NCBI GenBank assembly: GCA_004369045.1
Contig: ML213511.1
Coordinates: 397,327-461,326, forward strand
Length of the DNA stretch: 64,000 bases
Source: Heliocybe sulcata
Lineage: Eukaryota; Basidiomycota; Agaricomycetes; Gloeophyllales; Gloeophyllaceae
Reading direction: 5' to 3'
In this document: piece after piece, positions 1 through 64,000 of the stretch
How the letters are laid out: every line of letters begins with the position of its first letter
Position numbering within the stretch: the stretch's first letter is position 1
Notes under the pieces: model-generated
Database searches by the model: none
What the model saw: only the letters and a program-made list of their open reading frames with translations
What the model was told of the DNA's origin: nothing
Position numbers and translations under genes: made by a program

Positions 1-870
1 CAGTCAATCTTCCAAACGCAGCTGGATGCCGGACATTATTGGCGCGTCGCCCGAGAAGGCTCAGAAGCGGCACAACTCTCACGGATGGAATTAACTTTGG
101 TATCTATCACAGAACTACATGCTTGTTCTATAGTATATTATGCTGGGTTGCGGCTTGCTATGCATGCTACGCCGATATACAGACAGTAAATATGCTTCCG
201 TCTCCGATGCTCATGGCGGACTTAGCATTAATTGCTCATGGCGCGGCACGTGGAAGCCGAGATTACATCAAGATCAAGGTACCCGGGCTATTTCGGGACA
301 CTTCCCAAAAAGGCGAGCGGTTGTGCGGGCTTACCCTCCGGTGCTTGCCGGATGACTTCCTCGGGAAACTGACGTCCGGAGTTAGCCGCGATTCCTCGTC
401 GTCCGCTTGCGTACGAGTCTGTCAAATTCTGCAGCAAGAATATATTCGGTACTTCTGCCTACTATCTGTTACAAAATCGACGGGAAAATGTTCGAAGGGT
501 ACGGGAATCACTGAATTTATCCTGTGTCGCAGAATAATGAAGGGGCTCGATTCCGAAGTCCCGACTGTGCCATACCGAGAGGGAAGAACTTTGGTTATGA
601 ATCGAAGTGAATATTCCCAGCAAAGTATGAGCATATTCCCATCGGACGCAACCAGCCATCACGATCCTGCCCAGCTGTACCCATGTCAGCTCAACGTTGC
701 AACGAAGGTCACTCACAGGACATGTACCGAGGGATCGCGGTTTAGGCCCAGGGGACCAAGATGAAGAGGACACACCTTTAGCTTCGCGCCAGGTGTTCCG
801 AATAAGTAATCGTCAAGGGATGTCAAATGAACGTACCCATGAAGGCGCGGGATGTCGAGTGAGGACGACT
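1..870 (+). repeat. Tail of a preceding D module (repeat segment)
   Basis: Bases about 350-770 match 14,830-15,200 closely, and match 13,500-13,760 and 25,980-26,260 more loosely. A partial inverted copy lies at 43,680-43,760. The segment contains the shared stretch around CGGAGTTAGCCGCGATTCCT and an intron-like end in TGTCGCAG before a short conserved coding-like stretch (DSE.PT.P). Since the same segment ends units 1 and 2, this one is probably the end of a further unit to the left of the window. Open frames in it differ between copies, so no gene is called. Confidence 0.5.
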
Positions 871-880
871 CCGTATTAGT

Positions 881-1750
881 CTAGGGCTTCACAGCTTCTG
901 GAACCAAGCGTCTTGGGTATACAACGTCGAAGGCTCCAAGATATGCTTCAATAATTTCACGGATAGAGCCACATTGACTGGCGGTCTGGCTCACGGTCGT
1001 GTTGATCCATGACCAAAGCAAATCCTCCAACAGCTGTACAGTTACTACCTGTACATTGCCAGTGATGCATCCCGATGGCCTTGAGAGGCGGCCATAGGCG
1101 CTCGTCACACAGCTTCGTCTCAGAGCGACAGTACGAGGTCAAGTCGCTGTTGTATTACGACTGGAGGAGAAGAAAGACCCAGGTGTCTCTCTTGCACGAC
1201 AACGGCCGACTCAGATATCGCACCAGAAATTTTGCATGTTGGGATATGCAAATCGAACAAGCAGTATGAGTGTGGGCTTGCGTACCGCAGCTCGCCCTGT
1301 GATCTCCCCGCCGCCTTCGACGGAGGACGCGTGCATGGTCAAGCTAGCATAAAACCCGGGCAACACTACCAAGGCCCGAAAACTCCGGAGAACAAGTTGA
1401 ATCCGGCTAAACAGTGGCACAGCAGCCGCCACAGGCAGCGCTGCTCACAAGGCCGACATCATAGGTTGCAGAGGGACGTAAGGAGATCAGATCGAAATAT
1501 TCACGGTACGGAACATATCAGAGTATACAGTGTACAGTGCCTCGATAGCTCCAGGTGCGCGACTGCAGCTAGACGGACAAGAAACCATGAACAGAGCAGG
1601 ATCCGGAGGTGACGCAAGCAGCAACGGCGGGTGAGCAGCATAGCCCCACAGGGTGGGCACACAGACAGATCTACACTCCCAGCCCTGGCCACGAAGAGGT
1701 CTAGCGAGTCCGAGAGGGACAACGCAATGGGCGAGGAGGGACAAAGGTCA
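881..1750 (-). other. Conserved leader segment of unit 1 with an unrecognised minus-strand reading frame
   Basis: This segment precedes gene A. It recurs at 15,259-16,150, and in part inverted at 41,890-42,240 and 53,600-53,900. Minus-strand bases 1,060-881 encode a frame ending in IREIIEAYLGAFDVVYP and RLVPEAVKP. The unit 2 copy (15,480-15,259) keeps this frame with conservative changes (IREIIEAYLRTFDVVYPGRL), which suggests a former coding exon. I do not recognise the family, and no complete gene model could be built. The rest of the segment shows indels between copies. Confidence 0.35.
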
Positions 1751-1765
1751 GGAAGGTCCAGGGGA

Positions 1766-1795
1766 CGGCTCTTGCCGAAGGCGTGGATATAAGCG
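1766..1795 (+). promoter_or_regulatory. CGG-N6-CCG palindrome and TATA-like box, gene A unit 1
   Basis: CGGCTCTTGCCG lies at 1,766-1,777. Eight bases later comes GATATAAG (1,786-1,793), about 65 bp before the gene A start at 1,857. The same arrangement precedes the other A copies. Confidence 0.6.
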
Positions 1796-1856
1796 GTGGC
1801 ACATCAGAACGCGCACCTACCTCCTGCCGCCACTGTGCCACTGATACTTACCACAA

Positions 1857-2588
1857 ATGTGGAGCATCTCGGACTCCATCTTTGAAGCTGGCATAGCTTC
1901 TATGTTGCCTCCAGCTCCATTCTATACATCCACCCATGCTCTTACCGGCCCATACACCACGGTAAACGGAGCCTTCCAAGACAGTAGACGGAGCCGTCTC
2001 AACCCACACGCAGACGAGGTAAGCCCAAGGAATGACGTATTCCAGGTGCAGTCAACTAACAATTAGTCACTAGTTTCACCCAATTGCAAAATGAATAACT
2101 AACCACTTCGGAAATTTCCACCACGTCACTATCACTCGCCATGATTCTGAGGATACCGTGCCCGAGGGTTCCGCCATGTGCAATGCCACAGGGAGGGACG
2201 AAGCATTGCCCACAATCATCGGAGGCACGTTTGAAAGGCTAGGCGAGAATACGCGCCTGGGGAGCAGGGGCGGGCGAAGCTGCGCGGAGAGCTTGACAGG
2301 CTTCCGAATAACGATGGGGAAGGCCACCACCAGATATCCCGCTCCTACAGCGATATACCTCGCGCGGCATGGGAAGAACGGAAGCTGGAAGGTTCTGGCG
2401 AGACACTCGAGCAGGATCTATCGCCAGTATCCACTAGTAGCCAAGTGCCCCCTCTCGATATCTGTACGGAGGACGAAGAAGTGGACAATGATGATCCCTC
2501 CATGGTCGTAGGGGAGGACTCTGCCAGCAAGGCTTGCCAGTCGTACGCAGCAATCACGGCTGGATCTCTCAAGAAATACGGGCATTAG
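1857..2588 (+). pseudogene. Gene A, unit 1 (decayed copy)
   Basis: Exon 1 (1,857-2,018) is open and nearly identical to unit 2 exon 1: it starts MWSISDSIFEAGIASMLPPA and ends NPHADE before GTAAGC. The intron carries the CAACTAAC branch-point-like sequence and ends CACTAG. Exon 2, at the position homologous to the other copies, meets a stop after six codons (FHPIAK), and further frame changes follow before the relic of the C-terminal tail near 2,580. By comparison with units 3, 4 and 7 this copy cannot make the full protein. Function unknown. Confidence 0.6.
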
Positions 2589-2850
2589 TCTGAGAGGAAT
2601 ACGGAAGCGCGTTTTGGCGTCTGGCGATTCTTGGAAATAAATCGTACATGGTATTGCCGATGTTTCTCTCTTTCATTCATGTAAAATAGCCACGTATCGT
2701 CGAATTAATATCTTCGGGTCCTGTGTGCTTCAATGATTTCCCGAACATCGTCTAGCTATTCAACCAGTTATCCGTAAAATTAATTGGGCTAGATATCATG
2801 CAAAAACATACCTTTCTAGGCCCAGAACGGCGAGGACCTAACTCCGACAT

Positions 2851-2880
2851 CGGCTTCTGCCGGCACTGGCCGTTAAAAGG
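2851..2880 (+). promoter_or_regulatory. CGG-N6-CCG palindrome and TATA-like box, gene B unit 1
   Basis: CGGCTTCTGCCG is at 2,851-2,862. Nine bases (GCACTGGCC) separate it from GTTAAAAGG at 2,872-2,880. The gene B start follows at 2,980. Confidence 0.65.
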
Positions 2881-2979
2881 TCGCGCGACGCGTGTTGTTG
2901 TCCATCCATCATCTTTACCATCATCCACCACCTGTAACCACAGTTCAGCATCATACGCTCTTCCACGGCAAAGATCTCA

Positions 2980-4332
2980 ATGGCCAGCAGTAGGATGACG
3001 CCGGGGCTAGCGAAGGCATTGCGTCAAGATGCTTCCATGCACGGCCCTGTTCTTGCACAAACGGCCGTCCCAGCGACGTTCACTCCTCGGTCGCTCGTCG
3101 CGTCGGACAACGTGATTGATGAGCCCTGCAGCTTCCAGTTCAGCGGAGGGTATGCGTATGGCCACAGAGAGTACATAGATAGATTTGAACGAGGCGCAGT
3201 GCCCGCAGAGACGGTAAGTCGTCAGGAGAGGTAGAGCCGAAGGAGGTGACTGATGTGCGGTGAAAAGGCGACATCGCCAACCATAAGGCTGGTGACCCAG
3301 CCTCAGAACAGTCCAACGGCTCTGCCGCACCTCCCAAGCATAGGATATGCTTCCGATCTGCCGGATCACCAGACGATCCAGGAGAAGATCGAGTTCGATC
3401 TTGACCGGCGGCGAGAGAGGGGAAAACGATCAGGTGACGAAGTGAGACCTGGCCAATACAGAGCGCTATCAAACAATGACTGAAAGTTCTGTAATTAGAT
3501 GTTGCTTGCCAAAGCATTACAAATTACGAACCATGTGTTGGATGCCTCACATGAATCTGCAGCTGAGCCATTCGCTACCGCACACATGCTGGAGATTGCG
3601 GTACAAAAATCCGCAGGACGGGACGAGACGGCGGAGTGGCTCAACTGTACCGACTTCAACCTTTTCAAGCAGCTCAGTCAGGAGGGACCCGCCATTGCCG
3701 TCGAAACCGTATTGACGCCGGTTCACGATGCCGGCTCAGTCCTCGATATCGACCTCTTGGAACAGCATGAGGGCTTGGGGCGGGAACTGGCGTCACTGCC
3801 ATACGTCAACGATTGCCTGGCTTCCTGCCCGGTGCAAGGTGAACCCATCACCCCCAAAGCCCTTGCCGACCTTGACGGTCTGCAGCCAGCCGCCGCGAAT
3901 AACTCAAACCTCACTCAGCTGTCGCTCCCTGGCCTCAAAACGGTTCCTTCCAACGGCAAGACCGGCGTCCACGAGAAGTCCGTCAAACCTCCTGTCAGCA
4001 ACGGCGAGGAGTCTGTGCAGGAAGGCTGCCTCTCGCCCACGGCGCGGGCCACGCTCGCTCCTACGCCTGTCGTTCTTCGTAAGAAGCCCATCCGGATCCT
4101 CGATGAGGATCTCATTGAGATAACCGAACTTGGCTGGCGAAGCCACTCCGAGCGTATCCCGCAAGCACCCCCGCTCATCGCGCTCGCCGCCGTCAGGAGC
4201 CGTGCGGCCCTCTTTCGAAACTGCGCGACGCATTGTCGGGTGATCGGCGAGCACGTCCTGCCACTCCTCCTCCCTTGGGATAAGGCAGAATTGGAGTTAT
4301 TGCGAGAGCGCGCCAGGAGGAACCGTGACTAG
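2980..4332 (+). CDS. Gene B, unit 1: three-exon gene of an unrecognised paralogous family
   Basis: Exons are 2,980-3,213, 3,268-3,441 and 3,499-4,332, joined by two short phase-0 GT-AG introns, giving about 413 residues. Exon 1 encodes a start MASSRMTPGLAKALRQ, a conserved block FQFSGGYAY and an end FERGAVPAET. Exon 2 carries PTIRLVTQPQNSP. Exon 3 is acidic and rich in Ser, Pro and Ala, and ends in a conserved C-terminal domain (about residues 325-413) with LAPTPVVLRKKPIRILDEDL, EITELGWRS and a closing LLLPWDKAELELLRERAR. No membrane segment, signal peptide or known catalytic motif is visible, and I do not recognise the family. Intron 2 ends TTCTGTAATTAG directly before an ATG that opens exon 3 in most copies, so internal initiation is possible. 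The model is strong because exons 1 and 2 have the same lengths (78 and 58 codons) in units 1 to 4. Gene A lies upstream and module C downstream. Confidence 0.8.
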
Positions 4333-4625
4333 GTCCATAGTCCTGGCGTCTCCTCGAGTATCACAAGAGATTTGGAATCCCCTTTCCACCTTCAGCCAAT
4401 TCTCTTCCTGATTTCTTGTTTCTTTGTACAATCGATATCACCGAGTGAGGAGGAGAGTGATCCCGTATTCATTTAGCTTCGCCTGCTTGTTCATTTCACC
4501 TGTTGAATATCCCGAATAAATCGACTGCTCATGAGTTCACCCTTCCCACCGAGTGAAGACCCTCAGAAGAGCTTAAACCGCATCAAGAACCAGACACGAG
4601 GCATTACAGTCCATCAATCGAAGCT

Positions 4626-4637
4626 CGGCAGACGCCG
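4626..4637 (+). promoter_or_regulatory. CGG-N6-CCG palindrome upstream of module C, unit 1
   Basis: CGGCAGACGCCG sits inside the longer imperfect palindrome GAAGCTCGGCAGACGCCGAA, 18 bp before an ATG at 4,656. Unlike the A, B and B' sites it has no TATA-like box at 8-9 bp. Confidence 0.55.
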
Positions 4638-4655
4638 AAGCAGTACAAGCGCGAA

Positions 4656-5915
4656 ATGAGTCCCCGCCACATCGCGCACCTCTCTCGTCCTTTGGGTCTA
4701 TGACCGCCAGAAATCGCCGAATCTTCGCCTGCAATGCTACCCAGCGCTTCGCAGGTAGGTCTCGGTGGATATCGCGCGGGTGCCACCGGCACCTGCAGCG
4801 TCTGTGAGTCGGCCAGCCTTCATGTCTGCACTGCAACTGCCGACAGAATGACTTCCTCTGCAGGCACCAGACGGCCAAAACCCGATAAACAAGATTATCG
4901 ACTAGTTGAGGACTGCAGTTCGAGATCCCCGGAGGTGACGAAGGTCAAAGTTGTTGTCCAAGGCGTTTGTTCGCGCGGGCTCCAGGGATCCATCCGCTCA
5001 GACCGGCCCACGATCCTCAAACCATCCTCAAGATCTGTGAAGATCGCCCGTTCAGCAAAGCATACTAGGGCGATAGCGGCGACGGACCTCTCAGACTTCA
5101 GCGCTATGGAAGACGACGATTGGCGGGATGGCGATCGCTATCCGCACAATGACGGCTCCGAGTCAGGATTTCGGATAGCCTGGGGCAAAGGGCGGAGAGC
5201 GACCGTGAAGGACAGGTGAGTTTATCTTCTTGCATGTTTTATGCGCGGGACTAGCGTAGCCTCCGGGCGCGAATCGACCGCAGTCTCACCCAGAGTAGTC
5301 GACGAGTAGTCGACGATTAAGGTGATCAAGGGACGGGCCTGCCACTGTTGAACGATCTTGAAGGTGAAATCCCTGGTCCTCCAAGCCAGTATCAATCTCG
5401 CCGGGACGATAAGGACCAAAACGCTGGGCGAGAGGGCAATGAGACGTCCAACTTAGCAAGTTACAGGAGGACAGATATAGTGAACAGCTGCCTCCCAAAA
5501 CCGATCGGCGTGGTAGCCAGTGCTGTATCTGGAGCAGCATTCGGTGGGGTACCTTCCCAGTGCTTCCGCCTATGCACCGACGAAATAATCGGAGCGCCAG
5601 TAGGGTATCTGGTAAACGGCAAGGTGTGCCAGACTACACGGATTCGGGTCAAGGTATATTCGAGCGATCGTTCGACAGGAGCCCTATGGCTGAGTTGAAC
5701 TCGGTCCGATTCCGCCAGGGTGAGCGCATGGGCCGATATCACCCGTTTCTGATCTCTGGAGACAGAGGACCCGTTCGGTATTGCCCGGACTAACGTGCTG
5801 TAGCTGATGAACGTTTTACAATGCGCAGTCTAGAAATGAGCAGGCACCATCTATCAAGACGCCTTCCGAAGGAGCAGGCTACTGTGTGGTTGGTATCTTC
5901 CGTTGCGTTCGCCAT
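4656..5915 (+). pseudogene. Module C, unit 1: multi-exon gene or relic, unrecognised
   Basis: The ATG-led frame (MSPRHIAHLSRPLGL) stops after 15 codons. Another frame stays open and is conserved between copies. Exon-like pieces include a stretch ending IASVPP.PAA before GTGAGT; an exon starting DCSSRSPEVTKVK and running to ATVKDR before GTGAGTTT (5,219); an exon with LLNDLEGEIPGPPSQ and a hydrophobic patch IGVVASAVSGAAFGG; one with FDRSPMAELNSVRF; and a last one with EGAGY. The motif SRSVKIARS is shared with C' of units 1, 2 and 5, so C and C' are related. Copies differ by indels and stops, so this unit's version is probably broken. No domain is recognised. Confidence 0.45.
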
Positions 5916-6660
5916 GAAACGTTGAGCTCACATGACACTTTTCGCGGTCCATTTTCCCTTCTATCTGCGCGGGCATTCCCAGTTCGACTGTCTCATCTAC
6001 TGGAACCTTGCACCCACCGCCCAGCAAGGCAGCAACTAGGGGGAAGTCGTGAGATGAGACCAATTGGTTACTATAGTGGATCTCCATAGGGTCCCATCGT
6101 CCCCAATGGATGCGATAGCAAAAGATGTTTGAAGGATTGGATTGATGAGGTGTTCTCCTTGCCCCGCAGCGTATTGATGCACTGACACCAGAAAAAAGAC
6201 AGTGAGAGCATATACGTTCAAACAATTGTTCGAGTCAAGTGCCTGATTTCCTCGCGCTAGTCAAGTACGAGCAGAGAGCAGAGGAGCAGAGGATGTGGGT
6301 GCAGTCGACTCCGACGCAGACTAGCATTGGCATGGTATCCGTTTGCAGACGTGGCTCGCCACGCGACGTACGCGACGCACTCATTAGGTGATAGCCGGAG
6401 AACCCATCAATTCATACTCTTTGCGCCACTCTACATAGATCTCTGTTTTGCTACGATTCCAATCGACGAGTTTTCTATGTCTCTCATACAGTGAAGGGAG
6501 GAATCTGCCAGCGCTATGGATAATGGAAGGGGCTGGCAGAGCGGTTGTCTATACCGGTACCACTACATGACGCGCCGCGTTTTCCCTTATACTTCAATCT
6601 GGACAACGTCGTAAGGTTGTATGCCTTTAAATTAGAGTCATTAATGACTGAGTCAAGGTT
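5916..6660. repeat. 3' flank of module C, repeated between units
   Basis: This stretch has no gene I can support. It matches 20,400-21,000 and, inverted, 29,190-29,960 and 37,040-37,740. A shared piece around ATCAATTGATGGGTTCTCCGG occurs inverted here near 6,410 and in the other units. A minus-strand frame at 6,221-6,036 (VFFLVSVHQYAAGQGEHL) looks like a signal peptide and is partly kept in unit 4, but the copies disagree on start and frame. Confidence 0.45.
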
Positions 6661-6699
6661 GAACAGCATAGGCTAATCATGCAGGATGCGGTCGGCTAC

Positions 6700-8110
6700 T
6701 CAACTCCAGCAATATTTCTGCATGCAAGTCTGCAGGCAAATCCCATTCAGCTCTTCCTTGGCCCTCATCCAGGGCCGATCAGCTAGAGCACAAGCGAGAC
6801 ACGTACGCAGCCCACTCATCGTCCACGCCTTCCATAGCGGTCTCCATAAACGTCTGGCTGAGCATGCCCTGCAGCTGGTTCTAACTATATTGCCGCTGTG
6901 TAGCAGACGTGTGGGTAAACCAGTGAGGAGGGCGGTTGGGAAGATAGATGATCATGGGTGTGGGAGCGGTTGAGTTGCAACCGAAGAAGGTCGGACGGCT
7001 TGCGAGGTTTGGGGCAACGAGCGGGAAAGAGAAAGAGTCTGGGCAGAGCGCTGCGCGCTTCCGGTTTTCCTGAAGCAAATGATGCATGGTCACAGGAGTG
7101 GGTGGCTACGTACCACAAGGCGGATTCCAGTCGGCCAATTATCGGACGTATACGGATGCTGAGCGCTGAACAGCGCAGAACTACATTCACAACAGCGAGA
7201 AACAGACTTACGGCGCCGGCAGCGAACATAACATCAACCTCTCTCGCCTTGGTGAGCAGGGGCAAAATCGGGATGCCCGTGCCCTTGTGCCCTCCATCAG
7301 TCAAAATTAAATATTCTTCCTTTGAGTCGATGAAGCCGCATCGGTGACTGCATATACAGACTTCGGAATCACGCTCGCATCATGTTGAATGCGAGGCCAG
7401 GGCTTGGTCGCGTCCAGTGGTTTAATCTCCTTCCCAGCAGTACACTGATACAGCTTCTCTTCCTACGTATGCTTTTAGAACCCATACGTTCAGCACAGAT
7501 AGAGAGACATACAGCGAGGTTGTACTCGGTGAATATTTCCGATGGCATTGCTGTAATGTAGAGAGCCTGGTCATAGCCAGTCACGCACTTCTAGTCATTC
7601 ATGGTACCCATGTAAGGCTTGAACGCGGACAAGATGGGACCGTAGGAGCTGATTTCATTTATCAATATGCTGGTTCAGTAACCGAAAGGAATATGAACAG
7701 CGACACTCACAAACGATGAACTCATACACGGAATTAGTGAGAGGGACCATACTGTTGTCTGCGGAGTCAATAGTAGAGGAGTTTCCACTATTCAATATGC
7801 TGTCAGCAATGACGACCGGGAATGGCTCATCCTAGGAAGTCCAAGCGGGACTAGCGTGAATGGTCAGTCCAATAGGCACCACTCATGGATAATCGAAACT
7901 CTTATGGTTTCGCAATTGCAGGAAACATACAGTAACCCAGCGTCATGTTTGCCGAAGATAGACGACGCGGTGGTACCATTCACGAGATGCATGGCGTGAA
8001 GCGAACGGCTGCTATTCTGATGAGGAGAGAGCAAAACGACGGCATTCCCTAGGTCGGCAAGGTCCTCGATAAAATGCACTTGAGGGTGAACCGTATTGCA
8101 TGCCTTCGTT
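6700..8110 (-). pseudogene. Lysophospholipase (phospholipase B) remnant
   Basis: Reading the minus strand from 8,110 down, blocks appear in the order expected for fungal phospholipase B, a secreted or GPI-anchored enzyme that removes acyl chains from phospholipids. They are HLVNGTTASSIFGKHDAGLL; DEPFPVVIADSILN with VYEF; SYGPILSAFKPYMGT; CVTGYDQALYITAMPSEIF; LTDGG..GTGIPILPLLTK with AREVDVMFAAG; and a cysteine-rich end ICLQTCMQKYCWS followed by a stop at 6,700. The N-terminal part with the GLSGGSW nucleophile region is absent from the window copy. Frames shift between blocks, including a stop near VSRLCSS, so this is a pseudogene. The 3' tail also survives inverted at 29,020-29,200 and 36,985-37,035, so the gene was part of the duplicated unit. 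Unit 2 lacks it altogether. Confidence 0.75.
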
Positions 8111-8559
8111 CTGCGATCGGACTTGACGGAGTAAGTGCTGCAGGCACACATCCTAGAAATCGGGAATAGGAAGTGGCACGGAGATGGCATACAATGAGGA
8201 TTAATGAGCAAGGCTAAGTTAAACCCACCATATACTCTTACATAGCGCGTAGCGAGCGAACAAGAAATGACGATCAGATTTATGATTGTCGGATAAGGCC
8301 ATGGGAGGGCTTGCGTGAAACGCAGAGGTTGCATGTCACGGACCGCATTTCGAATCAGAGACATGAACAGGACCGGGTCACAGACCGCGTTTAAGAGTCG
8401 GACCAGAACAGGCTACCGGACCCGTTTTACTATCGTAGGTGAGTATACCCGCCGTAGAAGCGTCAAAAACGCACCTGCTCCTTCATTACAAGACATACGC
8501 TCCGCATTCTTCCTCAACGAGTCTCTGGTACTGAGATAGAACGAGCTGTTATGCTATGG

Positions 8560-10000
8560 GTAACAACGAACGCGAGTGAGCAATATTCGCGTCGTCTGCA
8601 GGAAGCAGGCCACTTGGGCGACGGTTCAGTGGCATTTCCACATCTTGTGCGCATGATCACGCCGTGTCCAAGCACAAATATCCTTGGTCGTCCGAGAATT
8701 TCACGTTAATGGTTCCAGCACCAAATATCCAAGTTAGTACACCGCTTGAGAAAGACAGAGAGCCTTGGAATACTTCGCAGCCGATCCACAAGATTGTACG
8801 CAGACTCGCCTCCGCATAACCTTGGAATTGGATGAAAAGTGTTCATGAACGACCCCACGAGATAGGGCACGCAAGTACTTATCCCACTGAGCTGAAACCA
8901 CGGGAGCAAGACAAAGGAAATTAGACCGACTGGCGGAGTCCGTCGGCGTGAACGACGATCTGCGGAGGCAGTGGGCCGGTATCACTGTTGTGATCATGGG
9001 GGAACGTGTGCGATAACAGCAAAGAGCGCGCAAGTTCATGAGTAGAATATTTACAAAATATATGAGACAAAAGCAAAGGGGACATACTTGATGCTTAGAA
9101 ATTGGAATAACGGCCCTCGATCACAGACATTCGCGTTTGAGCTCTTCGGGATTGGCAGTTATAGGTGCAGCCAGAGCCAGTAGCAATTAACTCCTCATCG
9201 AGGAAGGGTGAGGGTAAGAGACGGCGGCGCCCACCCTTTGGTCCGACGCGACGTAGTGGCATCGTGCCCGCTTGACTGGCGAGTATGGAGCAAGCAATGA
9301 AGGTGGACACCGCAGTTTAAATAGTTCCAGAGGCAAACTGCAGCAGAATCCGGCAATGACCGTGATCGAGATAAGACAGAGGAGTCGCATACACCTGATA
9401 ATGACCGAACCATGTGTCGAATAAGCTTGTTAACGAGAGGGCGATCATGGTCGCAGGGTATCTGGTATGCTCGGTCTGCCCCGGACGAACATACGAAGAC
9501 AGACCGCATAGGAGCGCCCTGCATTGATGACAGGAATCATTCATGATAACCACGTGCCACCGCCGACGACAACGACTTGCTATACGATAGCACCTGACGC
9601 CGCTTCAGAGCAAGATGGTCTTCCGGCGCAACAGCCTGTTCCATAAAATGATCTGTCAAAGTGGGTGGTACCTTTGCCCTGAAGACAGCATAACACCTAA
9701 GCGAAGACATGGTAGTCGGTATCCATGGGTCTACCAATTGGGTAAGTGGAGGGGTCCATGGACGGAGCTCGACTGTAGAGGAGCGCGATAGCGACGGCGA
9801 AGGATGAGAGGAGACATCGCCTGCGGTCAGGAGGATTTTGCTGCGACACTGTCCTCTATTCCAAAGCGAACCGGTCCGCAGGCGTGACACATCGCTTGAC
9901 GCAGCTCTGCTGCCAAAGGCTCTTTCCTGAATTGACAGTGTTGTACTCTCGGGGGGGGGGGATTGTGCTTTACAAGTAGCGCACATCAGCAGTCAATCGC
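8560..10000 (-). other. Segment X, unit 1: repeated, unrecognised minus-strand coding-like segment
   Basis: The segment is homologous to 21,000-22,450 (unit 2), to 27,850-29,000 inverted (unit 3) and partly to 47,040-47,480 inverted (unit 5). A minus-strand start MDPSTYPIGRP at 9,759 is conserved in unit 2 (MDPSTYQISRPTDPDYHVFA) and unit 5 (MDSSAYNMARPMGADYRVFA), which argues for a gene divergent from B'. Another block near 8,740-8,870 (SAYNLVDRLRSIPRLSVFLK) is kept in units 2 and 3. In unit 1 the frame meets an early stop, and no complete model was possible. An 11-base G run lies near 9,950. The family is not recognised. Confidence 0.4.
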
Positions 10001-10191
10001 AATTTATCATAGGAAGTCCGTAAACTGAGCATACATCGGCGACGTGGCGTCGAGGTCCATAGGCCGCCTCGGAATTCTTCAGGAATCCATTCCAGCGTTC
10101 TAGCGACGTATCTGCAGGATATCAGCGTAGATTGCACGCGTGTAGGAGACCCTTTAAGGCCCAAGGTAAGCGAAGGCTAGGGTCTGGGCCT

Positions 10192-10218
10192 CGGCATCTG
10201 CCGGCGGTGGCCATAAAA
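10192..10218 (+). promoter_or_regulatory. CGG-N6-CCG palindrome and TATA-like box, gene B' unit 1
   Basis: CGGCATCTGCCG is at 10,192-10,203, followed nine bases later by ATAAAA at 10,213. The B' start is at 10,296. Confidence 0.65.
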
Positions 10219-10295
10219 GATGAACAATGCGCGTACTCACCTGTCTTCAACTTGAACCTCATCCATCGTCTACGAAGACACCTCAGTGCTTGACC

Positions 10296-11363
10296 ATGGT
10301 TTTGCAATCGCTGGGATCTCTAAAGGATAATCAGTTAAAATTGGGCTTAATGAAGACCCAAGACCGCTTGCTGCCGTCCAAGCAAGCCACCATGGAACCT
10401 GCAGCCCCTGCTGCCGCGACACGGCCACCCCATGCGCCGGACGGGTCGAATAACCCCAAAAGCGACCAAGGAATGGAGGAGGGAGGCAATCGCGAGACTA
10501 TCGCGCGCGCCGATCGCACCGATCAAGTGTCCGCAGCCGTGAAACAGGTAAGTCGTCGCAAGTTATCTGGCAGGTCAAGACGGCTTATTCAGAGCGGTTA
10601 GTCGGAGACATCCACCGTACAGGCCATGTCACAGCTACAAGACAGCGCGACCTACGCGTCGAGCGCCCCTCGCTTCGTTCACATGTTTGATATGCTCTAT
10701 TCTCTGACCACCGACGAGTTGAACGAGTACTGGGCCATGGGTACCTCGACCGAGAGGATCACCGCTCTCAACCAAACGGTGAGCGTTCCGGCGACATGTG
10801 GTTTCTCAAAGTCTGACTAATGGATCCGTGATTAGATGCGTGCTTCCACACGAACACTAATGACAGACCTTCCCGAGCAATCCGCTCCGAATCCACCTAG
10901 CGAGTGGGTCGCGACCAGGTTCGCTGCTCCGAGGCCAAAGCGACCCGAGGAGAAACCAGAGTGGTGGGACTGCGATAAGGTGTGCTACATTGAAGCTGCG
11001 CAGTCCAGCACCTGGGATGGATCCGGGGTATCCCCTCTGTCACTTCCTGCCGTCGTTACTCCTCCCGACGCCGACATGTTCCTCACCCAGAAGGAGCCCG
11101 CCGAGTTTCTCGTCAGCGACGACGACGAGATCATCTCGGGCGCGTGCCTTCCACTCCAGGCTCGGGTCATTCGGCCACCTACGCCAGTCGCTCACCGCCA
11201 GAAACTGCTCCGGATCCTGAACGGGCCACTCGCAGAGATAACCCAAGCGATTACGCCAGCGCGGGCCTGGTACTCGATGGCATACTACACGCCGGTCAGC
11301 GCTGTCGAGAAGGAGACGTCCCCTCTCACACCCGCTTGCATCGAGTGTTGCGGCAGGTTCTAA
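10296..11363 (+). CDS. Gene B', unit 1: paralogue of gene B, C-terminally shortened
   Basis: Exons are 10,296-10,547 (84 codons), 10,602-10,778 (59 codons) and 10,836-11,363, with both introns in phase 0. The product is about 318 residues. Exon 1 starts MVLQSLGSLKDNQLKLG and has an Ala/Pro-rich middle. Exon 2 has SSAPRFVHMFDMLYSLTTDE and LNEYW. Exon 3 has KRPEEKPEWWDCDKVCYIEA, a SDDDEIISG acidic run, and the family core RPPTPVAHRQKLLRILNGPL. As in gene B, exon 3 opens with ATG after TGATTAG. The frame ends at a TAA where unit 5 has Trp (GRFW), about 36 codons before the full-length end, and homology to the missing tail continues in the DNA beyond. Unit 2 has a stop at the same codon. Whether the shortened product works is unknown. 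Confidence 0.7.
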
Positions 11364-11767
11364 CGCGAGCTTGCTGCGCGCAGTCCGACGATGGGCGCAT
11401 TCATCATGCCGGTCGTATGCCGTAGGGAGGAGGAGGACCGCTGCATTGTCGATGGTGAACCTCGAGTAAGCCTTGAAGCTGGGACGGAAAGATGGAATAT
11501 ATATTTCTTTGCGCTTTCGCGTTCCAACCTTGTACGATAGCTGATTGGAGGATAGTCATCAAGTTGTGGTGATCTCTCTTGTATGGATGTTTGGGAAGAG
11601 GAGTGGCCACGCATTTCTTTTTGCTGTTTGTACTTCTATCGCGCACTGCTTGTAACTCCGCAATGTATCGCTTGCACTGTGGGGTGGATGTTTCATTACC
11701 GTAACCGACCTGTCAGACGTGCTTCGAGAACAAAACACGAGGCATATTGTGGCCATCAGCAGAAGCT

Positions 11768-11779
11768 CGGCAAGTGCCG
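11768..11779 (+). promoter_or_regulatory. CGG-N6-CCG palindrome upstream of module C', unit 1
   Basis: CGGCAAGTGCCG occurs in the context AGCTCGGCAAGTGCCGAAAA, 18 bp before an ATG at 11,798. The flanks fit TCGG-N6-CCGAA. Confidence 0.6.
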
Positions 11780-11797
11780 AAAACCACACAAGACGTG

Positions 11798-12242
11798 ATG
11801 AGCTGCCGCCACACCGCCCCGTTCCTTCGTCCTGTACGTCCAGATAGACCAGATATCCTCAGTTGGCCCCAGGACATTTGACCGCGAGCTACTGCGCACG
11901 CAACACGCGGATCATACAGCACATCGCGTTCGTGCCACTGCTATTCGCATTGCCTGCGAGTCTGATGTAAGTCACCTCTGTACCGCATCCTCGAATACAC
12001 TCACCGTATCTACAGGAACTGGATGTCCGAAAGCGAGCCATACGACGATATCAGCTATGCTAGACACCGGCTGGGCCGCTCCATCATGGCCAATGACGCC
12101 GAAGCCCATAGTAAGTAAAGGTACCATTGGTCAAATCGTCGACGCGGGGGGGCAGGACAACGCAGAGTACTTCAAGATCGGTAAAGATCGCGAGATAGGA
12201 AGACGTCCTGGCGAAGATGGTGTCGACGTTCTTTCCCAATAA
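11798..12242 (+). pseudogene. Module C', unit 1: relative of module C, probably broken
   Basis: The ATG-led frame (MSCRHTAPFLRP) closes after 27 codons. An intron-like segment runs from GTAAGTCACC (11,968) to CTACAG (about 12,015). The next exon-like frame (HTTISA.LDTGWA, SKGTIGQIVDAGGQDNAEYF) remains open to 12,242. Unit 5 carries the same exon with a different downstream frame (TQNISRSGKIARS), which matches the SRSVKIARS motif of module C. This copy therefore seems frame-shifted relative to unit 5. The opposite strand is also open here with a hydrophobic translation (discussed as a finding). Function unknown. Confidence 0.4.
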
Positions 12243-12599
12243 TTGGTGGAATGGGATGGAGAACTCTCGGGGAATCTATGTGCCGCCGCGACGAGACAGG
12301 GATGTGCGGGAACTCGGGGCATGGAGGCGTGGAGTTTGATGTAGCAAAGGTGCGTCATGGTGCAAGCTACCTCAGGGAAGTATCCTAAGGTTCCGAGGGC
12401 AGTATTGATAGAGGGTGGCTCCGATGGGACCAGGACCAGGAAATGCGGAGAGTCGAGGACAGCGGGAGTATTCGTGAGTGTGCTTTCCGTCATGTTATGT
12501 TATAGTGACACCAGCCTACAATCTCTAGACGTAGTGCGACTTCTCGCCCGCCCGCCATCTCGATTTTTGCTGCACGGAAAGCGTCCGCGGACGCGAGTC

Positions 12600-13870
12600 G
12601 ATGAGAATCCAAATCTCTGACCACTGGACTTTGATCACTGGGATACCGTCGAGACCACTTTCATGGCCGAACTATTATCAAGCCGTCCCTACGGCAAGGT
12701 TTCGGGCCAAAACCAGGGAGGGGGCAGAACGTGCGGTTCGAGGAGATTGGATGGGAACAGGTAGGGAGATACTGCTGCCTTCTCAAAGGCATCAGCGGGG
12801 AAGCCAGCACGAGACTACCAGGAGAGGCAATCCGTGAGTTCTTCCGCCCGAACGCTGCTGAAGACTTTCAATGGTAGATAGGATGACCGCGACCGCGAGT
12901 AATCGCATCGTACACCGTCCAATCTAGTGTCCGAAGCCAAACGTCGTGCCAGTAGTACCAGGATCGTGGCGTCCAAATTTCCGACAGCGCAGTGGACAGC
13001 GCCCGTCAGAAGCCCAGCCGCGGAGGTATGCCAGCTGGCACATTTTGCTCTCGTATCCAGCCCTCCTGATCCGTTTGCTCGAATCTACAGGATAACCATT
13101 CTCGCCCCGTCCAAGCAGAGATCCCGAGGCTGTCTCCCCCATTTCCCAAGACGCTCCACCGGCAGCTTCAGCCCGTCTGCCGGCCAAACACGGTGGAGGT
13201 AGGAGATTGAGTCTAGCGCCTCCTCAGGTAATTTCCAAGGGCTCCGAACGACGTGCAGGGCATGCGATAGTAGAAGCATGGAACTGGTCGAGTATTATTC
13301 GGTGAGCGTCGTCCAGCGTGTGTCATCCCACCCAAGTCTTGAAACAGGAGACTGAAACCATAGCCGTCCAAGTCCTTTTCCGCGTTTGGTACAGCGTTCA
13401 GTCAAACCAGTCGAGAAGGAGATGGCAGCAGGAGATACAGAATCGCACATGTCGAGACAAGATGCAACAGTACTTGTGCGTTGTGGACGCGGCGCTTGCC
13501 GGATGACTTACCGGAGTTAGCCGCGATTCCTACTGTGGCCACCACTTGCCACACGCAAAGGAGGTGTCGTATGTCAAGTCGTTACAAAACTTGGCGGGGA
13601 ACCGTTCGAAGGTAATATATTCATGATGTTTACCCTGGTTCGCAGAAAAATACAGGACCTGATTCCGAAGCCCCGACCGCACCATGACCGCACGGAAGAA
13701 TCTCGCTCATGACTACCTCAGGCGCAGTATGACCAAGGCTCATGCTCCCACGACGTAACCAGCCAGCACGATCCACGCCAGCATCCTCAACGAAGGCGCG
13801 ACCTTGGATCAACGCTAACTGCAGATCCGCTTGGGGAATAGACGCGTTTTCACAACCCGATATCACGGCA
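12600..13870 (+). other. Module D, unit 1: unrecognised multi-exon coding-like segment
   Basis: Conserved exon-like pieces between units 1, 2 and 5 include SEAKRRASSTRIVASKF with TAQWTAPVR and PAAE before GTATGCC, then an exon opening D.HSR.VQAEIPRLS with PFPKT. In unit 5 that exon reads AEIPRLSLPFPKTFHPQFWP. A later exon has ETIAVQVLFRVWYSVQSNQS. Splice-like borders (GTATGCC to TCTACAG, GTGAGCG to GAAACAG) are shared between copies. It may be the 3' half of module C', because C' always precedes it, but no continuous model could be made. It ends with the segment that also opens the window. Confidence 0.4.
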
Positions 13871-14813
13871 GGAGCGCTGCAGACAGGCTGTTATTGTTGT
13901 GTGACGGGCCTAAAATAGCTTTTGTAAAATACCTAAAATAATCGATAGCGGGAGGGGAGACTGAAGGCCAGACCTACAACGAATATATGTCAGTNNNNNN
14001 NNNNNNNNNNNNNNNNNNNNNNNNNNNNNNNNNNNNNNNNNNNNNNNNNNNNNNNNNNNNNNNNNNNNNNNNNNNNNNNNNNNNNNNNNNNNNNNNNNNN
14101 NNNNNNNNNNNNNNNNNNNNNNNNNNNNNNNNNNNNNNNNNNNNNNNNNNNNNNNNNNNNNNNNNNNNNNNNNNNNNNNNNNNNNNNNNNNNNNNNNNNN
14201 NNNNNNNNNNNNNNNNNNNNNNNNNNNNNNNNNNNNNNNNNNNNNNNNNNNNNNNNNNNNNNNNNNNNNNNNNNNNNNNNNNNNNNNNNNNNNNNNNNNN
14301 NNNNNNNNNNNNNNNNNNNNNNNNNNNNNNNNNNNNNNNTATTGCAGCGCATCGAGCGCGTCTTATATACTACAGGGATTCGGGCATCGGGCATCTACCG
14401 AGTACCTACTTAGTAAGCTAGCAGTGCCTCGTTGACTCGAACAAAGTCAACGCTGGCTCCGAGCACAGCCAGCGGGACCGAGATATGCTGATACATGTAG
14501 ATATTCGGCTAGGAAACGCTCTAAAACTCGGTCAACGGGTCGGGCAGGCTGGACGCCACCCGAGCCACATGGTGCTATCTCGATCTGGAAGGACCATTTC
14601 CGAATATGGACTAATGTGACTAGTCCGCAGTGTCTAGCTACGTACTGACAAAAATAGCGATACACAACAGTTATACGACTAGACGAGACCTAAGAGAACA
14701 AGATGACGAAGATACGTCTTTACCTCAGCGGCGGGTGTCCAAATCGATAACCGCCAACGGATGCCAAGTAAACATAGCCAGGGAGGCGAGTCCGTAGTCC
14801 GCGGCTTCACCTA
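13870..14813. other. Inter-unit spacer with assembly gap
   Basis: Bases 13,995-14,339 are N (345 bases, gap). I see no gene, repeat or RNA in the flanking 13,870-13,994 and 14,340-14,813, and no match to the modules. Confidence 0.8.
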
Positions 14814-15210
14814 GTGAGATCAAGCGCCCTGGTTAGCCGCGCGCGATTCACAGTCGTCCGCTTGCCACTAATGCGTTCTCAGACCGGTACCAGTCTGTCA
14901 AATTCTGCAGCAAGGAGAATATATTTGGTACCTTTCTCCACTATATCTGTTACAAAATCGACGGGAAAATATTGGAACGCTACGGGAATCATTTATCCTG
15001 TGTCGCAGAATAATGCAGGGCTGTGTCGACCGAGAGGGAAGAACTTTGGCTATGAATCGAGGTGAATACCTCCGGCAAAGTATGAGCATATTCCCGTCGG
15101 ACGCAACCAGCCACCACCACCCTGCCCAGGTGTACCCATGTCAGCTCAAGGTTGCAACGAAGGTGACTCACAGGACGTGTACCGAGGGAGCGCGGTTCAG
15201 GTCAGGGGAC
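14814..15210 (+). repeat. D-tail repeat segment before unit 2
   Basis: This is a near-identical copy of 350-770, sharing the runs CTGTTACAAAATCGACGGGA and GAGGGAAGAACTTTGG. Units 1 and 2 therefore each begin and end with related D-tail sequence, which is expected if they arose as tandem copies. No intact reading frame. Confidence 0.55.
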
Positions 15211-15258
15211 CAAGATGAAGCTAGGGCACACCTTTACCTTCGCGCTAGGTGTTCCGAA

Positions 15259-16150
15259 TCAGTGACCGTTAAGGGATATCAAATGAACGTACCCATGAAG
15301 GCGCGAGATGTCAAGTGAGGGCGACTCCGTATTAGTATGGGGCTTCACAGCTTTTGGAACCAAGCGTCCTGGGTATACAACGTCAAAGGTTCTAAGATAT
15401 GCTTCAATAATTTCACGGATAGAACCACTTCGACTGGCGGTATGGCTGACGGTTGTGTTGATCCATGACCAAAGCAAATCTTCCAACAGCTGTACAGTTA
15501 CTGCCTATACATTGCCCTACTGATGCATTCCGATGGCCTCGAGAGGCGGCCATCTATAGATTATTCCACCGGATGAAAAAAAAGCACTCGTCAAATAGCT
15601 TCGTGTCAAGCAGAGTGACAGTACGACGTCAAGTCGCTGTTGTGTTACGACTGGAGGAGAAGGAAGACCCATGTACAGTTGATCATTAATGTCTCTCTTG
15701 CACGACATCGGCTGACTTGGATATCGAAATCTTGCATGTTGGGATACAAGCCAGCTCGCCCTGAGTCTGATCTCCCTGCCGCCTTCAACGGAAGACGCGT
15801 GCATGGTCAAGATACTAAGCGTAAAACCCGGGAAACACTACCAAGGCCCGAAGGCTCCGGAGAACAAGCCGAATACGGCTAAACAGTGGCACAGCAGACG
15901 CCACAGGCAGCGCTGTTCACGAGGCCGACATCATAGGTTGCAGAGGGACGTAAGGAGACCAGATCGATATATTCATGGTACGGAACATATCAGAGTATAC
16001 AGCGTACTGTGCCTCAATAGCTCCAGGTGGGAGACTGCAGCTAGACGAACAAGAAACCATGAACAGAGCAGGACCCGGAGGAGACGGAAGCAGATACGGC
16101 GGGTAAGCAGCATAGCCGCACAGAGTGGCACATAGACATATCTACACTCC
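15259..16150 (-). other. Leader segment of unit 2 with conserved minus-strand frame
   Basis: This is the counterpart of 881-1,750. Minus-strand 15,486-15,259 reads MEDLLWSWINTTVSHTASRS, then IREIIEAYLRTFDVVYPGRL and on past the unit 1 stop. Unit 1 shares nearly all residues of the first half, so the frame was probably coding once. The family is not recognised. Confidence 0.35.
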
Positions 16151-16235
16151 CAGCCCTGGCCACGAAGAGGTCTAGCGAGTCCGAGAAGAAACCCCAGTGG
16201 GCGAGGAGGGACAAAGGTCAGGAAGGTCCAGGGGT

Positions 16236-16263
16236 CGGCCCTTGCCGAAGGCGTGGATATAAG
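16236..16263 (+). promoter_or_regulatory. CGG-N6-CCG palindrome and TATA box, gene A unit 2
   Basis: CGGCCCTTGCCG (16,236-16,247) is followed after eight bases by GATATAAG (16,256-16,263). The A start is 63 bp further on, at 16,327. Confidence 0.65.
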
Positions 16264-16326
16264 CGGTGGCACATCAGAACGCGCACCTACCTCCTGCCAC
16301 CACTGTGCCACTGATACGTACCACCA

Positions 16327-16924
16327 ATGTGGAGCATCTCGGACTCCATCTTTGAAGCTGGCATAGCTTCTATGTTGCCTCCAGCTCCATTCTATACATC
16401 CACCCATGCTCCTACCGGCCCATACACGATGGTAAACGGAGCCTTCCAAGACAGTAGACAGAGCCGTCTCAACCCACACGCAGACGAGGTAAGCCAAAGG
16501 AATGGCGTATTCCAGGTACAGTCAACTAACAATTAGTTATTAGTTTCACCCAAAGGGAGAGCAAATAACCAACCGCCCGGAAACCTTCCACCACGTCACT
16601 GTCACCCGCCACGACTCTGACAATACCGTGCCCGAGGGTTCCACCATGTACAATGCCACAGGCACAGACGAAGAATATGAGGATGCATCGCCCAAAATCA
16701 TCAGAGGCACGTTTGAAGGGCTAGGCGAGAATACGCGCCTGGAGGAGCAGCAGTGGGCGAAGCTGCGCGGAGAGCTGGACAGCCTTCCGAATTACGATGA
16801 GGAAGGCCACCACCAGACATGCCGCTCCTACAGCGATATACCTCACGCGCCATGGGAAGACCGGAAGCTGGAAGGTTTTGGCGAGACAATTCGAACAGGA
16901 CCTGTCGCCAGTATCCACCAGTAG
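16327..16924 (+). CDS. Gene A, unit 2: two-exon acidic protein, frame-shifted near the C-terminus
   Basis: Exon 1 is 16,327-16,488 (54 codons) and exon 2 starts at 16,544 with a phase-0 intron. The acceptor GTTATTAG is the one that keeps frame in all intact copies. The product is about 180 residues. Exon 2 has FHHVTVTRHDSD, a GTFEGLGENTRL block and SYSDIPHAPWEDRKLEG. Relative to units 3 and 4 there is one extra base near 16,890. The frame therefore ends at 16,924, and the conserved acidic tail (DDSSTVV.ED...SYAAVAA) lies out of frame at 16,970-17,070. The short form may be non-functional. No known domain; acidic and probably soluble. Confidence 0.55.
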
Positions 16925-17334
16925 CCAAGTGCCTCCTCTCGATATCTGTACGGAGGACGAAGAAGTGGACAATGATGATTCCTCCACGGTCGTCGGGGAG
17001 GACTCTGCCAACAAGGCTCGCCAGTCGTACGCAGCAGTCGCGGCTGGATCTCTCAAGAAATACGCGCATTAGTCTGAGAGGAATACGAGAGCGCGTTTTG
17101 GCGTCTGGCGATTCTTGGAAATAAATCGTCCATGGTATTGCAGATGTTCCTCTCTTTCATTCATGTAAAATAGCCATGTATCGTCGAGTCAATATCTTTG
17201 GGTCCTGTGTGCTTCAATGATTTCCCAAACATCTTCTAGCTATTCAACGAGCTATCCGTGAAATTAATCGGGCTAGATGTCATGCAAAAACATACCTTTC
17301 TAGGCCCAGAACGGCGAGGACCTAGCTCCGTCAT

Positions 17335-17364
17335 CGGCTTCTGCCGGCACTGGCCGTTAAAAGG
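17335..17364 (+). promoter_or_regulatory. CGG-N6-CCG palindrome and TATA-like box, gene B unit 2
   Basis: CGGCTTCTGCCG lies at 17,335-17,346, nine bases before GTTAAAAGG at 17,356-17,364. The B start is at 17,464. Confidence 0.65.
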
Positions 17365-17463
17365 TCGCGCGACGCGCGTTGTTATCCATCCATCATCTTT
17401 ACCATCGTCCACCACCAGTAACCACAGTTCAGCACCATACTCTCTTCGACGACGAAGATCCTC

Positions 17464-18796
17464 ATGGCCAACAGCACGATGACATCCGGGCTAGCGAAAG
17501 CATTGCGTCAACACACTTCCGAGCACGGCCCTGTCCTTGCACAGACGTCCGTCCCAGCGATGTTCACTCCTCGGTCGCTCGTCGCGTCGGACAACATGGT
17601 TGATGAAACTCGCGGCTTCCAGTTCAGCGGAGGGTATGCGTATCGAGACAGAGAATACATGAATAGATTTGAACGAGGCGCAGTGCCGGCAGAGACGGTA
17701 AGTCGTCATGAGAGGTAGAGCTGAAGGAGGTGACTGATGCGCGGTGATAAGGCGACAACGCCAACCATAAGGCTGGTGACCCAGCCTCAGAACAGCCCAA
17801 CGGCTCTGCCGCACCTCCCAAGCATAGGATATGCTTCCGATCTGCCGGATCACCAGACCATCGAGGAGAAGATCGAGTCCAGTGCTAGCGCGGTCCAAGA
17901 TAGGGAGAAGGAACCAGGTCACGAAGTGAGGCCCGGCCACTACATACTGCCATCAATAAGATCACTGAAAGTTCTGTGATTAGATGTTGCTTTCCAACGT
18001 AAATCAAATCACAAACCCTGGCCTGAGCGCGTCGCGTCCAGCTACACCGGATCTGCTCGCTGCTCCGCCGGTAGTGAAGATTGTTGAACCAAAGCCCGCA
18101 AGATGGGATGCGACGCCCGAGTGGGTTAACTGGACCGACTCCAGCTCTTTCGAGGAACTCAGTCAGAAAGAATGTGCCGCTGCCGTCGGAACTGCACCTC
18201 CGCAGGTTGACGACGCCGTGTCAGCCTTCGACACCGGGCTCTTGGGGTGGGAAGTAGCATCACTGCCATGCGTCGACCATCCTCTGGCTTCCCGCGCACT
18301 GCAGGGTCAGCTCACCTGCGAAGCACTCGCCAGCCGTGATGGCCTGCAGCCAAGCACCGCGAGCACCTCAGACCTCACTCCGCTCGAGCTCCATGCCCCC
18401 AACACGGTGCCCACAGGCAGCAAGACCTCCGTCCAAGAGAAGTCAGTCGAACCTCTCGTTAGCGATGGCGACAAGTCCATGCAAAACGGCTACCTTTCGC
18501 CCGAGGCCCGAGCCATTCTCGCTCCTACGCCTCTCGTTCACCGCAAAGAGCACTTCCGCATCCTCGACGAGGGTCTCACAGAGATCAGCTATGTCGGCTG
18601 GGGAAGCCAGTCGGCCAGTGTCCCCCAAGCTCCCCCGCCTATCACAATCACCGCCGTCGAAAACCGCGCGGCTCTCTTTCGAGAATATACGGCGCGGTAT
18701 TCGGTAAGCGGTGAGCGCGTCATGCCGCTCATCCTGCCCTGGGAGGAACCAGAATTGGAATACTGGAGGGAACGCGCGAGGAGGAACGGTGACTAA
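17464..18796 (+). CDS. Gene B, unit 2: intact three-exon family member
   Basis: Exons are 17,464-17,697, 17,752-17,925 and 17,984-18,796, giving about 406 residues. All splice sites are GT-AG and phase 0. Exon 1 is almost identical in protein to unit 3 exon 1 on the other strand (MANSTMTSGLAKALRQHTSE), while exon 3 differs more, so units 2 and 3 are the closest pair here. The C-terminal domain reads LAPTPLVHRKEHFRILDEGL, EISYVGWGSQS, PLILPWEEPELEYWRERARR. No lesion is seen. The many differences from unit 1 (for example in the first 100 residues of exon 3) leave the frame open throughout, which suggests selection on the protein. Function unknown. Confidence 0.8.
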
Positions 18797-19119
18797 GTCG
18801 AATCATGGCGTCTACACAAGAGAGTTCGGAATTTTCTTTACGTCTTCACCCTGGTGCTTTATACATGACGGATACAATGGCGATTTATATCTTGCTGGGA
18901 TTCCGTCTCTCTCGTTCAGTTAGGATCGCCGAAGTGGGGAAGGGGGGAGAGTGATCCTGTATTCCTTCAGCTTTGCACGTCTGTACAATTCACCCTTTGT
19001 ATATTCCAAATGAATTGACTGCCCATGAGTTCGCCCTTCCGACCGAGGTAAGACCCTCCGAGGAGCCTAAACCGCATCAAGAACCAGACACGAGGCATTA
19101 CAGTCCATCAATCGAAGCT

Positions 19120-19131
19120 CGGCAGACGCCG
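19120..19131 (+). promoter_or_regulatory. CGG-N6-CCG palindrome upstream of module C, unit 2
   Basis: CGGCAGACGCCG with the same long flanks as unit 1, 18 bp before the ATG at 19,150. Confidence 0.55.
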
Positions 19132-19149
19132 AAGCAGTACAAACGCGAA

Positions 19150-20400
19150 ATGAGTTCCCGCCACATCGCGCACCTCTCTCGTCCTCTGGGTCTACGACCG
19201 CCAGAAATCGCCGAATCTTCGCCTGCAATGCTACCCAGCGCTGCGCAGGTAGGTCTCGGTGGATATCGCGTCGGTGCCACCGGCACCTGTAGCGTCTGTG
19301 AGTCGGCCACCCCTCATGTCTGCGCTGCAACTGCCGACAGAATGACTTCCTCTGCAGGCACTTTACGCCCACACAGCCGATAAACAAGATTATCGACTAG
19401 TTCAGGACTGCTGTTAGAGATCCCCGAAATTGTCGTTCAAGACGTTTGTTCGCGCGGGCTCCAGGATCCATCCGCTCAGACCGGACCACCAGCCTCAAAA
19501 CCATCCTCAAGATCTGTGAAGATCGCCCGCTCAGCAAAGCCTACTAGGGCGCTAGCGGCGATGCACCTTTGCGGACTTCGCAGCAATGGAAGACGACGAA
19601 TGGCGGGATGGCGGTCGCTATCCGCACATCGACGGCTCCCGAGTCAGTATTTCGGATAGCCTGGGGCGAAGGGCAAGAGCGATCGTGAGCGACAGGTGAG
19701 TTTATCTTGTTTATCTTCTTGCATGGTTTATGCGCGGGGATAGCGTAGTCTCCGGGCGCGAATCGACCACAGGCTCGCCGAGAGTAGTCGACGATTAAGG
19801 TGATCGAGGGATGGGTCAGCCACTGCTGAACGATTTTGAAGGCGAAATCCTTGGTCCTCCGAGCCAGTATCCAGGTCGCTCGTCGGGACGACAAGGACCT
19901 AAAAGCTGGGCTAGAGGGCATTGGAACATCCAACTTGGGAAGCTACGGGGAGGGGAGATACAGCGAAGAGCTGCTTTCTAAGCTCTATCGGCGCGATAGC
20001 CAGTGTTGTATCTGAAGCAGCAATCGGTGGGTACCTTGCCGCTGCTTCCGCCTATGCATCGACCAGATAATCGGAGCACCAGCACGGCATCTCTCTGGTA
20101 ATCCAAAAGGCATGCCAGACCGCACCAATCCAAGGCAAGATGTACGTGAGCGATGGTTCGACAGGAACCCTATGGCTGAGTTGAACTCGCTCCGATTCCG
20201 CCAGGGTGAGTGCATGGGCCGATATCATCCGTTTCTGATCTCTGAACACAGGAAACCCCTTCGGTATTGCCCAGACTAACGTGCTACACAAGCACTGCTG
20301 CCAAATGGTTTGCATTGCGCCGTCCAGACATGAAGCACGCACCATTTATCAAGGAAGGAGCAGGCTACCATATCGTTGGTATCTTGCGTTCGCCTTAGAA
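19150..20400 (+). pseudogene. Module C, unit 2: unrecognised multi-exon gene or relic
   Basis: Here the ATG-led frame stays open longer than in unit 1 (MSSRHIAHLSRPLGLRPPEI, then AESSPAM) up to an intron-like GTAGGT at 19,248. Downstream pieces match unit 1: the segment before GTGAGTTT at 19,694, DFEGEILGPP-type sequence near 19,830, MAELNSLRFRQ near 20,190, and a last exon-like frame FALRRPDMKHAPFIKEGAGY ending at 20,398. A deletion relative to unit 1 near 19,430 removes part of the VTKVK exon, and the hydrophobic patch IGAIASVVSEAA near 20,000 is kept. I rate it as probably broken. Confidence 0.4.
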
Positions 20401-20999
20401 CATTGAGCTTGCATAAGACTTATCACAGCCCATTCTCCTCCTCTCTGCGCGGACGTTCCCAGTTCGACTGCTTCATCTCCCAGAACCTAGCACCCACTGC
20501 CGGGCACGTCTGCGGGACGGCAACTAGGGGTGGCTCGTGAGATGAGACCTATTGGTTCCTATAGCAAGTTTCCACGGGGGCTCGTCGTCTCCAATGGATG
20601 CGATAGCGTAGGATGTTTGAAGGGTTGAGTTGATGAGTTGCTCTCCTTGCCCTGCAGCGGAATTGTTGCACTAACGCCGGGAAAAAGAGACAGACCATAC
20701 GCGTTCAAAACAATTGTTCGAGTCGAGTGCCGGATTTCCTCGCGCTAGTCAAGTACGAGCGAAGAGCAGAGGATGTGACGGTGGGTGTCCGACGAGAATG
20801 GCATGGTATCCGTTTGCAGACGCGGCTTGCCACGCGACCGCCGACGCGACGCACTCATTAGGTGATAGCCGGAGAACCCATCAATATTTTCATACTTACT
20901 CTTTGACGCCACTCTAGATATTAGGTGTTCTGCCATGATCTCAGTCGATGGAATTGCTATGCCTCTCATACATTGATACAATAAAGGCAGGAGTCTGCC

Positions 21000-22450
21000 A
21001 GCGCTGTCATAACAACGAACGCGAGTGAGCAATATTAATTTCGCGTCGCCTGCAGGAAGCAGGCCACTTCGGCGACAGTTCGATGGCATTTCCACATCTT
21101 CTGCGCATGATCACCGCCGTGTCCAACCATAAATATCCTTGGTTGACCTAGAATCTCACGTCAACGGTTCCAGCACCAAATATCCAAGTTAGTACACCGC
21201 TTGAGAAAGACAGAGAGTCTTGGAATACTTCGCAGCCGATCCGCAAGATTGTACGCAGACTCGCCTTCGCCCAACCTTGGAATCGGATGAGAAGTCTTCA
21301 GGAACGACTCCACGAGATAGGGCACGCAAGTACGTGCCCCACTGAGCTGAAACCCACGGTAGCAAGACAAAGGAAATTAGACCGAGTGGCGGAGTCCGTC
21401 GGCGTGAACGACGATCTGCAGAGGCACTAGGACGTTACCAGTGTTGTGATCATGGGGGGACGTCTGCGACAACAGCGAAGAGCACGCAAGTTCATGAGTA
21501 GAATATTTACAAAATATTTGAGACAAAAGCAAAGGGGACATACTTGGTGCTTAGGAATTGGAATATATAGCCGCACTCGAACACAGACATTCGCGTTTGG
21601 ACTCTTCGGGACTGGCAGTCATAGGTGCAGCCAGAGCCAGTAGCAATTCATTCCTCAACCAGGACGGGTGAGGGTAAAAGACGGCCGCGCCCACCCTTTG
21701 GTTCGACGCGACGTAGTGGCATCGTGCCTGCTTGAGTGGCGAGTATGGAGCAAACAATGAAGGTGGACACCGCAGTTTGAATAGTACCCGAGGCAAACTG
21801 CAGCAGAATCGCGCAATGGCCGCGATCGGGATAAGACAGAAGAGTCGCATAGACGTGATAATGACCGAACCATGCGTCGAATAAGCTTGTTAACGAGAGG
21901 GCGATCATGGTTGCAGGATATCTGATACGCTCGGTCTCCCCCGGATCACAGAGGTACAAGACTCTGCAGGCGTTAACTGACGTCGGCGGACGAACATAGG
22001 AAGACAGGCCGCATAGGAGCGTGCTGCATCGATGACAGGAATCATCCACGATAACCCCGTGCCACCGCCGGCGACAACGCCTTGCTATACGATAGCACCT
22101 GACGCCGCTCCAGAGCAAGATGGTCCTCCGGCGTAACATCTGTTCCATAAAATGATCTGTCAAAGTGGGTGGTACCTCTGCCCTGAAGACAGCATAACAC
22201 TTGAGCGAAGACGTGGTAGTCGGGATCCGTGGGCCTACTAATTTGGTAAGTGGAGGGGTCCATGGATGGAGCTCGACTGGAGAGGAGCGGGATAGCGACG
22301 GCGAAGGATGAGAGGAGACATTGCCTGCGGTCAGGAGGATTTTGCTGCGACATTGTCCACTATTCCAAAGCAAACCGGTCCGCACGCGTGACACATCGCT
22401 CGGCGCAGCTCTGCTGCCAAAGGCTCTTTCCTGAATTCACAGTGTTCTAC
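21000..22450 (-). other. Segment X, unit 2: unrecognised minus-strand coding-like segment
   Basis: A 248-codon open frame spans 22,394-21,648 on the minus strand. A second, overlapping minus-strand frame starts MDPSTYQISRPTDPDYHVFA at 22,263 and continues to 22,042. The second is favoured as the true start, because its first 28 residues are conserved in units 1 and 5 at matching positions. Further down, blocks TMIALSLTSLFDAWFGHY and ESAYNLADRLRSIPRLSVFL are shared with units 1 and 3. Several stretches are hydrophobic, so a membrane protein is possible, but I found no family match. It is divergent from B' with about 535 bp between starts. Confidence 0.4.
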
Positions 22451-22693
22451 TCTCTTGCGGGATTGAGCTTTACAGGTAGCGCACAGCAGCAGTCAATCCC
22501 AATTTATCATAGAAAGTCCGTGAACTAAGCATACATCGGCGACATGGCGTCGAGGTCCATAGGCCGCCTCGGAATTCTTCAGGAATCCATTCCAGCGTTC
22601 TAGCGACGTATCTGCAGGATATCAGCGTAGATTGCACGCGTGTAGGAGGACCCTTTTGAGGCCCAAGGTAAGCGAAGGCCAGGGTCTCGGCCT

Positions 22694-22720
22694 CGGCATC
22701 TGCCGGCGGTGGCCATAAAA
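22694..22720 (+). promoter_or_regulatory. CGG-N6-CCG palindrome and TATA-like box, gene B' unit 2
   Basis: CGGCATCTGCCG (22,694-22,705), nine bases, then ATAAAA at 22,715. The B' start is at 22,798. The X start is at 22,263 on the other strand, so the site could serve both. Confidence 0.65.
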
Positions 22721-22797
22721 GACGAACAATGCGCGTACTCACCTGTCTTCAACTTGAACCTCATCCATCGTCTACGAAGACACCTGAGTGCTTGACC

Positions 22798-23864
22798 ATG
22801 GTTTTGCAATCGCTGGGATCTCTAAAGGATAAGCAATTAAAATTGGGCTTCATGAAGACCCAAGACCGCTTGATGCCGTCCAAGGGTGCCACCGTCGAAG
22901 CTCCAGCCCCTGCTGCCGCGACGCGGCCACCCCATGCGCCGGACGCGTCGAGTAATCCCAAAGGCGACCAAGGAATGGAGGAGGGAGGCAATCGCGAGAC
23001 CATCGCGCGCGCCGATCGCATCGATCAAGTGGCCGCAACCGTGGAGCAGGTAAGTTGTCGCTAGTCATTGGCTGATCAAGACGACTGATACGGAGCGGTT
23101 AGTCGGCGGCATCAACAATCCAGAGCGTGGCACAACCACAAGACAGCGCGACCTACGAGTCGAGCGCCCCTCGCTTCGTTCACATATTCGACAGACTGTA
23201 TTGTCTGGCTACCGACGAATTGAACGAGTATTGGGCCACGGGCACCTCGGCCGAGAGGATTACCGCGTTAAACCAAACGGTGAGGGTTCCTGCGACGTCT
23301 GGTTACTTGAAGGATAACTAATGGATCTGTGATTAGATGTGTGCTTCCACAGCCAATCTAATAACGGACCTTCCGGAGCAATCTGCTCCGAATCCGCCTA
23401 GCGAGTGGGCCGCCACCAGATTCGCTGCTCCGAGGCCAAAGCGATGGGAGGAGAGACCAGAGTGGTGGGACTGCGATAAAGTCTGCTACGTCGAAGCTGC
23501 GCAACCGATCACCTGGGACGAACCCGAAGTATCCCCCCTCTCCCTTCCTGCCGTCGTTACTCCTCCCGACGCCGACATGTTCCTCGCCCAGAAGGAGCCC
23601 GCCGAGTTTCTCGTCAGTGACGACGACGAGATCATCTCGGGCGGGTGCCTTCCGCTCGCAAAACGAGTGATTCGGCCGCCCACGTCTGTGGCTCACCGCC
23701 AGAAACTGCTCCGGATCCTCAACGGGCCGCGCGCAGAGATACCCCAAGCCAGTACGCCAGCGCCGGCGTGGTACTCGATGGCATACGACATGCCGGTCAG
23801 CGCTATCGAGGAGAAGACGTCCCTCCTCACACCTGCTTGCATCGAGTATCGCGGCAGCTTGTAA
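22798..23864 (+). CDS. Gene B', unit 2: paralogue of gene B, same early stop as unit 1
   Basis: Exons are 22,798-23,049 (84 codons), about 23,103-23,279 (59 codons) and 23,337-23,864 (175 codons), all phase 0, for about 318 residues. The core RPPTSVAHRQKLLRILNGPR with EI, then PAPAWYSMAYDMPVS, is intact. The frame stops after CIEYRGSL at the codon where unit 5 has Trp, and the lost tail is still readable in the DNA beyond (GALVMPPVCRWEEED). A stop at the same codon in units 1 and 2 suggests the change preceded their duplication. A 376-codon minus-strand frame overlaps exon 3 and C' (24,488-23,358) and is treated as a shadow. Confidence 0.7.
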
Positions 23865-24273
23865 TGCGAGCTTGCTGCCGGGAGTCCGACGATGGGCGCA
23901 CTCGTCATGCCGCCCGTATGCCGTTGGGAAGAAGAAGACAGCTGCGTTGTCGATGGTGAACCTCGAGTATGCCTTGAAGCTGGGAAGAAAGGATGAAATA
24001 TATATTTCTTTGCACTTCCTCGTTCCCACCTTGTACGATAGCTGATCGGAGGATAGTCGTCGAGTTGTGGTGATTCTCTTTCTCTCTTGTATGGATATCT
24101 GGAAAGAGGAGTGGCCTCCTATTTCTTTTTGCTGTTTATACTTATATCGTGCACTGTTTGTAACTCCGCAATGTATCGCTTGCACTGTGGGTGGATGTTT
24201 CATTACCGTGACCGTCCTGCCAGATGTGCTTGGAGAACAAAACACGAGGCATTGCGGTCCATCAGTCGAAGCT

Positions 24274-24285
24274 CGGCAAATGCCG
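24274..24285 (+). promoter_or_regulatory. CGG-N6-CCG palindrome upstream of C', unit 2
   Basis: CGGCAAATGCCG in the context GCTCGGCAAATGCCGAAAAC, 19 bp before the ATG at 24,305. Confidence 0.6.
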
Positions 24286-24304
24286 AAAACCGCACAAGGA
24301 CGCG

Positions 24305-24571
24305 ATGACCCGCCGCCACACCGCTCGTTCCTTCGTCCTGTACGCCCATATTGACCAGACATCCTCGGTCGACTACAGCGCACCCGAGACGCAAGTCCTA
24401 GAGCACGTCGCGTCCGTGCCTCCGGAACCTGCAGCGCTTGTAAGTCTGATGCAAGTCGCGTCTGCGCCGCATCCTCGAATACACTCACCGTCTCTACAGG
24501 AACTGGATGTTCTAGCGAGCCATACGACGATATCAGCTACGCTAGACACCGGCTGGGCCACTGGATCATGA
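24305..24571 (+). CDS. Module C', unit 2: short two-exon frame
   Basis: The best model joins 24,305-24,439 (45 codons, MTRRHTARSFVLYAHIDQTS to PPEPAAL) with 24,500-24,571, the intron running from GTAAGTCTG to CTACAG. This gives about 68 residues ending LDTGWATGS. Compared with unit 5 the second exon is cut short by a stop, and conserved sequence continues in the same frame beyond it (SKGTID.IVDARG, SISRSVKIAR). An alternative donor of GC type (GATGCAAGTC) lies 12 bp further on and matches the donor position of unit 1. Likely a truncated relic of a longer gene. No known domain. Confidence 0.4.
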   Translation: MTRRHTARSFVLYAHIDQTSSVDYSAPETQVLEHVASVPPEPAALVSLMQVASAPHPRIHSPSLQELDVLASHTTISATLDTGWATGS

Positions 24572-25079
24572 CCAATGACGCCGAAGCCCATAGCGAGTAA
24601 AGGTACCATCGATTCAATCGTCGACGCGCGGGGCAGGACAACGCAGAGTATTTCAAGATCGGTGAAGATCGCGAGATAGGAAGACATGGTTGCGAAGATG
24701 ATGTCGACCGTCTTTCCCAATAACGGGACGGAGAACTCTCGGGGAGTCTATGTGCCGGCGCGACAAGACAGGGATGTGCGGGAAATCGGGGCATAGAGGC
24801 GTGGAGTTTGATGTAGCAAAGGTGCGTCAAGGTACAAGTTACCTCAGGGAAGTATCCTAAGGTTCCGAGGGCAGTATTAGTAGAGGGTGGCTCCGATGGG
24901 ACCAGGACCAGGAAATGCGGAGAGTCGACGACACCGGGAGCATTTGTGAGTGTGCTTTCCGTCATGTTGTGTTATAAGTGACACCAGCCAGCAATCTCTA
25001 GACGTAGTGCGACATCTCGCCCGCCCGCCATCTCGATTTTGCAGCACGGGAACTCGATGAGAATCCGAATCTCTAACCA

Positions 25080-26360
25080 CTGGACTTGATCACTGGGATA
25101 CCGGCGAGACCAGTTTCATGGCCGAGCTATTTATCAAGCCGTCCCTACAGCAAGGTTTCAGGCCGAAACCAGGGAGGTGACAGAACGTTCGATTTGATTT
25201 GAGGAGATTGGATGGGAACAAGTGGGGAGATACTGCTGCCTTCTCAAAGCCATTAGCGGGGAGGCCAGCACGGACTACCAGGAGACGCCATCCGTGAGTT
25301 CTTCCGCCCACTTCTGCCTAGAGGCTGACGAAGCGGTTCAACCACAGAAAGGACGACCGCGACCGCGAGTGAAAGCATCGTCCACCCTCCAATCTGGTGT
25401 CCGAAGCCAAACGTCGTGCCAGTAGTACCAGGATCGTGGCGTCCAAATTTTCAACAGCGCAGTGGACAGCGCCCGTCAGAACTCCTGCCGCGGAGGTATG
25501 CCAGCTGGCACCACCCGCTCTCGTATCCATCCCTCCTGATCCGTTCGTCCGAATCTACAGGATAACCATTCTCGCTCCGTCCAAGCAGAGATCCCGAGGC
25601 TGTCTCCCTAGGCCTCATTTCCCAAGACGCTCCACCGGCAGCTGGCCCGTCTGTTGGTCCAAACACGGTGGAAATAGGAGACAGAGGCTAACACCTCCTT
25701 AGCTGCCTTCCAAGAGCAGGGCATACGACAATGGGTGACGGCGAAAAGATGGAACTGATCAAGTATTAATCGGTGAGCGTCGTCCAGCGTGTGTCATCCC
25801 ACCAAGCATTGAGAAAGGGGACTGAAACCATAGCCGTTCAGACACTTCTCCGCGTTCGGTACAACGTTCAGTCAAACCAGTCGAGAAGAAGATAGCAGCA
25901 GGAGATACAGTATCACACACTGCACAGGTCGAGACAAGATGCAACGGACAGACGTGCGTTTGTGGACGCGGCGCTTGCCGAATGACTTACCGACGTCCGG
26001 AGTTAGCCGCGACTCCTACTGTGGCCACAGTCCACTTGCCACACGCAAAGGAGGTGTCGCAGCTGTTACAAACTTGGCGGGGAATCGTTCGAAGGTAATA
26101 TATTTATGACGTTTACTCTGTGTTGCAGAACAATACAGGACTTGATTCCGAAGCCCCGACCGCACCATGACCGAGAGGGAAGAACCTCGCCCATGAGTAC
26201 CTCAGGCGCAGTATGACCAAGGCTCGTGCTCCCACTCGACGTAACCAGCCAGCACGATCCACACCAAAATCAACGCCTATCGAGGACGAGGTAACGGAGA
26301 GAGCGGACGCCGCGGAAGTCAACGCAGACTTGCGCATGGGTTTCGCAGTACTCATATTGC
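25080..26360 (+). other. Module D, unit 2: unrecognised multi-exon coding-like segment
   Basis: This is the counterpart of 12,600-13,870, with exon-like borders GTGAGTTC (25,291) to CCACAG, GTATGCC (25,496) to CTACAG and GTGAGCG (25,772). Shared translated pieces are SEAKRRASSTRIVASKFSTA and VQAEIPRLSP, followed here by a stop in the frame that units 1 and 5 keep open. It ends with the D-tail near 26,260. Probably decayed. Confidence 0.4.
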
Positions 26361-26601
26361 GTTACAACATTGTCCCCATACCATACCACGTTCTCCATGT
26401 TTGAGAGCCTTGTCTTGGAAGTGTCTCAGACAGTGCTACCGCGAACAAAAATCTTCTAATTCATCTCGAAAACTCGTACACTCTGCGCATTACTCGGATA
26501 CAATATTAGCTTAAGATACAATCAAGCGGGTATCGTCTCTCGTGTATGTCGTCAAGATTGGGATGAGGGAAGGGGATTCCAAGGTCTCACGGGCGAGACG
26601 C

Positions 26602-26955
26602 TTAGTATGCGGCAGCCGCCCGTCCTCCGCCGCCGAAGTTGTATCTGTGCGTACCCGTTCGCCTGGATGAGCGACGGGCTGGTAGGCAGAAGTTGCAGCA
26701 GATGATGTCGAGAATGATATCGATGATCGTTACGATGATCTACAGCAGACGAGATTAATGAGCAAAGAAGTCTTGAAATCCAGGGCATGGAGTGAACGTA
26801 CCGTTACGATGACTGACACGATGGTCATCAGGATAGAGGCGATGGCGGAGATGATGGCGTTGATGGCACCGCCGATAGCAGAGAAGATAGCTCCCTGTTC
26901 ACCAGAGCCAAGTCAGCACAGTGCTCGTCGAAGGCAACGCATAGCTACTCACCAT
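26602..26955 (-). CDS. Small isoleucine-rich hydrophobic protein with an ATG-only first exon
   Basis: Exon 1 is just the start codon (26,953-26,955) before GTGAGT. Exon 2 is 26,802-26,894 (31 codons) and exon 3 is 26,602-26,739 with the stop at 26,602, giving 77 residues. The protein starts MGAIFSAIGGAINAIISAIA and continues with one long Ile/Val/Ala-rich stretch to about residue 45 (TIVSVIVTIIVTIIDIILDI). It then has a CCNFC cysteine cluster, a basic patch (ARRSSRRTGTHRYN) and a GGGGR tail. Proteins of this type (small, Ile-rich, then cysteines and Arg/Gly) are common and mostly unnamed in basidiomycetes, from general knowledge. A membrane role is inferred. The exon model rests on two clean GT-AG introns and the uninterrupted hydrophobic repeat across the junctions. 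It sits at the centre of the inverted repeat. Confidence 0.8.
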
Positions 26956-27059
26956 GATGAATTAAGCGATAAAAGATTAATTACGCGGAAGAGTGGTTCG
27001 TTCGTTTGGGTGGGGTGGATGTTTCTGAGGAACGACCCTGAGACGAGGCGAGGTTATAT

Positions 27060-27849
27060 AGCAGGAGGTGAGTATGACGTCGCCAACTGCAATGGCAATT
27101 GGAACCACTTGCTGGAGTAGAAGCGTCCAGAATTAGGATCTGAGTTTGGGACATCGGATGACATCACACGGTCATCGCCGATAACAGGCACAATGACGGG
27201 GCCGGCGGTGGAGCAAGCGGTGCATTCGACGTTGACAGCGGCGAGAGTGGCGACTCGGCTGTCCTCGCCGACGACGGGCGGGTCTTGCAAGTTGCAATGG
27301 TGAAGAGAATGGTGACGTCATGCGCCGTTACGTCACAGCTCGGACAAGATCCGGACCTCTCCTCGTCCATTTGCTCGTTGACGTGGATGCTCCTCCGTCG
27401 GTTTTCAAGAAAATTTGCTAAACGATTTAACGAGGGGGCATTGGATACGATGAGAAACTTGAAGGTCTGGGCATGGGATCCCTCATTCCAATTGTTCGAA
27501 GACGTATGCCATCTCAAAGCTTCCATACACTGGACGCGGCGTGTACAAGCCCTAAAGCTTAAGCGCTACCACTCATTTATCACAGCCCATTGCTTTGGTG
27601 CTTATCGGACGCGCTTTCTCAAGACATACTTAGACCGACTGGTTCGAATCCCGGTGTAAAGCCATCCTTTCACCGCTGTCCGGGTCCGGGCGTGCCAAGG
27701 TCTGTTCGAATGCCACCGAAAGATGACGAAAGAGGTGTCCTCAAGGTCGCAAGTACTGCCAGTAGTCGTACGTGTATCTTACATCTTCCCGTCAGCAAAG
27801 AATAGATTGATAGGAGGGCCTGGAAGCTCAAGCTCAAGTCAGGAGCATG
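27060..27849. other. Central spacer of the inverted region
   Basis: No supported gene. Open frames here overlap each other and show no domain. GGTTCGAATCC at 27,640-27,650 is an exact tRNA B-box, but no tRNA folds around it (see rejected items). Confidence 0.5.
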
Positions 27850-29010
27850 CCCCGTTCACACAGTGCTCGGAATAACCGATGTTCGTACGCGGCCTGGGTT
27901 TACGAGTTTGAGCGCCTCGAATCATCTCGACTCTCTCCTTTGCGGCCTGTCTTCATACCTTCGTCGGTCGACGACTTCAGCGTCCTTCACCTCCGTGATC
28001 CGGGCAGAGCAAGCCTATCAGAGACCCTGCTATCATGATCGCCCTCTCGTCGACAAGCTTATTCGACACATCGTTCGGTCATCATCAAGTTTATCTGACT
28101 CTTCTGTTTCAGCTTTTCCCGATCGCACCGTCGCGCGACTCTGCTGCAATTCGCCTCGAAAACTGATTCAAACTCCGGAGGTCTTCGTTACCTCCCTCCT
28201 CGCAAGTTGACTGCGTACACAGAGCGCAGGCCACACCAACACCGGTGAGTCCAGTTATTATGTGATTTGTAGAGTGCTTGAATTGTCCTCAAAAGATACG
28301 TATCATAGGTCGACGTCAGCGCTTGGTTCCTTCACCCTCACGCTTCCTGAATGGGACGTGAACTGCTAATGACGCTGTCTGTACCTATTGACTGTCCGTC
28401 CCGAAGAGCTTAAAACCAAATGTCTGTAACCAAGGGCGGCTACACCAATTTCAAAGTATCGAGTACGTCCCCTGTTTCTTTTTATCTCAAATATTTTGTA
28501 AATATTCGACTCACGAACTCCAATAGTGATACCGTCCCAGTGCCTCCCCAGGTCGCAGTTTCCTTCGTCCCCCAGTCCAATTTTATCTGTCTTCCTACCG
28601 CGGTTCTCAGCTCATACGCACTTACGTGCCCTATTCCGTAGACGCGTTCCTGGAAACTTCTCATCTGATTTCATGGTTGGAAGTTCATGAGACGACTCTT
28701 CACAACCTTGCGAATCGGCTGCGAAGTATTCAAGGCTTTCTGTCTTTCTTATAGAGGTGTAGTAACTTGGGGATTTGACGAGATTCTGGGTTGGCCAAGG
28801 ATACCTATGCTCGGACACGGCGATGATCATGTGTGGAAGGTGTGGAAATGCTATCTGCGCCCTCGCCGAAGTCCCCTGCTTACTGGACAACGACGTGCAC
28901 TCGGGGAATCACCCACGCTCGCGTTCGTTGTTGCACAGTGTACAACTCCTCGTTCGACCTTGGTATCAACGGTTCGTTGAGGAAGGGCGGAGTCCATGTC
29001 CTGGGACGAA
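27850..29010 (+). other. Segment X, unit 3 (inverted copy)
   Basis: On the plus strand this matches minus-strand X of units 1 and 2, for example the run around ATCTCAAATATTTTGTAAAT at 28,483 and LANRLRSIQGFLSFL near 28,710. A frame ILGWPRIPMLGHGDDHVWKV (28,786 on) is conserved with unit 2 (ILGQPRIFMVGHGGDHAQKM), supporting former coding. Stops interrupt it and no family is recognised. Confidence 0.4.
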
Positions 29011-29019
29011 GAAATAGGT

Positions 29020-29200
29020 GCATTTCTGACGCTCTGAATGTGCTTCTCCGGCGGGTATACTTACTATGGAAGGCGTGGACGATGAGTAGGCTTGCATGTC
29101 TCTTTTGTGCTGTAGTTCAGGAACAGCTGAACGGGATTTGCCAGACTTGTGCAGAAATATTGGTGGAGTTGCGTAGCAGATAGTATCCTACGTGATTAGC
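29020..29200 (+). pseudogene. 3' tail remnant of phospholipase B, unit 3
   Basis: The plus strand encodes SRLACLFCAVVQEQLNGICQ and TCAEI, matching the cysteine-rich end of the unit 1 remnant (ELNGICLQTC). Only this tail is left, and it adjoins segment X directly. Confidence 0.6.
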
Positions 29201-30806
29201 CTATACTATTGTACATTGATGAATCTATTCCGAAAGCCTCGTTTGATTTTGCCGGATGCCAGATAATCTACATTGTGCAAGGCCAAAGTATATAAGGGAA
29301 AACGTGACGTGTTATGCGGGGATATATACCACGTAGGCGACTGCTCTGGCAGGTGTAACTAGCCTATTCCATATCGCTGGCAGATTCCTGCCTTCGTTGT
29401 ATGAGGGGTATAGAAATATCGTCGACTGAGATGGTGGCAAAGCACAGATCTATGTAGAGTGGCGGCAAATGCCAAAGAGTGAGTATGAATTGATGGGTTC
29501 TCCGGCTATCACCTAATGAGTGCTTCGCGTCTCGCGTACGTCGCGTGGCGAGCCGCAGTACGGAAACCATGTCGCTGACGGAGTCGACTACACTACCCTC
29601 ACATTCTTTGCTCTTCACTCATACTTGCCTAGCGCGAGGGAGTCCGACACTCGACTTGAACGACCGTATCGAACACGTATGGTCTCAGTGTTTTTGTCCT
29701 GGTGTCGGTGCAAGAATACACCGCAGGGCAAGGGGAACCTCGTCAATCCTGCCCTTCGAACATCTTCCGCTATCGCATCCATTGGAGACGACGGTACCCC
29801 ATGGAAACTTGCTATAGGAACCAATGGGTCTCATCTCGCGACTGCCGCCTTGTTGCCGCCCCAGAGACGTGCCGGGCGGTGAGTGCAAGGTTCCGGCAGA
29901 TGAGGCAGTCGAACTGGGAATGTCCGCGCAGACAGAAGGAGAATGAGCTGTATCAAGTGTCGTGTAAGCTCTATATTCTATGGCGAACGTACCAACCGTA
30001 CAGTAGCCTGCTCCTTCGGAAGGCGTCTTGATGAATAATGCCTGCTGCATTTCTGGACCGCGCATTGTAAAACATCCGGCGGCAGCGCTATCGTTCACTA
30101 CTGGCAGGCCCGTCCTTCGATCACCTCGATGGTCGGATACTGTCGGTGAGCCTGTCGCCGATTCGTGCCCGGAGACTACGTTAGCCCCGCGCATGAAACA
30201 TGCAAGAAGACGCACGCACCTGTCCTTCGCAGTAGCTCTCTCGCCTACGCCCCAGGTTATCCGAAATACTGACTCGGGAGCCGTCAATGCGCGGATAGCG
30301 ACCGCCACACTGCCAATCGTCCTCCCGCATTGCGGTGGAGTCTGGAAGATTGCTGCTTCCCCGTCGCCCATTCGCCCGGCCGCCCTAGCAGGCTTTGATG
30401 AGCGCGCGATCTGCCCTCATCTTGAGGTTGTTTTGAGGCTCTGGCCGGGTTTGCGCGGATGGATACCTGGAGCCTGCGCGAACGACCGTATCGAACGAGA
30501 AGCTTGAGCTCAGCCACCCTCGGGGACCGCGAACTATAGGCGCAGGATGGTCGATAATCTGGCGTGTCGGCATTCAAACCGTCTGGTACCTGTAGAAGGC
30601 TGTCATTTCGTCGGCAGCTGCAGTGCAGATGCGTGGACTGGCGGACTGACCGACGCTGCAGGCGCCGGTGGCACGCACGCGATATCCACGGAGACCTACC
30701 TGCGACGAGCGAGGCAGCATCTCAGAAGAAGATCTGGCGATTTCTAGTGTTCATGGTACCAGAGGATGAGAGAGGTGCGCGTTGTGGCGGGAACTCATTT
30801 TGCGCT
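29201..30806 (-). pseudogene. Module C and its 3' flank, unit 3
   Basis: On the minus strand the ATG at 30,806 opens MSSRHNAHLSHPLVP and stops after 15 codons. Further pieces match the other C modules: the AVAIRALTAPESVFRI region near 30,290, then a donor-like GTGCGTGCG where the others have GTGAGTTT, and FIKTPSEGAGY near 30,010. A 228-codon frame (30,371-29,685) arises because the intron is read through, so I do not treat it as one exon. The DLEGE/MAELN exons are missing between about 30,090 and 30,030, so this copy is the most reduced. The 3' flank (29,201-29,960) matches units 1, 2 and 4. Confidence 0.4.
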
Positions 30807-30816
30807 TGTACTGCTT

Positions 30817-30828
30817 CGGCATTCGCCG
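30817..30828 (-). promoter_or_regulatory. CGG-N6-CCG palindrome upstream of C, unit 3
   Basis: CGGCATTCGCCG inside GCTTCGGCATTCGCCGAGCT. Confidence 0.55.
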
Positions 30829-31148
30829 AGCTTCGACTGATGGGCGGTAATGCCTCGTGTTTCGTTCTTGAAGCGGGTTGGGTCCTTCTGAAAGTCATCG
30901 CGCGGTGCGGAAGGGGAACTTATGGGCATTCAATTTATCTGAAATATACAAAAAGCGAACTATGCAGGCGGGCGAAGCCAAAGGACTACAGGATCGCTCT
31001 CACTTCGGCAATCCTGGTTGGATAAGGGAAACAAAAACTCAACAAGAAAACATGGCAATCGTATCCGTCATTCGTAAAGTAACAAAATGAAAGCGTAAAG
31101 GAAGTCCCAAGGTTTCTTGCCGTTCTCGGGCAGACGCCAGGATCCAAC

Positions 31149-32478
31149 TTAATCACCGTTCCTCCTGGCGCGTTCCCGCCAGTACTCCAATTCTGGTTCC
31201 TCCCAGGGCAGGATGAGCGGCATGACGCGCTCACCGCTTACCGAATACCGCGCCGTATATTCTCGAAAAAGAGCCGCGCGGTTTCCAGCGGCGGTGATCG
31301 TGATAGGCGGGGGAGCTTCCGGGATACTGGCTGACTGGCTTCGCCAACCGACATTGGTTATCTCTGTGAGACCCTCGTCGAGGATGCGGAAATGCTCTCT
31401 ACGGTGAACGAGAGGCGTAGGAGCGAGAATGGCTCGGGCCTCGGGCGAAAGGTAGCCGTCCGGCACGGACTCGTCGCCGTTGATGACGGGAAGTTTGACG
31501 GACTTCTTCAGGACGCAGGTCTTGCTGCTGGTAGGCACCGTGCTGGGGGCATGGAGCTCGAGCGGAGTGAGGTTCGAGTCGCTCGCGGTGTCTGGCTTGA
31601 GACCGTCACGGCTGGCGAGTGCTTCGCAGGTCTCACCCTGCATTGAGTGGGAAGCCAGACGATCCTCGACGCAAGGCAGTGGTGCTACTTCCCGTCCCAA
31701 GAACTCGATGCCGAATACTGAGGCAGCATCGTCAACCCGCAGTGGTGCAGTTTCGACGGCAGTGGCGCGTTCTTTCTGACTGAGTTCCTCGCAAGAGCTG
31801 CAGTCGGGCCAGGTAACCCACTCAGGCGTCGCATCCCATCGTGTGGGCTTTGGCTCAAGAATCTTCAAGGCCGGCGGAGCAGCGAGCATATCCGCTGCGG
31901 CTGGACGCGAAGTGCTCAGACCAAGGTTCTTGATTTGTTTTGTTTTGGCAAGCAACATCTAATCACAGAACTTTCAGTGGGTTTATCGATGGCAGTGTGT
32001 AGCTGCTGGGCCTCACTTCACCACCCAGTTCCTTCTCCCTATCTCGGACCGCGCTAAGACTGGACTCGACCTTCTCCTGGATCGTTTGGTGATCCCGGAG
32101 ATCGGAAGCATGTGCTATGCTTGGGAGGTGTGGCAGAGTCGTTGGACTGTCCTGAGGCTGGGTCACCAGCCTTATGGTTGGCGTTGTCGCCTTATCACCG
32201 CGCATCAGTCACCTCCTTCAGCTCTACCTCTCATGACGACTTACCGTCTCTGCCGGCACTGCGCCTCGTTCAAATCTATTCATGTATTCTCTGTCTCGAT
32301 ACGCATACCCTCCGCTGAACTGGAAGCCGCGAGTTTCATCAACCATGTTGTCCGACGCGACGAGCGACCGAGGAGTGAACATCGCTGGGACGGACGTCTG
32401 TGCAAGGACAGGGCCGTGCTCGGAAGTGTGTTGACGCAATGCTTTCGCTAGCCCGGATGTCATCGTGCTGTTGGCCAT
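31149..32478 (-). CDS. Gene B, unit 3: intact three-exon family member
   Basis: Exons (minus strand) are 32,478-32,245, 32,190-32,017 and 31,958-31,149, phase 0, for about 405 residues. Exon 1 is nearly the same protein as unit 2 exon 1. Exon 3 has the C-terminal block LAPTPLVHRREHFRILDEGL, EITNVGWRSQS and PLILPWEEPELEYWRERARR, as in unit 2, but its middle (SSCEELSQKERATAVETAPL, KSVKLPVINGDES) has its own changes. There are no stops or shifts. This is the second intact member of the unit 2/unit 3 pair across the palindrome centre. Function unknown. Confidence 0.8.
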
Positions 32479-32577
32479 GAGGATCTTCGTCGTCGAAGAG
32501 AGTATGGTGCTGAACTGTGGTTACTGGTGGTGGACGATGGTAAAGATGATGGATGGATAACAACGCGCGTCGCGCGA

Positions 32578-32607
32578 CCTTTTAACGGCCAGGGCCGGCA
32601 GGTGCCG
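32578..32607 (-). promoter_or_regulatory. CGG-N6-CCG palindrome and TATA-like box, gene B unit 3
   Basis: CGGCAGGTGCCG on the plus strand at 32,596-32,607. Nine bases nearer the gene is GTTAAAAGG on the minus strand (32,586-32,578). Confidence 0.65.
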
Positions 32608-32841
32608 ATGTCGGAGCTAGGTCCTCGCCGTTCTGGGCCTAGAAAGGTATGTTTTTGCCTGTTATCCAGCCCGATTAATTTCACGGATGGCTCGTTGAAT
32701 AGCTAGAAGATGTTGGGGAAATCGTTGAAGCACACAGGACCCGAAGATATTGACTGGACGACACATGACTATTTTACGCGAATGAAAGAAAGGAACATCG
32801 GCAACACCATTGAGGATTTACTTCCAAGGATCCCTCTCAGG

Positions 32842-33559
32842 CTAATGTCCTTGCTTCTTGACAGATCTAGCCACCACTGCGGCGTAGGACTGGTGACCCT
32901 TGTGGTCAGAGTCCTCCGCTACAACCGTGGATGAATCATCATCGCCTACTCCTTCGTCGTCCGCAGAAGTCTCGAGGGGAGACAAATGGCTTTCGGGGAA
33001 TACTGGCGACAGGTTTTCATCGGGCGTCTCGCCCGAACCTTCAAGCTTCCGGTGTTCCCATGGTGGGCGAGGTATATCACTGTAGGAACGGAATACCTTG
33101 CCTTGCCCTTCCTCTTCGTCCGGAAGGCTGTCAAGCTCGCTCCGCAGCTTCGACCACTGCCAGTCCTTCAGAGTTATATTCTGGCCTAGCCCTGCAAATG
33201 TGCCTTTGATGAATGCGGCCGATGCCTCGTCATATCCTTCGACCGTCGCTGTGGCATTGCACGTGGCGGCACCCTCCCGCACGTTCTTCTCAGAAGCATG
33301 GCGGATGACAATGGTGTGGTGGAAGGTTTCCGAGTGGTTGGTTATTATATTGGCTTTTGGGCGAAACTAATAACTAATTGTTAGTTGACTACACCTGGAA
33401 TACGCCATTTCTTGGGCTTACCTCGTCTGCGTGTGGGTTGAGACGGCTCCGCCTACTGTCTTGGAAGGCTCCGTTTACCGTGGTGGATGTATAGAATGGA
33501 GCTGGAGGCAACATAGAAGCTATGCCAGCTTCAAAGATGGAGTCGCAGATCCTCCACAT
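32842..33559 (-). CDS. Gene A, unit 3: intact two-exon acidic protein
   Basis: Exon 1 is 33,559-33,422 (46 codons, MWRICDSIFEAGIASMLPPA to NPHADE). Exon 2 is 33,366-32,842 (174 residues plus stop), reached over a 55-bp phase-0 intron with a CAACTAAC branch-like site. The product is about 220 residues. Exon 2 carries FHHTIVIRHASE, then FIKGTFAGLGQNITLKDW, LRSELDSLPDEEEG, SYSDIPRPPWEHRKLEGSGE, and the acidic tail DDDSSTVVAEDSDHKG ending VKKQGH. No domain, signal peptide or membrane segment is seen. The very acidic C-terminal half suggests a soluble, possibly partner-binding protein (inference). This copy shows what units 1 and 2 have lost. Confidence 0.75.
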
Positions 33560-33621
33560 TGTAGTACCTAGCAGTGGCACAGTGGTGGCAGGAGGTAGGT
33601 GCGCGTTCTGATGTGCCACCG

Positions 33622-33649
33622 CTTATATCCACGCCTTCGGCAAGAGCCG
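33622..33649 (-). promoter_or_regulatory. CGG-N6-CCG palindrome and TATA box, gene A unit 3
   Basis: CGGCAAGAGCCG at 33,638-33,649. GATATAAG on the minus strand at 33,629-33,622, eight bases away. Confidence 0.65.
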
Positions 33650-33689
33650 ACTCCTGGACCTTCCTGACCTTTGTCCCTCCTTACTAGTA

Positions 33690-34150
33690 GCGGGACGCAC
33701 ACACTGATTACTTCTCCTAGTGGTAGCCCTGCAAGCGATCGGAGATCCGGACACTCATCGAGTGGCGTCCGTGGTCGCTTCCTTGCTGCAAAACCGATAT
33801 GGCTGGCGAGGGAGAACTCGCGCTACGTCTGGAGATTGCTAGCTGGCGCCACGGTGCATAACCTCTGGTGAAACAAACTCACGAATGCTCCCAGTGTCCT
33901 CGACTCTCCGCATATCCTCGGACTCGCGTGGGACCGGGCTGGAAGAGAAGCTCAGACGTAAGATGTTCTTTTCCGTCATTCCCGGTATCCTTGTGCTGAC
34001 CAGAATCCCGCTTACTCCAACCACCCCGAACTCTCATGCGTAGCATAGCGTCACTGTTACACAAGAACGGAAATACCAACAGATAGGCTTCGACCAAGGC
34101 CCTGAGATTAGCTCCCGTAGAACAATGCCAAATTATGTTATCTGGGCTGA
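33690..34150. repeat. Truncated C'-D junction piece between unit 3 and the P450
   Basis: This matches 44,550-44,760 (unit 5) in the same orientation and 12,400-12,620 (unit 1) inverted, for example around AGATCCGGACACTC and ACTCTCCGCATATCCT. It marks the edge of the repeated region upstream of the P450. No open gene. Confidence 0.5.
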
Positions 34151-34356
34151 CGACACGCGGATGGTCACAGCACAAGCGCCAACTGTGTTGCTCTTGGATC
34201 AACGTTCAACGTGGAAGACTTCGGCGCTCCCACCTGCATTCTTCGGCGACCAATACGTGCGCCGCAACGCAGAAACCTTCGCTCGGAAGCGCATCTGCAT
34301 GATTGTGCATGACTGCTATGTACATCTCGGAGGCCGAACCTTCCGAGTGCCCGTCG

Positions 34357-34364
34357 TATATATA
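34357..34364 (+). promoter_or_regulatory. TATA box of the P450 gene
   Basis: TATATATA, 48 bp upstream of the P450 ATG at 34,413. No CGG-N6-CCG site is seen in front of it. Confidence 0.5.
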
Positions 34365-34412
34365 GTGGGGGTCAACACCTAATATCGACAAGAAAACCCG
34401 TTCTTCACAACC

Positions 34413-36793
34413 ATGGCTCTCTCACTTTTCCAATCGGGACTTCTGGCAGCCGTCGGCTTTCTGCTATTGCACCGCTTCCGACACTTGTTCGTACGGGGAC
34501 CTTTGCATAACATTCCTGGACCGGCTTCCGCTTCCTTTCTTTCAGGTGCGAGCGTTTAGACTATTGTCATACCTGCACTCAGAGCTGGACGATGTAGGCC
34601 ATATGATGCAGCTATTCGACAGTAACGGATGGGACTTCCACCGCTCACTCCTGGAAAATTACGGATCGGTCGCCAAAGTCGCAGGCTTCCTTGGGGTAAT
34701 TTAACTTTGATCCATTGGCATTCACTTTCTAACGGCAATGCTCGTAGGAGGAGAGACTGTTCATTTCGGATCCTTTAGCTTTGTATCGCATCATCATCAA
34801 GGAGCTGCCTCAATGGGACGAGCCTCGGTTTTTCTATAAGTAAGCCTCTCGTTTCTCTACACTGCACGATAGCTAAACGCGGCACCAAGGTTCAATTACT
34901 TGCTATTCGGGGATGGGCTTACTGCTGCTGAAGGTAATCCGCCTCCCCTTCAGTGACAGCGGGCAGTAACGACGCGCGAATCTTCTCAGGCGAGGAACAC
35001 AGGAAACAGCGCAAGATGCTGAATCCGGTTTTCAGTGCGAAGCATCTTCGTGACATGGTTCCTATATTTCTCGATGTCGCATACGAGGTACCGTGCCCAT
35101 TTACTGGTGATTTACGTGTCCTCACGTGCAGTCAGCTCCGCACTGTTATCAGGAACAAGACAAAGGACGGTGCTACCGAGATCGACATGCTCGACTGGAT
35201 GACCAGGACTGCACTCGAACTTATTGGTAGAGCGGGCCTTGGGTACAGCTTTAATGTCATGCAAGATGGCAGCATCGACGAGTACGGGTCCTCCGTCAAA
35301 AGCCTATTGTAAGTGTTGCACATATTTATTGTACTGAATTAACCTGATGTGCGCCTGGTTTAGCCCAATTGTTTCGGACTACATGGCATTTGCCGACCTT
35401 CTCCCGGCGCTCATGAAAATAGGTTCTCCAAGATTTCGAAGGGCGGCGGTCGAGACGCTCCCTAGCAAAGGCATCCAGCAGATCAAGGAAAAGGTCGACA
35501 TCATGGAGAAGACATCCGAACGCATTTACCAGGAGAAACTCAATGCTCTGCAGCGCGGCGACGATGAACTCGCCAAACAGGTCGGCCGCGGGAAGGATAT
35601 TATGAGCCTGTTACGTACGCTCGAGCTCTTACCAAGTCCACGCGAGTGCCGTTGACACTCGCCTTTCGTTTAGTAAAGGAGAATCTGACAGCGTCCGAGA
35701 AAGACCGGCTGTCGGTATCTCAGGTTCTGGGACAGATGTCGTATGTGACTCATTTGCCCACTATGCGCGAGAGTCGAGCTGACATTGTGGAGCAAGAACG
35801 CTGATATTCGCCGCCATGGACACCACCTCGTCTGCGCTCTCCAAGATTCTGTATCTGCTCGCCACCCACCCAGAGGCGCAGGATAAGCTCAGGCACGAAG
35901 TGCGCCAAGTTCACGCAGCGGGAGAATTCACGTACGACACGCTGGAGAAGATGCCTTACCTGGAGGCCATATGTCGCGAGACTCTACGCCTGTTTGTCCA
36001 CTCCCTCCTTCCCGTTCTGCCTGTGCTGACACCCGCTCTACTCCCAGGCATCCGCCCGTCACGATGCTCAACCGGAGGTAGTCTCCGCCCTCCCTCCCCG
36101 TCCCACCTCCTACTCACTAAACACCTTCCTTACCAGAGCGACACAAGACACCGTTCTGCCTCTGTCCATGCCCGTCCGAGGCCAGGACGGGACACTCGTG
36201 ACCGAGATTCCCGTTCCGAAGGGCACGAGGCTCTTCGTGAGCATCCTGTCGCTCAACCGCAACAAGGCGCTCTGGGGCGCGGATGCATACGAGTGGAAGC
36301 CGGAGCGGTGGCTCGCGCCTTTGCCGGCTGAGATTACGGACTCGAAGACCCCGGGTGTTTATTCGAATATGTGCGTGTCGACGTCGGTGCGATGAGGGAT
36401 TGCTGACGAGTTTTGGTGTAGCATGACGTTCTCGGGTGGAGCAAGGGGGTGCATGTAAGTCGACGACTAGCCGGTGCCCCATCCGGCCTTTGAACTGACT
36501 GTCTGCGCGATTTTAGTGGCTTTAAGTTCTCCCTCCTCGAAATGAGTACGTCGCCCTCCTTGATACACACTTCCTCCCGGGCCTGATCTCGAACTTGAAT
36601 TACAGAGACCGTGCTCTCCGTGCTCGTCGAGACATTCAAATTCGAGCTCATCGAGGACATTGCCTGGGACATGAACTTGATTGTCGTCCCCCGCCCGGCG
36701 AGTGCACCTGCGGACGGCAAGTCGCCCTACCTTCCGATGAAGATCACGCTCGTGGGCGAGGGCGAAGGGGAGACGGAGAAGGTGGAGGCTTAG
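34413..36793 (+). CDS. Cytochrome P450 monooxygenase, 14 exons
   Basis: The protein is about 555 residues once 13 short GT-AG introns are removed. It begins with a membrane anchor (MALSLFQSGLLAAVGFLLLH) and a proline-rich hinge (HNIPGPASASF). Landmarks follow in order: I-helix FAAMDTTSS (about residue 325; Ala replaces the usual Gly of A/G-G-x-D/E-T-T); K-helix ETLR (about 382); KPERWL (about 448); and the haem loop FSGGARGCIG with Cys at about 484. The K-helix to haem-loop part is spread over several very short exons (10, 12 and 9 codons). As a class such enzymes use O2 and NADPH-P450 reductase at the ER to hydroxylate small molecules. The substrate cannot be read from sequence. N-terminal features resemble the large fungal P450 clans, but I do not assign a CYP family. 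It is isolated between inverted modules, and its 3' flank runs straight into a phospholipase B tail remnant. Confidence 0.92.
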
Positions 36794-36984
36794 TATACGT
36801 GGGCTCGGGAACCTGCAGAGGTCTCGCACTTGTATCGGACTTCAACTCTTTAAAATATAAAACCCATCTGTATGTTCTTACTACCGCTCTATTCCATGCA
36901 TCGTCGAGTCCTCAGGGCTTTCTGCTTAAGTACTCCGTACTCGAAACTCAGAACTCGACGTCCGCCAGCAAGTCTAAAGCGGGT

Positions 36985-37060
36985 TTTGCCGGAATTGCCA
37001 TGCACAGATATTGCTGGGTAGCCGACCGTATCATGATTAGCCTGTATAATTGAATGTTGA
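36985..37060 (+). pseudogene. 3' tail remnant of phospholipase B, unit 4 edge
   Basis: AGFAGIAMHRYCWVADR is readable here, and the following bases (ATGATTAGCCTGTATAATTG) match the DNA just past the phospholipase B stop in units 1 and 3. It lies about 190 bp after the P450 stop and marks the repeat boundary. Confidence 0.5.
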
Positions 37061-39002
37061 TGCCTATAATTCAAAGGCCTTGTTTGACTTCGTCGGATGT
37101 CAGACAATCTACGTTGTCCACGTCGAAGTATAAGGGAAAACGCGGCGCGTCATGTTGTGGTGACTAGCCTATTCCATACCGCTGGCTGCAGATCGCTGCA
37201 TTCATTGTATGGAAGCCATATAAATTCCATCGACTGAGATTGTGGCAGGACCTGGCAGGACAAGAGATCTATGAGCGTTTGTGAGGGTCAGTATCAATTG
37301 ATGGGTTCTCCGGCTATCACCTAATGAGTGCGTCGCGTGGCGAGCCGCGTCTGCAAACGGATACCATGCCATTCTCGTCGGAGTCGACTGCACCCACCGT
37401 CACATCCTTTGCTCTTTGCTCATACTTGACTAGCGCGTGGCTCGACTCGGACAATTGTTTTGAACTCGTATAGTCTCAGTGTCTTTCTCCTGGCGTCAGT
37501 GCAACAATCTGCAGGGCAAGGAGAACACCTCATCAACTCAACCCTTCGAACATCTTGCACTATCGCATCCATTGGAGACGACGAGCCCCTGCGGAAACTC
37601 GCTATAGGAACCAATAGGTTTCATCTCACGACTCCCCCCTAGTTGTCGTCCCTCAAACGTGCCGGGCGGTGGGTGCAAGGTTCCGGGAGATGAGGCAGTG
37701 GAGCTGGGAACGTCCGCGCAGAGAGGAGGAGAATGGGCTGTGATAAGTCTCATGCAAGCTCAATGTCCTCAGGCGAGCGCAAGATACCAACGATATGGTA
37801 GCCTGCCCCTTCGGGAGGCGTCTTGATGGATGGTGCGAGCTTCATGTCTGGACGGCGCAATGCAAAACATTTGGCAGCAGCCCTTGTGTAGCACGTTAGC
37901 CTGGGCAATACCGAACGGGTTCTCTGTGCCCAGAGATCAGAAAACAGATGATATCGGCCCATGCACTCACCCTGGTGGAATCGGAGCGAATTCAACTCAG
38001 CCATAGGGTTCCTGTCGAACCATCGCTCGGGACGTCTTGCCTCGGATTGGTGTAGTCTGGCACACACCTTGCGAATCACCAGAGAGATGCCCTGCTGGTG
38101 CTCCGATTATTTGGTCGATGCATAGGCGGAAGCAGTGGCAAGGTACCCACCGATTGCTGCTTCAAATACAACACTGGCTATCGCGCCGATAGAGCTTAGA
38201 AGGCAGCTGTTCGCTGTATACTCCCTCCCGTAACCTCCCAAGTTGGATGTCCCAATGCTCCCTTGTCCAGCTTTTGGGTCCTTGTCGTCCCGGCGAGCTT
38301 GAGACTGGTTCGGAGGGCCAAGGATTTCGCCTTCAAGATCGTTCACCAGTGGCAGGCCTGTCCCTCGATCACCTTAATCGTCGACTATTCTAGGTGAGCC
38401 TGTGGTCGATTCGCGCCCGGAGACTACGCTAGCCTCGCGCATAAAACATGCAAGAAGATAAACTCACCTGTCCTTCACGGTCGCTCTCTCTCCGTCGCCC
38501 CAGGCTATCCGAAATTGACTCGGGAGCCGTCAATGTGCGGATCGCGACCGCCATCCTGCCAACCGTCGTCTTCCATTGCTGCGACGTCTGAAAGGGTGCG
38601 TCGCTGCTAGCGCCCTAGTAGGATTTGCTGAGCGGGCGATCTTGAGAATGGTTCTGAGGCTCGTAGTCCGGCCCGAGCGGATGGATCCCTGGAGCCCGCG
38701 CGAACAAACGCCTTGGACGACATCTTTGACCTTCGTCACATCCGGGGATCTCGAACTGCAGTCCTAAAATAGTCGATAATCTTGTTCGTCAGCTTTCTGG
38801 CCGTCTGGTGGATGCAGAGGAAGTCATTCTGTCGGCAGTTGTTGTCCTGGCCGAACCACAGAGGCTGCAGGTGCCGGTGGCACGGACGCGATGTCCACCG
38901 AGGCGTACCTACGAAGCGCTGGGTAGCATTTGAGGCGAAGATTCGGCAATTTCTGGCGGTCATAGATCCAGAGGATGAGAGAGGTGCGCGATGTGGCGGG
39001 AA
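37061..39002 (-). pseudogene. Module C and its 3' flank, unit 4
   Basis: This is the best preserved C copy. On the minus strand an open frame reads SLILWIYDRQKLPNLRLKCY to ASVDIASVPPAPAAS, but it lacks an in-frame ATG. The ATG at 39,002 opens a different frame that stops after 14 codons. Later pieces are DVTKVKDVVQGVCSRGLQGS (38,739 on), a donor GTGAGTTT at about 38,465, LNDLEGEILGPPNQSQ (38,346), a hydrophobic patch IGAIASVVFEAAIGG, MAELNSLRFHQ, and FALRRPDMKLAPSIKTPPEG, AGYHIVGILRSP with a stop at 37,750. Whether an unseen upstream exon rescues the first frame is open. Confidence 0.45.
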
Positions 39003-39025
39003 CTCATTTCGCGCTGGTACTGCTT

Positions 39026-39037
39026 CGGCGTCTGCCG
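39026..39037 (-). promoter_or_regulatory. CGG-N6-CCG palindrome upstream of C, unit 4
   Basis: CGGCGTCTGCCG inside GCTTCGGCGTCTGCCGAGCT. Confidence 0.55.
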
Positions 39038-39328
39038 AGCTTCGATTGATGGACTGCAATGCCTCGTGTCTGGTTCTTGATGCGGTTTAGGCTCTTCTGA
39101 GGGTCTTCACTCGGTGGGAAGGGTGAACTCATGAGCAGTCGATTTATTCGGGATATTCAACAGGTGAAATGAACAGGCAGGCGAAGCTAAATGAATACGG
39201 GATCACTCTCCCCCTCACTCGGTGATATTGATTGTACAAAGAAACAAGAAATGAAGAAGAGAATTGGCTGAAGGTAGAAAGGAGATTCAATATCTCTTAT
39301 GATTCTCAAGTGGACACCAGGTGTCGAC

Positions 39329-40663
39329 TTAGTCACGGTTCATCCTGGCGCGCTCCCGCAATGCCTCCAATTCCGCTTTCTCCCAGGGGAGGAGGAGTGG
39401 CAGGACATGCTCCCCGATCACCCGACAATGCGTCGCACATTCTCGAAAGAGGGCCGCATGGCTCCTGACGGCGGCGAGCGTGATGAACGGGGGTGCTGGC
39501 GGGATACGAGCGGAGTGGCTTCGCCAGCCAATTTCGGTTATCTCAATGAGATCCTCATCGAGGATCCGGATGGGCTTCTTGCGAAGAACGACAGGTGTAG
39601 GAGCGAGCGTGGCCCGCGCCGTGGGCGAGAGGCAGCCTTCCTGCACAGACTCCTCGCCGTTGCTGACAGGACGTTTGACGGATTTCTCCTGGACGCCGGT
39701 CTTGCCCTTGGAAGGAACCGTGTTGGGGCCAAGGAGGGACAGCTGAGTGAGGTTTGAGTTATTCGTGGCGGCTGGCTGCGGACCGTCAAGGTCGGCAAGG
39801 GCTTTTAGGGTGATGGGTTCACCTTGCACCGGGCAGGAAGCCAGGCAATCGTTGACGTATGGTAGTGACGCCAGTTCCCGCCCCAAGCCCTCATGCTGTT
39901 CCAAGAGGTCAATATCGAGGACTGAGACGGCATCGTGAACCGGCGTTGATACGGGTCCCTCCTGACTGAGCTCCTCGAAAAAGTTGAATTCAGCACAGTT
40001 GAGCCACTCCGCCGTCTCGTCCCGTTCTGCGGATTTTTGTGCCGCAATCTTCAGCACGTGTGCGGTAGCGAATGGCTCGGCTGCAGATTCGTGTGAGGCA
40101 TGCAACCCATGGTTCGTAATTGATAACGCTTTCGCGAGCAACATCTAATTACAGAACTTTCAGTTATTGTTCGATGGCGCTCTGTATTAGCCAGGTCTTA
40201 CTTCGTCACCTGATCCTTTTCCCCTCTCTCGCCGCCGGTCAAGATCGAACTCGATCTTTTCCTGGGTCGTCTGGTGATCCGGGTGATCGGAAGCATATCC
40301 TATGCTTGGGAGGTGCGGCAGAGCCGTTGGACTGTTCTGAGGCTGGGTCACCAGCCTTATCGTTGGCGACTTCGCCTTATCACCGCACATCAGTCACCTC
40401 CTTCGGCTCTACCTCTTATGACCACTTACCGTCTCTGCCGGCACTGCGCCTCGTTCAAATCTATCTATGTGCTCTCTGTCTCGGTACGCATAGCCTCCGC
40501 TGAACTGGAAGCCGTGGGTTTCATCAATCATGTTGTCCGACGCGACGAGCGACCGAGGAGTGAACATCGCTGGGATGGTCGTTTGTGCAAGAACAGGATC
40601 GTGCATGGAAGCATGTTGACGCAATGCACTCGCTAGCCCGGATGTCATCGTGCTGTTGGCCAT
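39329..40663 (-). CDS. Gene B, unit 4: intact three-exon family member
   Basis: Exons (minus) are 40,663-40,430, 40,375-40,202 and 40,144-39,329, phase 0, for about 407 residues. It is closest to unit 1: exon 3 begins MLLAKALSITNHGLHASHES and shares the SAAEPFATAH and LLEQHEGLGRELASLPYVND blocks found only in units 1 and 4. The C-terminal domain reads LAPTPVVLRKKPIRILDEDL, EITEIGWRSHS and LLLPWEKAELEALRERAR. It lacks seven residues that unit 1 has after SQEGP, an in-frame difference. Units 1 and 4 thus form one subgroup, and units 2 and 3 another. Confidence 0.8.
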
Positions 40664-40762
40664 GAGGATGTTCGTCGTGCAAGAGAGTATAATGGTGAAC
40701 TGTGGTTACTGGTGGTGGATGATGGTAAAGATGATGGACGGATAACAACGCGCATCGCCCGA

Positions 40763-40792
40763 CCTTTTAACGGCCACCGCCGGCAGAAGCCG
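40763..40792 (-). promoter_or_regulatory. CGG-N6-CCG palindrome and TATA-like box, gene B unit 4
   Basis: CGGCAGAAGCCG at 40,781-40,792. GTTAAAAGG on the minus strand at 40,771-40,763, nine bases apart. Confidence 0.65.
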
Positions 40793-41051
40793 ATGTCGGA
40801 GCTAGGTCCTCGCTGTTCTGGGCCTAGAAAGGTATGTTTTTGCATGACATCCAACCTAATTCATCTCACAAATGGCTGGCTAAATAGCTAGAGGACGTTG
40901 GGAAATTATTGAAGCACGCATGACCCGAAGATATTGACTGAACCGCATGTCTATTTTACACGAATGAATGAAAGGAACATCGGCAATACCATGGACGGTT
41001 TACCCCCAAGGATCGCCAGACGCCAAAACGCGCTCTGGTATGCCTCTCAGA

Positions 41052-41772
41052 CTAATGCCGCTGTTTCTTCAGAGATCTAGCCGCGACTGCCGCGTACGAC
41101 TGGTGACCCTTGTGGCCAGAGTCCTCCGCTACGACCGTGGACGAATCCTCGTCGTCTTGTTCTTCGTTGTCCGCAGAAGTCTCGAGTGCAGGCACATGGC
41201 TATCGGGGAATACTGGCGACAGGTCTTGATCGAGTGTCTCGCCAGAGCCTTCAAGCTTCCGGTGTTCCCATGACGCGCGAGGTATATCACTGTAGAAACG
41301 GGATACTTTGTCTTGCCCTTCCTCTTCGTTATCCGGAAGGCTGTTAAGCTCGCCTCGCAGCTCCGACCACTGCCACTCCTCCAGAAGTGTATTCTCGCGA
41401 TGCCCTGCAAACGTGCCTTCGTTGAATGCGGCCGAGCCCTCGTCATTTTCTTCGTCCGTCCATGTGGCATTGCCCATGGTGGCGCCCTCCGGCTCGTTAT
41501 CATCAGAATTGTGGCGAATAACGGTGGTGTGGTGGAAGGATTTCGAGTGGTTGGTTGTTTGTTTTGTTTGCGGGCGAAACTAATAACCAATTCTTAGCTG
41601 ACTGCACCCGGAATACGCCATTTCTTGGGCTTACCTCGTCTGCGTGTGGATTGAAACGGCTCCGCCTACTGTCTTGGAACGCTCCATTTACCGTGGTGGA
41701 TGTATAGAATGGAGCTGGAGGCAACATAGACGTTATGCCAGCTTCAAAGATGGAGTCCGAGATCCTCGACAT
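41052..41772 (-). CDS. Gene A, unit 4: intact two-exon acidic protein
   Basis: Exon 1 is 41,772-41,635 (46 codons, MSRISDSIFEAGITSMLPPA). Exon 2 is 41,579-41,052 (175 residues plus stop), phase 0, for about 221 residues in all. Exon 2 includes FNEGTFAGHRENTLLEEW, LRGELNSLPDNEEEGQ, SDIPRASWEHRKLEGSGE, and an acidic tail with DNEEQDDEDSSTVVAED and SYAAVAARSLKKQRH. Relative to unit 3 all length changes are whole codons. The retained frame in two diverged copies suggests the protein is, or was recently, under selection. Function unknown. Confidence 0.75.
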
Positions 41773-41851
41773 TGGTGGTACGTATCAGTGGCGCAGTGGT
41801 GGCAGGAGGTAGGTGCTCGTTCTGACGTGCCCCCGCTCATATCCACGCCTT

Positions 41852-41863
41852 CGGCAAGGGCCG
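41852..41863 (-). promoter_or_regulatory. CGG-N6-CCG palindrome, gene A unit 4
   Basis: CGGCAAGGGCCG. The TATA position reads GGATATGAG on the minus strand, a weakened box. Confidence 0.6.
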
Positions 41864-41889
41864 GCGCCTGCACCTTCCTGACCTTTGTC

Positions 41890-42240
41890 CCTCCTTGCCC
41901 ATTGGGTTGTCCCTCTTGGACTCGCTAGACCTCTTCATAGCCAGCGCTGGGAGTATTTGTCTGTGTGCCACCCTGTGGGGATATGCTGCTCACCCGCCGT
42001 GTCTGCTCGTGTCACCTCCTGCTCTGTTTGCGCTTTCTTGTTCTTTTGGCTGCAGTCGCGCACCTGGAGTTATCGGGGTACTGTATACTCTGATTGTTCC
42101 TTACCGTGAATATATTCATCTGATCTGCTTACGTCCCTCTGCGACCTATGATGTTGTCGTCGTGAACAGCGCTGGCTGTGGCATCTGCTGTAGCACTGTC
42201 GAGCACGCCTTCAAGCTGTATCCGGATTTTATGCTCTTGA
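41890..42240 (-). repeat. Leader segment of unit 4 (inverted)
   Basis: Inverted match to about 1,400-1,740 of unit 1, for example around GATCTGCTTACGTCCCTCTG at 42,123. No supported gene. Confidence 0.5.
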
Positions 42241-43680
42241 CCATTGTCAGTCGGAATGTACATACGTGACTTAAGAATCCGCCTCTACACTCTTCTGTGA
42301 GGCATGGCGAATTCCTCTGTTATGGTGGCGCAACATGTGGGGCGTTACTCACTCCCAGGCATGATATTGATAATGATATTGAGCGGAGTTTCAATCCAGA
42401 ATAGGAAGGTTCACGTGGCTAGTGGCGACGCGGGAACTACCTTGCACAGAGCTTACAGAACGTGGAAACTGTTAAAAGACCTAAAGGACCTATAAAATAA
42501 TATACGGCGAGGGCTATAATACATTCCGTGACCTTCAGCTGGTCAGCGTGTGCATACCGTGCCTGCTGGAAGAGCAACAACGTTGCTGGAGCACGGCGGA
42601 TTTTGCCGAACTGACTTGGATAGTTCGTACTCCGCTCAATATCATAGGTGATCCATAGGACGCATTACACCTCGTAATAAAACGAGAAAAAAACTGGTAT
42701 AGTGTTTATAGCACCTTATGTATCTAATGGATGAAATGTATGAGGATAAGCTGTGTAACAGAGCTTCATAAGAGGCATTGCACTTTCAGCCACCCTTGAT
42801 ATCGAGCGGGGTTCTAACCGTGGGAAGCATCGTGTCCGCCCTCTCGCCTTCCCGCTCAGAGCACCTCGAGGAGAGCTATTGAGCGCCTTTCTAGTGATAT
42901 TGAGTGCCAGAAACATACTGTTGTACTTAGGCAGCTTATTTCTNNNNNNNNNNNNNNNNNNNNNNNNNNNNNNNNNNNNNNNNNNNNNNNNNNNNNNNNN
43001 NNNNNNNNNNNNNNNNNNCCGGTCGAAGACCGGGAGAAAAAAATGGAAATTAAGAATTATGGAATGCCTTGATCATATAGATTCTGAGTTCCTTAAAATA
43101 CCATGGTATTGCGAACTTGAAGGCGAGGTACTGAACACTACCAGTCGCAGTGGACTACATCCGGATATGCCACATGGCTCTTTGAGCCAATCCCCTTTTT
43201 CCTTTTTTCTTTTTCTTTTTCTTTTTATTTTAGTGCAGTGGTATCATTATCGTGCCCAACATGTGAGTGCTCGATTGTTCGATCGCATATATCAATACAT
43301 TTTTTTGTATCGTGGTGGCTCAGCTAAGGTGGAAAAGTCTCATAAAACTGTGTTTAGTTTGGAATGCGCAGTCACATATTTCTCATGTCTTATATGCGAC
43401 AGACTGTCATAGATGGAATGCAGTCTTCTCAATCTGCGTTTCATGGTGTGCACTCCACCAAGGACAGCACTGTAAGCAGAGTCGGGTGGCTATGGTATCC
43501 GGTCGGATGCCTGCGGGTCTAGAAAGACAACTTCCAGCATTAGGGATCCATCTGGTGCGGCCTGAGAGGACATTGAAGGTTGTATGGCCAGAGGAGCTGA
43601 CCTATCCGGCAGTTCCATCTCAGACGGCTCCAGTAAATCGTTGCCTTCCGCGTTAATTTATAAGAAATGATTGAGGTAGA
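42241..43680. other. Spacer with assembly gap and pyrimidine tract
   Basis: Bases 42,944-43,018 are N (75 bases). A CTTTTT-type pyrimidine run lies at about 43,193-43,232, and the sequence to 43,640 is more A/T-rich than its surroundings. No gene or module match is seen. Confidence 0.7.
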
Positions 43681-43689
43681 AGTACCAAT

Positions 43690-44460
43690 ACATTCTCCTT
43701 GGTGCAGCGTTCGAGGGCTGTGGAGTCGCGGCTAACTCCGGACGTCGGTTCCAAGTCATCCGGCAAGCGCCGAGTCCACATAGCCGTTGCCTTCTGTTTC
43801 CTGCACTGTGGGCGAGAGCCTGCACTGTGGGGCACGCTCGCTTCACCATCGACCATTGTATCTGCCTGCTGCTTTCTCCTCCTTGAATAGTCTGATCTGG
43901 ACGATGTACCAAACACGGAAAAGGATTTGGGCTATGGCTTAGGACACACGCACTGCAGAACACTCGCCGGACAATACTATCATTTCACCATCTTCCGCTA
44001 TGACATGCCGTGCACGTCGCTTGGACCATGTGGAAATTAGCCAAGGAGGTAATGGACTCCGTCTCCTGTTCTCACCGTGTCTGCACTTGTGGACGGGCCA
44101 AAACTGCGGGTGGAACGTCTTGGGAAACGGGAGAGATAGCCTGGGGATCTCTGCTCGTACGGGGCAAGAACGGCTGCGAAATGCATCCTGTAGACATCAG
44201 CTAAGGGCGAATACCAGACGGGCGTTGACAAGTACGTTCGTGGAAAGCTGGACGCCGCGATCCTGGCACCACCGTTTGCTCCGGACTTCAGATTGGACGG
44301 TGTCGAAGCGAATGTGTCTTCGCAGGACGGGATTTAGACGGTACTCCCCAGCGTACTTGCTCAGACCGACCCTCGATGCTCGCAGCGCAGGTTTCCTGCA
44401 GAGATTGATGTGAGGGCGCCTTGCGTCCATTCTTGCAGCCTGGAATATGCTGTCATACAA
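43690..44460 (-). other. Module D, unit 5 (inverted)
   Basis: The minus strand keeps the clearest D exon: from GATGCATTTCGC (44,200) it reads AEIPRLSLPFPKTFHPQFWP VHKCRH up to GTGAGAACAG, where units 1 and 2 are damaged. Upstream and downstream borders match units 1 and 2. The D-tail repeat follows to about 43,680. No domain is recognised. Confidence 0.4.
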
Positions 44461-44849
44461 GGTCGTGATCGCCTATCGGCGATTGAACCCTCCTCGTCAG
44501 CGTTTGGGCAGAAGTACTGGGAAGCACTCACCGATGGCCTCTCCTCCTGGGGTTCCTGACAGCAATCAGAGATCCGGACACTCGTCGAGTATCGTCCGCG
44601 GAAGCTTCCTTGGTGTAAAACCATACGCCGGGCGGGCGAGAACCCTCTTTGCGTCTAGAGATTACTCGCTTGTGTTACGGCGCATAATCTCGGGTAAAAC
44701 GAACTCACCTACGCTACCAGGGTCCTCGGCTCTCCGCATATCGTGATCCTAGTACTATCTGAGCTGCCCTCCGTCGCTACTGCTCTCGGCACGTTGGGTT
44801 ATGTGTGTGGGGCAATTTGTACTACGACGCACCTTTTCTACAGCAAATT

Positions 44850-45384
44850 TCAGGTCCCTAATGCTCCGAGTTCGCGCCCATCATCGTCTTGCCGTCCCAG
44901 CACATGAACCGCTCGAGAGTCATCCGTCCCATTGCACCAATTTTCGGGAGAAGACGTCCCCATCGTCTTCAAAAGAACGCCTTCCGACCTCGCGATCTTC
45001 CCCGATCTTGAAATGTTCTGTGTTGCCGTGCCCCGCACTTCAACGATTGGACCAATGGTTCCTTTACTTGCCATGGTCTTCGGAATCATTGGCCATGATC
45101 GAGCGACCCAATCGGCGTCCGGCGGGGCTGATATTGTCGTATGGTTCGCTTTCGACCACCTAGCCCCTGTAGATGCGGTGAGTATATCCGAGGATGCGAT
45201 ACAGAGGCGACTTGCATGAGACTCGCAGGCAATGCAGGTGGCGGTGGCACGGACGCGACGTTATCTAGAACCTGCCTGCTGAGTGCGCACTAGCTGGCAA
45301 TCAAATACGCTGTAGCCGATCGAGGATGTCTGGTCTATCTGGACGTGCAGGACGAAGGAACGGGGCGGTGTGGCGGCAGCTCAT
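44850..45384 (-). pseudogene. Module C', unit 5
   Basis: From the ATG at 45,384 the frame reads MSCRHTAPFLRPARPDRPDI. A long second exon-like frame ends at 44,850: ANHTTISAPPDADWVARSW, then SKGTIGPIVEVRGTATQNIS, RSGKIARSEG and LGRQDDDGRELGALGT. This second frame is the longest version of the C' exon, and contains the SRS.KIARS motif shared with C. The donor before it is of GC type (CATGCAAGTC), where unit 1 has GTAAGTC. Joining the two exons does not keep a single frame, so the gene may be broken or have another 5' exon. Confidence 0.4.
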
Positions 45385-45403
45385 CGCGTCCTTGCGCGGA
45401 TTT

Positions 45404-45415
45404 CGGCACTCGCCG
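45404..45415 (-). promoter_or_regulatory. CGG-N6-CCG palindrome upstream of C', unit 5
   Basis: CGGCACTCGCCG inside TTTCGGCACTCGCCGAGCTT. Confidence 0.55.
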
Positions 45416-45722
45416 AGCTTCGAATGATGGACTAGAGTGCCTCGTGTTTCGTTCTCGAAGCACATCTAACAGGTTGGTCGTGGTAATGAAACATTCACTC
45501 CACAGTGCAAGCAATATATTGCAGAGTTACAAACGGTGCGGGATATAAGTACAAGCAGCAAAACGAAATACGAGGCCACCCCTCTTCCCAAATCCGCCAT
45601 CCTATTCATACAAGAGATACAAAGAAAATCAGCACAACTCGACAACTATCCTCCAATCAGCTATCGTACAAGGTGGAACGAGAGAAATTTATACTTCTAT
45701 TCTTTCGTTCCAGCTTCAAGGT

Positions 45723-46897
45723 TTACTCGAGCTTCACCTCCCGCAACGCGGCCATGTCCTCCTCCTCCCATCGGTGTACAAGGGGCGTGATGAGTGTGCC
45801 CACCGTCGGACTCGGCGCCGCAAGCTCGCGCCAGAAGCGGCCGCGATACTCTGTCGAAGCGGGCGTGAGGAGGGCCGTCTTCTCGCCGACAGCGCTGGCC
45901 GGCTTGTTGTATGCCCTTGGGTACCAGGCCGGCGCTGGCATGCTGGCTTTGGCTATTCCTGCGAGCGGCCCGTTCAAGAGTTGGAGCAGCTTCTGCCGGT
46001 GAGCGACAGACGTAGGTGGCCGAATGACCCGAGCCTCGAGCGGAAGGCACCCGCCAGAGACGATCTCGTCGTCGTCGCTGGCGAGAAACTCGACGGGATT
46101 CTTCGGGGTGAGGAACATGTTGGCGTCGGGAGGAGTAATGATGGCAGGAAGCGAGACAGGGGATACCTCGGGTTCATCCGAGGTGCTGGGCTGCGCAGCT
46201 TCAATGTAGCAGACTTTGTCGCAGTCCCACCACTCTGGTATCTCCTCCCATCGCTTTGGCTTCGGAGCGGCGAATCTGGTGGCGACCCACTCGCTAGGCG
46301 GACTCAGAGCGGACTGCTCGGGAAGGTCTGTTATTAATGCTTGTGTGGAAGCACGCATCTAATCACGGATCCCTTAGTCATACTCGAGCAACGAGACGTC
46401 GCCGGAACCCTCACCGTTTCGTTTAGCGCGGCGATCCTCTTGGCCGACGTACCCGTAGCCCAATACTCGCTCAACTCGTCGGCAGTGAGACCATAGAGGT
46501 TGTCGAAAACGCCGATGAAGTGAGGGGCGCTCGATGGGTAGGTCGCGCTGTGTTGCAGCTGTGACACGGCCTGTATGGTGGTTGTCTCCGACTAACCGCT
46601 CTGAATCAGCCGTGTTGATCAGCCACATGACTCGCGACGACTTACCTGTTCCACAGCTGCGGACCCTTCATCGGTGCGATCGGCGCGCGCGATTGTCTCG
46701 CGATTGCCTCTCTCCTCCATTCCTTGGTCGCTTTTGGGGTTACTCGACGCGTCGGGCGCATGGGGTGGCCGCGTCGCGGCAGCAGGGGCTGGAGCTTCCA
46801 CGGTGGCACCCTTGGACCGCAGCAAGCGGTCTTGGGTCTTCATGAAGCCCAATTTCAACTGCTTATCCTTTAGAGATCCCAGCGATTGCAAAACCAT
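45723..46897 (-). CDS. Gene B', unit 5: full-length B' paralogue
   Basis: Exons (minus) are 46,897-46,646 (84 codons), 46,591-46,415 (59) and 46,358-45,723 (211 plus stop), phase 0, for about 354 residues. It is the only B' copy that runs through the codon where units 1 and 2 stop: GRFWRELAAPSPTVG, then TPLVHRWEEEDMAALREVK. This end mirrors the end of gene B (PL.LPWE..EL...RER), which confirms that B and B' are one family. The core RPPTSVAHRQKLLQLLNGPL is intact. Exon 1 has the same Ala/Pro-rich stretch as the other copies. Function unknown, with no known catalytic motif. Confidence 0.8.
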
Positions 46898-46970
46898 GGC
46901 TAAGCACTAAGTGTCGTGGACGATGGATGAGGTTCAAGTTGAAGACAGGTGAGTACGCGCATTGTTCGTC

Positions 46971-46997
46971 TTTTATGGTCACCGCCGGCAGATGCCG
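46971..46997 (-). promoter_or_regulatory. CGG-N6-CCG palindrome and TATA-like box, gene B' unit 5
   Basis: CGGCAGATGCCG at 46,986-46,997. ATAAAA on the minus strand at 46,976-46,971, nine bases apart. Confidence 0.65.
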
Positions 46998-47039
46998 AGG
47001 CCGAGACCCTGGCCTTCGCTTACCTTGGGCCTCAAAGGC

Positions 47040-47480
47040 GCGTGCAATCTACGCTGATATCCGCTAGAACGCTGGAAAGAATTCCCGAAGAATTCTATGG
47101 TGGCATATGGACCCCGACACCGCGACGCTGGTGTATGCTCAGTTAATGGAATCTCGGGCGTCCTATGACATATTCTGACTAACTGTAGCTCTGCGCTACA
47201 CTGGAGGGTACAATCTCCCATCGGTGAACAAGCTCCATCCATGGACTCCTCCGCTTACAACATGGCCAGACCCATGGGAGCCGATTACCGCGTCTTCGCT
47301 TGGGGTTTATGCTGTCTGCAGGGCAGCGATGACGACCAGACTTGCTAGTTCAGTCCATAAACGGACTGTTACGCTGGAATACCATCTTGCCTTCGAGTGG
47401 TGTCGGGCACTATCGTATAGCCAGGCTTGTCTTTGGTGGTGGCACCGGTCGATCCGTCGAGCGGAGGCATTGCCGCTTCG
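47040..47480 (+). other. Segment X start, unit 5
   Basis: The plus-strand ATG at 47,241 opens MDSSAYNMARPMGADYRVFA WGLCCLQG and stops after 33 codons. The match to unit 2 fades after about 47,470. Confidence 0.4.
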
Positions 47481-47700
47481 GTGGAGCTAAGCTATTATGG
47501 TTCGGCTCTTGTCATCGATTCAGGACATACGCTCCCGTGGCCGAGTTGTGGCAGGAAGGAAGAGAGGCGGGCGTGCGCTGTTGTGCCACCGCTAGCACCA
47601 CGCCTTCGGCAAGAGCCGGTGCATGGACCTTGGCGATGCCTTTGTTCTGTAGCCTGGCGGATCGTCTGTCGTAAACTCTCTGGACTAGGCCGTGACCGGA
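47481..47700 (-). promoter_or_regulatory. Orphan gene A promoter relic
   Basis: CGGCAAGAGCCG (47,607-47,618) stands in the same context as the A promoters (CACGCCTTCGGCAAGAGCCG), but no A exon follows. Instead the sequence joins segment X. It is the trace of a deleted A-B-C block. Confidence 0.5.
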
Positions 47701-48574
47701 GCTAGGTGTTTTATCCTGTGTCGCCCTGTATGCAATTCACCCCCCTGTACCCGCTTGCGATGAACCCCACCTGAATTCGCAGTTTACCATCCGTATGACA
47801 GATAGGTATCGTCTACTGACGCAGTGATATTATTCTAATTGTCTTGCGACCTACGCTACATATAACATTGCCTTCGTGAACCGTGGACCGCTCTGCCCGG
47901 CTGTAGCATCTAAGCGAGTGCTGCTATTGTTGGAGGACTTGCTCGATGTGCGCCTCGCAGCATAAGCTCTTGCAGTGATGGTCTAAACTACAGGTCGGCA
48001 TATCGATGCATGGATTAGATCGTAGTCGTGGACCAGAGACGAGAGTGTTCCGAGATACATGAGATCTCTTGGGCGCATACGTCCTGCACTCACTCGGTAT
48101 GAACATCGAGTGTTCTAGCAACTATGGTACTTCATAAAGTCCCATTTCCGTCGCGCTTCAAGAGTTCATTTGTAGATCAGTGTACATGAGACCAGTACTG
48201 TGCCACTGGTCCACGACATTCGACATTCATTTATCAAGCGGAACCGACGGAGAGAATTAATTATGGCGGCCTTCACTTGAAGGCCATCCTTTGCGTCAGC
48301 CTTGAGAAATTCGACCAAGTTCAAGCCGCTTTCGATTGGCTATCATACCAGTCGTAGATGGATTGTGCCCACCACTAGTTGCGGCCAACTCCGATCTAGT
48401 GTAGCAGAAGACCACCGGAATGGCGGTCTGCTCCGACCATCCTTGAAATGCGCTGTGTAATTCTTTATATATAGATACATTCGAATGTTGTAGGATCGAA
48501 GGGCGCTACAGTGTATGCAAACGCACGAACTGAGAGCATAAATATTGAATTTGGGATCCAGCTGTTGTTGTGAA
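47701..48574. other. Spacer between units 5 and 7
   Basis: I see no gene, module match or RNA here. Confidence 0.6.
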
Positions 48575-50480
48575 TTTGATGGGTTCGGGTATCACCTATT
48601 GACAGCGGGAGTCGCGTGGCAAGCCGCGTCCACAAAAGCATGCCATTCTCGAGCCTTTTGACTCAAGCTGTAGCTGTCTGGCAGTCTTGGCTTGTAGCCT
48701 TTCCTCGACGTTCTCACTGGACTCCCGAGGTCGACTCTGCTTATTGATGTGAACGCTTACGCTTCTGACACCTTTTCCTGAATACTTAGTGAAACGGTAC
48801 GCAGCGGACCAGTGAACTCTCATCAAGCCAGTGTCTCGAACATCTTCCGCTATCGCATATCCTCGAGAAGCCGGGACGCGTTAAATATCCGTCATAGGAG
48901 CCAGGAGACTTCATCTCTCTATTCGCTCAGAGTAGGAGGCCCGGGAACTGGCGACGACAATGAGTGGAATATTTTGGAAGGCGAGGGAGCGGAACTCAGC
49001 ATCTCTTCTTGGACAACGGATGGACAAGTTGCACAAAGCATCCTCAGATTCAAGGATAGCGGGAAGGGAGAATACGACAGGAAATGTGGATGGTATCACA
49101 ACCCTGCCCACGCGACAGGGATGACTAGCTGGCTCGATGGTGGGGCCTCGAACGCCACAATTCCGCTCCCTGAACGGTTACTCCCGCCCCAGACGTCAAT
49201 ATGACAATGCTGGACTGGTTTTCTCTCTTCAGCGGACGACATCCAGGCAGTGTAGACGAAGGTACTCACTCGGACGAGATCCCAATGCTATTGTCCGTGT
49301 TGCTGCTACAGGCCATATGCAAAGCGACGCAGCGCTTTTTGGAGGCAGGTAAACCGGCTGTCATGACTCTGGACCAATGTCTGAGCAGTACGTCTCATCG
49401 TGGACTGAGCCCGGATTCCCTTACCCAGTTACCGTCGCCCAGATACCTCAGGCATGGGTCCCAGTCATCGCACTCGTCAAATACTCACGTACTCTGAAGA
49501 ATGCGGTCTACACCCGGATGACCCTAGCCAGTCAATCGATCGAGTCCTGTTGCGGATGAGTCTATGCAGCGCCAGCACCAAATGACGATGTGCGTCAGAC
49601 AATCCCCGTTCAGGTATCTGCAGAAGAGGTCAAAGACTTACGGACTGCCTCCTCATCCAGGACTCGCTCTCGCCACATCTTGTTTGACGGCTCCAAGGCA
49701 GTACCCGCACCTCCACTCGCTCAGGACGTTCCCTTCCTCAACCGTAATATGTATCAGGACCCACCCTCGCATTCTCGAGGATCTTCGACATCAGCAGGGT
49801 TGCTCAGATTCTCATGTTGTTGATGTTGACGCTACGCACACTCCGGCGTCATCTCAAACATCGGACACTCATAAAGATGAACTCACCGACCATGTCATAG
49901 TTTCGACGGCCCTCCATTTCCCTCTCATCCTCAGCCGCTCGCATTAATTCCCCAAGTTGAGAGCTTAGGGTGGGAATCAAGTCGTCTTCATGCCTTGCGT
50001 GCCAATGTGCGTCCCGGCTCTGCAAGCCACTATCATGGAGTGGAATCACGGTCCACCGGACGAGCTTGTTGTCGTCGCTATCGGACGCGTCACAGAGGCT
50101 GCCGATCGCCCCTGATCTTGAGCGTTCGTATGCCGCTTGCGATTGCCTCTGCGCCCAATGGAAGCCTGGTGCCTTCTCAAACGACAACTTTACGACTCTC
50201 GATTCCGGAGCGTCGAATATTCAGTTCAATGAATAGACGTCCCAAGCCTCGCTTGCGATCGTCCTGGACCTATTGATGCCGTGAACCAGGCGGTTGTGGT
50301 GGTACGTACGCGACCGTTCGGAGACTCACAGGACCTGCAGATACCGGTGGCACGGTCAGGAAGCTACCCAGGATACACTCAGGAACTAGTCGGCGACTTG
50401 TCTGAAAGGGATCCGAGGACTTCTGGCGGTCATGAACATGCAGGACTGAAGAGAGGTTCGGTGTGGCGGGAACTCGTCGT
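48575..50480 (-). pseudogene. Module C and 3' flank, unit 7 (diverged)
   Basis: The order is as in the other C modules but the sequence is much more diverged. The start codon position reads ACG (ACGAGTTCCCGCCAC). The region with VPPVSAGPVSLRTV matches ASVPPAPAAS, and the 3' flank (48,575-48,700) keeps the ATGGGTTC/GGTATCACCTA block. Some frames stay open (for example minus 50,187-49,849), but none matches the C exons well enough to call a gene. Confidence 0.35.
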
Positions 50481-50495
50481 GCCCTTGTTATGTTT

Positions 50496-50507
50496 CGGCA
50501 TCTGCCG
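50496..50507 (-). promoter_or_regulatory. CGG-N6-CCG palindrome upstream of C, unit 7
   Basis: CGGCATCTGCCG inside TTTCGGCATCTGCCGAGCTT. Confidence 0.55.
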
Positions 50508-50824
50508 AGCTTCGCTGATGGGACAGCAATGCCTCGTGTTTCGTTCTTGACGCGGATCAGGCTTCGTTGGAGGGTCCTGACGCAGTCAGAGGTAAATTGG
50601 ATATATAAACGGTGAAATCCAAACGGTGAAATAGGCAAGCAGCGAAACTAAAGGACTACGTGAACACTCTCCTCCCCGACAGCTCCGCCAATCGTACGCA
50701 AGGCAAACAAAATCAGACAAGAACTCGACGACGAATCTATCATCTACCTATACACTACAAGCCCATGAGCAGCAAAACGGAAAGCGAACTTGTTTATATA
50801 CTGGCATCGGCTCCTTCAGCGAAT

Positions 50825-52165
50825 TTACTCATCGCTCACGTCGGCGCCCTCGCGCAACTGTGCCTTATCCCTTCCCTCCCCGCGGAGGACGAGGGGCATG
50901 ACCATAGCACCCATCATCGGATGCTGCGCAGCTAGGTCGCGCCAGAGATGATCCTGCTTCTCGATGGCCGCGCACGTGATGGGCGGGGCCGGTTTGTCGG
51001 CAATGCTTGGAGGCAACTCGTGCGCGCGCGGATACCAAGAGGGTGCCTGTGCGGGGCCGCACCCACCAGCTTCACTGATCTCTGCGACGCCCTCGTTGAG
51101 AATCTGGAGTAACTTGTTGCGGTGTGCGACAGCCGGCGGAGGGCGAATCACCCGCGATGCGAGCGGAAGCTGTCCGCCTTGCACGAACTCGTCGTCGACG
51201 CTGACAAGAGGCTCCACGGACTTCTCCTGGACGAGCTCAGCGGGGTAGTTGACAGGGGTGATGACGGTGGGGAACGAGAGAGATGACATGTCAGAGTCAA
51301 CCGACGACGTGGGCCAATGGTCGTCAATGTCGGCGAATGGGTTGAAACAGATGCGTCCCATAGGATGTGGCTCACGCAGTACCAGATCATCGTCAGTGCA
51401 CGACAGGTTGGCGATTTCCTGCATGAGAAGCTCGTGTTCGCGCAGGATGTCTTCATCGAGGGCAGCAACTGCGTCGGTCACCGTGGACAGGGTGGCATCA
51501 ACGGCAGTGATGCTCCTTCCATGCGTGAACTCCTCGCAGGTGCTGAAGTCGTTCTGCAGACTCGGGAATCGTCGCAACCCATTGGAGCGCGAGCAGGCGC
51601 GGGCTGTTTCGCCTAGGTTGGTATTTTGTTTATCTGCGAGGAGCGGCAGCTAAATACCAATTTTTTAGTTGGTATTTCAATGGTAACAGCAGCAGGGAGC
51701 ACTCACTTTGTTGTCCGGCTTGGTCACAATCCTTGGCGGCGCCCTGTTGTCGGATCCGAGACTCTCCTCCATTGTCGAGCAATGGGGGACATCAGGGGCA
51801 TTCGTTGTGTCGAGGGCGCTAGGTGCAGGCGTTGCATTGTCCTGCGACTGCGTTACCAACCGTATCGTTGGCATCATTGCCTAATCGCCGCAGATCAGCT
51901 ACCTTCCTATGCTATACTTCTCGTGACGACTTACTGTCTCCGCCGGCACCGATCCTTCCAAAAATCTGTCCATGTAATCCCGGAGGGCAGCATACTCACC
52001 CTGGACTTCATCGATAACATTGTCCGACTCGAGGGGCAATTGCGGTAGCACCGTCTCTGGGCTAGCTGAAGGAGCCGGGACTGTACCATGTTTGGAGCCA
52101 CATAAACGTAAGAAAGTCTTCGCAAGACCCGACTTGATCGTGCTGGCCACCAGTGAGAATGCCAT
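50825..52165 (-). CDS. Gene B, unit 7: diverged but intact family member
   Basis: Exons (minus) are 52,165-51,935 (77 codons), 51,880-51,707 (58 codons) and 51,649-50,825 (274 plus stop), phase 0, for about 409 residues. Exon 1 (MAFSLVASTIKSGLAKTFLR ... YMDRFLEGSVPAET) and exon 2 (PTIRLVTQSQD) are clearly homologous to the others. Exon 3 begins LPLLADKQNTNL after ATTTAG, so the ATG that opens exon 3 elsewhere is absent. Its core, RVIRPPPAVAHRNKLLQILN and APSWYPRAHELPPS, is closer to B' than to the other B genes, while exons 1 and 2 are B-like. This makes it a bridge between the two groups, or a recombinant. The exon 2 length is kept to the codon despite strong divergence, strong evidence for a real gene. 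Confidence 0.8.
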
Positions 52166-52253
52166 GTTGTAAGAGGGTTCAATGCTGACGGATGCTCGTA
52201 GGTGGTGGGCGGTGGTCAAGTTGATTATCGATAAAAGGTCTACATTGTTCGTC

Positions 52254-52279
52254 TTTTATGCCGCCGCCGGCAGACGCCG
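52254..52279 (-). promoter_or_regulatory. CGG-N6-CCG palindrome and TATA-like box, gene B unit 7
   Basis: CGGCAGACGCCG at 52,268-52,279. ATAAAA on the minus strand at 52,259-52,254, eight bases apart. Confidence 0.65.
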
Positions 52280-52555
52280 ATGCCGGTACCACGCCCTGGT
52301 CTGTTCTGGACCTGGAAAGGTATCTACGTACGTGGTGTTGACTTTGAACAACATACAGATGAATCCCTGCTGGCTGAAATACAATTAAAAGTCAATCAAA
52401 AGTCGTTGAGAATCCAGCACTCGATATTATCCTCGTAGTCAAAAGAAACGAAATCTAGTAACACTACCAACTACGATGTGCCGTCCAATAATTTCGACAG
52501 AGCGCGGTGCCCTGTCCCTGATAGACTCGCCGACTCGCCCGTGAACCATATCCCC

Positions 52556-53452
52556 TCATTCGCAGGCCCACTCGTACGGGAGACTGGTCCGCTTTGGCAG
52601 GAATGCAAGAGGCGGCGGCGTGGAGTGGCGAGTGCATCCGTTCCCCCAGTCTTCAAGAAACTTGGAAGGGAAGACTCGCCGCGGCTGCGGCGTCGAGGAG
52701 AAAGGGTTCTCGATAGCTCGCTTCTTCTGAGGTCTCGCTACCATCGAGGTGCGTGTACTTTCATTGTCGCAATCAAAACCTTCGGGTACCACAGTGGATG
52801 AGCCGTCGTCATCCTCTTCATCTTCCGACAAATTGTTGAGGTGAGGCACCTCGGCATCGGGGGAAATGGGTGAAAGGTCTTGGTTGTTTGTCTCGCTGGA
52901 ATTCTCAGACGCGCGGTCTTCCCATGGGGTCCGCGGTATCTGGATGTAGACATGAGCCCACTCTTCGTATCTCTCCTCTCCGTCCTGCGGAAGACTGAGA
53001 AGCTGATCTCGCAGCCTCGATCGCTCCCACTCCTCCGCAGGCAAATCTTCGTCAAGCCCTGCAAACGCGACTTTGATAATAATGCCCAATGCCTGCTCAT
53101 ATTCTTGGCCACCCTCGGGAGTACCTCGCCTTGGGGCGCCCCTCAGCAAATCATCCAAATAACCATACCGATTGGCAGTGGCATGGCGGTCGAGTTCTCG
53201 GCGGTTGGTGGTTATGTTTACTGTAGGGTAAAACTAACGACTAAGCTGTCAGTCAATTGTATCCCCAAATAACGCGGTTTCATGGCTTACCTCGCCCGCA
53301 AATGGGTTAAGACGGCTTCGACGAGCGCCATGAACGTTCCAGTTGGTCAGGTCGTTGCTGCTGGTAGTGGCATGGGCGAACACATGCAGTGGATTCGGAC
53401 GCCAAATGGGCGCTTCAGCAGCGGTAAAGAGGTGATGGGCGAGTCCCTGCAT
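52556..53452 (-). CDS. Gene A, unit 7: longest two-exon acidic protein
   Basis: Exon 1 is 53,452-53,291 (54 codons, MQGLAHHLFTAAEAPIWRPN to NPFAGE). Exon 2 is 53,233-52,556 (225 residues plus stop), phase 0, for about 279 residues. The shared blocks are diverged but in order: KVAFAGLDEDLPAEEWERS, LRDQLLSLPQDGEE, IPRTPWEDRASE, and DDDGSSTVVPEG. Unlike the other copies it continues some 60 residues past the acidic tail with a basic, Pro-rich end (KKRAIENPFSSTPQPRR, RHSTPPPLAFLPKRTS), which may be the ancestral length. No recognised domain. Confidence 0.75.
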
Positions 53453-53538
53453 TGGCTGGTATGTATCGGTGGCTCGGGCGTGGTAGGTAGGGAAGAGACG
53501 TGCATTCACTGATGTGCCACTGATTACCATCACAGCTT

Positions 53539-53550
53539 CGGCAAGTGCCG
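53539..53550 (-). promoter_or_regulatory. CGG-N6-CCG palindrome, gene A unit 7
   Basis: CGGCAAGTGCCG with CTTCGG/CCGG flanks. The TATA position is degenerate here. Confidence 0.6.
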
Positions 53551-53559
53551 GCCCATGGA

Positions 53560-54839
53560 CCTTACCGATACCTTTATTCCATGTTAGCCCACTGGGCCGT
53601 CTCTTGTGGACTCTCTCGACTATTGCGTGTCTAGGGCGCGTGATGCTCAGTGCGCGCTGTCCTGTGCGGTATGTTGTTTATCCGCATGTATATGTTTGTG
53701 CCTCCTGCTCTACTCGTACTCGTACTCTTGTCCACCTCTGGCTGCACTTGGTCATCTAGGAGTAGCTTAGTACTACCTACAGTACCTGTTGCTACGATTA
53801 GAACTAGTGTTCTATCATTCCAGTGCCTTTGTGCCTGTCTGTCCAGCCTTTTCTTCGCTGACCGCGCCGCCTGTGCAAGGCGTCCGAGTCGTGCCACCAT
53901 CCAGCTGCGGGCTAACTTGGATATTCCGCCGTCGCCGAGCCCCGCACAGCTTTTTCTACTTGAGCGTTAGGGGCCGTCCGGTTCTCAACTATGCCACCTG
54001 GCGTTAGTGGTTTGCTCAACACTTGGGAGACATACTGTACTACGAATGCATGTAGCTGCTGCCCACGGTATACCGCTATCTGTCATGACTATACATGGGA
54101 TTAGTTTTTGAGAGTCACTGATACTGACGAGGCTTTGTTCTCATCTTCGCTCAAGGAGTGAGCAATTCCGTCTACGGAAGCCTTCAAAATCGAGATATTT
54201 CGCGTTCAGCTGCAGAATCGCAGAGATACTAGAGTTTGTCATCGGAATACCCTGAGGAAACGGCTTGCCTGCCACTAGCTCTCTTAGCAGAACTTACATG
54301 AATAATCTCCGTGTATGCAGGCTGAGGGCCTTAAGCTGCAAGCTATTTATCGTCCGGGCGGTGTCCGTCCCGCCAACCTTCGGACTGTCCAATGAATGCC
54401 ACACATCTCATCAATTCTGGGCCACGTGGAAGCACATAGTTCGCGCCCAGCAATTGTGCCCGCCGTCACAAGCACTGATTCTTGCTTGAAGGAACAGTCA
54501 AGAGGATGTCGATTTTGCGACTATTCTGGGGATAGTGCAGGATACTATCATAATCAAAATCCTGGACTTCAAGCCGTGCAGCTCGGAAATATGCTCTATT
54601 TCCTTCTCACCGCTCCTGCTCAAGTACGCTAAGCCTGTCATTGCATGCGAAGACATCCAAAAGAACCTTACAGATGCTATAGATAGTACTGTCTTGGGCA
54701 AATAGTACCGAGGCTTCTATCACAGCATCGCGACACCATGAAACGGATAAGGTCAGAGGCAGATAACAAGCCCTCCTGTACTAATATAACTGTCAGCTGG
54801 TGTCCCTTACGTGGCTAAGGTTAACATCTTCTTCCACCC
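53560..54839. other. Edge of the repeated region and spacer before the permease
   Basis: Up to about 53,900 there are traces of the leader segment, inverted. From there to 54,839 I see no supported gene. The short minus-strand frame at 54,701-54,498 has no recognisable features. Confidence 0.5.
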
Positions 54840-56722
54840 ATGTCTTGGATTCGCAGATTCGAGACCAAGGAGTACCGGGAAGGCCGCTGTGGAGACCGCC
54901 ACCAATGGCTGGACAACAATGATTTGCGTCCCATCCCTGCAGAAGATCGAACGTACACGTGGAGGACCTACTTTTGGTTCTGGCTGTCGGCCAATGCTAC
55001 TCCGGCGTCGTTCTATGGAGCGACGACGGCTTTAGCAGCCGGCCTCAGTTTATGGGAAGGCATCGCCTGCCAGCTTGGGGGACAATGTAGGTTCATTAAC
55101 GGTTGCCCTTATGGAGGATGTTGATCTGTTTGAAGTTCTCATAGCCGTCATACTCTGCCTTAATGGTCGAGCTGGTGCCGTGTACCACATTCCGTATCCT
55201 GCCATCGTCCGGGCGAGCTTTGGCGTCTGGGGTGGCTACTGGCCCGTTATCAACCGAGTAGTTATGACTCTTGTCTGGACTGGTGTTAATGCAGTTCAGG
55301 GTGGCCAATGCACATATGTAATGCTTCATGCGGTCTTCCCATCGATCGCAAGGATTCCGGATGTCTTCCCAGCAAACGCCTCTGCTCTGAATTCGGGTGG
55401 TCTCGTAGGATTTACAGTCTTCTGGTAAGCATTAGATATATTCCGTCATCCATGCCCGTTTGTCATAACGCACACTACGCGATATCTAGGGTGGCTACCA
55501 CTTGTTTTCTTCATATCAAGATACCCAAGCTGAAATGGTACATCTACGTCAAGCTCGTATTCTTCGTAATGTCCTGCATTGGTATGCTCGCTTGGACTGT
55601 CAGAGAAGCCGGGGGGATCGGTCCTGTCGCGCGGCAAGGCAGCACTGTCCATGGGACGAAGAAATCCTGGATCATCGCGCAGTACATCTGGATCTACTGT
55701 GCTAACTGCGCGACGTATGCTTCGAATGCCGCTGATTTTATGCGATACTCAAGGAAACCTAACCATTCCTCCTGGCCGCAACTTATCGGATTTCCGTTGT
55801 CAACATTGCTCGTTGGCCTGGTGGGCAACATTGTAGGATCAACATCCCAGATTATATTCGGTAACGTTCGTGCGCACCCATGCACCGTAACTACGTCTAG
55901 GGCACTAACTCTAAGTGTTTAGCTAATATGGAACCCCATCACCCTCTTGGACGCCATGCTCACGCGTGACTACTCTCCCAGAACTCGAGCCGGTGCATTC
56001 TTCATCGCTCTCGGCTTCACCTACAGCTCAGTCTTCTCCTCCATCTTCGAGAACTCTATTCCCGCAGGGAACGACCTTGCAGCCTTGTGGCCTAGGTTCA
56101 TCACCATACGACGTGGATTCTACATCGCTGCAGTCATCTCGTACGCAATGTGCCCATGGTACATCCTCGGTACCGCTTCGAGCTTTGTCAGCTGGCTTGC
56201 ATCGTACCAGTCAGTCTTACGCTGTCCTATGTATGCAGCATAGAACTGACATTCGCATTCATTGATAGAATCTTTCTATCAGCTATCACGGGAGTCATGC
56301 TATGCCAGTACTATATTATCAGCCTCGGCCACTTCGTTGTTCCTGATCTGTACACGACCAACCCGTCCGGCCTATACTGGTACTCCAACGGCTGGAATTA
56401 CCGGGCTTACGTTGCATACGTCTTGGGTATTGCCCCCAACTTCTACGGCTTCCTCGGTGTCTTCGGGGTGCATGTCACCACGGGCGCGCAGCGAGAATAT
56501 TATTTCGCCTATCCTATTGGTCTGATCGTAAGCTTCATGGTGTACTGGGGAATGTGTGTATTGGATCCACCCAAGTGCATGGTTAAGCTGGAGGAGTGGA
56601 AGGAGCCAAGAGATTATACTGCGCCGGAGGATAAATCGATGGAGGCAGATGACTCTAGTCTAGAGACGGACAAGGAGCAGGGTGATCTTGCGGATGTGGC
56701 CGTAGACATCGTGACCGCTTAG
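54840..56722 (+). CDS. NCS1-family nucleobase/allantoin-type permease
   Basis: The gene is split by about four GT-AG introns (near 55,087, 55,425, 55,861 and 56,209), and the protein is about 550 residues with many hydrophobic segments (12 are typical). It is a plasma-membrane cation-coupled importer of uracil, allantoin or a similar compound by family. Signatures seen are WLDNNDLRPIPAEDRTYTWR before the first helix, GRAGAVYHIPYPAIVRASFG with VWGGYWPVINRVVM (the helix 2-3 region typical of Fur4/Dal4/Thi7 relatives), GGQCTYVMLHAVFPS, ANCATYASNAADFMRYSRKP (substrate-region consensus), and LWNPITLLDAML. The C-terminal cytosolic tail is acidic. The substrate cannot be fixed from sequence. The start at 54,840 is the first ATG that keeps the N-terminal motif in frame. 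Confidence 0.88.
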
Positions 56723-56962
56723 GTAGAGACTCGAGTTGTACGAGGTTGTACGTTATCCTTCTGCGTCAAATAGTCTGACGAGTATCGAAAGAATATGTGA
56801 CAACCACAACCTTGTGCGTGCCTTTCAAAGTGGAACATCTATCGTACAGGGAAACCGAAAGTCCCGCCCACATCAGAAGGGAGCGTTAGAAGGACAACAT
56901 GCAAGGCAGAAGAGAACTAGATGATGAACATGGTACCGTAGAGGTATTATAGAGGAGTTAAT

Positions 56963-58237
56963 TTACGAGAACTTCCATCTGTTGTTACAATTTACGCAGG
57001 TCACGAACGTCTGCACGGTTACTTGATGAGAAGAAGTCCGTAAAGAACTGTACAGAAATACTCACAGTCATGGGTTCATCCGCGCTGCGCGTTTGCGCCT
57101 GGCGGTAACGACATTTCCGCTGAAGCACGCCACGTCAGCTAAAGGGAACGGAAAAACAGTAGTACACTAACCTGCTTGCATCTGCCACATTGGAAGGCAT
57201 CTGTCTCTGCTTGCTGCTCCTCCGCACCGAGCGAGTTGAACAGGTTATCTTGCTTGATCTTATTGTCGGCGGACTTCCTTTCTTCCGAGGCCATTTCCTA
57301 CGGAAATGTTCGACTGGCATCATAGGCGTGAGGAGCAGAGTTTGACATACCGCGCTAGTCATTTTAGCGAACTTCCCAACCGGGAGGTCTCCGCTGACTA
57401 CGCTTTCACGAAGCCCGGGGTTGTGTTTGTCTTTGAGGTTGACGAACAGCGAGCGTAGCTTGCTCTTGTACGCTGCGTTCGCACCATTGAATTCGGCGTA
57501 CAAGGCTGCCTCAATGCCTTTCGCTCGGCCTAGAATCTGTTCGCTTGCTGTCGACGGAGTCGTCAATCAACCGTTCTGTATCCGACGAGAAGATGACCAG
57601 CTTACGAGCGCCTGAATCAAGGGCTAGCGCATCGTACATGAGCTCAATGCACTTGTCCCGTGTCTTGTCTCCAGTTACTTCCGTAGAGATATTATCGGCC
57701 TTTGCGCTGCGTTCGGCGAGAGGGCTCTGAGGTGTACCCGGTGCAATCGATCCCTTCCTCCCTGACATGGACCATTCCCATCATGTCAATTGCTGGTAGA
57801 TTCAGCGACAGGAACATGACAGGACGCACCCTTGCCACCCTTGGCCTGTTTCTCATTCTCCACTTCCTGCTTCCACTTCTTCACCAGGTCCTTCGCTACA
57901 TCGGAAACATTTTTGGACGCATGCGTGCGCAACTTGCCCACTGCTAAACCGGCTTTGCTTTCCTACAGATAAGCGTTTCATATCGGTCTCCGTCGCGTCT
58001 GTGGCACAAACGGTAAAGACTCACTCGTAGTAAAGACTCTGTTATGACCGCCTCCTTCTTCAACGTCTGCAGAAGCCCGATAATGTCCTGTACGGTCCAG
58101 AAAGGGCCAAAAACGTGGAAATGAATCAGAAAATCGAACTGACAGGGAGGCAGTAGGGGAAACGCAATGCGTACCTGTTCCGTAGATGCACTTTGCAGCT
58201 TTTTCACAAGCGACTTCAACTCTGTTGCGTTCGACAT
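56963..58237 (-). CDS. DST1: Transcription elongation factor TFIIS
   Basis: Eight exons give about 300 residues. The ATG is at 58,237 (MSNATELKSLVKKLQSASTE). Domain I (LW/TFIIS-N) covers the first 80 residues, including VGKLRTHASKNVSDVAKDLV and KKWKQEVENEKQ. The central domain has DKCIELMYDALALDSGA and YKSKLRSLFVNLKDKHNPGL RESVVSG. The C-terminal zinc ribbon is intact: CGRCKQRKCRYRQAQTRSAD with EPMT, then TFVTCVNCNNRWKFS. It has two C-x2-C pairs and the Asp-Glu pair in RSADEPMT that stimulates RNA cleavage by stalled RNA polymerase II. The last two exons (18 and 15 codons) are easily missed. Divergent from PRP46, with 280 bp between starts. The symbol is by yeast homology. Confidence 0.93.
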
Positions 58238-58517
58238 TTTCCTCTATCTACGAGTGCTATCTACCGCAATATATGGTATCAACGGCGCTTTCGCCGACGC
58301 ACACGAGTCAGAGAGGGCTTGACCATGAGAGAGTAAGCACCGCGAAAGTGGCGGAGCGACTGGTGCCAAACAAGCACAAGCACCGCGCTCACTGTCGACG
58401 CCGACGAGCCCCGCACCCCCGCACACTGTCGACTCTTCCGACGTGCACCGCAGTTTGGGCCGCTAGTCAACTATCTAGGAAAGACATCGAAGCAAAGACT
58501 CTTATTATTCCACCGAA

Positions 58518-60150
58518 ATGTCAACATTACCTCCTCTGAACCCTCTCCTCAAAAGTTGCAGCAAGCGAACATACGATGTCTTCGCTTCATATCCAGACGC
58601 AGGAATGCAAGAGGAGGAGAAAAGGTTAGCTTGAGAGTCTCAGGTGAGAAGGAATTGCGCTCACTGGAGGCATTCGTTGCAGTGCAAGACTGAGACTTTC
58701 AGTCAAGATCAACGATGAATACAAGCATTACAAGGAGCTTCCACCAACACTACTCGCTCAGCAGGGACCAGTAGGCCCAGCACGGCCCAAGGAGCAGCGG
58801 AAAGCTATTATGGCAGGACGTGCGTGGACGTCTCCTTCAATGCCGGAGGGATGCTAATGAGCATGGAACAGCCTCTACCGCCGACAATACTTCACTTATG
58901 ATTGCCAAGATTGACAATACCCCTCAACAGATGCAATCAACGTTTGCTTCATCCACGAAACTATCACAAGCGCTTCAGCTACACAAGACGACACGAACCA
59001 TCAAGCCGACATACCACCCGCAATGGAAGCTTATGCGTGTTATTTCGGGGCATCTGGGCTGGGTACGGAGTGTCGCAGTGGAACCGGGAAACAAGTGGTT
59101 TGCGACGGGCGCTGGTGACCGGGTCATCAAAATATGGGATTTGGCGTCGGGAGAGCTGAAATTGTCATTGACCGGTCATATCTCGACTGTACGTGGACTG
59201 GCGGTGTCGTCAAGACATCCGTATCTATTTTCTTGCGGAGAGGACAAGGTGCGAGTCTAGAAGGGTTTATTGCGTATGTTCGGGACTGACAAGGTCGCAG
59301 ATGGTGAAGTGCTGGGATCTGGAGCAAAACAAAGTCATCCGGCACTACCATGGTCACCTTTCCGGTGTCTACTCGCTATCCTTACATCCGACACTCGATG
59401 TTCTCGTCACATCTGGACGAGACGCCTCTGCGCGGGTATGGGATATGCGGACAAAGGCGCAGATCCATGTTCTTGCTGGCCATACGGCGACGGTTGCCGA
59501 TGTTAAATGTCAGGAATCTGACCCTCAAGTCATCACCGGAAGTATGGACTCAACAGTCCGGTGCGTGCTCCTTTAATAGGGTTTGAGATCTGTGACTAAT
59601 GCTGTCCTGCAGCCTATGGGATCTGGCAGCGGGCAAGACTATGACCACCCTTACCCACCACAAGAAGTCCGTCCGTTCACTCGCCATTCACCCGACAGAG
59701 TACTCCTTTGCCTCCGGCTCCGCTGGCGGCAACAACATCAAGAAATGGAAATGTCCCGAGGGCACGTTCGTCCACAATTTCAGCGGGCACAACGCCATCA
59801 TCAACACACTCTCCGTGAACGCTGAGGGCGTCTTCTTCTCCGGAGGTAAGCGGTCAATTCGTCCGTTCTCAATCATACAGCTCATGGTGATGCCTCGCAG
59901 GCGACAACGGCTCGCTGACGTTCTGGGATTACAACACGGGGACGCCGTTCCAGCACATGGACGACATTCCCCAGCCGGGCTCGCTGGAGGCGGAGGCTGG
60001 CGTGTTCTGTTCGACCTTCGACCTGACGGGTACACGTCTTATTACGGGTGGTGCTGATAAGACTATCAAGGTGAGTTGGATTTCTCCGATAATATGATCT
60101 TGACGTTGACATTTGCTTCTTCCCAGATTTACGCTGAACAAGCGCAGTAG
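58518..60150 (+). CDS. PRP46: Pre-mRNA splicing factor PRP46/PLRG1, WD40 protein
   Basis: This seven- or eight-exon gene encodes about 430 residues. The N-terminus ([29 protein letters not shown]) is followed by a conserved linker ([20 protein letters not shown]) and then seven WD40 repeats from [20 protein letters not shown]. Repeats include [80 protein letters not shown] and [18 protein letters not shown] at the end. By homology it is a core member of the Prp19/NineTeen complex, which activates the spliceosome (nucleus). All splice junctions fall between well-aligned WD40 strands, and the terminal exon is seven codons. Symbol by homology. Confidence 0.94.
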
Positions 60151-60413
60151 TTCTGTATATTATACTGCGCCATCATGTTGCCATCTGTTGCAATCCTACT
60201 TGCTCCTTGTTTTCTTGCGCATATTCTGTATACTTCAGTACATATACATGGTATATGATGTGTGCGAATTTCGCTACCAAGCCGGCGGGTAGATAACGAG
60301 AATAGATAACCTCTCACCTACTCAGCGAGGATGGCCTTAGTCAGACTTGAGTTTCCCCGCTTAACTGCTCTCTGCTCTTGCCTCGGTCTACCATCGGCGC
60401 AGCACCCAGGGCT

Positions 60414-61769
60414 ATGAGCGCCCCAACTCCAGAAGCCGTGCCAGTTGGTGGCGACGGCGAGCGACAGCCTTTGCTCGCGCAATCCGACCCTGCTGGATAT
60501 GATGTGACGGGCGTACACGACGAGGAGACTGCGACATCTCTTCCGGAGGAGAAGAAGGTGAAGTGGACATGGGGTTGGATTGCGTGGTACACGTTCCTGG
60601 CTGTAGGGGCGATATTCTTGCTGGCGATGTTCATCAAGGGCTTCATCGACGCTGGAGATGTCGACGTGAGTATCATACTGGTTTTGCTTGCAGCGGTTGC
60701 TCTAATCGTGTACAGTTCGACTTTAAGGGAGCCATGAAGGATGCTCTGGGAGGAGGGCTAAGTGGAGCGGCTGGTTCGTTTCCACTAGTACGTGCACAAC
60801 ATGCCCAAGTGCTAACAGAGATACAGCCATGGTACTCCAGGTGTTGACCCTCATGGTACGTCCTGCTGTGCGTCCACTTGTATTTGAAGCCGACATCTCG
60901 CCGATGTCTACAGCCTCTGCGCACTGTCATGAACTATCAGTACCGGTTCGGCACTACTACCACGATAGCTATCAAGACGCTCTGGTACGACGGAGGGTGG
61001 ACGCGGTATTACCAGGGGTTGTCGGCGGCACTGATACAAGGCCCCGTTGCGCGGTTCGGTGACACCGCAGCAAATGTGGGGATCCTAACCCTGCTCGAAT
61101 CTAACACCTATATGAGGACGCTGCCGTCTCTCATCAAGACGGTGTTCGCGTCTCTGCTTGCCGCTGGCTTCCGTATCATCCTCACGCCTATCGATACCGT
61201 GAAGACGACCCTGCAGGCGCAGGGCAAACCTGGTATGCGGATTCTGAAGGAGAGAGTGAGTCTCAACACTTGTGGTCGCTCCGATCCGATATTAACATCT
61301 TGCAGGTCAAGAAATACGGCGTCACCTCACTATGGTATGGCGCGCTTGCCACTGCTGCCGCTACCTTCGTCGGGCACTACCCTTGGTTCGGCACCTACAA
61401 CTTCCTGCGCGACAACCTACCCGAGGCGCACAGCACATTCTGGCGGTTATTGCGCCAGGCTTTCGTGGGCTTCGTAGCCTCTGTTGTCTCAGATACCATA
61501 TCGAACTCGCTGCGCGTGGTGAAGACGTACCGCCAGGTGAATGACACCAAGATCGGGTATGTGGCAGCTGCCGAGGCGGTGGTTGCAACGGACGGCTTGA
61601 GGGGCCTGTTTGGCCGTGGTTTGAAGACGAGGATCATCGCCAATGGGTTGCAGGGGTTAATGTTCTCGGTTCTTTGGAAGCTGTTCCTTGACTTGTGCGT
61701 GGGCCTGTCTTTCTTGTGCCAGGCTGAGATTGTTACTCACTGAATTTCAGGTGGAATGACAAGACGTAG
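60414..61769 (+). CDS. Mitochondrial carrier family protein with N-terminal membrane extension
   Basis: Seven exons give about 365 residues. An N-terminal tail (MSAPTPEAVPVGGDGERQPL L) and one membrane helix (WGWIAWYTFLAVGAIFLLAM) come before the carrier part. That part starts DFKGAMKDALGGGLSGAAAM. The second repeat has the classical PIDTVKTTLQAQG signature. The first (PLRTVMNYQY) and third (NSLRVVKTYRQ) signatures keep only part of the P-x-D/E-x-x-K/R pattern. Other blocks are YYQGLSAALIQGPVARFGDT and GLRGLFGRGLKTRIIANGLQ. Probably a solute carrier of the inner mitochondrial membrane, but the atypical signatures leave substrate and even location open. The last exon is six codons (WNDKT and stop). 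Confidence 0.85.
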
Positions 61770-62064
61770 AGATTGGTCTATGCGGTCAGAGCTCTAGCAC
61801 CTTGGACTTCACCTCTCTGCGCCGGGAAGGTTCGTGATAGTGGCACACTTTCTGGCACATGGATGTCTTCTAGATCCGTAAAATATATATGTAGACAGGT
61901 TCTTGTCGTTTCTGAGATCCGGCCCTGCAAATGTGAGAGATGCTTTTCGCCACAAATCCAACATGAACAAATAACGCGTCTACACTGGACGCGCCAATTT
62001 CCTTCCACGCGCGGCATCATAGTGTGCAATCAACGACGTCTGTGCTACCCCTGTTCGTTCCAGA

Positions 62065-62641
62065 ATGACCGTCAGCGAGGAACCCGCGCAAGAGGACATC
62101 AAACCCAAGGTCAACCTCTCGGTCATTTATGACGGACAATGTGAGTTGGAATAGGTTGGCTGCACGTTATAGCTAAAGCGACTGGGGAATGGTAGCCACC
62201 ACAGTGAAGATGAAGATTAATACGCCCCTGAAGAAAATCTTTGATGCAGTAGAGGTGAGTCTAAATCTCATGTCGGACGTGTCACCTGTACTGTGCTCAA
62301 TGGTCGTAACATTGCAGAAGAAATTCGCTGTGCCAGAAGGTGAGCGCTCAACGAACCTTACGGATCTGCAGAAGTGATTTTTGACTTGAGTAACCTAGGA
62401 ACGCTGCGATTCTTCGCAGACGACAAGCGGTTGAGGCCGGAAGAGACGCCAGCAGATGTAAGTCCGGTGCCAGTCTCATCCTCCCGTCTTCGTACTGACC
62501 AGGTCCCTCAACTGGCAGGTCGGCTTGGAGGACGGTGACCAGATTGACGCGCATCTGGAGCAGGTACAGTCAGGTTACTTTTATGCATGAATTCGTGGCT
62601 GACATGGGCTTACACAGCTTGGCGGAGGCTCTTCGTGCTGA
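62065..62641 (+). CDS. SMT3: SUMO (small ubiquitin-like modifier), six exons
   Basis: The protein is about 98 residues: MTVSEEPAQEDIKPKVNLSV IYDGQ, TTVKMKINTPLKKIFDAVE, KKFAVPEG, TLRFFADDKRLRPEETPAD, VGLEDGDQIDAHLEQ, LGGGSSC and stop. The ubiquitin fold pattern, the LRF..D..RL.P.ETP strand/loop and the LEDGD/E motif match SUMO. The C-terminus gives a mature end at Gly-Gly after removal of GSSC. SUMO is conjugated to lysines of many nuclear proteins through E1/Ubc9. One exon is only about 22 bp. Upstream of the second SUMO-like gene, in the same direction. Symbol by homology. Confidence 0.85.
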
Positions 62642-62861
62642 CCTTTTCACTACCCTGGATGGAATATTTGGTTGCTGACTCTGCTCTCTACTTACTTCTC
62701 TATTAATTTATCATCTTCCCGATTCCGTTCCCAACACTAATGCCGACTGGTGGGTCGTAATGATCCTGTGTGACGCGACGCGAAAGGGCGCCGTGACGTT
62801 GGCGTCAAACAAGTTAGCCGTTGCTCGGCTATTGATAGGCCTTTCCCTCGTCTCTCGCGAA

Positions 62862-63345
62862 ATGACGGATACACCCTCTTCCTCTGCAGATCGAGCACAC
62901 CATCGGAAACCCAGCCTCAATATCCAGCTGGTCTTTCAGGACAAGGGTTTGTCACGTATGATGGCATGCATAGCACGCATCGGAATTAACGCGCTCTAGT
63001 CATACCCATGAGACTACGACCGTACACCTCTGCGCAAAAGATCATGGACACGGCGCTGGTAAAGTCAATCCTCTGTTAAAACATTGAATGGTCATGAAAC
63101 GGTATGAAGCAAATGTGGCATCTGGAGCCAGGTGAATAGCCAGATGCTTCCCCCGCTCGACCTTGTGGACGTATTTCCGTAGGTTTAGTTCGCTTCGTCT
63201 ACGGTGGACAGCGGATTCGGGAGTACGATACGCCAGAGAAGGTAGACCAGCAACTCTCACAGGCGACCGCGTACTCATCTCACATCGGCAGTTGAACATG
63301 GAGGACGGCGACCAAGTCGACGTCATGGTCGAGCAGGTAAGTCCT
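62862..63345 (+). CDS. Second SUMO-like gene, diverged, C-terminal end not resolved
   Basis: Exon pieces read MTDTPSSSADRAHHRKPSLN IQLVFQDK, then VIPMRLRPYTSAQKIMDTAL, QMWHLEPG, LVRFVYGGQRIREYDTPEK and LNMEDGDQVDVMVEQ, with GT-AG borders between them. The order of elements is that of SUMO (beta-strand, helix, RF.Y.G.RI...TPE, MEDGD), but residues differ strongly from its neighbour. After VMVEQ a donor GTAAGTCC follows, and I cannot find a convincing last exon with a Gly-Gly end. It may lie beyond 63,345 or be lost, which would make this a non-conjugating ubiquitin-fold protein or a pseudogene. It is a tandem duplicate of the upstream gene by position. Confidence 0.65.
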
Positions 63346-63647
63346 CGTTGTATCGAGAGCTTGTCCTCGCTGATCGGGGCATAATCGACGGTGCCAAGTA
63401 CGGGGGTTCAAGTCCTTGATTCACGACGCATAAAAGATTCGCTTCTGTGCATGCCCGAGTGCTGTGAAGCTGTGTTGTTTCTTGCATAGCCGTCCTTTCT
63501 CTTGTATGGTTGTCTTCACAGATGAAATATGTCGTCTGTCATCCCTCCCCGGATGCTAGCAGAGGTTCCAGCTATTGGGCATGTTCAAGGGAGAGCAGGA
63601 ACCTGCAGTTGCGACAAAGATAAAACAGTTTGACACACCGCACTAAG

Positions 63648-64000
63648 TCATGACTCCGCCTCCTTGGCAGTTCGCCTTTTGGCTGCCCACTCCTTAGCCT
63701 TAGCCCGCCTCGCAGCCTTCAAAACCTCCGCGTCGTCTTTCATCGCATCCTCAGTAACAACACCTTCACCTTCCTTGGCCACCATCTCGTCAGTCACCTT
63801 CACTGTGTCATCTTTATCTTCAGCATCCTCATCTCCATCACTTTCCCCATACCCCGCCAACCCCCCAAGTGCCGCTTCTCCACTTCCTTTCTTCCCTCCC
63901 CCCTCCTTCTCCATTCTCACCCTCGCCTTGACAGTCCTCCAAGCCCTCGCCCACCTGCCCCTCAGAAATGCAAACCTCTTATCAGCACCGTGATTAGCAA
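63648..64000 (-). CDS. 3' end of an unrecognised gene running out of the window
   Basis: The minus-strand frame is open from the window edge to a stop at 63,648. It reads FAFLRGRWARAWRTVKARVR, MEKEGGGKKGSG, an acidic middle (ESDGDEDAEDKDDT) and a basic end (KAARRAKAKEWAAKRRTAKE AES). The internal ATG at 63,920 need not be the start, since the frame extends upstream of it. A charged, probably coiled C-terminal region; the family is not recognised from this part. Confidence 0.5.
   Translation of the reverse strand, partial: ANHGADKRFAFLRGRWARAWRTVKARVRMEKEGGGKKGSGEAALGGLAGYGESDGDEDAEDKDDTVKVTDEMVAKEGEGVVTEDAMKDDAEVLKAARRAKAKEWAAKRRTAKEAES

Follow-up and report, generated by a model that had tools for sequence, protein, structure and literature searches.

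Whether one regulator could read the promoters of a whole gene array is the question raised by this locus, where the palindrome CGGC-N4-GCCG stands before gene after gene. A sequence-only reading had counted 22 such sites in the window (the whole 64-kb stretch of DNA analysed). All 22 were found, but the exact total is 29: the 22 promoter positions, four second, overlapping palindromes in B promoters (2861, 17345, 32586 and 40771) and three copies in repeat D (13490, 25969 and 43761). Dinucleotide shuffles of the window gave a mean of 1.43 (sd 1.18, maximum 6).

The palindrome in the promoters of a duplicated array

The array was built by tandem and inverted duplication, and its recent copies are more than 90% identical. 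In window coordinates its sites are the following (strict form, YCGGCANNTGCCGR):

1766..1777, +, palindrome CGGCTCTTGCCG, A promoter of unit 1; TATAAG 10 bp downstream
2851..2872, +, double palindrome CGGCTTCTGCCGGCACTGGCCG, B promoter of unit 1; then TTAAAAG
4626..4637, +, palindrome CGGCAGACGCCG, C promoter of unit 1
10192..10203, +, palindrome CGGCATCTGCCG, B' promoter of unit 1; strict form
11768..11779, +, palindrome CGGCAAGTGCCG, C' promoter of unit 1; strict form
13490..13501, +, palindrome CGGCGCTTGCCG, repeat D, without an adjoining TATA-like box; probably not a module promoter
16236..16247, +, palindrome, A promoter of unit 2
17335..17356, +, double palindrome, B promoter of unit 2
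19120..19131, +, palindrome, C promoter of unit 2
22694..22705, +, palindrome, B' promoter of unit 2; strict form
24274..24285, +, palindrome, C' promoter of unit 2; strict form
25969..25980, +, palindrome, repeat D
30817..30828, -, palindrome, C promoter of inverted unit 3
32586..32607, -, double palindrome, B promoter of inverted unit 3; the member at 32596 is of strict form
33638..33649, -, palindrome, A promoter of inverted unit 3
39026..39037, -, palindrome, C promoter of inverted unit 4
40771..40792, -, double palindrome, B promoter of inverted unit 4
41852..41863, -, palindrome, A promoter of inverted unit 4; TATA-like box is TATGAG
43761..43772, -, palindrome, repeat D
45404..45415, -, palindrome, inverted C' promoter
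46986..46997, -, strict-form palindrome, inverted B' promoter
47607..47618, -, palindrome, diverged A promoter (Ax) upstream of B'
50496..50507, -, strict-form palindrome, Cx promoter (diverged C) of unit 7
52268..52279, -, palindrome, Bx promoter (diverged B) of unit 7
53539..53550, -, strict-form palindrome, Ax promoter (diverged A) of unit 7, which has lost its TATA-like box

The site at 47,607 had been called an orphan; it is present, but it belongs to a diverged A promoter, the aligned part of which holds no recognisable A coding sequence. The array extends upstream of the window and has 37 CGGC-N4-GCCG sites in total. The stretch of contig C9 carries 38; setting aside five second B palindromes, three D sites and a lone site at C9:351762 leaves 29 promoter sites.

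Compiled sites were chosen by exact match, so a search with the core masked is the fairer test of invariance. It covered 30 promoter copies, nine of them queries chosen for having the site, with repeat D excluded. The core was exact in 20 of the 21 non-query copies and changed from C to T in the remaining one (29/30 with the queries included). Gap-free windows of the same 4-N4-4 shape were also compared (157 in A, 153 in B and 150 in C, in sets of 7, 11 and 11 copies chosen by exact match); the only invariant ones were the palindrome itself and, for B, a window one base off it. The sequence-only reading had CGGC/GCCG invariant between variable inner and outer bases. The invariant core and the inner variation hold, but the flanks are constrained as well: a pyrimidine precedes the core in 33 of the 34 compiled sites and a purine follows it in all 34, the dyad consensus being YCGGC-N4-GCCGR. 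T occupies the last gap position in 29/34, and inverted CGG triplets at a fixed 6-bp spacing occur in all 34 of these sites, chosen by exact match.

A functionless palindrome might simply have hitch-hiked in the recent tandem and inverted duplications. The array is clearly duplicated, and two A copies with broken frames still carry the site. Against this, the core persists in the non-query copies despite a dS of 1.35-2.37 between B and B', at which neutral sites are near saturation, and of 0.86-0.94 between A and Ax_r7; the palindrome is thus retained while flanks and genes diverge. Moreover, its inner four bases vary, a distant paralogue retains it and its preferred dyad is enriched outside the arrays (both described below). 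Passive hitch-hiking is therefore very unlikely.

Genes of the array and spacing to the TATA-like box

Read in the direction of its model, each gene is 3' of the palindrome. The gene structure suggests an intron-rich fungus, probably a basidiomycete. The models are:

2980..4332, +, B gene of unit 1; three exons, about 402-413 aa, two models (intron 1 acceptor ambiguous)
10296..11363, +, B' gene of unit 1; three exons, 318 aa
32842..33559, -, A gene of inverted unit 3; open frame of 220 aa in two exons joined at an inferred acceptor; SRLNPHADEFRP, a candidate PAM2 motif, across the exon junction
52556..53452, -, diverged A gene of unit 7; open frame of 279 aa in two exons, again with an inferred acceptor; motif SRLNPFAGEFYP
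1857..2588, +, A copy of unit 1; frame broken by a frameshift and an in-frame TGA behind an intact promoter site

The B protein has no domain in Pfam, and the B' and A proteins gave Pfam matches below the curated cut-offs only. An AlphaFold model of B exon 3 had a mean pLDDT of 36; a PDB profile search gave matches at E 0.6-0.7 only, and no relative of this exon was found among viral contigs. The window itself had no match in Rfam (gathering threshold) or in tRNA scans. A permease of NCS1 type, named by eye, adjoins the array and has no exact palindrome.

The A protein carries LNPxAxEFxP, which fits the consensus xxLNxxAxEFxP printed for fungal PAM2 proteins such as Ustilago Upa1 (PMC4466420 and PMC9249222). 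The fit, by letters and with the inferred splice acceptor inside the motif, extends to five of six copies; the sixth has L changed to F. PF07145 scored 17.2 bits in A_u2 and 15.5 bits in A_r3 against a curated cut-off of 20, and had no match in Ax_m1 and Ax_r7 at E 0.05. In contrast to such proteins, A_u2 gave no Pfam match, at E up to 10, to a FYVE, ankyrin or RING domain.

It had been claimed that the palindrome lies 8-9 bp from a TATA-like box. The proximity is real, but the gap is 9-11 bp; of 18 promoters of the A, B (Bx included) and B' types, 14 have such a box downstream of the palindrome (A, 10 bp, box in 3/7 copies; B, 11 bp, 5/5; Bx, 9 bp, 2/2; B', 10 bp, 4/4). A weaker TACAAG lies 6 bp from the palindrome in 3/5 C promoters; neither element adjoins it in Cx (2 copies) and C' (4 copies). 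The palindrome of C and C' had also been placed just before the ATG. An ATG does stand there in both, but it is doubtful as a start: both Cx copies read ACG, C has no conserved reading frame and no long frame is common downstream of the palindrome.

Such regular spacing would also be expected if the palindrome were part of the TATA box itself, an extended BRE-like element read by general factors; indeed, the interval to TATAAG or TAAAAG is fixed at 9-11 bp in B, Bx, B' and three A copies. However, the palindrome is kept by promoters whose TATA-like box has disappeared or been altered (Ax, C', Cx and the paralogue of g2 described below), and its spacing and dyad shape are unlike those of a BRE, which adjoins TATA. 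Nor is the composite enriched outside two clusters, on C9 and C10. When CGGC-N4-GCCG followed by TAHAAG within 14 bp was searched for in the 31.6-Mb genome, 20 of the 25 matches belonged to the C9 array, 2 to C10 and 3 to other places, against 13 in the control. With TATAAA the genome gave 3 matches (control, 4), and with TATAWR 15 (control, 16), 9 of the 15 outside the clusters. We thus consider a core-promoter element highly improbable. The palindrome followed 10-40 bp on by GTGGCAC occurred 13 times in the genome and 3 times in the control; 6 of the 13 lie in C9, 2 at C10 g1, 2 in family E and 3 elsewhere.

The palindrome elsewhere in the genome

The loose form CGGC-N4-GCCG is not enriched genome-wide (769 matches against 779 in the reversed control, 1.56 per 64 kb). 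In contrast, the strict form YCGGCANNTGCCGR has 56 matches, compared with 7 for the reversed control and a Markov expectation of 9.4-11.4. Of these, 41 fall outside the arrays, for which the Poisson P is about 1e-11 or less. As to whether the palindrome is equally common upstream of unrelated genes, the loose form is at background, whereas the strict dyad is enriched outside the arrays.

We inspected 13 of the 41 outside sites, a non-random set made of ten perfect TCGGCANNTGCCGA dyads, which are all those outside the clusters among 50 of the 56 sites listed, and three hand-picked sites. Five of the 13 precede the evident ATG of an unrelated gene by 21-241 bp: an F-box gene (21 bp), eL27 (84 bp), a G-alpha gene (241 bp) and two genes without a Pfam name (160 and 204 bp). 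One lies within a long open frame (L058), three are located 3' of the sole Pfam-named gene there (L060, L064 and L065), and for the remaining four no gene start is evident. The enrichment of the strict form and these locations speak against a regulator peculiar to the module genes, as had been proposed.

Gene families on contig C10 also carry the palindrome in their promoters. A paralogue of g2 at C10:876997, found by protein similarity alone and 124 kb from g2, has TCGGCACGTGCCGA at the homologous place, the core being 63 bp before the ATG. Family E, a possible further target family, has copies on C2 and C10 and parts on C12-C14; no common open frame was seen in the two copies compared, and since these copies could be decayed repeats the family lends weak support. 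The expectation that family members carry the site was borne out by the non-query copies and by the g2 paralogue, which is exact, the third copy of family E having one mismatch in the core. The proteins of the C9 and C10 clusters share no convincing similarity (best E 0.002), and two C10 proteins had Pfam matches below the curated cut-offs only.

The strict form contains CANNTG, and the g2 paralogue has CACGTG in the middle of its dyad. It could be proposed that a basic helix-loop-helix factor reads an E-box within CGG-CANNTG-CCG, CGG and CCG being mere flanks. However, CANNTG is missing from 20 of the 34 compiled sites, including 6/7 in A, 4/5 in B, 4/5 in C, g2 and both E sites, and CGG and CCG do not vary in any of the 34, which were chosen by exact match, or in 20 of the 21 non-query copies of the masked test. 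We regard this factor class as quite unlikely; because only the class differs, the proposal overlaps the reading preferred below and the confidences in the two are not additive.

Two or more related dimeric factors could also share the loose core, one reading strict sites elsewhere in the genome and the other those of the array. Consistent with such a division, 17 of the 29 exact promoter sites on C9 are non-strict, some inner bases are particular to A and to C, and elsewhere the strict form is enriched and the loose form is not. However, the strict form accounts for the other 12 of the 29, which are found among A, B, Bx, B', C, Cx and C', and no sequence feature cleanly splits the sites into two classes. 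A plurality of factors is therefore conceivable but unlikely.

A predicted regulator and its known counterparts

All together, these sequence comparisons suggest, with a probability of roughly two in three, that a single sequence-specific transcription factor binds the palindrome as a dimer. Because its two CGG triplets are held at a fixed 6-bp gap, the factor would most simply be a homodimer of the zinc-cluster (Zn2Cys6) class. It would bind 18-20 bp upstream of the TATA box, centre to centre, or about two helical turns away, touch the TBP/TFIIA/TFIIB footprint and switch all modules together; as to the sign, we lean slightly toward activation. A single factor of this class may serve all sites, although 17 of the 29 exact C9 promoter sites are non-strict. 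At least 20 PF00172 (Zn2Cys6) matches occur in the genome, none of them on C9 or C10, in agreement with the earlier remark that the window encodes no such protein.

The predicted regulator most likely acts genome-wide. Since it would serve other genes, the array probably joined a regulon that was already there, which duplication would then have spread; and since the palindrome precedes some ordinary genes, the regulator is probably a general one into which a young gene family has been plugged. It is tempting, if distinctly improbable, to go further: a PABP-binding (PAM2) A, a disordered B and a frameless transcript C would make up a fast-evolving, lineage-restricted array that took over the operator of a general regulator linked to growth, one also serving a ribosomal protein gene and a G-alpha gene, so that independent families in two clusters would fire in a single programme; the system might be selfish or post-transcriptional.

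What the locus offers is a handle for finding a fungal regulator. YCGGCANNTGCCGR is a testable genome-wide site with natural replicates, about 30 promoter copies having diverged around a kept site, and it places several families of unknown function in one candidate regulon. Among the open-access papers searched, none contains any of five spellings of the palindrome, and none has CGGN6CCG and Zn2Cys6 together.

Among known zinc-cluster proteins, Ume6 acts through the URS1 element, which contains TCGGC. URS1 and the palindrome have this sequence in common, but URS1 is not known to be a palindrome with N4. The sites of Ppr1 (S. cerevisiae) and UaY (A. nidulans) belong to the zinc-cluster CGG-N6-CCG class, and the relationship between UaY and PPR1 is reportedly the topic of a paper cited in PMC3998117. 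Site recognition by Gal4 and Ppr1 is treated in PMC4245848. Unlike in Ppr1 and UaY sites, the inner C and G are invariant here (in sites chosen by exact match), many sites stand beside TATA, and the neighbours are an array of unknown genes, eL27, a G-alpha gene and an F-box gene; gap bases are unconstrained in the Ppr1/UaY class, and here the strict A..T form is enriched genome-wide. Like those sites, the palindrome has inverted CGG triplets, a 6-bp gap, a pyrimidine before and a purine after (TCGG-N6-CCGA).

Palindromes and genes of the array

The genome assembly comprises 31.6 Mb in 51 contigs, the window lying within contig C9 (397,327-461,326). The window contains 29 matches to the palindrome CGGC-N4-GCCG, where shuffled sequences give 1.43; the 22 sites counted in the sequence-only reading are the promoter positions within the window. 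With neighbouring sequence included, the array, whose units are in forward orientation at the left and inverted at the right, extends from about 379.8 kb to 451 kb of C9 and contains 37 sites: 29 promoter positions, five second palindromes in B promoters and three in another repeat, D. Repeat D lies near unit ends (window 340, 13490, 25969 and 43761); three of its four copies contain the palindrome, with no TATA-like box, and one copy has a stretch of N some 500 bp away. Next to the array lies what looks, by eye, like an NCS1-type (purine/pyrimidine) permease gene (window 54855-56722); it has no exact site.

B and B' are homologous genes of three exons each. Open models were obtained for 10 of the 11 B-type copies tried (4 B, 2 diverged Bx, 4 B'), the exception being a B copy that lies upstream of the window. 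In units 1 and 2, B' stops sooner than it does in its other two copies. As dN/dS was 0.30-0.60 across all pairs, B and B' evolve as coding genes. No known domain was found in them, and the AlphaFold model was of low confidence. Protein searches confined B to this array, and A likewise. The A model has two exons with an inferred acceptor and is open in A_r3, A_r4, Ax_m1 and Ax_r7; A_u1 and A_u2 have broken reading frames and retain the promoter site.

Copies of A with a PAM2-like motif split by the intron
window 1857-2588
window 16327-17072
window 32842-33559
window 41052-41772
window 52556-53452

Across this intron, SRLNPHADEFHP-like letters fit the PAM2 consensus, xxLNxxAxEFxP (PMC9249222), in five of six copies read, with Pfam scores below the Pfam cut-off. 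The A protein is thus a candidate poly(A)-binding-protein (PABP) ligand, judging from this motif.

The C loci (window 4626-5800 and the C, C' and diverged Cx copies) have a promoter better conserved than the transcript: the block ACACGAGGCA, the palindrome in the setting GCTCGGCNNNNGCCGAA, and CCGCCAC were all retained. Because no long frame shared by C, Cx and C' was seen, and many indels occur downstream of the promoter block, C is either non-coding, perhaps a non-coding RNA, or a set of decayed genes. The ATG directly after the site, earlier taken as a landmark in C and C', is therefore unsafe.

Retention of the palindrome in diverged promoters

Choosing sites by exact match makes them invariant from the outset; we therefore masked the 12 core bases and sought promoter copies by flanking similarity. 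Thirty were recovered (8 A, 5 B, 2 Bx, 4 B', 5 C, 2 Cx, 4 C'), nine of them being the queries and the other 21 each spanned by at least one alignment. Twenty of these 21 were exact; the remaining one, at about C9:379.9 kb, reads TGGCAGTTGCCG. In alignments covering 150 bp either side, the sets for which were chosen by exact match, no 4-N4-4 window was wholly invariant apart from the palindrome and, in B, a version of it offset by a single base. Synonymous divergence reached 1.35-2.37 between B and B' and 0.86-0.94 between A and Ax_r7, so that many neutral positions have changed. At the level of sequence, the site has been retained despite the divergence of its surroundings. A TATA-like box lies 9-11 bp from the palindrome in 14 of the 18 A, B, Bx and B' promoters and is absent from every Cx and C' copy; judged from these copies, it is less durable than the palindrome.

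Sites outside the array

Genome-wide there are 25 cases of the palindrome with TAHAAG no more than 14 bp after it (reversed control, 13): 20 in the array, two on contig C10 (750.9 and 770.0 kb) and three elsewhere. With TATAAA there were three occurrences (control 4), one being a third C10 site at 752,369, and with TATAWR 15 (control 16). The composite is hence notable only in two clusters, the C9 array and C10. The C10 sites precede g1 and g2, genes of no known function; the two copies of g1 share 77% identity over 1.76 kb. A protein search with g2 returned one paralogue, 124 kb away, whose promoter, fetched afterwards, reads TCGGCACGTGCCGAGAAGAGATTGAAAC compared with TCGGCTTCTGCCGAGAAGAGATATAAAC in g2: the core is the same, and the inner bases and TATA-like box are altered. 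The prediction of a retained site held in this one case. The protein of g2 (C10:752434-753201; paralogue at C10:876997-877546) has an internal repeat of two FIE[E/N]AL..ALA[S/T]S.IT segments; no Pfam family scored above cut-off for g2.

A second block, GTGGCAC, is common to A promoters (e.g. window 1766-1802) and g1, following the palindrome by 18 and 22 bp. The combined pattern gave 13 matches (control 3) and led to a dispersed DNA family, E, with the palindrome in two copies; a third copy, identified through DNA similarity, has one mismatch. Copies are 66-78% identical to that on C2, with many small indels; in two, palindrome and GTGGCAC lie at the 5' end.

Loci of family E
C2:2080999-2082719
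C10:691-693 kb
C10:730 kb
C10:742-745 kb
parts on C12, C13 and C14

The consensus of 34 sites (29 C9, 3 C10, 2 E) was YCGGC-N4-GCCGR, with A commonest first and T commonest last inside. The loose 12-mer is at background genome-wide (769 against 779 for the reversed control; Markov expectation 590-718). The strict form, YCGGCANNTGCCGR, occurred 56 times against 7 for the reversed control; with Markov models built from 116 kb of sequence, expectations were 9.4-11.4 and 6.6-7.9 respectively, so the model accounts for the control count but not for the strict dyad. The strict form might also be read as an E-box (CANNTG), a reading weakened by the lack of CANNTG in 20 of the 34 sites. Twelve strict sites are in the array, three in the C10 clusters, and the other 41 lie outside both (Poisson P at most about 1e-11). 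Thirteen of these 41 were read individually, and five of the thirteen precede an evident ATG.

Strict sites read outside the clusters
eL27 (PF01777): 84 bp to ATG
G-alpha (PF00503, E 6e-9 on a partial protein, below cut-off): 241 bp to ATG
F-box gene (PF12937): 21 bp to ATG
two genes without Pfam match: 160 and 204 bp to ATG
L058: within a long open frame
L060, L064, L065: 3' of the sole Pfam-named gene at each
L059, L062, L063, L068: no clear gene start

A promoter bias of the outside sites may exist, resting on few cases. The site thus reaches beyond the modules, and a regulator private to them is not supported: strict sites lie elsewhere and some precede ordinary genes.

A putative zinc-cluster regulator

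The dyad, with its inverted CGG triplets 6 bp apart, has the geometry of zinc-cluster homodimers. We put the probability of a regulator of this type at about 50%; binding, factor class, sign of regulation and co-expression are what we infer. Among at least 20 Zn2Cys6 profile matches in the genome, none was found on C9 or C10. One dimeric regulator would dock at the array promoters, two helical turns before TATA, and could switch the array together with its other targets. For Gal4 and Ppr1, CGG contacts with spacing set by the linker have been described (PMC4245848). What is unusual here is the use of the site, at a TATA-next position, by an array whose families are found nowhere else in the genome, the candidate PABP-binding protein among them being a further unusual part. 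The palindrome itself belongs to a known kind of regulatory site: its geometry matches that of zinc-cluster targets such as those of Ppr1 and UaY.
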